Source of the DNA: Mesorhabditis belari
Taxonomy: Eukaryota; Nematoda; Chromadorea; Rhabditida; Rhabditidae
Direction: 5' to 3'
Assembly (NCBI GenBank): GCA_958450365.1
Contig: CAUEEP010000222.1
Span: forward strand, 434,001-498,000
DNA length: 64,000 nt
Positions 1 through 64,000 of this stretch are shown here, in pieces (position 1 is the stretch's first letter; every line of letters starts with the position of its first letter). Below the pieces are notes generated by a model. It searched no databases and was not told the origin of the DNA. It saw only the letters and a program-made list of their open reading frames with translations. The position numbers and the translations under genes are program-made.

Positions 1-330
1 GGACAAGTCAAACTTTTGCCTCCAGATGATTGTTTGAGAATGGAGCCCTACAGCGCTACTGCTTTCACGAAATGTTGGAAATGCTTTTTTAAATGGCTAT
101 TTGGATGTCAAAAGGCATGCTAGCACGGTTTGAAGCCTGATTTGATGAATTCTGGACAAGTCAAACTTTTGGCTCCGATTAAGTGTTTGAGAATGGAGCT
201 CTACAGCGCTACTGCTTTCACAAAATGTTGGAAATAGTTTTTAAAACTGATATCTGGATGTCAAAAGGCATGCTAGCACAGTTTGAAGCCTGATTTCATG
301 AATTCTAGGCGAGTCAAAAAAATCTCCCAG
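1..330. repeat. tandem repeat, ~152-bp unit, about two copies
   Basis: The first 300 bases hold two copies of a unit that begins GGACAAGTCAAACTTTTG (positions 1 and about 153). Each copy has one box-like TGGATGTCA (about 101 and 254). The spacing of about 152 matches the longer class of box spacing seen elsewhere. No gene is seen in 1-1823. Confidence 0.75.
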
Positions 331-879
331 TTCTGGCAGTTGGAAAGAAAGAATGCTAAGTCCGAAATGACTAGAACGGCTCTGTTTTTAAAAATTCTGC
401 TTAGAATCTGTCCTGTGCCTTCCAGAATAACCAAAAATAGCCCTAAGATCCCTATTTGACTTTTAGAATTTACGGTAGCTGCTTGATTAGGAAGCTCAAC
501 TAGAAATGCTTAGATTTTCAAAAATTTGATCGGATTACGTGCTGTGCGCTCCAGAATGGCGAAAAAATAACAAAAGCCGACTATTATCCGGGTAAAATTT
601 GCAAATTAGCCCGGTACGCAGATTTTGAGATTGGGTAAGATTTAAAGACGGATTTTCCCAAATTCCTCTTGACTAGCGCTTCCAATGACTTCCAGAACAC
701 CCAAAAATCGGTACCAAAAATGCGGGCAGAGGTTGAGTGCGAGATTTGTCCCCAGCTCTTTTCCCCCGGTGTCACAAAGTTCTTGAAATCGAATCGCGCG
801 ATTAATTTGCCTCGACAAGGAGAAAAAGGGGCAGAAAAAGGGAAAGGGGCGTGCCTAGGCCGAATACTTGCTTCTTTTC

Positions 880-960
880 GTCTTCTCTTCATCTTCTCTT
901 CATCTTCTCTTCATCTTCTTTCCTTCTTTCCTTCTTTCCTTCTTCTTCTGGCCTTTTCAT
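880..960. repeat. pyrimidine-rich microsatellite (TCATCTTCTCT-type)
   Basis: Imperfect repeats of TTCTCTTCATC, followed by CCTTCTTT runs, on the + strand. Reading frames across it are low-complexity Ser/Leu/Phe and are not taken as coding. Confidence 0.8.
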
Positions 961-1423
961 CCCCCCCTTCTGGCCGTATAGGGCTGTATAGGGCCATATA
1001 GGGCCATCGAGCAATCACCCAGATCTCTCCACTCCTCACAGCACCGTAATCTTTTAATAATCATTTTTTTGGCGATCCTGGAATCTACGGACGATCGTAC
1101 GCCATCTACAGACGATCAACGATTTGCTTCCATCAATTTCTCGGCTTTCTTTCTCGGCTTAGGCTTACTCGGCTTACTGTACTGATCTGACGAGAATGCC
1201 GGTGTCGCAGTGCGAGGTTTTTTGCCTTTTTAGCTAATTGTTTTGTTCATTCTGGATGTCACACGATAGTTTGAGCACATTTTAGAAAGCTCTGACGCTA
1301 AAATAATGATGCTGATCTTAAATGCTAATTCTAAAATGCTTTGTATGCAAATTTTTGCAACAACTGAAAAGTTTGCAAATTTGTATACATCTTTTGCGGA
1401 TATGTTTTGCATAATAAGCTTCT

Positions 1424-1812
1424 GTGATATCCATATCCATCAGCTTTGCCATTTAAATGCTAATTTATCCATCAATAACAGAAATACGGTAGCCAAATCG
1501 TTTCCCCGAGGGAAATGCCCGGTTTACGGTTTTCGAGATCATTTTTAGATGTTTTATTGCCAGTTCTGGAAGTCACTTTAGAATTTGAGACGGTTTTCAG
1601 CCGGCGATAAACGATTTAGAATGTAGATTTTATTTGGTGCCCTTTCTACCGTACCACCGAGTGTACAGTTTTTTAAAAACCCAACTTTTTAATTAAATTT
1701 CCATTTCAATCACTCCCCTGCCATCCAATTTAGCTTTTTCAGCTGAAAAAGCAAAAAACTAGCTTGAAAAATTCCCGCCAAATCACCCAGTCCTAAAACT
1801 TTTTTCTCAAAA
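1424..1812. repeat. upstream region of mab-3 exon 1, copy 1 of a ~390-bp duplication
   Basis: Nearly identical in sequence and orientation to 5092-5488. This copy ends just before the acceptor and start codon of the DM-domain gene, so it probably includes part of its promoter or 5' region. It contains one CTGGAAGTCAC box (about 1566). The two copies differ by a few substitutions and small indels. Confidence 0.85.
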
Positions 1813-1819
1813 TCGACTT

Positions 1820-1827
1820 TTCAGTAG
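1820..1827 (+). promoter_or_regulatory. candidate spliced-leader acceptor of mab-3
   Basis: TTTTCAG ends at 1824, three bases before the start codon at 1828. This is the usual spacing of nematode trans-splice acceptors. An ordinary 5'-UTR intron acceptor is the alternative. Confidence 0.55.
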
Positions 1828-4800
1828 ATGGACGATGAGGTGACTGGCCGTCAAAGCGAGCCGTGTTCACCTCAACCATCAACGAGTCAGGAAACGAGGA
1901 ACAGTGATCACGAGGAGCAGCCGGAGCAACCCACGAGTGAGTTTTGAGTGGCGACGATTTCGAAACGCATCTTTTGATGGCTAGAGGACTGGCGGTTTTT
2001 ACAAAAATCTATGCCTAGATAAGCAAAATTATCCAAATAATTATGGATGATATGGATGTCAGGGAAGGCATTGGGGGCATTGAGACGGAAAATTTCTTTA
2101 AAACACTATTTTTATAAAAATTTATGTACAAAATACAGGACTGGCGGTTTTTACGAAAACCTATGGCTAGATAAGCAAAATTATCAAGAGAATTGTATGA
2201 TCTGGATGTCAGGAAAGCCAAAAATTTGAATAGATTAGCGAAATACCTAAGTGTTCAGATGGCCGAGTGGCTAGCACAATAGGCTGCAAGTCTGAGGGTC
2301 CTGGTTCGAGTCCGCTAAGGGAAAAGGCATTGTTTTTTCAATTTCAATCATTCCCAAACCAAGTGTGACATCCATAATGACCATTTTCAATGAAATTCTT
2401 TTGTTTTACGAATTGTAGAGTAGTTTTTTGAGTTTAAAGCCAAATGTCAAACACCGTTCAACCAAATTCGTTTTTTTTCGGATATTCATCCATCCTGGAA
2501 GTCACAGTATAAGAATTTCACAAAAAATATCGAAAATCTACATGAAAACATGTGGTCAAGTGGATAGTGAAGTTGGCTACAAATCTCAGGGTCCTGGTTC
2601 GAGTCCTCTTGAAGTTTTTGAAAATTTTCAGCCATTTTCAGCTCATTTTCAGCCTCATTTTCAGCCAATTGTCAAGAGGCGTCAACTTCATCGAACCCTT
2701 CTTCATCAATGGCTCCATTGATGCCATTCTCCATGCCAGTTCAACAAAATGTCAAGTTCATGAAGAGAAAAACGCAGAGAGGTGAGATTGGGAGATTTTG
2801 AAGAAAGTTTTGCTCAAGCTGGATGTCACAGCGTAGATTGAAGCGAAAATTTTTAGATGTAAAGCGCTATTGCTCTTTGTGTCGACAACATGGACTACTC
2901 GAGGAAACGAGAGGACACTCGTGCTCGAAAAGGGATTGCGAATGCTTAAAGGTGCGGGAAAGTTTCTTGTGCGCTCCAGATTCGTCGAATTCGCAAGAAA
3001 ATTTCAAATTTAACCCTTAGAACTCGAGTTTTAGCCCCAGCTACGTATCTTGACTCAAAAGACTCAAAAATCTCAGCCAATTTTCAAGAGATTCCCTCAA
3101 ATTTTGATTTTTTTCACCGATCTGGAGGGCAGCTGAGCTTTTGAGGGATTTTATTTGTACTGTTACCGTTTCCCAATTTTAGTGTAAATTGATGCGTCGA
3201 CGTCGCGAGATTATGACTAGCCAAATTCGGCTCCGACGTGAACAGGAACGAGTGATGGAGAGGAGATTCGACGGAGAGATCCCCGCATCATCGCAGCGCA
3301 TAAATCACGCATCCACGTCGCCTAAACAGTCTCCGCATTGCTCAACGCACATCACAATTGAGGTTTGCGACGATTTTGAAAGATTTTCAACGGTTTTCTA
3401 AAGAGAGCTTGGTTTTTAAACAGCTAATTACTGAGTTCTGGATATCACAGAAGAGTTTGACTCGGTTTTTAGTTAAGTTTTGGGACTTTGAGATGAGTCG
3501 ATTAGCTTTGCGACGATTTTGAATGATTTTCAACGGTTTTTTAGTGAGCATTTGGTCTTTCAACAGCTAAATACTCTGTTCTGGATATCACAGAAGAGTT
3601 TGGGTCGGTTTTTAGTTGAGTTTTGGGGCTTTGAGATGAGTCGACCAGTTTTGGGAAGATTTTGAACGATTTTCTAAAGGTGAACTTGGTTTTCTGATTT
3701 CTAAACAGCTAATTACTGCCTTCTGGATAGCACAGAAGAGTTTGAATCCAATTTCCATTTGTTTTATGAGATTATAAAATAAGTCAGTTTGGTGGTTTAG
3801 TTACCCAAGTCAAGACCGACTGGTGTAACTAAGCCGGCCTTCTCGAAATCCCCCGCCCACCCACCCCGTGTTTGGTGTCGTTTAAAGCAAAATCGACAAT
3901 GGGGAATCCAAAAATGAGATTACTTTTTCATAAAATCGAATTTGGCTCATCGTCATTTGGCTTCGACCGTAGCTCAGTCGACTCATCGATTTATCGTTAA
4001 ATCTGCCGGTTTCTTATGCCGGATTACAGTGTGCCAGCCAGGATCAAAATCTCATCCCGAGTTTTAAGCCGCTTTCTTTCTCATTTCTCCTAAAATCACC
4101 CAGCTCCTATTTTTCAACCTCGTCGAATCGTATCGCTCGTGTTTTTCAGCGGAAACTAGGTCTCTTTCTCGATCTCTTGACTACAATCTTCATTTTTGGA
4201 GGGCATACAGTAGATTTGCGAGATTGAACGGGCAAAAAAAAAAAGCTTTTTTTCATCCAGGCACAAGCCAGCAAACACTTCGGAGTGAATTTTCTCAATT
4301 ATACGGTAAATCCGCGGATTCTCTCTGATGAATTCGGCCATCCTGGAGGGCACAGCACAAGATAATAAAGGATTTTCGTCTATTAGTGCGATTTTTGTCT
4401 AGTCGACTCCTTTTGCGGGGTTTGAGAGAGCACACAGCACACCAAAGTACAGCCAGTAGAGATATTGGGTCAGTGAGGTCATTGGGCATCCATGGGGACT
4501 TGGGGTACTTATGGGGACTTGGGACACCCATAGGTCAACTTGGGACACCCATGGGGACTTGGGACATCCATAGGTCAAGTTGGGGCACCCATAGGTCAAC
4601 TTGGGGCACCCATTGGTCAACTTGGGACACCCATGGGGACTTGGGACATCCATAGGTCAAGTTGGGGCACCCATTGGTCAACTTGGGTCACCCATAGATC
4701 AACTTGGGGCCCATGAGACCTAAAGTCTCAAGTTTCGATTTAAATCCAAGTGTATGTAGGCGCCTTAGCACTCTAGCATGATCAACCCTTCTCCCAATTC

Positions 4801-7800
4801 TCCCAATGATACCCGATGGTCGTTGGTAATGAGTTCGAGTCATTTTGGAAGCATCCATTTTGGGCTCTCTGCAAGCTCTCCACAGCTCTCTTTCATCTTT
4901 CAAAGATTTGTCCCCAGAAGGAAACTTGGCAAAACTATACTTGACACGTACTTTGAGGGCACAAGAAGAGCTACAGCAATCACAAGCGGAACAACAAGCC
5001 CAAACGAGGCCTTCTACAAGCCTTCTACACGATCGCCACCGTCGTCACCAATCCGCCCTTTCAACTGGTTCTATGCTATTGTTTTCTTTATCTGTGACAT
5101 CCATATCCATCAGCTTTGATATTTAAATGCTAATTTATCAATCAATAACAGAAATACGGTAGCCAAGTCGTTTCCCCGAGGGAAATGCCCGGTTTACGGT
5201 TTTCGAGATCATTTTTAGATGTTTTATTGCCAGTTCTGGAAGTCACTTTAGAATTTGAGACGGTTTTCAGCCGGCGATAAACGATTTAGAATGTAGATTT
5301 TATTTGGTGCCCTTTCTACCGTACCACCGAGTGTACAGTTTTTTTTTAAAAAACGCAGCTTTTTAATTAAATTTCCATTTCAATCACTCGCCTGCCATCC
5401 AATTTAGCTTTTTCAGCTGAAAAATCAAAAAACTAGCTTGAAAAATTCCCGCGAAATCACCCAGTCCTAAAACTTTTTTCTCAAATCGCCCTAACCCTAA
5501 GCCTAACCCTTTTCAATTCACCAACCAGACAGAAATTCAACAACCAATTAGTTCTTAAAGTTATTTAAGCTGTAATTGAAAGATCCCAGCCATATCTACC
5601 ATTTAGCGCAGTGGATAAATTCCCCAAGTTTATGGTCCTGGTTCGAGTCCGGTGTCGGTCGAAAAATTTTATATTGTTTTTTTTTGAAGATTTTAAATGA
5701 GATTTACCTCGTGTGACTTCCAGGAGGCCATCACAGCCGTTTACGCGTGTCAGAAGTGCAAAAATCATGGCATAATGCAGTCGAAGAAGGTTTGCATCTT
5801 TTTGTTTTTTTTTAAATGCTTTTTTTCCTTAATAAACTAGCTCAACAAGCCCAATGACCTCCAGAATGGCTGAAAAAGCGAAAATTGGAAAGTAAAACCT
5901 GAGAAATTAGGCTGAGAATCGACCATTCTCAAAAGCTAGATCGAATTTTCGCTTTTAGGGGACTTTCCTGTTAAACGCCAGCAAGATTTACCTCTCTATT
6001 TCCAGGATCACATCAAAGATTGCCAATTTTCGACATGCGAGTGCCCGCTGTGTTCGCTGATCGATTCACGAAGGAAAGTCGAAATCTGCATGAAAGAGTG
6101 CCAAGCCAGTGAACCGTCAACATCGGGTTAGAAACGAAATTTTTGCACATCAGCAACTAGCGTGCCATCCAGCTTACTCGAAAATTCGTTTTCTGAATTT
6201 ATACCTCTTGAGATTTCGCTTGATTTTCTGCCATTCTCAAACAAGCAAAAATGGCCATTTACAAATTTACATTTAAAACCCGATTTAAATGTCTCAAAGT
6301 TTCCTGTGACCTCCAGCTTGCTAGAAGAAAATCTCATTTTGTTCGATTTTCTTTGTATTTTTGCTTATTTTTAGCCATTCTCGAATTAGGCAATCGAATC
6401 AGGCAATTTCCTTGACTCCTGTACAGAAATGAACTTATTCTAGCTGTTATTCGTAAATCCTGGAACGCACAGAACATTTTAAAATAGCTACGAAGTAAAA
6501 ATATCTAAAGTACCAGATGGCGTAGTGGTTAGCGAGTTTTTCTATCAAACTGAGGATCCTGGTTCGATTCCCCGAGCGACCGAAAATTTTTCTTTTTCCG
6601 AAAATTATCTTTGTAAGTGTTATGTGCGTTCCAGGATGCCCAAATAACGTTACAAATCATTGTGAAAACCAATGTACTCCAAGAAACAGCCTCGAACTCT
6701 GTTCACCGTCCAAACTACCGTTTTCCAGAAGGAATAACCCTTGATAACAGTGATTCGTAAATCCTGGAACGCACAGAACATTTTGAAATATCTAGAGAGT
6801 AAAAAAATTCATAGTACCAGATGGCGTAGTGGTTAGCTCAGTTTACAAATCTGAGGGCCCTGGTTCGATCCCGGTCACTGCCAGTCTTTTTCTATTTTTG
6901 CATTTTAAGCTTCTAGAATCCTTTTGTGACATCCAGTTCAACTGATCAAACTTTAAAAATCAGCCAATTACTCAAATATTCCCATTTCTCGAGCCCAAAC
7001 TAAATTCTGGCATCATCACGAGTACTTAGACCCGGAAAAACAGTGTTTTTCTCAGACTTTTGACTCCCGAACACAAATAAGTTCCAAAAATCATCGAAAA
7101 TAATCGCCGTTCTTTGATTTTTGATCAAACTTTCACAATTTTCCATCATCAAAACACTGGCTGAGTCAAAGAATTAGGACTGCGCAAAATTGTGCCCTCT
7201 TTTAACACAATTACCCCAATTTCACACCGCCATACTGTATTCTGGAAGTCACAGCATTGATTTGCACACGAAAAACATGACTAAGTCGATTTTTTTTCGC
7301 TTCCTCCCAATCTAAAAAGCAAAAATGGCCATTTACAAATTTACATTTAAAACCCGATTTAAATGTCTCAAAGTGTGACCTCCAGCTTGCTAGAAGAAAA
7401 TCTCATTTTGTTCGATTTTCTTTGTATTTTTACTTATTTTTAGCCAATCTTTAATTCGATTCGAGTTAAAGCGATTTCCTCGACTCCTGTACAGAAATGA
7501 ACTTGTCCTAGCTGTTATTTGGAAGTTCTGGAACGCACAGAACATTTTGAAATATATAGGGAGTAAAAAAATATACCAGCCTAGTGGTTAGCGAATTTTT
7601 CTACCAATCTGAGGGTCCTGGTTCGATTCCGCGAGCGGTCGAAATTTTTTTCTTTTTTTGAAAATTATCTTTGTAAGTGTTATCTGCGTTCCAGGATGCC
7701 CAAATAACGTTACAAATCATTGTGAAAACCATTGTACTCCAAGAAACAGCCTCGAACTCTGTTCACCATCAAAACTACCGTTTTCCAGAAGGAATAACCC

Positions 7801-10800
7801 TAAATAACAGTGATTCGTAAATCCTGGAAGTCACAGAACATTTTGAAATATATAGGGAATCAAAATACTCATAGTACCGGATGGCCTAGTGGTTAGCGAG
7901 TTTTTCTACCAATCCGAGGGTCCTGGTTCGATTCCCCGAGCGGTCGAAAATTTTTTTCGTTTTTCGAAAATGATTTTTTTAAACGAGAGGTTCGTTCACG
8001 TGTGTTGCCCGATGTCTAAAATATGTTTTCCTTTCGCTCAAAACACACTCTATTTTGTCGAAAATTGCATCGCTAATTAGGGTTGTTGAAAGCAAAAGAC
8101 TGAACGTCAATTCCGTCAATTAAATGATCTTTGGGGAGCAGAAAACGGCGAGAAAATGTACTGTAAACTTTTTTTGTTTTGAATTATGTATTTTGAAACT
8201 TTTCGAAGAAAGACTGACGCGGATAATTGAAATGGATCATTTCTTAAAAACAAGCTCTAGTTCATTAAAAATGGGTTACCAGTGTTATGTGCGTTCCAGG
8301 ATGCGCAAATAACATTAAAAACCATTGTGAAAATGATTGTACTCCAAGAAACAGCCTCAAACTCTGTTCACCGTCAAAGCTACCGTTGTTCAGAAAAAAA
8401 AGCCCTTGATAACAGTGATTCGTAAATCCTGGAAGTCACAGAACATCTAGGGAGTAAAAAAGCCATAGTACCGGATGGCCTAGTGGTTAGCGAATTTTTC
8501 TACCAATCTGAGGGTCCTGGTTCGATTCCCCGAGCGGTCGAAAATTTTTTCTTTTTTCGAAAATGATCTTTGTAAGTGTTATGTGCGTTCCAGGATGCCC
8601 AAATAAAATAATAAATCATTTGGAAAACCAGTGTACTCCAAGAAACGGCCTCAAACTCTGTTCACCGTCAAAATTATCGTTGTTCAGAAAGAAAAGCCCT
8701 AGATAACAAGTGATTCGTAAATCCTGGAAGTCATAGAACATTTTGAACTATATAGGGAGTCAAAATATTCATAGTACCAGATGGCCTAGTGGTTAGCGAA
8801 TTTTTCTACCAATCTGAGGGTCCTGGTTCGAATCCCGAAGGCGTCAAAATTTTTGCTAAAAGTTTAATTTGACTTCTTTTTGCAGCCCCATTCAAGTTGT
8901 GCCCTTGTACTAACTCCATTTTTCCATTTTTGATTCCATTTTCACCCAAAATGTAGCCAATTCCGAATAGTACAGTACTTGTATCAAAGCCATGACTCAC
9001 ATCTTTACTCCCAGCCTAGAAAGCCGAGAAAGAGCTTTTCTGATGGGAAATTACGACAGATCGCTGTCTGTGAGAACTGGCTAGCTCCAATTACAATTAG
9101 CGCCGGCTAATTTTGCGTTGAAAATTCTCCGAAAGTGCACGAAATTGCGAATGGGATTTTCGAACTAGCAAATAGGGATTTTCAAAAAACGAAAAGCATT
9201 TTAGGCCAAGCTGGAACGCAGGACAGGAGCTGGATTTGAAAAAATCGCTCTATTTTCAATTTTGAGCTTCCTTAAAATTCTGATTCAGGACTGGTGAAAA
9301 ATCTTGAACCCAAATGCAAATTTGCAAAAACTGAAAGCATTTTAGGCCAAGCTGGAACGCAGGACACGAGTTGCATTTGAAAAAATCGCTCTATTTTCAA
9401 TTTTGAGCTTCCTTAAAATTCTGATTCAGGACTGGTGAAAAATCTTGAACCCAAATGCAAATTTGCAAAAACGAAAAGCATTTTAGGCCAAGCTGGAACG
9501 CAGGAAAGGAGTTGCATTTGAAAAAATGGCGCTATTTTGATTTTTGAGCTTTCTTAAAATCCAGATTCAGGACTGGCGAAAAATCTTGGACCCAAATGCA
9601 AATGTGCAAAAACGAAAAGCATTTTAGCCCAAGCTGGAATGCAGGACAGGAGTTGCATTTGAAAAATGGCGTTATTTTGATTTTTGTGCTTCCTTAAAAT
9701 CCGGATTTAGGACTGGCGAAAAATCTTGCACCTAAATGCAATCTAAGGCTAGATAATCGGTTTTTCATTGATGCTGGAACGCACAGAATTTTTCCCAAAT
9801 ATTAGCAGGTCAATATCTCGAAATTTTCCAATGGTCTAGTGGATAGCGCGCTTGTCTCACAGTCGAAAGGCCGCTGGTTCGAGACCCACCGAGTCCTCAA
9901 TTGTTGCCAAATTCTGTTTATGCAAATTTTGCGTTCCTTTTTAGCTTCTAGGCGTTTTGTCATCTAATCTCTAGATCCCGATCCCGCTAAACACTATAAA
10001 CCAAGGTTAGCCTTGGAACTTTCGAGGACTGGGCAATTTTGCGGTTTATTTAGTACCTTTTCGCTATTTTTTTGCTATTTTTCGCTAAGCTGGAATGCAG
10101 GAAAGGGGTTTCGAAAGTTATTTTAGCTAAATTGGACAAATAAAAAATTGATGACGTCATCTGGTGCTGGAATTTTCGTTGAAAATTTAAATTTGCATTT
10201 ATCACTTGGAAATTTGCATAAATAGTTTATGTGACTTCCAGGATGGCCAAAAAAAGCGTTTATTTTCTGATTGAAGCCTTTTAAAGCCTAGAAAACCTCG
10301 AGGTCAGCGCCGAGCCTCTCACCAAGTTTCTTTTGTTGATACCACTGAAATTTTCAAACCCATTCACTCTTGTGCTTTCCAGATCCACCAGAAATCGTCT
10401 CTAAACTCTCTAAAAATTTTTCCTCGCCATTTTCTCGCAAAGTGCACGTACTTGACTATGTCCTGTCCCAGAGAGAAAGTTCCAGAGAAAGCTAAGCCGA
10501 TAATTAGGCATCGGCCTGTCTTTCCCCGCTTTCCCCGTTTCCCTTTCTGTAAGAATTTGCCCATTTCGAACTTGTGGAACTTCACGATTTCTATTTTAGT
10601 ACAGAAAAGTTACCGGAAACTTTTGGAGAGTCTTAAAACCGATTTAAACCCATTTCTAGCTATTTAAAGCAACCTTTTCCTGAGTTCTGGAACGCACAGT
10701 CAACAATTAAAACTTAGCTAACTTCAGAGCTTCAATTTTTAGAGCTTCAATTTTTAGGCACTGCGTAATTGAACCGACCAAATTCAAAAATTTAGAATTG

Positions 10801-12249
10801 CGTTTGGCTGAACCAAAAGTGCTTGGCTAGCTAGTGTGACTTCCAGAACAGCCAAAAATTCCAAAAAACCTCATCATTTATGTCTAAATTTAGATGGAAA
10901 GTCCCCGGAAACGAGCCGCGTCGCTTGGAGTCAGAGCGAGGTGGGAATTTTGAGGAATTGAAAGAGTCGGATGGTTGTGTGACTTCCAGAAAGACCAAAT
11001 AATCCTCAGTGATCCGATTGCTGCTTTCTAAATAGCCTTTTCCAGCCAGCAACCAATCCGCTCCTCGAAATGTTCACCGCTTCATCGTCGCCGAATCTCT
11101 GCTCAACTCTCCAGCCGCCTCTCCTCGTCCCCACGACCATTCAATCAATTGGAATCCAATCCACAAGCCATCCACCGATCACGGTTTATTTGCCGACCAC
11201 GGTTTATTTGCCGACCATGGTCCTTTTTGATTCTTCATTCTAGGACTAATTTCAGGACTGGAGCTTTATATCTAGATCAGGGCTACTATAGAAGATTTTA
11301 GCTACTTATTAGTTCAAACTGGAACGCACAGTAAAGTTTTGAAACAAAATTATGGCAGATAAAGAACTTTGAGGCTGACGGGAAGGCTAACCGGGATCAA
11401 GGTTTAGGACTGGAGCTAAATATCTAGAATAGGGTTACTGTAGAAAAGTTTAGCTACGTATTAGGCCAAACTGGAGCGCACAGTAAAGATCTAAGCTGAA
11501 ATTTTATCCGATAACCAACTTTGAGCCTAACCGGGATCAAGGTTTAGGACTGGAGCTTTATATCTAGAACAGGGCTACTATAGAAGATTTTAGCTACTTA
11601 TTAGGCCAAGCTGGAACGCACAGTAAAGATCTAAACTGAAATTTTATCTGATAACAAACTTTTTGGCTAACGGGAAGGCTAACTGGGGTCAAGTTTTAGG
11701 ACTGGAGGTTTATATCTAGAACCGGATTACTATAGAAGATTTTAGCTGCATATTAGTTCAAGCTGGAACGCACAGTAGATAAGTAAACTAAAATTATGGT
11801 AGATAACGAACTCTCAGGCTAATTGGGAGGCTACCGGGATCAAGTTTTAGGACTGGAGCTTTAGATCTAGATCAGGGTTAGTATAGAAGATTTTGGCTAC
11901 TTATTAGTTCAAGCTGGAACGCACAGTAAGTGTCTAGACTGAAATTTTATCCGATAACCAGCTTCCAAGGCCACTCCAACTCCAGGCTAACAAAAAAAGC
12001 TAAAATTGGTTGAAAAGTGCGAAAAACTTCTCTAAAACCGAATTTCCAGGACAACCCTCTCCTGCCCACGACGCTCTCTTCATTGATCTCCTCTCCACAC
12101 CAACTCTTTACCCATCTGGCCCATCCCCTTCATCCCCTGAACCGCTTCCTCCCAAAAGACTCTGCAGCTCAGACGTTCCTCCCGCTTTCCTCGGACAACT
12201 CAATCCCAGCCACGGTGCCGCTAATTTTCCCAAATCTTTTCCCAAATGA
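1828..12249 (+). CDS. mab-3: double DM-domain transcription factor, MAB-3/doublesex type
   Basis: Proposed exons: 1828-1936, 2665-2781, 2857-2951, 3183-3362, 5724-5789, 6006-6126, 11046-11219, 12050-12249. Joined they give one open frame of 353 codons plus TGA, with every phase matching. DM domain 1 (about residues 76-130) has CSLCRQHG, GHSCSKRDCECLKC and the basic helix KLMRRRREIMTSQIRLRR. DM domain 2 (about 174-215) has CQKCKNHG, HIKDCQFSTCECPLC and SRRKVE. All zinc ligands are present in both. DM proteins bind the minor groove and drive male differentiation; two DM domains in one protein is the hallmark of nematode MAB-3, a repressor of yolk genes and regulator of male tail and neuron fate. 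The acidic/Ser-Pro N-terminus and Ser-Pro-rich C-terminal tail are typical. The acceptor of exon 5 lies inside a copy of the dispersed box. The donor of exon 7 (GTCCTT) is weak; two in-phase GTTTAT donors lie 18 and 36 bases upstream. Introns 4 and 6 (2.4 and 4.9 kb) are filled with repeats. The last two exons are less certain than the DM exons. Confidence 0.85.
1985..2225. repeat. two-copy direct repeat in mab-3 intron 1
   Basis: GGACTGGCGGTTTTTAC and the following 80 bases occur at about 1988 and 2136 (spacing about 148). Each copy ends in the box fragment TGGATGTCAGG. Confidence 0.7.
2256..2322 (+). pseudogene. tRNA-like element
   Basis: A-box-like TGGCCGAGTGGCTAGC and B-box GGTTCGAGTCC at tRNA spacing. 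A box-like CTGGATGTCAGG lies about 57 bases upstream and GTGTGACATCC downstream. Acceptor-stem pairing is not evident, so a tRNA-derived element is more likely than a working tRNA gene. Lies in mab-3 intron 1. Confidence 0.55.
2548..2612 (+). pseudogene. tRNA-like element
   Basis: Degenerate A box (GTGGTCAAGTGGATAGTG) and good B box (GGTTCGAGTCC). Box CTGGAAGTCACAG starts about 54 bases upstream. Shares the anticodon-side phrase CTCAGGGTCCTGGTTCGA with other tRNA-like copies here. Located just before mab-3 exon 2. Confidence 0.5.
3420..3770. repeat. tandem repeat in mab-3 intron 4, ~143-bp unit, three copies
   Basis: Units carry AACAGCTAATTACTG followed by the box CTGGATATCACAG or CTGGATAGCACAG. 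Boxes start at 3438, 3581 and 3723, i.e. spacings of 143 and 142. Confidence 0.85.
3797..3841 (+). other. hairpin whose 5' arm resembles the SL1 leader
   Basis: GGTTTAGTTACCCAAGT differs from the first 17 bases of the nematode SL1 leader at one position. It pairs with GTAACTAAGCC about 17 bases on, making an 11-bp stem. There is no splice donor or Sm site in the expected place. The flank continues into the foldback repeat family (GTCGTTTAAAGC...), so chance within a repeat is more likely than an SL RNA gene. Confidence 0.25.
4480..4720. repeat. minisatellite, ~19-21-bp unit
   Basis: About a dozen copies of TTGGGACACCCATAGGTCAAC and shorter variants. Open in several frames, but only as periodic Gly/Thr/His peptides. 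Taken as non-coding, in mab-3 intron 4. Confidence 0.85.
5092..5488. repeat. copy 2 of the mab-3 upstream duplication, inside intron 4
   Basis: Direct copy of 1424-1812. It sits about 240 bases upstream of the second-DM exons (5724 on), so it could supply an internal promoter for a transcript with only the second DM domain. That use is inference. It ends at a telomere-like tract. Confidence 0.85.
5487..5512. repeat. interstitial telomere-like tract
   Basis: CCCTAACCCTAAGCCTAACC: mixed CCCTAA and GCCTAA hexamers, i.e. TTAGGG and TTAGGC on the other strand. TTAGGC is the usual nematode telomere repeat. It sits at the end of the duplicated block. Confidence 0.7.
5597..5661 (+). pseudogene. tRNA-like element
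   Basis: TAGCGCAGTGGATAAATTCC (A-box-like) and GGTTCGAGTCC (B box). An inverted box GTGTGACTTCCAG follows at 5711-5723; that same box is the acceptor of mab-3 exon 5. Confidence 0.5.
6440..8860. repeat. array of tRNA-like modules, six copies, ~295-304-bp unit
   Basis: Six modules (tRNA-like parts at 6511-6582, 6815-6884, 7575-7641, 7875-7946, 8469-8540, 8775-8845). Order within a module: forward box CTGGAA(CG/GT)CACAG; about 50 bases; A box GGCCTAGTGGTTAGCGA; CTGAGGGTCC; B box GGTTCGATTCC; AT-rich tail; inverted box TGTGCGTTCCAG. Forward boxes start at 6460, 6764, 7528, 7824, 8429 and 8724. Pairs are 295-304 apart, twice 147-152. Acceptor stems are not complementary, so a tRNA-derived repeat is favoured over a tRNA cluster. 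In mab-3 intron 6. Fragments of 6240-6360 recur at 7320-7440. Confidence 0.8.
9190..9790. repeat. tandem repeat, 141-bp unit, four copies
   Basis: Units read AAGCATTTTAGGCCAAGC then box CTGGAACGCAGGA. Boxes start at 9211, 9352, 9493 and 9634: exactly 141 each. The next box, at 9774 (CTGGAACGCACAG), keeps the register at 140 although the sequence around it is different. Confidence 0.9.
9826..9896 (+). pseudogene. tRNA-like element
   Basis: TGGTCTAGTGGATAGCGCGC (A box and D arm) and GGTTCGAGACC (B box). Box CTGGAACGCACAG starts 52 bases upstream (9774). The D-arm pairing is among the better ones here, but no acceptor stem is apparent. Confidence 0.5.
11240..11960. repeat. tandem repeat between mab-3 exons 7 and 8, 140-152-bp units, five copies
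   Basis: Units contain TTTAGGACTGGAGCTTTA, GAAGATTTTAGCTAC and the box CTGGAACGCACAGT. Boxes start at 11329, 11471, 11611, 11763 and 11914: spacings 142, 140, 152, 151. Two more copies of the family lie at 14130-14400. Confidence 0.9.
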
Positions 12250-12369
12250 ATACCAGAATCTGCTGGGTGGATCGTTGTTGAATCTTTCGCCGAACAGCGA
12301 TAATATCCCTGTAACCAAGACAAATCCTTAACTCTAGAATTCATTTTTTTTCTTTCATTTTTTTTCTTA

Positions 12370-13690
12370 ATTTTTTGATTTCTATACATTCTGTGATATC
12401 CAGAACTCACAAATCGTTGATTTGAATCACTCTTTTCTTCTCAATTTTCTCTATTTTAGTCACTGATCTCAGAATGGCAAAGGAACGAACGAAAAAGAGA
12501 GCACTTTAAGCCTAGAAAAAAGTGTTATTCGTCCCACGCGTAAAGTCTTAGTGAAAGAGCTCGAAAAATGTATATGTCGTAGCCGATTATGAATGAATTT
12601 TGTTTTGGCAAATCTTTCTAGTAAAGCAACCATTTAATTTATGAGGACAATATTAAATGATCTTGTAGCGAATTCAATTCTGCGTCGATTGGTACCAAAT
12701 TTTGGGGGTTTAGGTTAAAAATTACCGCCGCTACAACGCCCCGTAGCCGATGATGAATGAGTGGGTCTAGGAGCGTCCAACCATCAGATTCTGAGTCTTC
12801 AGCTGATTATGGACGTTCCTTTATACTGAAAGGCTACTGTGACACCCAGAATGGCCAGGCTAGTTCTTAGAATTTCGAAATAACCCTCGATTGGCTCTAA
12901 AACGGGTCGAACTCAAACTGGTCAAAATCAAATTTCCTCAATCACACCTATCGACGTTCCTTTATACTCAAAGGCTACTGTGACATCCAGAACGGCCAGT
13001 CCAGTTTTTAGAATTTCGAAATAACCCTTGATTTGCTCGAAAACCAAACGAACTCAAACTGGTCAAAAAAAATTTCTCAACTTACACCTATTGACGTTCT
13101 TTTAGATTCAAAGGCTACTGTGACATCCAGAATGGCCAGTCCAGTTTTTAGAATTTCGAAATAACCCTCGGTTTGCTGTAAAACGAGTCGAAATCAAACT
13201 GGTCAAAACCAAATTTTCCAAATTACAACTATGGACGTTCCTTTATACTGAAAGGCTACTGTGACATCCAGAATGCCCAGTCTAGTTTTTAGAATTTCGA
13301 AATAACCCTCGATTTGCTCTAAAACGAGTCGATCTTGTAGCGAATTAAATTCTGCGTCGATTGGTACCAAATTTGGGGGTTTAGGTTAAAAATTTAACAT
13401 AATTATTAATGATTCTGCGTTGAATGATACCAAATAGTTGATGGTTGGAGGTTTCTAGACTCATTGGACGCTCCTAGACCTCCTAGACCTAGACCTCCTC
13501 CATTCATCATCGGCTGAAATTCCTAATCGACTGAAATTCATAATCGGCTACGACATATACATTCTGTGACATCCAGAACTCACGAATCGATCATTTAAAT
13601 CACTCTTTTCTTCTCAAGTTTCTCTATTTTAGTCACTGATCTGAGAATGGCAAAGAAACGATCAAAAAAAGAGGACTTTAAGCCTAGAAA
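12370..13690. repeat. nested element between direct repeats, with a 141-bp tandem array
   Basis: The intergenic gap between mab-3 and serine racemase. About 12370-12500 and 13555-13690 are direct copies. The inner ends carry GTCGTAGCCGATTATGAAT (12578 on) and its reverse complement (13535-13560). The core (12830-13330) has four tandem units with inverted boxes CTGTGACATCCAG ending at 12849, 12990, 13130 and 13271: spacings 141, 140, 141. No coding signal seen. Confidence 0.75.
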
Positions 13691-13912
13691 AGCTGATATT
13701 CGTGCAAGCTGGAACGCAGGTTTTCTATAAACTTCATTTGTGATCTTATTTTCTTTTATTTTTTTATTTTTTCTTTGAAGCTGAAGCCGATCCGAAGCCG
13801 CCTTTTTTTTTTTTGTAAAGTCAATCATTTTTTGCATTTGCTTAGTTGTTTTTTTTTGTTTTTCGTATATTTTATTTTATTTATTTATTTTAAAGATAAA
13901 TCTTTCCCTTTT

Positions 13913-16900
13913 TTATAAAGGCAAAAAGGTCAAATCGCAATTCCCACCGCAGAGAATGATCGCCACATTTTTGCCCTTAAAAAATCTCGATTATACCATT
14001 TTTTTGCTTCTTTTCAATCAAACCTTCAACGCGAACCCGACCTCTTTCGCCATTTTCAACAAACCGGCCAACGGCACGCCCGCCGTCGGCTCGACGCGTT
14101 GCTAAATTCGAAAAATCAAGCACATCTACGGCCTAGCGGAATCAAGCTTTAGGACTGGAGCTTTAGATCTAGAACAGGGTTACTGTAGAAGATTTTAGCG
14201 ACATATTAGTTCAAGCTGGAAGGCACAGTAGATAAGTAAACTAAAATTATGGTAGATAACGAACTTTCAGGCTAACCAGGGTCACAGTTTAGGACTGGAG
14301 CTTTAGATCTAGAACAGGGTTACTGTAGAAGATTTTAGCGACATATTAGTTCAAGCTGGGACGCACAGTAGATAAGCAAGTTAAAATTATGCAGATTGCT
14401 GTCAGTTTAAAAACGGCTAAAACCTCTTGTACTCGATAATCCAAAAGAAAATTTTCAAGTGCACCAGAAAGGGTATGTTTAGGCTTTATTGGATTGTGTG
14501 ACTTCCAGGATTAAAGATTCAGTCAAGAAATTCAGATGTTGTCAGTTTAAAAACGGCTAAAACCTCTTGACCTCGATAATCCAAAAAATTTTTTCAAGTG
14601 CGCCAGAAAGGGTGTGTTTAGGCTTTATTGGGTTGTGTGACTTCCAGGATTAAAGATTCAGTCAAGCAATTTAGATGTTCTCGGTTTGGAAACGGCTAAA
14701 ACCTCTTGACCTCGATCATTCAAAAAGAAATTCTTCTAGTGCACCAGAAAGGGTATGTTTAGGCTTTATTGGATTGTGTGACTTCCAGGATTAAAGATTC
14801 AGTCAAGAAATTTAGATGTTCTCGGTTTGGAAACGGTTAAAACCTCTTGAACTTGATAATCCAAAAGTAATTCTTCAAGTGCACCAGAAAGGGTATGTTT
14901 AGGCTTTATTGGAAAGTGTGCCATCCAGGATTGACGAATTGCTCAAAAAACTTATTAGTTATTGGTTTAGAAACTGTTAAAACCTCTTGAACTCTTCTCA
15001 GCCCTTCTCAGCCCTTCTCAGCTCCAGTCCCCATCGACCGTACCTTCAGCCTCGTCCAAATCAGCGCCACGGCCTCTTTGATCTCCTCCTCGCCGACCGT
15101 TAAAATCGTGTCTTTGCAATATTTTTGCAAAATTGGATATGGATTAGCGCCGACTCGCAACACTCGAATACCGTCAGCTATCTTGAAATACGTTCTTAAA
15201 TTCATTTTCCCTTTCCCCACCGTGTTCAGCGAGTCCAAATCGCCTCGAATTTGACCGTTTTCCAAATAAATATGCAATCCTTTCCCATTTGGTTCGACCA
15301 AATACACTAAAAACGATTTTTTAACCGTAAACAGTCATGATCTGGAAAAACTAACAACGTAGAAGCAAAAGCTGGAACGCAGCACAAACTCTTTGCAAAT
15401 TTTAGACCAATTCAAAAACAAACAAAAAATTTCGAGCAGCCAGCGGACTCGAACCCGCGATCACTTGAGCGAGAGCCAAGCTCACTAACCACTTGGCCAT
15501 CAGAACTTTTGGTTAAATCTTGGTTTTAAAGATCTCCACATCTTCTGTGCCTTCCAGATCGTCCCCAGGACAGCTCGATTTTTGCTTGTTTCTCTAGATT
15601 TTTGCTTAATTCTTGCCATTCTCACTCAAAAAGCTATAAAAAAAGGAAATTTAGCGATTAAAATGCTCAAATCAACGAAATACTCACCCTGCACATTGGG
15701 TTTCGTCTGTTTGATATAAGTGGCCATGCCAGCAGCCAAGCCTCCACCGCCAACAGCGAGGAAAACCGCGTCCAAGTTGGGCAACTCATCCAACAGTTCG
15801 ACTGCGGCTGTTCCCTAGAAAAATGAAGAATGAGTAAAAGAGTTGGCAAGTGTGCCATCCAGGATTAACGAATTGATCAAAAAACTTATTAGTTATTGGT
15901 TTAGAAACGGCTAAAATCTCTTGAACTCGATCATCCAAAAAGAAATTCTTCTAGTGCGCCAGAAAGGGTGTGTTTTGGCTTTATTGGGTTGTGTGACTTC
16001 CAGGATTAACGAATTGATCAAAAAACTTATTAGTTGTTGGTTTAGAAACGGCTAAAATCTCTTGAACTCGATCATCCAAAAAGAAATTCTTCAAGTGCGC
16101 CAGAAAGGGTGTGTTTTGGCTTAATTGGGTTGTGTGACTTCCAGGATTAACGAATTGCTCAAAAAAACTTATTAGTTGTTGGCGTAGAAACTGTTAAAAC
16201 CTCTTGCACTCGATTGCACTCCTTACACCAACAATGGGACACTTTTTGTGCACCAGAAAGGATGCGTTTGCAAATTTTGGATGCCACTGGGCACAAACCT
16301 GGCCAGCCATGATCACTTGATCGTCAAACGGTGGCACAATTGTTAATCCTCTTTCTGTGGCCACTTTTTCGCACGTTTCTTCGCTGAATACTTTCAAATG
16401 CTAATTAAATGCTAATTTATAGCTTTTAAGAGTACTGTAACGTCTTGTCCAAAAAAACCCACCGACTTTTCATCGTCGGCTCACAAAGAATAATCTCGGC
16501 TCCATAGGCTTTCATGCCTTCGAGCTGAAAATTTGGAATAAACTTCATAATTCCTTTTCCAATCAATTCTGTGACCTCCAGATCCCCCAGAAAATCTCTT
16601 ATTTTTATTTAAATCATCGAAAAAACGACAAAAATTCATCCAGTCCTAAAATTTTTCAAATTCTCCTCATTATCTCAAGTTCTATTCGATTTTTTTACGA
16701 TCTAATCAAACTTTTCACATATCTGGATATCACTCTATCTACCGTACTCACTTTTGACGGTGGTGCTGTACGCGGGACTACGACGGTACAGGGTAGGCCG
16801 GCCGCTCGAGCTGCATAGGATAAACCCTGACCGTGATTTCCCGACGAATGGGTAATCTAAAGTTATAAAATGATTGTAGTGCGTTCCAGCTTGACCGTTT

Positions 16901-19010
16901 CCGCAAGAATTTTCAACTTTTTACGCTAATTTCCGACTACAAACCACTCCATTCGTTTTCCCGGCCTCTTTCAACAGTTGTACTGCATTGCAAGCGCCTC
17001 TCGCCTTGAAGGATCCGGTTTTCTGGAAGGGATTTTTGTGAAAACATTGAGATTTCGGAAAATCTGAAACAGATATGCAAATTTGCGGCTCGCGGAGTCG
17101 AACCTACGACCCCCCGAGTGAGAGCCAAGCTCACTAACCACTCGGCCACGAGGATTTAGCTCTAGATTTCGAAGTTAAACGCGAGAAAATGTTCGCTGAC
17201 TTCCAGATCGCACAGTAAAAAGCTTATTTTGGTCAATTTCTCTTCTAAATTCGCTTAATTTCATCCATTCTCAATCCATCCGGCCACCAAAACAAAATTG
17301 CTTCTAAATCTATTTCGCAAAAACACTGCAAAAAATGTTTAATGACTTCCAGATCCTCGGAAAAACTTTTGATTTCATAAAATTTTCCAACTCTTTCCCC
17401 ATAATTTCATTCATTCTCAAATCGCGAAACCCGGAACAAAGATTTTTTGCAGTAATTCGATCAGAAAAATGAGTGAAAAAGAAAGTTTCAAAGATCTATA
17501 TGAGGGAAAAAGGAAAGAGAAGGAGAAGGAGAAGGAGAAGGAGAAGGAGAAGGAGAAGGAGAAGGAGAAGGAGAAGGAGAAGGAGAAGGAGAAGGAGAAG
17601 GAGAAGGAGAAGGAGGAAGAGAAGGAGAAGGAGAAGGAGAAGGAGAAGAAGGAGAAAGAAAAAGAATCCCTCACCAGTCATTTAAATAGGGATCTTGCTT
17701 TCGCTTTGTAGATGTTCTTAAATGAAGATTTTGAGCTTTAAATTTGTACCCTGAAGAACCAAATTTGTAGAGAAAAGGAACCAAATTCGTAGAGAAGAAG
17801 GACCAAATCTACAAATTCTACAAATCTTTAGGGGTATTTGGGTGATAGGGGATTCTGTGTATTTGGCGTTGATTTGGCCGAAACTGTGCATTTGGTATTT
17901 GGCCGAAACTCTGTATTTGGTATTTGGCCCAAACTTTGAAGGCTTATATCTCGAAAACGGCTGAAGATTGGTGGGATTTGAAAGCGGCTTCGGGATGCGC
18001 TCGGGCGAGGGTTTTTTTTGTTGCCCAAGTATATAAAGCGTAAATGAGTTTGCTAAAATTCCCGTTTTTTTTTTTTGCTTTCACAATCAATGACGTCACT
18101 GCTGCGAAAGCAAATATAAAATAAATTGAACTCAACCAAAACGACCGTTTATATTAAGATTTTGATAAATCCTGAAATTCTAGTGTCATCCTGGAGTGCA
18201 CAGCGGGGAACTAGATGCTTTTGAAGGTTGAATTTTACATTCTCTTCATGCCGCCATGGCCGAGCGGCTAAGGAGTCTTGTTTCCTGGTCACGGGTTTGA
18301 TCCCAGCGGCTAGAAAATTTGCCTCATTGGCTCTTTAAATGGGTTTTAGAACCAAATTTAGAGAGATAAGGAACCAAATCTAGGGAGATCAGCAGCCAGA
18401 TTTAGAGAGAACAGGAACCAAATTTAGAGAGATAGGGAACCAATTGTAGAGAGATAAGGAACCAAATCTAGAGAAATAAGGAACCAAATTTAGAGAGAAC
18501 AGGAACCAATTTGAGAGATCAGGATCAGGATCAGGGTATTCAGTCTACTTTAGCTGGATTACGGTATTAAGTGTAGATTGTGTATTCAGCTTAGAATAAG
18601 GTATTCAGTCTACTTTAGCTGGATTACGGTATTTAGTCCAGATTGGGTATTCAGTCTATTTAGAGAGATCAGAAACCAAATTTAGAGAGATAAAGAACCA
18701 AATTTTTAGAGAAAAGGAGCCAAATTTGTAGAGAAAAGGCACCAACCAAAACAAAACAAAAAAAAAACCTGCAAATGTTCTCCTTTGAAAAAAACATGAC
18801 ATCCGGCAAAACGATCGATCGTTTCCGAGGTGAAAATCGGAGTTTTATGGACGACGTTCTTTATCTAAAAACGAGAAATTTGCATTCATTATCTATAAAA
18901 AATCATTTCAAATGCTAATTTCCATTTAAAAGAATCGAAATCTTTTCGAATCTTTTCCATCTCACCCTTTCAGCCGCTTCAACGACCTCTTTTGCAGTGA
19001 AATCGCTCAT
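13913..19010 (-). CDS. srr: serine racemase (PLP fold-type II)
   Basis: Proposed exons, 5' to 3' on the - strand: 19010-18966, 18864-18769, 17022-16945, 16856-16752, 16524-16463, 16383-16299, 15814-15688, 15306-15044, 14101-14024, 13975-13913. They join in phase to 333 codons plus TAA, the usual length of serine racemase and far shorter than threonine deaminases with regulatory ACT domains. Visible motifs: FFKGEHLQKTGSFKARGA (the Lys that binds PLP), SSGNHGQ (phosphate/substrate loop with the second catalytic Ser), GGGGLAAG (the Gly-rich PLP phosphate loop), VEPTAGVPLAG, and CGGN near the C-terminus. The enzyme interconverts L- and D-serine and also eliminates water to pyruvate; it is cytosolic and stimulated by divalent cations and ATP in other animals. 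Introns are full of boxes and tRNA-like copies; intron 2 has a GAGAAG tract. An acceptor CTTCAG lies 4 bases before the ATG. Serine/threonine dehydratase activity alone is the main alternative. Confidence 0.88.
14130..14400. repeat. two further copies of the 11.24-11.96 kb tandem family
   Basis: In serine racemase intron 8. Boxes CTGGAAGGCACAG (about 14218) and CTGGGACGCACAG (about 14357) lie about 139 apart, within TTTAGGACTGGAGCTTTAG units. Confidence 0.85.
14400..14990. repeat. tandem repeat, ~140-bp unit, four copies
   Basis: Units contain GGCTAAAACCTCTTGA, GCACCAGAAAGGGTATG and the inverted box GTGTGACTTCCAGG. Boxes end at 14508, 14647, 14788 and 14928: spacings 139, 141, 140. Lies in an intron of the serine racemase gene. 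Confidence 0.9.
15436..15508 (-). pseudogene. tRNA-like element in a serine racemase intron
   Basis: On the - strand: TGGCCAAGTGGTTAGTGAGC (A box) and GGGTTCGAGTCCGC (B box). Bracketed by CTGGAACGCAGC at 15371 and CTGTGCCTTCCAG at about 15545-15557. T-stem and acceptor stem are both broken. Confidence 0.55.
15845..16210. repeat. tandem repeat, 141-bp unit, about 2.5 copies
   Basis: Same family as 14400-14990. Inverted boxes end at 15862, 16003 and 16144, both spacings 141. It fills the intron between serine racemase exons 6 and 7. Confidence 0.9.
17085..17155 (-). pseudogene. tRNA-like element in a serine racemase intron
   Basis: On the - strand: TGGCCGAGTGGTTAGTGAGC and GGTTCGACTCCGC. Followed on the + strand by the inverted-type box GCTGACTTCCAG (about 17203). 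Confidence 0.55.
17510..17660. repeat. GAGAAG hexanucleotide microsatellite
   Basis: About 23 nearly perfect copies of the purine-only hexamer in serine racemase intron 2. The open frames across it (Lys-Glu, Arg or Ser-Phe runs) are consequences of the repeat and not genes. Confidence 0.95.
17740..18740. repeat. minisatellites of AACCAAATTTAGAGAGA and TTTGGTATTTGGCC type
   Basis: Several short-period blocks in serine racemase intron 2: GGAACCAAATTTAGAGAGATAA (about 22 bp) at 18345-18510 and 18660-18740; TATTTGGCCGAAACT at 17830-17935; GTATTCAGTCTACTTTAGC at 18537-18660. A tRNA-like element sits between them. Confidence 0.8.
18251..18313 (+). pseudogene. tRNA-like element
   Basis: CATGGCCGAGCGGCTAAGG (A box) and GGGTTTGATCCC (B box). 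GCCGC near the 5' end can pair with GCGGC at the 3' end, so five acceptor pairs survive. Box CTGGAGTGCACAG lies about 62 bases upstream. The gap between arms is short for a normal tRNA. Confidence 0.5.
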
Positions 19011-19022
19011 TTTTCTGAAGTA
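19011..19022 (-). promoter_or_regulatory. candidate spliced-leader acceptor of serine racemase
   Basis: On the - strand TACTTCAG ends four bases before the start codon. The kinase stop codon is about 2.2 kb upstream, too far for a tight operon. Confidence 0.45.
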
Positions 19023-19340
19023 TTCTTTTCGAATTTTGAATAAATTCAATTCTAAAAGATCTAATATAATTCTAAAGATCAATAAAATGGTTTAAAATGG
19101 TTTAAAATGGTTTAAAATCAAAAATTCGTTAATCTTTGACCTCTCAAATCACCAAAAAACGAGAAAAAACGCAAAAAAAAGAGGAAAATCGATTTTTAGC
19201 GATAAAGAGTCAAAAAAGAGCCTTTTCACTGCCTAATCAAAAGAGCAAACGGCGCGAAAATAAAGGAAAATAATTGAAAACGAGCGAGATCAATCTTCTT
19301 GAAGAAAACCGTGAATCTTAAAAATGCAAAAAGTTTTTGG

Positions 19341-19410
19341 CAATGAGCGGACTCGAACCAGCACCCCTCGGTCTGGCAACCAAGCTCGCTAGCCACTCGG
19401 CCACGAGGAA
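19341..19410 (-). pseudogene. tRNA-like element
   Basis: On the - strand: TGGCCGAGTGGCTAGCGAGC and GGTTCGAGTCCGC. An inverted-type box CTGTGACCTCCAG lies about 45 bases further right (about 19450), i.e. upstream of the element on its own strand. Confidence 0.55.
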
Positions 19411-19630
19411 ACCTATCTAAAATTCTCTGTTATGAACAGAGAAATTATCTGTGACCTCCAGAAAGCAGGAATAATCGTTAACTAAAGCTAAATGGGCAAA
19501 TTCATGAGGATCAACGTTTCGCTCAAAAATCTAGCTAAAATAGCGCTAGTCCAAGGTTCCAAGCTGTTATTGGTGCCAGCTGGCAGTCACAGAACTTGCA
19601 GAAAGATTCAGATAATAAAAATCTCAACAT

Positions 19631-19703
19631 TTCTCGGTGGCTTAATGGTTAGTGATCTAAGCTACCAATCGAAAGGTCGATGGTTCGACTCCCGGAGGCG
19701 CCA
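19631..19703 (+). pseudogene. tRNA-like element
   Basis: GGTGGCTTAATGGTTAGTGA (A box) and GGTTCGACTCCCGG (B box). A variant box CTGGCAGTCACAG starts about 53 bases upstream. Shares ACCAATCGAAAGGTCGA with the copy at 54733. Confidence 0.55.
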
Positions 19704-20067
19704 AAATTTCTTGCAAAAACTCAAAAAATTTCTCTTTTTGATAAGCTAATCGTATTTCGCTGCCAAGCTCGGTATTAGTTTTTGGCTAGAGTAACGCTAC
19801 GTACTTGAAAATCGTTTTGAGAAGTCCCAAATTCGATTTTAAAGAAATTTCTCTCCTCCTTGATCGATTTTGATGCTTTTTGTTATCAAAAGATGTCCAA
19901 AGATGTCTAAAGATGTTCAAAGATGCCCAAAAGATGATCTTTTCTAATAAAAAGTGAAAAGATCTCAAATTTTGACTGATTTCGTGGTTCACCTACTCAA
20001 TAGTTGCCTAAAGTTCAAAATTGCTTAAAGCTCAATTTTATGCTTTCGAAAACCTAGTGTGACATCC

Positions 20068-21178
20068 AGATTGTCCATTTTCGACTTTAAACAACCAGTT
20101 AGGCATAAGGGGGACAAAGTGAGGCTCGATTTCTTTCTTTTCTCTCCATTTCGCTTTAATTACTCAAATTTTTGACAATAGCTGGCAGCGAATGCTGTGG
20201 CTGTGGCTTCAGGATTCAAAAACCAACAATAGATTTGGATTCCCAACCAGAGAAAACCCTCAAAACCAAATTTCCAAGCTTTTATTTTAGGATTTTCACA
20301 TGTTCGTATAAATCGTTTGAATTTGTGTCCATTTCACCAAAGTACTCAAAGTGATAGTTTTCTGAAAAAAACACTCTGATCGTCAATGCTTTAACAAAGA
20401 ATGTTTAAAAATGTTTATTCCAGTGTTTTGTTTGATCTAAAAAAAATTCAATTAAAAGAAAAAGAACACTTGCAAAAAAAAAGGGTTCACAAAAAAGGTT
20501 GGCGTAAAATTCTCAAATTTTTAGATAAATTGCATTAAAAGGATACGAAAAACAAGTTACTCAGAGGGAAGAAAAAAGTCCAAGTCCGATAAAAGTCCGA
20601 TAAAACTTCAAAAAAAGTAGAAAATTCGGGCTAATGAATGAATGGGGGAAATCACAGAATTCTTGGGGGAATGTAGGGAAAAAAAGAAATGCGAAATTCT
20701 TGCAAAATATGTTCTTTGTGTTGTGTGTGAAATGGAGTCGACAAAAAAGGCCCGTAAATGGAAAAGTTTCAGAAAATCATTAAATCAGAAAATCAGAAAA
20801 TCAAAAAATTATAAAATCATAAAATCAGGAATCGGTGAATTTCAAAGTAAAAATGCGAAAAATCACAAAAATTCTTCAAAAATTTGGCCCAAATCAAGAG
20901 GTTTCAATGGGGGGAAATGTGGGATTTTTCAAGAAATTCGCAAAATTTGTAAAATTTGTGCAATTCTTGACGAATCTGGCAAAGTCGAGAATTTTAAGCG
21001 ATTCGGCAGCGACCCAGAAGAGAAACAAAGCAAGGGATTTACAAAAATTTGGATGTTTTTTTTCAGCTTATGTACACATAAAGAGCAGAAAGGCAGTGAA
21101 TTTGCATATTAAATGCAAATTCGCATAAAAAAATTGGTACCTAGTTGGAAAATAATAATTTCACCTTCACTAAACCAT
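20068..21178. other. kinase-serine racemase intergenic gap
   Basis: Low-complexity A-rich sequence. A 156-codon open frame at 20642-21112 (+) is Lys/Ile/Asn-rich, lies antisense to the likely 3'-UTR of the kinase gene and resembles no family. I see no box and no gene in it. Confidence 0.6.
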
Positions 21179-41990
<20,812 letters not shown>

Positions 41991-42003
41991 TTCACCTGAA
42001 TTT
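41991..42003 (-). promoter_or_regulatory. candidate spliced-leader acceptor of the kinase gene
   Basis: On the - strand GAAATTCAG ends five bases before the first ATG (41990). Upstream sequence has no obvious coding exon in phase, so this looks like the 5' end of the mature message. Confidence 0.5.
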
Positions 42004-42069
42004 CATTTAGAGTTTAGATCTGGAACGCACTGCATCGATTAGCGATAGAATTTGAAGAATTTGGAGAAG

Positions 42070-42141
42070 TTGACTCGTGTCCGAGTGGTTAGTGCGCTTG
42101 GTTATCAGTCTGAGGGTCCTGGTTCGATCCCGGGACCGGTT
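42070..42141 (+). pseudogene. tRNA-like element upstream of the kinase gene
   Basis: GTCCGAGTGGTTAGTGCGC and GGTTCGATCCCGGG. The T-stem is intact (five pairs, one wobble), the best of the set, and a T run follows at once, as for a Pol III terminator. Forward box CTGGAACGCACTG starts about 55 bases upstream. Acceptor stem not found, so function as a tRNA is doubtful. Confidence 0.5.
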
Positions 42142-42399
42142 TTTTTCGATTTTTTTTTGGTTTCTTTTCGATTTCTTTTGAAAACTTACAACTTTATTAA
42201 ACTGAAGCAAGCAGAAATTTCCTTTAGCTGAATATCTATCCTTGTTTCTCTTGCTATCTGAAATTTGCATTTATAGAGAAAGAATATTTTTAAAAATGGA
42301 AATGCATTGAATTTTTTAGCAAAAATCAAGAGCGTGCGTGCCAGATTGAAAGAAAAAAATAAGAACTGAAAATTTGAGTCAATTCTAGTGCCGTAGATA

Positions 42400-43230
42400 T
42401 CGACGACTAAAAACCATGAAGTTTTCTCTCAAAAAATCTTAAAGATATTCAATTAATTAATGATAAATAGTCAAGCTGGATGTCATACAATATTTTTGGA
42501 TAGATAAAAAGATATTCAGTGGTCAAATGAGATTTGCATAGGAATGTATTGAGAATGGCTGCTTTTCTCCCATGAAACTTAAAGATATTCAATTAATCAA
42601 TGATAAATGGTCAACCTGGAACGCACACAATATTTTTAGATAGATAAAAAGATATTCAGTGGTCAAATGAGATCGGCATGAGATTCATGGATTGAGAATG
42701 GCTGCTTTTCTCCCATAAATGTTAAGATATTCAGTTATTTCACTGAAATTCATTCGATCTGGGATGCACATCGAATGCACAATACGAAAAAAAGAGCCAA
42801 AAGCAAATTCTAGTGCCCTAGATATCGAGCATTTGGATACCCGGAAGTTTCCCCCCACAAATTTCGCCCACAAACAAAAGATATTCAATTAATTAATAAG
42901 AAATGGCCAAGCTGGATAGCACACAATATTTTTGAATAGATAAAAAGATATTCAGTGGTCAAATGAGATTGGCATAGGAATGGATTGAGAATGGCTGCTT
43001 TTCTCCCATCAATTTTAAGATATTCAGTTATTTCACTGAAAAATGGTCAAGCTGGAGGTCACTGTAGCTGCTGGAATGAAAAGAGACCGAAGATATTCAT
43101 TCAGCAGTCAAATGAGATCCGTGGATTGAGAATGGCTACTTTTTTCCCATCAACTTTAAGATATTCAGTTATTTCGCTGAAATTCATTCGATCTGGGATG
43201 CACATCGAATGCACAATACGAAAAAGAGAG
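42400..43230. repeat. array of ~141-bp units, same family as 38.4-40.1 kb
   Basis: Forward boxes start at 42476, 42616, 42759, 42912, 43052 and 43193: spacings 140, 143, 153, 140, 141. One step is longer by about one helical turn. Confidence 0.9.
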
Positions 43231-44370
43231 GGAAAAGCAAAGAAATATTTCCCAGGACGTATCGCAAATCGATTCTCATCTGTGATTCAAAACGGCGCTT
43301 TTATAGAGGCGAAAAAAATGCGGCCGCTTTTTTTGAATCCAATGAAAAACTATACAAAAACGTTTATAGTAGAGAAAAATTGAAAATCCCGTTTCTAATC
43401 GAATTCACCGGCGTTGGGAAATTTGAAAAAAAATCCGTTACTCCAAAAAAATTCAAATGCAATTTTTTAAAAATCGAAAAAGCTTATCATTTGCTGTGAC
43501 ATCCAGGATTTACAAATTGTTTAGAAAAAATTAGAGTTAACAACGAGTTTTTGAAAATTTAAGGCTCAACAGGTTTACTAGGAATGATTGATTGATTGAT
43601 TGATTAAAATTGATTGATTGATTTGTATTTATGTCTAAAATTGCATTTCTCTTGTGCACTGTGCTCTGTGATGCTCAGAAAAGCATTTTAAAAAGTTTTT
43701 GGCTGGCTGGCTGGCTAGAGTCAAGAATATCGAAAACAGCAATATTGTAAAATTTTTTTTTTAAAATTTCTGAAATTTCTCGAAACTTTTTTACTCATTC
43801 GTTTACGTGACTTCCAATTTCACCTTTTGCGTCATTTTTTTCATCGAAAACTTTTGAAAAAGCGAATTTTCGGGCGCGAACCTTGTTGACGTTGAAAATC
43901 TTGGAATAAAGATCGATTTTGAAAATTTCAAAAACAGCATTGCTCATCCTGGATGTCACGCTAGATAATGAATATGAGAGGTTTCGATTTTAAAAGCATT
44001 TCTGACTCTTGACTAAACGTCGGTCAGAGTTCAGTCTTAAAACTCGAAAAATGAGACAAAAACGGGGAAACTAATCAAATTAATGGTCAAGATGGATGTC
44101 ACGATAGATAATGGAAATAATATTATTTAGCATTTCGATAAGAAAAATTGTTGGATAAATAGCTTCCATTTAAAAATTTCCATTTAAAGCTTCCATTTAA
44201 AAATTTCCATTTAAAAAAATTCGAAACTATTAAGGGTTTCTGGAAAAAGTGAAAAAACGAAAAAAAAGCCGGAAAAAGAATTTTTTTCCCACTTTCCGTC
44301 TATTCATTTCGAGATCTATGCGAAATTTTTTGAAAGAGAAATAGAATCAAAAATTCTCTACCCATTTCCA
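43230..44370. other. repeat-poor intergenic stretch
   Basis: AT-rich sequence with a TTGA/GATT microsatellite (about 43590-43622), GGCT repeats (43700-43720), TTTCCATTTAAA repeats (44165-44220) and scattered boxes (43494-43506, 43951, 44095). No exon seen. Confidence 0.5.
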
Positions 44371-44850
44371 CTCATGCTGGAGTGCAGGAAAGATATTGAA
44401 GCAGAGAGAAAGGAGAGAAAACGAAAATGATTGAAATGGGTTTGAATGATTTGAGAATGGGAGGATTTAGAGGGTTGGAACAGAGATTAGGCTTTTCTGA
44501 TGAAAGCTTGGTGCAAGCTGGAGGTCAGGGGAGATGCCGGGATGGAAAGAGACTAGAGTGGGGTTTGAGGGGAGTAGCCGATAAGGAGGATGGTTTGAGA
44601 ATGGAAGGAATTAGAGAGCTGGAAAAGGGATGGGGCTTTTCTGATGAAGCCATCGGGCAAGCTGGAGGTCAGGGGAGATGTCGGGATGGAAAGAGACTGG
44701 GTGGGGTTTGAGGGGAGGAACCTATAGAGAGGATGGTTTGAGAATGGGAGAAAATAGCGACATTGGGAAGAGAAAGAGCCATTTCGATGAAGCCATCGGG
44801 GAAGCTGGAGGTCATTAGAGATATTGAAGGGAAAAGAAAGTGAAGTAGAT
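44370..44850. repeat. purine-rich tandem array, ~143-bp unit
   Basis: GA-rich units with GGTTTGAGAATGG, CTTTTCTGATGAAGC and a forward box. Boxes start at 44377, 44518, 44662 and 44805: spacings 141, 144, 143. The base composition differs sharply from the AT-rich arrays, yet the spacing is the same. Confidence 0.85.
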
Positions 44851-45589
44851 GTAAAGGGGGGGGGCGGCCAGGGCCACTACTTCCCCCCTCCCCCCCTTCC
44901 CACTCGCGGTCCCCTGGCCGCATGGGGCACACCACTCACACTCTAATCGATTCTATGCTCTCTCGGGGTCCCTCCGCCTGAGATGTGCACACAGCCTTTT
45001 TGCGGAGGTGTCTCATTCTTCTCTTCTCTTCTCTTTTCTCCCTCTTCTCTCAGAGGTTGGTATGAAAAAGCTAAAAAGCGGCAAAAACGGAAAAAGAAAG
45101 GACTCTACATGGGGAGTGCCCTCCAGAACACGTCATCGTTTCATGAATCGTGAAAAATCACTTTTCTGAATGAAGAAAATAGGGTGTCAAGGAAATGCTG
45201 GTTTCGGAAAATTTTTTTGATGAAAAGCAATGCGGCTAATGACTGGAAAAGCTTGGGTGAGATCCAGATTGAATAAAAATTGAGAAGAAAATGATATCAA
45301 GAAAGGTTTACGGGAAGAATTTTGAGGCAAATCGAATTCGCTCAAAAATCTCAGCAATTATCCAACATTAGAGCATGATTCAATGTTATTCGTAAATTCT
45401 GGAAGGCACATAAGCTTTCTTAACGTTTTCCTTCTTTTTCTTATGAATTTTTTATAAGTCTAAAGTCCCGAACCGGACCGCGGCTCGTGCTCGCCAGGGA
45501 ATGAGCTTTGAGTCAAGCCCAAAGGCTTTCCCTCAAAGCTGGATGTCACAGAGCATTTCTAAATCGTTATCGGAGAAAAATGCAGTAAA

Positions 45590-45660
45590 AGACCGGTGGC
45601 CGAATGGTTAACGAGTTCGACTACCAGTCGAAAGCTGACGGGTTCGATTCCGTCAGCCAA
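45590..45660 (+). pseudogene. tRNA-like element
   Basis: GGTGGCCGAATGGTTAACGA and GGGTTCGATTCCGTC; the T-stem (GACGG/CCGTC) is intact. Flanked by CTGGATGTCACAG (starts 45540) and the inverted CCGTGACATCCAG (ends about 45713). A good example of the box-tRNA-box arrangement. Confidence 0.55.
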
Positions 45661-45893
45661 ATTTTGATGCTTTTTTTGAATTACAATGTTTCTACACATT
45701 CCGTGACATCCAGATTGCAAGAATTCATTTTTAATTTTTCTCAATTATCCCCCATTCGTCTTATTTCTCAATGAACTCGAATCGCGGCTCTTGCTCGACA
45801 GGGAAACAGTTTTGAGTCTAGCCCAAAGGCTTTCCCTCAAAGCTGGATGTCACAGAGCATTTCTAAGATGTTAGTAGCTAAAAATATAACAAA

Positions 45894-45965
45894 GTCTTGA
45901 TGGCCGAGTGGTTAGTGCGCTCGGCTACCAATCTGAGGGTGCCGGGTTCGATTCCGCTGGTCAAA
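45894..45965 (+). pseudogene. tRNA-like element
   Basis: TGATGGCCGAGTGGTTAGTG and GGGTTCGATTCCGCTGG. TTGA at the 5' end can pair with TCAA at the 3' end. Bracketed by CTGGATGTCACAG (45843) and TGTGCGTTCCAG (ends about 46019). Confidence 0.55.
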
Positions 45966-46429
45966 ATTTTCAGGGTACAAACTGATTTTTCTCAACTTAA
46001 GTCCTCATGTGCGTTCCAGGATTGCTAAAAATTTTATTAGATCGTTAAAATCTTCATTTACCAGCAGCGAATTGCCTAGTTTTGCCAGATATTTTAAAAC
46101 TCTTCAAAAACCCAAAATTTTTAAAGTAGAGCCTTCCGTGATATCCAGCTTTCACGAATCACTTTTTACTTTTGCTCAATTTTTCCTCATTCGCCCTATT
46201 TGTCGATGAACTCGAAGCGCGGCTCTAGCTTGCCAGGAAAACAACTTTGAGCCTAGTCCAAAGGCTTTCCCTTCAGCCTCGATTGTGGTCGATCTCATTT
46301 CAGCCAGAAATGTTGACTTAGACTTGCTCATTATTTAGATTTAGATAGATTTTAGCTCTTGCACTTACCAATTGAGCTGCGCGGAAGATGATCGGATATT
46401 TCTCGGGTTTGTGCTTCCGCTTTGGTCTG

Positions 46430-47040
46430 AAAACAGTCGAATGCCTTCCAGATCGGAGAAAAATCATCAAAAGATTCTATATCCTGCTCATTATCCTCAA
46501 AAAATTCACCCAGCCCTGTTCTTCTTGGTGTACTTTGTGCGTACTTTGTGCTTACAGGTAAACGAGCACTCCCTGGCGCATGGGGTCCTTCGATTTCTTG
46601 CAGAAACGCTTGTGGAGGGATTTCTACGTGTGGGTTTGGAAAATGAGGGTTTCCGTGTGCCAGAAAGCGCGCGTTTACTAGAAAGCACAAAGTACACCAG
46701 AGTACTATATACGGTGTCGATTTTTAAGCTTTTTATAGTTCTAAATAGCCAAAAATGTTGTGTGCCTTCCAGATTGGAGAAAAATCATCAAAAAATTCTA
46801 TTTCCTGCTCATTTTCCTCAAAAAATTCACCCAGCCCTGTTTCTCAGTGGTGTACTTTGTGCTCACAGGTCAACGCGCGCTCCCTGGCGCACGGGACTCT
46901 TCAACTGCTTTTGCCGCTTTTTGAAACCAAGAAACCAAGAAAATGTCGCCAAGTAAACGTAAACGAGAGTCTCTGTGCGCCAGAAAGCTCACGTTTACAA
47001 GGGAGCACAAAGTACGCCGGAGTACTATGTCGATTTCTAC
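46430..47040. repeat. two-copy palindromic element (GTACTTTGTGC family)
   Basis: Each ~320-bp copy has GGTGTACTTTGTGC...ACAGG..CTCCCTGGCGCA and an inverted partner TGTGCGCCAGAAAGC..GCACAAAGTAC. It begins with a box-like GTGCCTTCCAG. A fragment recurs at about 60720-60755. A 194-codon open frame across both copies is a by-product of the duplication. Confidence 0.75.
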
Positions 47041-47690
47041 AGCGCTAGAATTTGCTTTTGGCTCTTTTTTTCATATTGTGCATTCGATGTGCGGTCCAGA
47101 TCGAACGAATTTCAGCAAAATAACTGAATATCTTAAAAGTCATGGGAGAAAAGCAGCCATTCTCAATCCACGGATCTCATTTGACCAGTGAATGTCTCTT
47201 CGGTCTCTTTTCATTCCAGCAGCTACAGTGACCTCCAGCTTGACCAGTTTTCAGTGAAATAACTGAATATCTTAAAATTGGTGGGAGAAAAGCAGCCATT
47301 CTCAATTCATTCCTAGGCGGATCTCATTTGACCACTAAATGCCTTTTTATCTATCCAAAAATATTGTGTGACATCCAGCTTGACCATTTGTCATTGATTA
47401 ATTGAATATCTTTAAGTTTCATGGGAGAAAAGCAGCCATTCTCAATCCACTTCTATGCGGATCTCATTTGACCACTAAATGCCTTTTTATCTATTTCAAA
47501 AATATTCTGTGCCATCCAGCTTGACCATTTTTTAACGAAATAACTGAATATCTTAAAATTGATGGAAGAAAATCGGCCATTCTCAATCCATGGATCTCAT
47601 TTGACTGCTGAATGTCTCTTCGGTCCACTTTGATTCCAGCAGCTACAGTGACCTCCAGCTTGACCAATCCTTTCATCAAAATCCGTAAAT
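47030..47690. repeat. array of 140-bp units, inverted relative to 38.4-43.2 kb
   Basis: Inverted boxes end at 47099, 47238, 47378, 47519 and 47658: spacings 139, 140, 141, 139. Same TTGAGAATGGCT family read on the other strand. Confidence 0.9.
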
Positions 47691-48208
47691 CAGGGGTCTT
47701 TCACGGCTAAACTGTTGTGATCTCTTGCGATCCACTAAATCAAAGCTTTTTTCCTGTCTTTACTCCAAAAAAAACAGTCAGATCATTTATTACCGGGAAA
47801 ACCGGGAAATCTTTCTTGTTCTGAACACAAAGCGATCAATCGGAACAACACAAAAATCACAAAAAGGGAAAAATAAGAGAAAAAAAAAAAAGGGAAATTG
47901 GGTAACCGGGCAATACTCGTCATTTTATGCATATTTTCGAGTTTTCCCAAAACCCAAAACTGGAATATAAAGCTGAAAAAAAGCTGACAAAGTCTTGAGC
48001 AAGAAATTCAGAAAGTAGAAAGTTTACATTAAAAAAAAAAAAGCTCATTTCGGTACAATTCTTTTTTTTTTTTCAAAAAAATCACTTTTTTTGAGAAAAA
48101 CTTTCATTTCGATTTGTTTTCGGTTGGATTTTCAAAAGGGATTTGATTTTTATTTTATTTGGATTTGTAAAAGTTATCTCAGAGTTATCTCAAATTCGAT
48201 TTTTTGTG
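47690..48208. other. downstream flank of nlp-40
   Basis: Low-complexity A/T-rich sequence with A runs and T runs. No gene or box seen. Confidence 0.5.
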
Positions 48209-51200
48209 CTATTGTTGTCCGATGAAAGCGTTTCGTTGACGCAAGTCGTTGAGTACCTGAAATTATGGATGAATCGGGTCGGCTAGCTTCTAGTTGGATG
48301 TCACAGCAAAGTTTGCATTCATCAAATTTCGGCATTTCCCAAATTTCAATCAAGCACTTTCGAGCAAAACTGCTTGGCCAGGTAACTCTTGTTCTAGAAA
48401 AGTAAGCTGTCTAATATTTCCGCTAGATTCTAGTTGGATGTCACACTAAAGCTTAGATTGATCAAATTCCTGCATTTCGCAATTTCGGAATTCCGGACTC
48501 TTACACAAAGTTGCGTAATTGAACCGGACCTGGAAAGTGCCTGGCTGAAATTCCCGCCCAACACCCCTGTGCCGTATGTCGTTTAAAGCAAATCGGCCAT
48601 CAGGAATCCAAAAATCACATCCATTTTTCGATTAGATAAACTTGAAACGATATATGCAAATTTTTCACCTTTTGCCGGGATTTTTAAAGCTAACCTTCGA
48701 AAATAATTGAATTTTCGGATTCCCCATAGCCAAGAACCTTTAAACGACACCAAACACGGGGGTTTTGGGTCAAAGTTGAAGCAGGCAGTTTTGGTGGGAC
48801 GAGAAGCCCCTCGGAAAGTGGTCGTTTGCCGGAAATTTTCAGCTCCATATTTTGTCTATATTCTAGTTGGATGTCACAGCAAAGTTTGGATTGATCAAAT
48901 TCATGGATTTCGGTTTTTGACACAAAGTTGGGTAATTGAACCGACCCTGAAAGTGCCTGGCTGAAATATCGAAATGCTGAAATTTGATTAATCCAAACTT
49001 TGCTGTGACATCCAACTAGAATATAGCCAAAATCCTAGACAGCTTATCCCTTCTAGAACAAGAGCTACACTGGGAAGGAGTTCCGCACGTAAGCCTGGCT
49101 GAAATTTCCGCTCAGCACCCCCGTGCCGTATGTCGTTTAAAGCAAATCGACTATCAGGAAACCGAATTTTTCATTAATTCCATGATTTGATGACATTTTA
49201 AAACTCAAAAGCACGATCACGAGATTTAGACTAACCGCTATTCAGTAGAGAAAAGGGATTTCCCTGAAAAAGGGTAATTAGAACCTTTTTTAAGGGTAAT
49301 TAGAGGCATTTTCAAAGCAAAAATCAACTAAAAAAGCTACCTCATCTGGAGAAACGCCGAGTTTTTCACCGGCTCGCAAGATTTCGCTCAAACGACCCTC
49401 GATGGCTCGAATCACTGAAATGACAACTTTTCTTGACCTTGACCACAAGCGGACTCGAACCCGGGCTTTTCCAGGCTGTTCGCCTGGAAAACAGTCGCTC
49501 TACCGATTGAGCTATGGGGTATCGAAGCTTAAAACAAGAATTGATTAGCAAGAATTACGCAGTGCGTTCCAGATTATCCCCTAGTGGTCTTAAATTTCAA
49601 AAAGCTGACTCTAGGATCGAGATTTCAGCCTGATCAGTGATCACCTCAAAAAAACGATTTCTTTTTGAGATTTCGCAAAAGTAAATGCATTTTTAGCCGA
49701 TCTGGATGTCACACGAGAGAACTAGAAAAGAATTGGAGTTGAAATCTCGATTCTACGATCGTACTTTCCGTACTTTGGAACATTTCGGAATTTTGTGAAT
49801 TTTGTGAAATTCTTTTTTTTCGAAATCTCTCCATTTTCGAATCCTCTTAAATTTTCGCTAAACCCAAAAGCTTTCTTATCGCTTTTCCCCGCCAAAAATC
49901 ACTTTCCCTGCTGACTCGAAAATTTCCAATTTTTCCCTGATCACAAAATTTTCTCATTTTTTTTGACTCAAAATGGCTCATAAAATTTCATTATTATACA
50001 TAAAACGACGTCAATACGTGCTCAAATAAACAATAAAAGCTACGGGAAACTCACAGAAATCACCCCAAAACCTTTTCAAGCACTAAAATCAATCCAAAAC
50101 CTTATCCTCAATTTTTAGGCACTAAAATCAAAGGACCACTTGACGCAACCGGATTTCCCGTGCAAGCTGGAACGCACAGCGCCTAGAATTTGAAGAATTT
50201 TGTTAAAAAACGAAAATTTGAATTTTTGTGATTTTTGATTGATCGGAATTTTTGAGATTTTTTCAAAAACGTCCAGCTCTGTTTAAATTACAGGAAACCG
50301 TGTCCTGACATCCAGATCGCTCAAAAATTTCACTCACAAGGCTCTCGCTCATCTACAGCGACTCGTTTCATTGGCTGCCAGGCGACCATTCGCTTCTGTG
50401 GCGGCAATGCGTCCTGAAAGCTTGCTTTTAAGGAAAAACTCTAACAAATATTAGAAATAATGCGATTTTTCGATTCTCCATAGTCGATTTACCCTAAACG
50501 ACACGGGTAGCTGAAAATTCCAACAGGCACTTTTGTGCGGAACTCCTTGCCGGCATAACTCTTGTTCTAGAAGCAGTAAGCTGTCTAATATTTCGGCTGC
50601 ATTCTAGTTGGATGTCACTACAAAATTTAAGTTTGTAGCAAGGATTGTAGCTGAGAATTTCAGTCAGGCACTTTTGGTCCGAAACTTCTCGCCGGCGTAA
50701 CTCTTGCTCTAGAAGGGTTAAGCTGTCTAGGATTTTGGCTATATTCTAGTTGGATGTCACAGCAAAGTTTGGATTATTCAAACTACTGCATTCAGATCTT
50801 TTACACAAAGTTGGGTAATTGAACCGGATCTGGAAAGTGCCTGGTTGAAATTCTCGCCCAGCACCCCCGTGCCGTATGTCGTTTAAAGCAAATCGACTAT
50901 CAGGAATCCAAAAATCACATCCATTTTTCGATTAGATAAGCTCCAAGCGATATATGCAAATTTTTCACCTTTCACCGGGATTCTTAAAGCTAACTTTTGA
51001 AAATAATTGAATTTTCGGATTCCCCATAGTTGATTTGCTCTAAACGACATATGACAAAGGGGTGCTGGCCGAAAATTCCAACCAGGCTTAGGTGCGGAAT
51101 TCCTTGCTGGCATAACTCCTGTTCTAGAAGGGATAAGCTGTCTAGGATTTTGGCTATATTCTAGTTGGATGTCACAGCAAAGTTTGGTTTAATCAAATTA

Positions 51201-51685
51201 CTGCATTCGGATCTTTTACACAAAGTTGGGTAATTGAACCGGACCTGGAAAGTGCCTGGCTGAAATTTTCGCGCAGCACCCCCGTGCCGTATGTCGTTTA
51301 AAGCAAATCGACTATCAGGAATCCAGAAATTTGCTTATTTTTGATGGTTAGCTTATGAATTTTTTGTGAAAACTCACCAAGTTGCTGTAGGCCATGTTTG
51401 AGGATTCGGATTTGAGTTCGCGCTGGAAATTTTAAAATTAAAATGAAAAGCGGTAATTTCATCAGTTTCTTTGTAAAAAATTCGATTTTTCATCATTTTT
51501 TGACAAACCTGGACTTGTGCGATTTGGTCTTGTAGCGATTTGAGCTCGTTTTGGAGGGAAAGATCGACGGGGGCGGCTGAAATGTGACGTTATTCATAAG
51601 AATCCGTTATTTTAGCGCTTTTCTAGCAACACTTACCGAACACACAGGCGACTAAGGCCAAAGAGAGGGCAATCAACAGTCTCAT
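48209..51685 (-). CDS. nlp-40: NLP-40-type neuropeptide precursor
   Basis: Proposed exons on the - strand: 51685-51637, 51576-51509, 51422-51378, 50413-50338, 49414-49341, 48256-48209. All phases match, giving 119 residues plus TAG. Residues 1-17 are a signal peptide (MRLLIALSLALVACVF, then A) with likely cleavage before APVDLS. A Leu/Gln/Lys-rich helix-forming part follows (18-54). Residues 55-71 read DALPPQKRMVAWQPMKR: the heptapeptide MVAWQPM lies between two Lys-Arg processing sites. This heptapeptide is, to my knowledge, the active product of C. elegans nlp-40, released from the intestine as a pacemaker signal for the defecation motor programme through the receptor AEX-2. The C-terminal part (80-119) is a charged helix ending NAFIGQQ. 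There is no C-terminal Gly, so the peptide would not be amidated. The introns carry foldback repeats and tRNA-like copies. Confidence 0.85.
48290..49180. repeat. foldback repeat family (TTGGATGTCACAGC / GTCGTTTAAAGC), nlp-40 last intron
   Basis: Members begin and end at TCTAGTTGGATGTCACAGC and contain AATTGAACCGGACCTGG, CCGTGCCGTATGTCGTTTAA and a GATTAGATAA core, with inverted halves meeting near AATAATTGAATTTTCGGATT. The box here has T for the first C. Open frames across it recur at every copy and are not genes. Confidence 0.8.
49441..49523 (-). pseudogene. tRNA-like element with an internal hairpin
   Basis: On the - strand: CCATAGCTCAATCGGTAGAGC, a proper D-arm (GCTC/GAGC), and GGGTTCGAGTCCGC. 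The middle is a strong hairpin (TTTTCCAGGC/GCCTGGAAAA). Five of seven acceptor positions can pair. Closest to a class I tRNA of the set, but the anticodon region is abnormal. An inverted-type box GTGCGTTCCAG lies at about 49563, upstream on the tRNA strand. Confidence 0.45.
50460..51330. repeat. foldback repeat family, nlp-40 intron 3
   Basis: Same family as 48290-49180, with both halves (50860-51000 and 51010-51160) inverted around AATAATTGAATTTTCGG. TTGGATGTCAC boxes start at 50608, 50750 and about 51165. Confidence 0.8.
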
Positions 51686-51739
51686 CGTTCTTCTCTCGCT
51701 CAATTGAATAGTTTGTACCTAGAAGTTGTGCTTTAAACT

Positions 51740-52170
51740 TGAGCATATCGCGATCTGGAAGGCACAGACGATATTCAGTAAAAAAGATTTGCGAAATCGA
51801 TAAAGTACAAAATAGCGCAGTGGGATTTCAGGTTGCTGGCAAAAAAAGTGGCTTAGGTTCGAGCCCAGGCCTTGAAATTTCGGCATATTGTGATCTGGAA
51901 GTCACACAAGAAATTCCATGAAAAAGATTTGCGAAATCGACAAAGTACAAAATGGCGCAGTGGGATTTCAGGTTGCTGGCAAAAAAAGTGGCTTGGGTTC
52001 GAGCCCAGGCCTTGAAATTTCAGCATATTGTGATCTGGAAGTCACACAAGAAATTCCATGAAAAAGATTTGCGAAATTGACAAAGTACAGGATGGCGCAG
52101 TGGGATTTCGGAGGATTACCGGGCGAGCGGCCTCTTTCGCCCACGGGTTCGACTCCCCGACCGGACCTAG
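51740..52170. repeat. three tandem tRNA-like units upstream of nlp-40
   Basis: ~140-bp units: GATCTGGAAGTCACAC, about 45 bases, then TGGCGCAGTGGGATTTC.. and GGTTCGAGCCCAGG. tRNA-like parts lie at about 51810-51875, 51949-52012 and 52087-52169. The last ends GGGTTCGACTCCCCGACC. Same family as 62070-62830. They lie within 500 bases upstream of the nlp-40 start. Confidence 0.8.
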
Positions 52171-52445
52171 CTTTTTCTATTCAAGCTATTTACGGAACAA
52201 CTATTTTAAAATGAAAAAGTCAGGTTTAAGTGCAAAAATTTGACGCCCTTTGCGTCAAAACGGGCATAAAAAAGCCGGAATTATGCTTTATCAGCAAACA
52301 CTTTTCTTTTCTTTTCAAAAAATCGCTTCAAAAATCGCAAACAGCTGAAAAAGAGCTTTATGAAACAGGTGGCTTTCAGATTTGAGGCTCAACAAGTACC
52401 AGAGAGCTGAAAAAGATGAAAAAAAACAGAAGTGAACTTTGGATA

Positions 52446-52508
52446 GAGATAGCGGAATCGAACTTGGGTCGTTCGCCTGGAAGCTCTTCAAAAACCACTG
52501 CGCCATGA
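52446..52508 (-). pseudogene. tRNA-like element
   Basis: On the - strand: TGGCGCAGTGGTTTTTGAAG and AAGTTCGATTCCGC. Degenerate B box. On the + strand an inverted box GTGAGCTCCAG follows at about 52553-52563. Confidence 0.45.
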
Positions 52509-53519
52509 AGAAATGTTGATAAAACTAAGAAATGAATATCTGGGATTATGCTGTGAGCTCCAGATCTGCCAATAGTGTTTCTAGTTTTCTGGAATATTGA
52601 TTTAAACTCGATTTATAGACGTGATCAGTGATCACCTCGAAATAATGATTTCTTTTTGAGATTTTGAGAAAATAATGCGAGTTTTGGCCAAGCTGGAAGT
52701 CATTTTAGAAAACAAAGTAAGAAATGGAGTTGGAATGTTGAAAACTTTGAAGGCACATTTCTTCAAATTGACTGGACAAGGAAAAATGAAAATTTTAGAG
52801 AAATTGATATAAAATTAACTCAAATAAGTAAAAGCTGGATGTCACGAAAAAGATTTTTCATAGAAAACAGAATTTTTGTGATTTTTAGAAATGATTGGCT
52901 GGAGATTTGGGACTGCTTATCTTTTTGTGGAAAAGACTGCGATTCTGCCTAAACCGTGCCTCAAATAGTCAATGCTGGAGATCACGGCGATCAGAGAAAA
53001 CGCTAGATTGGGAGAAAATTGGGACAGAGAAAATTGGAGAAAATTTTTCTGTTAGAGACAAAGAAAAGACGAATTTGAGAAAACAGGAGAGAACAATTCT
53101 CTGATAAACACTTTTTAATGACACATTGGAGAGCTTCGATGACGTCCAGGTAAGGGAAAGGAATCGTTTTCAGGAAAATAAGCCCATAAGGCGAGCATAA
53201 GCCGGGCTGAGTGGTGTGAAATTGGATGATATCATAGGACTGGTTGAAATTCTCGGCTATTTTCGGGAAAAGTCTCGGTTTTTGTGAATGCGGGCGTCGA
53301 ATTGTCATGCACGGGAGTGTTATATCGAAGAAATTTCAGGAAATGATGAATTCTGAAAATCCGGCTTTTTGGGGTACGGTAGTCGGATCAAGAAATAGAA
53401 TCTAGCCTTTACTAAGCTTTTTAGTCTACTGTAGCTCCTGTAGCTCTTCTTAGCTTTCAGATACCTTAATTTCCGTGGAAATCCCTATTTTTCAATGTTT
53501 TTGTATCATTTTTATACTA

Positions 53520-54060
53520 CTTTTGGCTCAAGCACTTACCATAATTTGAGAATGGCTAAAATTAGAGACAATGAGGCAATCTTGTGGCTAGATAAGTTGC
53601 TAGGAGGTGATCCTGGAAGTCACAGAAGATGCTGACAAATCTAGAAATTGAAAATTCTTCATTTTTACGCTACTTTTGGCCCAAGCTCTTACCATAATTT
53701 GAGATTGGCTAAAATTAGAGCTAATGAGGCAATCTTGGGGCTAGATAAGTTGCTAGGAGGTGATCCTGGAAGTCACAGAAGATGCTGACAAATCAAGAAA
53801 TTACGATTTGAGCAAATTACTTTTTTACGCTACAAGCACCCACCATAATTTGAGAATGGCTAAAATTAGAGATAATGAGGCAATCTTGAGGCTAAATAAG
53901 TTGCTAGGAGGTGATCCTGGAAGTCACAGAAGATGCTGACAAATCTAGAAATTGAAAACAGCTATGTACCCGGGTGGCCGAGTGGCTAGCACGCTTGGCT
54001 CTTGATCTGAGCTTCCGATCTGGGGGTCCGGGTTCGAATCCCGCCACCGCCAAAATCTTC
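53520..54060. repeat. tandem ~152-bp units plus tRNA-like copy; left arm of an inverted repeat
   Basis: Three units with CATAATTTGAGAATGGCTAA and GTGATCCTGGAAGTCACAGA; boxes start at 53613, 53766 and 53917 (153, 151). A tRNA-like element follows. The block from about 53700 on is repeated inverted at 55245-55565. Confidence 0.85.
53965..54051 (+). pseudogene. tRNA-like element with long variable region
   Basis: GGTGGCCGAGTGGCTAGCAC and CCGGGTTCGAATCCCGCC. The long middle part (about 50 bases between A and B boxes) recalls class II tRNAs. Forward box 48 bases upstream (53917). Acceptor stem not evident. Inverted copy at 55246-55328. Confidence 0.5.
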
Positions 54061-54452
54061 CTACTCATCAGAAACAACAAAATTTAAGTCTGATGCGTTC
54101 CAGATTAGCCTTTCAAGTGATTCATCTTTTCAAGTTTTCCGAATTATTCGTTAAAATTCGCGCCGACTCATTTTTTTCCGGTTATTTGTAGTTTTATGAC
54201 TGAAAAGAGCGATCAGGTGCTAAAATCTTTATGCGATTTCCGGGAAGAACTCTGATTCGAGCAAATAAAGACAGAAATTACATTCAGAATCAGAAAAAAA
54301 CCCGGTTGATTGGGCAAAATTTCATCATTTTCATGATTGAGTCAAAATTTTGCAGGAATATTGAGAAATGAGTCATTTTTAATTGATTTTTGAAAGATCT
54401 GGAAGTCACCGCACAGAAATTTTCGACTTTTGGAGAGTTTTGAGGGAGTTGG

Positions 54453-54500
54453 CTGCACAAGGATTCGAACTCGGACCCTTCGAGCGAGAGCCAACTGGTA
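54453..54500 (-). pseudogene. truncated tRNA-like element
   Basis: On the - strand the B box GAGTTCGAATCC and GGCTCTCGCTCG remain; the A-box half is missing. Confidence 0.4.
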
Positions 54501-54732
54501 TTCTGCTTATTTTCATCCAAAAACGGTTTTAAAACCTCCTGTGACCTCCAGGATTCACAAAAAAACACTTTCTTTTAGCTGAATATCTTTAGTTTCAGTG
54601 AGTTTTTGGAGGATCAATGTTCGGCTCAATAATGGTCGAAAAATAGAGAAAATCCAGGATAACAACTTATTTTTGTGCAAGCTGGAAGTCACAGAAGCTA
54701 TAGAAATCATTAGAAAACGAATCTAATAAAAT

Positions 54733-54805
54733 TTCTCGGTGGTGTAATGGTTAGCGAGCCAGGCTACCAGTCGAAAGGTCGAGGGTTCGACTCCCGGAAG
54801 GGCAA
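54733..54805 (+). pseudogene. tRNA-like element
   Basis: GGTGGTGTAATGGTTAGCGA and GGGTTCGACTCCCGG, with an intact A box resembling tRNA-Asp/Glu. Forward box CTGGAAGTCACAG about 53 bases upstream. Acceptor ends do not pair. Confidence 0.55.
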
Positions 54806-55244
54806 AATTTTTCCAAAAGTCGTTTTTTTCTTCGGAAACGTTTTAAACGTGTTTAAAATTGAGGGAAATGAGAATTTGGATGAAAGGAAGATCATTTCGA
54901 GCGGGCTAAAGATCATTAACTTTTTGCTAAAGGATCCATGGGAAATGGGAATTTTTTCCCATTAATCCCTCAACTTTCGCATTCCATTTTTCATCCATTT
55001 ACTCAAAAAGAGAAATAGATAATGGAAACTCTCTAGAATTCTTGAAAAATTTGAAAGAAAAGTGAAAAAAGAATTCTTGAAAAATTTGAAAAAAAATAGA
55101 AAAATTTGGCTAAATTTTGCAGGAATTTTCATTGAATTTAATGAAAAATTTCTTCAAAAACATCATTTTATTTCATAGAATTGACGTCTATATCATTCCA
55201 AAATAGAAAAAAGATCAAAAAACAGAGTTTTATAAAAGTTGAGC

Positions 55245-55570
55245 AGGCAAGCGGACTCGAACCCGGACCCCCCAGATCGGAAGCTCAGATCAAGAGCCAA
55301 GCGTGCTAGCCACTCGGCCACCCGGGTACATAGCTGTTTTCAATTTCTAGATTTGTCAGCAGATTCTGTGACTTCCAGGATCACCTCCTGGCAACTTATC
55401 TAGCCCCAAGATTGCCGCATTGTCTCTAATTTTAGCCATTCTCAAATTATGGTAGGTGCTTGGTCCAAAAGTAGCGTCAAAATGACCAATTTTCAATTTC
55501 TAGATTTGTCAGCATCTTCTGTGACTTCCAGAATCACCTCCTAGCAACTTCTCTAGTCCCAAGATTGCGC
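55245..55570. repeat. right arm of the 53.5/55.5-kb inverted repeat
   Basis: Inverted copy of 53700-54050: tRNA-like (- strand, 55246-55328), then GTACATAGCTGTTTTCAATT, then two inverted boxes CTGTGACTTCCAG (about 55366 and 55519, ~153 apart). The 1.2-kb spacer contains other tRNA-like copies and no gene. Confidence 0.85.
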
Positions 55571-56130
55571 TTTAGCACGAGAAATTCGAGCAGTCCCAGA
55601 AATCGGTGTCAAACTTGGCTAGACATCGAATTTTTGCACAGAAAAAGTGAAAGTATGATAAAAAAAGCTGTGTTTTCTTTGGTTTTATAGTCTTTTGGAT
55701 AAAAAAAGAGCCTGAAAATTGAACCCAATCAGGTGAAAACTTTAGAAAACAGATGGAAATTTTTTCTCGAAAATTGAAAAATTTCTGATTTTTGCACATT
55801 AGAGAAAAAAGCTAATTTATTGAAATCTAAGAAATCTTTGCACATTTTTGAACTTTTGGAAGCCTAAGAATGAATTTAGAACGAGAAAAGGTGAAAATGA
55901 AATCGTTTGAAAACAAAAAAACGTGATTCTAGACATTAACTAGACATTCATTTTGAGTTTTGATTTTTTAAGATCAATCACCCAACCAATAGCTTTCTTT
56001 GCTCGCGTGCCTTCCAGATAAAACAAAAATATGAAAATTATTTAGATTGCTTCAAAGAAACTCGAATTATAACGTCGAATTCTGATCTGGGTAGAACAGA
56101 CGTACAGGACAGAATGAAAAATTTGATCAT
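55570..56130. other. AT-rich spacer
   Basis: No gene or tandem array seen. One box-like GTGCCTTCCAG near 56010. Confidence 0.5.
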
Positions 56131-57230
56131 CTTCTGTGACATCCAACTAGAATATAGCTAAAATCCTAGACAGCTTATCCCTTCTGGAACAAGAGTTATG
56201 CCGGCAAGGAATTTCGCACCTAAGCCTGGTTGGAATTTTCGGCCAGCACCCCTTTGTCATATGTCGTTTAGAGCAAATCAACTATGGGGAATCCGAAAAT
56301 TCAATTATTTTCGAAGGCTGGCTTTGAAAATCCCGGTGAAAGGTGAAAAATTTGCATATATCGCTTGGAGCTTATCTAATCGAAAAATGGATGTGATTTT
56401 TGGATTCCTGATAGTCGATTTGCTTTAAACGACATACGGCACGGGGGTGCTGGGCGGGAATTTCAGCCAGGCAATTTCAAGGTCCGGTTCAATTACGCAA
56501 CTTTGTCTAAAAACAGTAATTCCGAAATTCCGAAATGTAGAAATTTGATCAATTCAAGCTTTGCTGTGACCTCCAACTTAGATTTACCCAAAATATTAGA
56601 AAGCCTACTCCTTCTAGAACAAGAGTTACACCGCCAAGCAGTTTTGCTTAAAAAGTGCCTGACTGAAATTTCGAAATGCTCAAATTTGATTAATCCAATC
56701 TTTAGTGTGACATACAACTAGAATATAGCCAAAATATTGGAAAGCCTACTCTTTCTAGAACAAGAATTACGTTGGTAAGGAGTTCCGCCCCAAAAGTGTC
56801 TGATGAAAAATTGTAGCTACAATACCCGCTACAATCTGAAATTTTGTGGTGACATCCAATTTAGATTTAGCCAAAATATCGTAAAGCCTACTCCTTCTAG
56901 AATAAGAGTTACGCCGGTAGGGAGCTTTGCTCGAAAAGTGCTTGAATGAAACTTTTAGCTGATGTTCCCCAATCAATGGCTTTGCTCGTGTGCCTTCCAG
57001 ATAAGCCAAAAATATGAAAATCATCTAGATTTTTCTAGGGAAACTCGAGTTATAGCTTCGAGTTCTGACCTAGGTGCACAGGCATTTGCGTAACTGAACT
57101 TGGCAGGTTCTCAATTAATAGCTTTGCTAGTGTGCCTTCCAGATGAGCCAAAAATGTGAAAAATATCTAGATTGTTCTAGGGAAACTTGAGTTATAGCGT
57201 TCTAAGCATTCTCTGAGCCGAAAGTCAGGT
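56130..57230. repeat. foldback family copy and GTGTGCCTTCCAG repeats
   Basis: 56130-56520 is an inverted-orientation copy of the 48.3/50.5-kb family. 56520-56960 repeats TAGAATATAGCCAAAATATT, CTACTCCTTCTAGAACAAGA and GTGACATCCAACT. 56970-57230 carries two copies of CTTGCTCGTGTGCCTTCCAG type units. A parallel order occurs at 59840-60720. Confidence 0.75.
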
Positions 57231-57239
57231 ACTGTAGTT

Positions 57240-57545
57240 GGGAATCTAACTTTTAAGCAATTCATGGCAAGTCCTGGATATCACAGTAAACATTAGCATT
57301 GTTAAAAGTTCGGGTTACTGTAGGGAATTAGTTGGGGTAGTGTAGTCAGCTACTGTAGTCAGGTACTGTAGTTGGCGACTGTAGAACTGTAGAACCGGCG
57401 GCTTTCTTTAATTCGTAGCTTACTGTGGCATCCAACTAAGCAAACGCCAAAGTTTCAGCGAATTTCATCAACCCAACAATGAGCTAGGGCCTCGATCGCG
57501 TTCATCGTAATTTAAGGCGAACGATGGAGGCTAGATGGATAATTT
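57240..57545. repeat. inverted repeat with 59330-59660
   Basis: Shares GCGTTCATCGTAATTTAA, GTCAGGTACTGTAGTTGG-type CTGTAGT runs and the box CTGGATATCACAG with the reverse complement of 59330-59660. It joins directly to the left arm of the larger inverted duplication. Confidence 0.8.
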
Positions 57546-57592
57546 TTCGAAATCCTTGCATCCTGGAGGTCACTATAGAAATCCTATTACAG

Positions 57593-58289
57593 GGCGTCAC
57601 TCTGATGTCGATCGGAATCGTGCTGACGTTGCTGGGCTGCGTGTCGTGGGTGTCGCGCTTCATGCTACACGATTGCCTGGCAAGGTGGGTTTTTTGGTGG
57701 CAATCATTGAGGTGCTATCCAGCTTGGAGATTTCTTAAATCAAAGCCGTAAAATCATTGCGGATTCTCGAAAAATCGACCCAGTCCTGAAACCTTTGAGT
57801 CAAATTTCAACTTTTGAGCCAATTTTGGTGTTTAAAGTTTTGAAATCAAAAAAATAGCTAACGTGCGCTCCAGTTTCGTCAAATATTAACACAAAAGATT
57901 TATCGCTTTATTAATTTGCAAAATTTCAGGGTCTACTCTCATATGAAGGCGGCTCCAGTGAAAGAGGCGCAACGGCGGCGAGCAAAACGGCTGTGAGTGG
58001 CTGATTTGAGTCAAGAATCGAATTCTGTAAACAGTTTAGCCCTTTTTTGGCTCAAGTACAGCACCTGGGCAGATGTAAAATGGGGATTTAAGGAAAAATT
58101 TGACGAAGATATGAGTTCAACGCTTGTAATCGCTCATCCTTATCCGAAACTCGATAATTTTTGCGTTTCTCTCTGATCTGGAACGCACAACACAATTCCT
58201 GAGAATTAGATTTTGATTTACTGACATTTGCGTTACTTGGCTAGATTAGTGTCACCGTCGCGCCGCCGCCGGGTACCCAAGTACCTAAG
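57593..58289 (+). CDS. unrecognised membrane-protein gene, 3' exons (copy A)
   Basis: Three exons in consistent phase: 57593-57684, 57930-57992, 58250-58289. The first encodes a likely membrane span (MSIGIVLTLLGCVSWVS) followed by RFMLHDCLA. The second is basic (VKEAQRRRAKRL). The third is Pro-rich (VTVAPPPGTQVPK) and ends at donor GTGAGC. I do not recognise the family. No 5' exon was found: the sequence upstream of the first acceptor belongs to another inverted repeat, so this copy may be 5'-truncated. Downstream, two decayed copies of the third exon region follow (about 58400 and 58540). Exons 1 and 2 are identical to copy B at the right end of the window, though the introns differ, suggesting selection or gene conversion. 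The end of the coding sequence is unknown. Confidence 0.55.
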
Positions 58290-58687
58290 GTGAGCAAATG
58301 CTGATTCTATGATTATGAAACACTAGCGTGACATCCAGATTGACCATTTTGGTTTTTAAACAACCGGATCATCCTACAAAGTATGTCAGAAAACACCCAG
58401 CTACCGTCCGGCTCCTTACCCAAGTGCCTAAATTGCTTAAATGATGATTCTATGATTTCGAAAATCTAGTGTGACATCCAGCTTAGCCATTTTGGCCTTT
58501 AAACAACTGGATTGTCGTACAAGGTAGCCCAAAGAATACCCAGCTACCGTCTGGCTTAATTACCCAAGTGCCTAAGTCGCTCATTCCTATTCAAATCTCG
58601 ATAATTTTTGCGTTTCTCTCTGATCTGGAAGGCACAGCACAATTCCTGGCAATTAGATTTTTGATTTATCTAAATCTACTGGAGCTA

Positions 58688-58745
58688 GGTCCGGTCGGGG
58701 AGTCGAACCCGTGGGCGAAAGAGGCCGCTCGCCCGGTAATATACA
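58688..58745 (-). pseudogene. tRNA-like 3' half
   Basis: On the - strand: ACCGGGCGAGCGG... then GGGTTCGACTCCCCGACC. The same half occurs at about 52117-52169 and 62766-62829, where it is joined to a GGCGCAGTGG A-box half. Here that half is absent because the inverted duplication ends within it. Confidence 0.55.
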
Positions 58746-58760
58746 GTATCAGTTCTTTCC

Positions 58761-58842
58761 TTGCATGGCCGAGTGGCTACATCGATAGTCTCTAAAGCGA
58801 TAGCGAGGCTAAACCTCGAGGGTTCGATCCCCCCGGCTGTCA
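58761..58842 (+). pseudogene. tRNA-like element, class II-like
   Basis: GCATGGCCGAGTGGCTACATC, a variable-arm hairpin CGAGG/CCTCG, and GGGTTCGATCCCCC with four of five T-stem pairs. Resembles Ser/Leu tRNAs with a long variable arm, but the acceptor ends do not pair and the anticodon stem is poor. An inverted box GTGACCTCCAG follows at about 58891-58901. Confidence 0.5.
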
Positions 58843-59130
58843 TCAATTTCAAATTGGTCCAAATTCTTTTCTAAAACTTTTAAAATGTGTAGTGACCTCC
58901 AGATCTTACAATTTTCTTTCTAAAAAAGACAATTGTTGAGCCAGATCTGCGGAAAGAGGCAGAGAAAGGAAAAAGGGGTTTAAACGGTGAAAACGATGAA
59001 AAAGATGAAAAATTAGTGAATTTATGGGATTCCAGGGGTTTATAGAAGTGTAATAAAGAAGATAAATGGAGATTTTTCGAGGATTTGACTGTTTTATTGA
59101 CAGATTTCACAAGTTTTTAATGAAATTTCC

Positions 59131-61492
59131 TCATTTTTGCTCTTTTTCGTTTGTTTCGATCTCTTCTTGTTCGATTCTTTTTTGAAAATTGATCATTTGA
59201 TGATTGGCGATGCGACGCATTACATCGAAACCGGTGACTGCCTGAAAAATTTTAGTTTTTGATCAATTACCAAGGGTACTGTAGCCGAATAATGTAACCT
59301 AAAGATAATGCCTGCTTTTGAGTAATCAGATTTCTATAGTGACCTCCAGGATGTAAGGATTTCGAAAAATTATCTATCTAGCCTCCATCGTTCGCTTTAA
59401 ATTACGATGAACGCGTTCGACGCCCTAGCTGATTGTTGGGTTGATGAAATTTGTCAAAACTTTGGCGTTTGCTTAGTTGGATGTCACAGTAGGCTACGAA
59501 TTAAAGAAAGCCGCCGGTTCTACAGTTCTACAGTCGCCAACTACAGTACCCGACTACAGTACCCGACTACAGTACCCCAACTAATTCCCTACAGTAACCC
59601 GAACTTCTAACAATGCTAATGTTTACTGTGACATCCAGAACTTGCCATGAATTGCTTAAAAGTTAGATTCCCAACCTCGCCGATGAGGAAAATGATGTGA
59701 ATCCCGTAGACAGCTTTCTCGAGGGGAAGTGGTCGGATATCGGCGTTGAAGAGGAGAAAAAGCGAAAGGGGTAGCTGGATGAGGAGAGAGGTGATCCAGA
59801 AACCGGAAAGCGCTGGGATCTGGAATGAGGTATGGTTATTGTAGCTAAAAATTTCGACCAGGCAAAAGTGCCTGCTTCAACTTTGACCCAAAACCCCCCG
59901 TGTTTAGTGTCGTTTAAAGGTTCTTGGCTATGGGGAACCCGAAAATTCAATTATTTTAAAAGGTTGGCTTTGAAAATCCCGGTGAAAGGTAAAAAAATTG
60001 CATATGTCGCTTGAAGTTTATCTAATCGAAAAATGGATGTGATTTTTGGATTCCTGATGGCCGATTTGCTTTAAACGGCATACGGCACAGGGGTGTTGGG
60101 CGGGAATTTCAGCCAGGCACTTTCCAGGTCCGGTTCAATTACGCAACTTTGTGCAAACACAGTAATTCCGAAATTGCGAGATGCAAAAATTTAGTCAATC
60201 TAAACTTTGCTGTGACATCCAACTAGAATATAACCAAAATCCTAGACAGCTTATCCCTTCTAGAACAAGAGTTATGCCGGCAGGGAGTTTTGCTCGAAAA
60301 GTGCTTGAAAGAAAATTGCATCTACAATACCCGCTATAATCTGAAATTTTCTAGTGACATCCAATTTAGATTTAGCCAAAATATTAGAACGCCTACTCCT
60401 TCTAGAACAAGAGTTACGCCAGCAGGGAGTTTTGCTCGAAAAGTGCTTGAATGAAACTTTTAGCTGGTGTCACTCAATCAATGGCTTTTCTCGTGTGCCT
60501 TCCAGATAAGCCAAAAATTTGAAAATTATCTAGATTTTCCTAGGGAAACTCGAGTTATAGCTTCGAGTTCTGACCTAGGTGCACAAGCACTTGCGTAATT
60601 GAACCGGGCAGGTTCCCAACGAATGGCTTTGCTGGTGTGCCTTCCAGATGAGCGAAAAATGTGAAAAATGATCTAGATTCTTCCAAAGAAACTGGAGTTA
60701 TAGCGTTATATTCGTTCTCCGCGGTGTACTTTGTGCTTTAATGTAAACGCTAGCTTTGTGAAGCTACAAACCTTTTCCCCCAGATTCCCGTAGTAGCCGA
60801 GCAAAAGTCGAACGCATTCAACGATACAGAAAACGATAAAAATCGAGATGAGAAGCACTTGATACGTGACAGACAAGAGGGAGTACTGTAAAGGGGTACC
60901 GTAGATTTATTAGCAGGCTAATAGTACGGTAGATAGTAGATTTTAGCTTTAAATTACCTTTACGACGAAACAAGAGACTCCAAAAATGAGCAAAACCGGC
61001 ATAAAGTAAACGTTGAAATGGAGGAAAGCCTGCAGACCGAGACTCGTTAAACGCTCTGGAATCGATTTTTAACTTCATAGATCTTTCCTATGACATCCAG
61101 AATTCACTATAGAATTCTTGGAATTTTGAAAAAAACATCAAATTCGCTTAAAATCTTTGCGATTAGAGATCACTGGGAAATAGGCGATTGTATGAAAAAT
61201 TGAGCACTAAGAAAACGCTATCTGCCAATCTGGAAGTCACCCAACACAATACGATATTTACTGAATAAATTTAAACAAATTTTTTCGTGGCCAAGTGGTT
61301 AGTGCGCTGGTTTCTCGATCCAAGGTACCCGGGTTCGAGTCCGCGAGCTGCCAAATGGTTTTTTTTTATTGTTATTTCTTTATTTCTTTTCTTTATTTCC
61401 CTTTTCTCTGTCCATCGTTTACCTCGTTGCTCGATTTTTGCGCGCTTGCTGACAAAACCGCGAATAATTTGCGCTTTTTCATCGTCGTCCAT
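59131..61492 (-). CDS. tmem-17: TMEM-17, ciliary transition-zone membrane protein
   Basis: Exons on the - strand: 61492-61423, 61055-60958, 60885-60772, 59819-59676, 59241-59131, joining in phase to 178 residues plus TGA. Four hydrophobic spans are visible: LLIFGVSCFVV (after GLQAFLHFNVYF), LLISIFIVFCIV, ITSLLIQLPLSLFLLF and AVYGIHIIFLIG. Hallmarks of the TMEM17 family are ECVRLLLGYYGNLGEK before span 3, LSGFWITSLLIQLPL, and PLEKAVYGIHIIF. TMEM17 belongs to the MKS module of the ciliary transition zone, the gate at the cilium base; in nematodes it acts in sensory neurons. The C-terminus is charged (QKRIEQEEIETNEK). Acceptor TTTTCAG lies nine bases before the ATG. It sits in the spacer of a large inverted duplication and intron 3 carries foldback repeats. 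Confidence 0.88.
59330..59660. repeat. inverted partner of 57240-57545, in tmem-17 intron 4
   Basis: Reads CTATAGTGACCTCCAGGATG ... CTAGCCTCCATCGTTCG ... GTTACTGTGACATCCAGAAC. The first 70 bases also match, in the same orientation, the right end of the window (63940-64000), so it continues the arm of the larger duplication. Confidence 0.8.
59840..60720. repeat. foldback family copy plus CTTCCAG repeats, tmem-17 intron 3
   Basis: 59860-60240 is a copy of the GTCGTTTAAAG family (compare 48.5 and 56.2 kb). 60240-60720 repeats the unit order of 56560-57230, including TAGCTTCGAGTTCTGACC. Confidence 0.8.
61283..61352 (+). pseudogene. tRNA-like element in tmem-17 intron 1
   Basis: CGTGGCCAAGTGGTTAGTGC and GGGTTCGAGTCCGC. 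TTCGTGG at the 5' end and CTGCCAA at the 3' end can form six pairs with wobbles. Box CTGGAAGTCACCC about 56 bases upstream; a T run follows. Confidence 0.5.
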
Positions 61493-61508
61493 TCAAATTT
61501 TCTGAAAA
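61493..61508 (-). promoter_or_regulatory. candidate spliced-leader acceptor of tmem-17
   Basis: On the - strand GATTTTCAG ends nine bases before the start codon at 61492. Confidence 0.5.
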
Positions 61509-62070
61509 TCGAGGAAATTTGAGAAAATTAGAGTAAAGGAAAAGGAAAAAGGGCTAAAAATAGAGTAAAGGTGAGATTTTTCCGAAAGCGATTCAGGATT
61601 TTAGTTTGTAGTGGTTGCTATGGAGACTCTAAGGCTCGAGCATCGACCATGCGGTCGGATGGCCCTTTTCTCAAAGGTAAACCTTTTAGCACATGTTGTG
61701 ACGTCCAGAATTGTCTGTAGAGTCATTAGAAATCTGCTAGAATTGTCTAGCCGCGAGGAATTGACTCGAAGTCCGAGAGGATTTTGTGCTTGATCAGAAT
61801 TTTGTATTTTCGAGGTTTTAAACATTTCTTTCCATAGCATGACATCCAGATTTATCAAAAAATTGTGTAAAATTGAGATTTCAATATTTTGATGGCGTCA
61901 AATTCGAGGTGACAGTGGCCTGTGAGCCGCTTCGACTCAACGGGAGTTGAGAAGTGGCGGTGGCCGAGCGGGAGACCGTGCCGGACATCCGAGAGCTAAA
62001 AAATAGATAAATCAGGCAATAGTAGTTTTTTGTAGTTTAGCCTTTTTTACTAAAATTTCAGCCTAACGCT
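61509..62070. other. upstream flank of tmem-17
   Basis: Holds one inverted box GTGACGTCCAG (about 61709) and one GCATGACATCCAG (about 61850), and an isolated A-box fragment GGTGGCCGAGCGGGAGACC at 61956-61976 without a B box. No exon seen. Confidence 0.5.
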
Positions 62071-62830
62071 ACTGGTTGCTTGCCAAAAAAGTGGCTTGGG
62101 TTCGACCCCAGGCCTTGAAATTTCGGTATATTGTGATCTGGAAGTCACACAAGATATTTCATGAAAAAGATTTGCGAAATCGACAAAGTACAAAATGGCG
62201 CAGTGGGATTTCAGGTTACTTGCAAAAAAGTGGCTTGGGTTCGCCGGCCAGGCCTGGAATTTCGGCATATTGTGATCTGGAAGTCACACAAGATATTTCA
62301 TGAAAAAGATTTGCGAAATCGACAAAGTACAAAATGGCGCAGTGGGATTTCAGGTTGCTGGCAAAAAAAGTGGCTTGGGTTCGAGCCCAGGCCTTGAAAT
62401 TTCGGTATATTGTGATCTGGAAGTCACACAAGATATTCCATGAAAAAGATTTGCGAAATCGACAAAGTACAGGATGGCGCAGTGGGATTTCAGGTTACTT
62501 GCAAAAAAAGTGGCTTGGGTTCGCCGCCAGGCCTTGGAATTTCGGCATATTGTGATCTGGAAGTCACACAAGATATTTCATGAAAAAGATTTGCGAAATC
62601 GACAAAGTACAAAATGGCGCAGTGGGATTTCAGGTTGCTGGCAAAAAAAGTGGCTTGGGTTCGAGCCCAGGCCTTGAAATTTCGGTATATTGTGATCTGG
62701 AAGTCACACAAGATATTCCATGAAAAAGATTTGCGAAATCGACAAAGTACAGGATGGCGCAGTGGGATTTCGGAGGATTACCGGGCGAGCGGTCTCTTTC
62801 GCCCACGGGTTCGACTCCCCGACCGGACCT
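62070..62830. repeat. tandem tRNA-like array, 140-bp unit, about five copies
   Basis: Units: GATCTGGAAGTCACACAAGA, TTGCGAAATCGACAAAGTAC, TGGCGCAGTGGGATTTCAGG, then a B-box region GGTTCGAGCCCAGGCC. Boxes start at 62138, 62277, 62417, 62557 and 62697 (139, 140, 140, 140). In two units the B box is altered to GGTTCGCCG. The last unit switches to the GGGTTCGACTCCCCGACC half and enters the right inverted arm. Two near-identical unit types alternate, so the array probably grew by 280-bp steps. Confidence 0.9.
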
Positions 62831-64000
62831 AGCTCCAGTAGATTTAGATAAATCGAAAATCTAATTGCCAGGAATTGTGCTGTGCCTTCCAGATCGGAGA
62901 GAAACGCAAAAATTATCGAGATTTGAAATAAGAATGAGCGACTTAGGCACTTGGGTAGTTAAGCCGGACAATAGCTGGGTATTCGTTGATCTACTTGGTA
63001 CGACAATCCGGTTGTTTAAAGGGCAAAATGGCTAAGCTGGATGTCACGCTAGTGTTTCATAATCATAGAATCATCATTTAAGCAATTTAGGCACTTGGGT
63101 AAGGAGCCGGACGGTAGCTGGGTGTTTTCTGACATACTTTGTAGGATGATCCGGTTGTTTAAAAACCAAAATGGTCAATCTGGATGTCACGCTAGTGTTT
63201 CATAATCATAGAATCAGCATTTGCTCACCTTAGGCACTTGGGTACCGGGCGGCGGCGCGGCGGTGACACTAATCTACCCAAGTAACGCAAATGTCAGTAA
63301 ATCAAAATCTAATTCTCAGGAATTGTGTTGTGCGTTCCAGATCAGAGAGAAACGCAAAAATTATCGAGTTTCGGATAAGGATGAGCGATTACAAGCGTTG
63401 AACTCATATCTTCGTCAAATTTTTCCTCAAATCCCCATTTTGCATCTGCCCAGGTGCTGTACTTGAGCCAAAAAAGGGCTAAACTGTTTACAGAATTCGA
63501 TTCTTGACTCAAATCAGCCACTCACAGCCGTTTTGCTCGCCGCCGTTGCGCCTCTTTCACTGGAGCCGCCTTCATATGAGAGTAGACCCTGAAATTTTGC
63601 AAATTAATAAAGCGATAAATCTTTTGTGTTAATATTTGACGAAACTGGAGCGCACGTTAGTTATTTTTTTGATTTCAAATCTTTAAACCCCAAAATTGAC
63701 TCAAAAGTTGAAATTTGATCCAAAAGTTTCAGGACTGAGTCGTTTTTTCGAGCCCCGCAATGGTTTTACGGGTTTTGATTGAAGAAATTTCCAAATTGGA
63801 TAGCACCTCAATGGTTGACACCAAAAAACCCACCTTGCCAGGCAATCGTGTAGCATGAAGCGCGACACCCACGACACGCAGCCCAGCAACGTCAGCACGA
63901 TTCCGATCGACATCAGAGTGACGCCCTGTAATAGGATTTCTATAGTGACCTCCAGGATGTAAGGATTTCAAGAAATTATCCATCTAGCCTCCATCGTTTG
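62765..64000. repeat. right arm of the >1.2-kb inverted duplication
   Basis: Reverse complement of 57545-58745, continuing to the window edge, so the full arm may be longer. Contains tandem copies of the CACTTGGGTA region and copy B of the membrane-protein exons. Confidence 0.9.
63229..63925 (-). CDS. unrecognised membrane-protein gene, exons of copy B
   Basis: Exons on the - strand: 63925-63834, 63588-63526, 63268-63229, the same phases as copy A. The first two are identical to copy A at the nucleotide level. The third differs at three bases (one Val to Ala change, two silent). Introns differ more (for example GGTGGCAATCATT versus GGTGTCAACCATT after the first donor). 5' exons, if any, lie beyond the window, so this copy may be the intact gene. 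Function unknown: one membrane span, then a basic stretch and a Pro-rich end. Confidence 0.55.

What the first reader, a model, noticed from the sequence alone, without database searches (positions are those of the whole stretch)
1..64000. A short degenerate box, CTGGANNNCACAG, dispersed more than 100 times in both orientations
Seen directly: CTGGA, three variable bases, CAC and usually AG (reverse CTGTGNNNTCCAG). Common forms are CTGGAAGTCACAG, CTGGAACGCACAG, CTGGATGTCACAC, CTGGAAGGCACAG and CTGGAGGTCAC. It occurs in intergenic DNA and most introns, inside repeat families that otherwise share no sequence. The middle three bases vary while the ends hold, the pattern of a protein-binding site and not of a copied repeat. 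Known parallels: holocentromere satellites of Meloidogyne nematodes share a conserved short box across unrelated repeats, as alpha satellite carries the CENP-B box; C. elegans piRNA genes carry a dispersed upstream motif; meiotic pairing centres use dispersed zinc-finger motifs. Which of these applies, if any, is inference.
Basis: partly seen in the sequence, partly recalled or inferred. Interest (0 to 1): 0.9.

Follow-up and report, generated by a model that had tools for sequence, protein, structure and literature searches.

The report
DNA box repeated once per nucleosome
In a nematode that discards part of its DNA in body cells, many otherwise unrelated repeat sequences share one short conserved DNA box, spaced as if each box marked the middle of one tightly packed nucleosome, which points to a DNA code for specialised chromosome packaging.

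Summary
The box is real: CTGGANNNCAC occurs 136 times in the window (0.94 expected), CTGGANNNCACAG 3,175 times in the 207.6-Mb genome (40 in the reversed control). It is the conserved part of about 141-bp satellite monomers that fall into 160 BLASTN clusters once the box is masked. Boxes form a lattice, centres mostly 141, 152 or 163 bp apart, on either strand. Flanking A/T steps alternate every ~10.2 bp in one phase relative to the box: 125 of 125 clusters of this domain agree, and 34 of 35 found only outside it. That phase puts the box at or beside the predicted nucleosome dyad. Between paralogous copies the core diverges 1.5%, its surroundings 13-20%. The organism is almost certainly Mesorhabditis belari, holocentric and with programmed DNA elimination. 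Boxes concentrate in zones and are absent from the RSK kinase gene of the window. Best reading: a dyad-bound protein organises compact, phased nucleosome arrays, most likely centromere-type or elimination-related germline chromatin. Closest parallel: Meloidogyne holocentromere repeats with a 19-bp box. No ChIP, MNase or germline/soma data were available: the architecture is secure, nucleosomes and function are inferred.

The parts
101..20069 (.). First stretch of the box lattice (satellite monomers of about 141-163 bp, both orientations)
   Evidence: Matrix scan; tandem arrays
37296..63955 (.). Second stretch of the box lattice; the lattice runs on beyond the window on both sides
   Evidence: neighbouring 9-kb loci L034 and L035 hold 43 and 45 boxes
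20070..37295 (.). Box-free island
   Evidence: 0 of 209 boxes
21179..37004 (-). RSK-type S6 kinase gene with its introns; protein P0241 of Mesorhabditis belari
   Evidence: 11 tblastn segments 88-100% identical (rows of 85% or less were dropped), covering residues 20 to 714 with gaps; start codon worked out from the ORF at 36864-37040; protein
3364..3674 (+). Tandem array, 143-bp unit, boxes CTGGATATCACAG at 3438 and 3581 and CTGGATAGCACAG at 3723 just beyond
9185..9741 (+). Tandem array, 141-bp unit, boxes every 141 bp
11319..11926 (+). Five boxes spaced 152, 140, 152 and 151 bp: linker length changes by about one helical turn inside one array
12808..13332 (-). Tandem array, 141-bp unit, boxes on the minus strand
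14402..14932 (-). Tandem array, 141-bp unit
47118..47591 (-). Tandem array, 140-bp unit, boxes between 47089 and 47658
53505..53958 (+). Tandem array, 153-bp unit
62074..62771 (+). Tandem array, 140-bp unit; box, and in some units a tRNA-like A box and B box in the linker
6460..6634 (.). Example of a convergent box pair (6460 +, 6634 -) with a tRNA-like A box at 6518 and B box at 6561 between them
2303..2313 (+). B box GGTTCGAGTCC at +101 from a box, with a TGGCCGAGTGG A box at 2260

Best explanation
The box is a short DNA-binding site at or beside the dyad (midpoint) of a sequence-programmed nucleosome. Each satellite monomer of about 141 bp is one nucleosome unit: a conserved box (core CTGGA...CAC, plus A/T at -2 and mostly A at +14) flanked by A/T-rich steps every ~10.2 bp that fix the rotational setting of the DNA, then a GC-richer, less phased linker. 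Monomers differ in nearly everything else, but box, phasing and spacing (141 + 11n bp, either strand) persist. Inferred mechanism: a protein that recognises the box, or histone octamers that prefer it, builds compact arrays in satellite zones of the holocentric M. belari chromosomes. A 141-bp spacing is shorter than the 147 bp of a canonical core, so the particle is likely a short-wrapped one such as a CENP-A nucleosome. The most likely use is germline centromere-type chromatin, or the marking of the satellite blocks that this genus discards from somatic cells. Shown here: box constraint, spacing, phasing, genome-wide spread, exclusion from one gene. Inferred: nucleosome occupancy, the bound protein, and the function.
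For: Box far above chance in window and genome. Same-orientation pairs 137-157 bp apart: 5,040 genome-wide against 28 in the reversed control; at 169-189 bp only 75 against 15. Convergent pairs 482 and divergent pairs 425 in their search ranges, reversed controls 0. Opposite-strand neighbours in the window: 63, centred at 129-133 (3), 138-143 (26), 149-156 (21), 161-166 (10), 172-176 (3), none between. The same on the listed 50 of 425 divergent pairs: 24 at 138-143, 24 at 150-155, one each at 134 and 145; the listed 50 of 482 convergent pairs are less sharp: 16 at 139-143, 19 at 148-154, 13 at 160-166, two at 156 and 158. WW-SS profile: leave-one-out correlation positive in 125 of 125 clusters of the C159 domain, and 34 of 35 clusters found only outside it; a 5-bp shift gives 8 of 125 and 3 of 35. 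Phase coherence 0.72 left and 0.62 right over 78 clusters; random anchors mean 0.09-0.10, maximum 0.26 in 200 trials for each of two sources. WW peak pairs are centred near +4.4 with half-distances of about 14.7, 25.6, 35.8 and 46 bp, read by me; these fit the inward-facing minor grooves of a nucleosome (recalled). Core divergence 1.5% against 13-20% around it, 62 of 62 boxes. A divergent, possibly CENP-A, H3 with one extra residue in loop 1 is encoded in the genome. Species: P0241 lies on a 3,759,350-bp contig, the exact length of C569, the other haplotype of the window. M. belari is holocentric with 2n=20 (PMC10456839, passages); satellites are a substantial part of the DNA eliminated in Mesorhabditis (PMC13370393, passages).
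Against: No ChIP, MNase or germline/soma coverage was available. The dyad could be at about -0.5, +4.5 or +9: mirror symmetry alone prefers +9 (r 0.45) over +4.5 (0.30), and the joint spacing test does not separate offsets 2, 5 and 10. Part of the periodicity could be phased A/T tracts, which bend DNA without histones: runs of 4 or more occur 1,729 times against 779 in mononucleotide shuffles. The zones are not spread evenly along the large contigs, unlike a typical holocentromere. Right-arm coherence in 24 clusters of five other loci is weaker (0.37 at 10.2 bp, 0.55 at 9.8). The allele test rests on few SNPs: 4 of 1,208 core sites, 119 of 11,434 flank sites, 34 of 4,661 linker sites. The CENP-A candidate's best matches are H3: all 60 shown of 179 PDB sequences, and in the protein search no hit bears a centromeric-H3 name apart from one domain-type name, P0217 (120 of 175 listed).
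Confidence: 0.5

Rival explanations
1. Elimination tag: the box arrays mark germline-restricted satellite blocks. A box-binding factor blocks CENP-A loading or recruits the breakage machinery in early somatic cells, so the blocks are lost.
For: Satellites are a substantial part of eliminated DNA in Mesorhabditis (PMC13370393, passages). In Ascaris, DNA about to be eliminated is not stained for CENP-A (PMC9894435, passages). Boxes are zoned: the 112 places of two variants whose lists are complete fall on 31 of 714 contigs, 22 of them on C708 and 14 on C569.
Against: An RSK kinase gene sits inside a dense part of the domain, and few genes are said to be eliminated. No germline/soma coverage was available here. 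The elimination motifs described in Oscheius and Caenorhabditis lie at telomere-addition sites, not throughout arrays.
Confidence: 0.25
2. Meiotic pairing-centre-like zones bound by a zinc-finger protein, about one zone per chromosome.
For: Zoned distribution; haplotype groups that I paired by eye number roughly ten, near the haploid number 10 (2n=20).
Against: Nothing known to me (recalled) links pairing centres to a nucleosome-length lattice. The C. elegans motif tested is not enriched in the window. Contigs were not assigned to chromosomes.
Confidence: 0.08
3. tRNA-derived repeat: the monomers descend from a SINE-like Pol III unit and the box is an upstream promoter element.
For: In the 82-kb domain B boxes 43 (2.6 expected) and strict A boxes 16 (0.0 expected), mostly at fixed offsets such as +58 and +101 from a box; T-runs follow, by eye.
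Against: Only 8.1% of 158 clusters (weighted) have an A box at +58 and 3.6% a B box at +101, with up to 2 mismatches; five other box-bearing loci hold 0 to 3 exact B boxes each, and 40 kb of non-domain loci hold 3. No tRNA called in 43 segments.
Confidence: 0.08
4. Relic of one old satellite: the box is what remains by chance or by biased gene conversion, with the 10-bp pattern produced by mutation on positioned nucleosomes rather than by selection.
For: Monomers are tandem copies, and nucleosome-dependent mutation can create periodic A/T content (recalled).
Against: Core divergence is about one tenth of the flank divergence in paralogous pairs. Even so, this rival still needs strongly positioned nucleosomes.
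Confidence: 0.09

Closest known systems
Meloidogyne CenH3-associated tandem repeats with a 19-bp box (Despot-Slade et al. 2021; paper not held, known to me through passages of PMC9673304)
   Same: Holocentric nematode; several divergent repeat families share one short conserved box; short arrays.
   Different: Here the core is 8 fixed positions around three free ones, the families form about 160 clusters, monomers are ~141 bp with 11-bp spacing steps, the box lies at or beside the predicted dyad, and the distribution is zoned. CenH3 association is untested; the Meloidogyne box letters were not seen.
CENP-B box of alpha satellite and CENP-B-box-like motif of Meloidogyne satellites (PMC9673304, PMC3694981, passages)
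   Same: Short protein-site-like motif conserved in divergent monomers.
   Different: The human core is not enriched here; monomers of about 170 bp in PMC3694981; in human dimer arrays the CENP-B box lies between two CENP-A particles (PMC8997354, passage), not at the dyad.
10-bp WW periodicity of satellites (cited in PMC8997354, passage)
   Same: Rotational phasing of A/T steps in satellites.
   Different: Here the phase is locked to one conserved box across sequence-unrelated monomers and both orientations.
Sequences for elimination (SFE) in Oscheius tipulae and Caenorhabditis (PMC13370393, passages)
   Same: Short motif in nematodes with programmed DNA elimination.
   Different: SFEs are associated with individual telomere-addition sites; this box is repeated thousands of times inside satellites.
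Periodic An/Tn clusters of C. elegans (recalled)
   Same: 10-bp phased A/T tracts.
   Different: No conserved box and no ~141-bp lattice known to me for them (recalled).

Membership tests
Meloidogyne CenH3 repeats with 19-bp box | Divergent tandem-repeat families sharing one conserved short box | tested here: met
   160 clusters share the box; core constraint
Meloidogyne CenH3 repeats with 19-bp box | Same 19-bp box sequence | not testable with these tools
   Paper not held; letters unknown to me
Meloidogyne CenH3 repeats with 19-bp box | Association with CenH3 by ChIP | not testable with these tools
   No ChIP data; only a CENP-A-like gene was found
Meloidogyne CenH3 repeats with 19-bp box | Distribution along whole holocentric chromosomes | tested here: inconclusive
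   Zoned on contigs, with scattered boxes outside the zones; contigs not assigned to chromosomes
CENP-B box | Core TTCGNNNNANNCGGG (recalled essential bases) | tested here: not met
   Window: 5 with up to 1 mismatch, 9.1 expected
C. elegans piRNA upstream motif | CTGTTTCA (recalled) | tested here: not met
   Window: 2 found, 3.8 expected
C. elegans pairing-centre motif | TTGGTCAGTGC (recalled) | tested here: not met
   Window: 1 with up to 1 mismatch, 0.7 expected
Nucleosome-phasing satellite | Monomer of nucleosome length with ~10-bp WW periodicity | tested here: met
Nucleosome-phasing satellite | Nucleosome actually positioned on each monomer in vivo | not testable with these tools
   Needs MNase or ChIP data
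Eliminated germline satellite of Mesorhabditis | Present in germline, absent from soma | not testable with these tools
   No read coverage held; the Mesorhabditis paper is not held
tRNA gene or SINE | Cloverleaf or A and B boxes in each copy | tested here: not met
   0 of 43 segments called as tRNA by ARAGORN; A box at +58 in 8.1% of clusters

The most novel reading that the evidence does not exclude
M. belari uses a DNA-encoded chromatin unit: a dedicated protein binds CTGGANNNCAC at the dyad of a short-wrapped, CENP-A-type particle, and this unit, copied across unrelated satellites at 141 + 11n bp, specifies where kinetochore chromatin forms in the germline and hence which chromosome pieces are kept or discarded when the soma eliminates DNA. 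That would be a genetically specified centromere code in a holocentric animal.
Probability: 0.2. Interest if true: 0.95.

Novelty: new variant of a known kind. Interest (0 to 1): 0.8.

Why it matters
Centromere identity in holocentric animals is usually thought to be largely independent of DNA sequence, and how nematodes choose DNA to eliminate is unknown. A box locked to the predicted dyad and to helical spacing, kept while the rest of each satellite differs, gives a sequence handle for both questions in a culturable worm. It also offers a natural set of about 160 sequence-unrelated clusters that obey the same phasing rule, useful for testing nucleosome positioning rules.

Tried and rejected
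Species: family searches for COX1 and 18S did not complete. The H2B search gave nematodes among many animals but no species; the CENP-A search gave no useful name; the RSK search settled it. No Rfam family reached the gathering score in the window, and no tRNA family reached E 1 in bases 1-20,000 (its one listed match, a bacterial sRNA at E 0.22, is taken as chance). No tRNA gene by ARAGORN in the window. No Pfam domain in five other long ORFs of the window. The first idea that the box is spread evenly as a holocentromere was dropped after the zoning results. The idea that every monomer is tRNA-derived was dropped. The first pairwise divergence profile was set aside as biased by selecting monomers on box score; one search replaces it. 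No paper describing this box or M. belari satellite sequences turned up in the listings of ten literature searches; of ten papers I saw passages only (PMC9071541, PMC9673304, PMC3694981, PMC12321929, PMC8997354, PMC10456839, PMC13370393, PMC11555361, PMC9894435, PMC12643312). The library lacks most subscription papers.
Full report
What was claimed and what is there. It is there: 50 exact 13-mers against 0.06 expected and 136 of the 11-mer CTGGANNNCAC against 0.94, 65 on the plus and 71 on the minus strand. In the whole genome of the window (G000, 207.6 Mb, 714 contigs) the 13-mer occurs 3,175 times, the same pattern read backwards 40 times. The window, with 50, is far denser than the genome average.

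Organism. Exon pieces of an RSK-type kinase in the window matched an unnamed protein of Mesorhabditis belari (P0241) from a contig of 3,759,350 bp. That is exactly the length of contig C569 in this assembly, and C569 carries the other haplotype of the window: the seven colinear blocks that I used are 97.5-99.3% identical, with 264 SNPs in 36,886 aligned bases. The species is therefore almost certainly M. belari. The library says that it is diploid and holocentric with 2n = 20 (PMC10456839, passages), that its somatic karyotype changes by diminution (PMC11555361, passages), and that satellites are a substantial part of the DNA eliminated in Mesorhabditis while few genes are (PMC13370393, passages). 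The original Mesorhabditis paper is not held.

The lattice. Tandem Repeats Finder reports many arrays with units of 140-143 and 151-153 bp but different sequence. A 27-column matrix finds 209 boxes in the window; at its threshold about 8 false ones are expected. Taking box centres 5 bp inside the motif, 148 of the 208 neighbour distances fall between 126 and 178 bp, and 128 of these 148 within 2 bp of 130, 141, 152, 163 or 174 (uniform expectation 47%); 59 of the 208 are above 200 bp. Neighbours on opposite strands, which head-to-tail copying alone cannot make, obey the same rule: 63 distances, 26 at 138-143, 21 at 149-156, 10 at 161-166, 3 at 172-176, 3 at 129-133, none between. Genome-wide, same-orientation pairs 137-157 bp apart number 5,040 against 28 in the reversed control; 169-189 bp apart only 75 against 15, and 16 of those 75 come from one 19-bp array on C469. 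Convergent pairs number 482 and divergent pairs 425, with no reversed-control match. Of the 50 divergent pairs listed, 24 are at 138-143 and 24 at 150-155; of the 50 convergent pairs listed, 16 are at 139-143, 19 at 148-154, 13 at 160-166 and 2 between. Some listed pairs are haplotype or segmental copies of each other, so the counts are not independent events.

One box, many sequences. With the box masked, 399 monomers from the C159 domain and six other stretches form 160 BLASTN clusters. Among 270 alignments of at least 200 bp at 68-92% identity inside the domain, 62 of 181 exact boxes could be compared with a paralogous copy. The eight core positions differ at 1.5%, the three middle bases at 19%, the 12 bases upstream at 13%, flanks at 16%, linker at 17%, and the A at +14 at 3.3%; the core was below the flank for all 62. 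Between the two haplotypes, core sites carry 4 SNPs in 1,208, flanks 119 in 11,434 and linkers 34 in 4,661. The box is therefore constrained, not merely inherited.

Phasing. Around the box, A/T-A/T steps peak every ~10.2 bp. Over 78 clusters the phase coherence is 0.72 on the left and 0.62 on the right; random anchors give means of 0.09-0.10 and at most 0.26 in 200 trials for each of two sources. Each domain cluster correlates with the mean of the others in 125 of 125 cases; shifted by 5 bp, in 8 of 125. Clusters that have no member in this domain, from other contigs or from C159:380-385 kb, agree in 34 of 35 cases; shifted by 5 bp, in 3. In one search the left and right peaks pair about a centre near +4.4, at half-distances of roughly 14.7, 25.6, 35.8 and 46 bp (my reading). 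These fit the inward-facing minor grooves of a nucleosome (recalled). Mirror symmetry alone leaves centres near -0.5, +4.5 and +9 open and slightly prefers +9, and the spacing data do not decide; all fall on or right beside the 13-bp box. Coherence is 0.49-0.78 from -60 to -5 and 0.41-0.69 from +20 to +50, low inside the box's right half, and falls to 0.13 at -65 and 0.21 at +60, with a rise to 0.45 at +65. GC content is 0.36 and 0.32 in the two arms and 0.47 in the linker at +60 to +83. Phased A/T tracts can also bend DNA without histones, so nucleosomes are an inference.

Where it lies. The domain continues on both sides of the window (43 and 45 boxes in 9 kb each), is thinner at C159:380-385 kb (11 in 5 kb), and is nearly absent from samples at C159:1-5 kb (1), 200-205 kb (2) and 600-605 kb (0), and from three samples of other large contigs (2, 0, 0 in 5 kb each). 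Three variants on C569 give 44 places, all between 1.586 and 2.742 Mb of 3.759 Mb. The 112 places of two variants with complete lists fall on 31 contigs, 22 of them on C708 and 14 on C569. Boxes and box pairs also occur outside the dense zones, for example on C159 at 11.7, 140, 180 and 240 kb and 625-668 kb. Inside the window the RSK gene, about 21,179-37,004 on the minus strand, with its long introns, is an island with 0 of 209 boxes.

A second element in some linkers. In the 82-kb domain exact B boxes (RGTTCRANNCC) occur 43 times (2.6 expected; 3 in 40 kb of non-domain loci) and strict A boxes 16 times (0.0 expected; 1 in the same 40 kb), mostly at fixed offsets such as +58 and +101 from a box, in several cases between convergent boxes about 174 bp apart, followed by T-runs. 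None of the 43 is called a tRNA. Only 8.1% of 158 clusters have the A box at +58, so this is a subset, not the general rule.

Mechanism. I commit to a chromatin unit: one box at the dyad, phased arms, a short linker, repeated at 141 + 11n bp. A 141-bp repeat leaves no room for 147-bp cores side by side, so a shorter-wrapped particle, such as the ~121 bp of CENP-A (recalled), is the natural guess. The genome encodes a divergent H3 with one extra residue in loop 1 next to a W-Q, which I read as CENP-A (the W-Q mark is recalled). Against that, its best PDB matches shown are all H3 (60 of 179 shown) and the protein search gives no centromeric-H3 name apart from one domain-type name (120 of 175 listed). 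Whether the arrays serve germline kinetochores, elimination, heterochromatin or pairing cannot be settled from sequence. Exclusion from a gene would fit the inverse relation of centromeric chromatin and germline transcription reported in C. elegans (recalled; seen only as a reference title); expression of the RSK gene was not tested.

Comparison. In anatomy it is closest to the Meloidogyne CenH3 repeats that share a 19-bp box (passages of PMC9673304); it differs in zoning, in the number of families, in the dyad position and in the helical spacing rule. The human CENP-B core, the C. elegans piRNA motif and pairing-centre motif are not enriched in the window. WW periodicity in satellites is known (PMC8997354, passage); its locking to one box across unrelated monomers did not appear in the listings and passages that I saw from ten literature searches.

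Check of this report. On a second reading against the calls I corrected the range of divergence around the core, the wording on clusters outside the domain, the count from C469, the B-box control, and added the H3-type matches of the CENP-A candidate and the scattered boxes outside the zones.

Noticed in passing
window 1-20000 and 42000-63000 (e.g. 2260-2313, 6518-6571, 7882-7935, 8782-8835, 45901-45955): tRNA-like Pol III units (A box, B box, T-run) at fixed offset in a subset of linkers between boxes; 43 exact B boxes in the 82-kb domain against 2.6 expected.
   Followed up: partly
window 21179-37004 (-): RSK-type S6 kinase gene with long introns forms a box-free island inside the satellite domain.
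   Followed up: yes
L043 (G000 C714:1118700-1120300, minus strand): CENP-A-like histone H3 gene in at least three exons, longer loop 1 (AGSEKYWQSS), ends RRLQNF.
   Followed up: partly
L018 (G000 C545:3023982-3027308); L019 on C550 scores the same: H3 variant; L018 has an extended N-terminal tail (GKGGKQAVTGKQARSHPQ) and changes such as KEISQDYKTDLRY. L019 was not read.
   Followed up: no
L044 (G000 C569:587900-589500, minus strand): H3-like fragment followed by many tandem repeats reading RTRTSYPYV/RTRTFNSYV in frame; looks like a decayed copy.
   Followed up: no
window 34409-34426 and 34877-34894: Short telomere-like TTAGGC repeats inside the RSK gene region (5 matches with up to 1 mismatch in the window, 0.22 expected).
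   Followed up: no
window 17513-17648; 31451-31631; 4517-4708: Simple arrays: GAAGGA x22.7, AACTATAAAGG x16.5 in the kinase gene, and a 21-bp ACTTGGGACACCCATAGGTCA array with an 82-bp higher-order period.
   Followed up: no
G000 C469:5494-5960: A 19-bp tandem array whose unit itself reads CTGGAGAGCAC, so the box core also occurs in a repeat without the ~141-bp lattice (16 of the 75 rows).
   Followed up: no
G000 C159 and C569: The assembly holds both haplotypes of this region: colinear at an offset of about 1.23 Mb, with about 0.7% SNPs in 36,886 aligned bases.
   Followed up: yes
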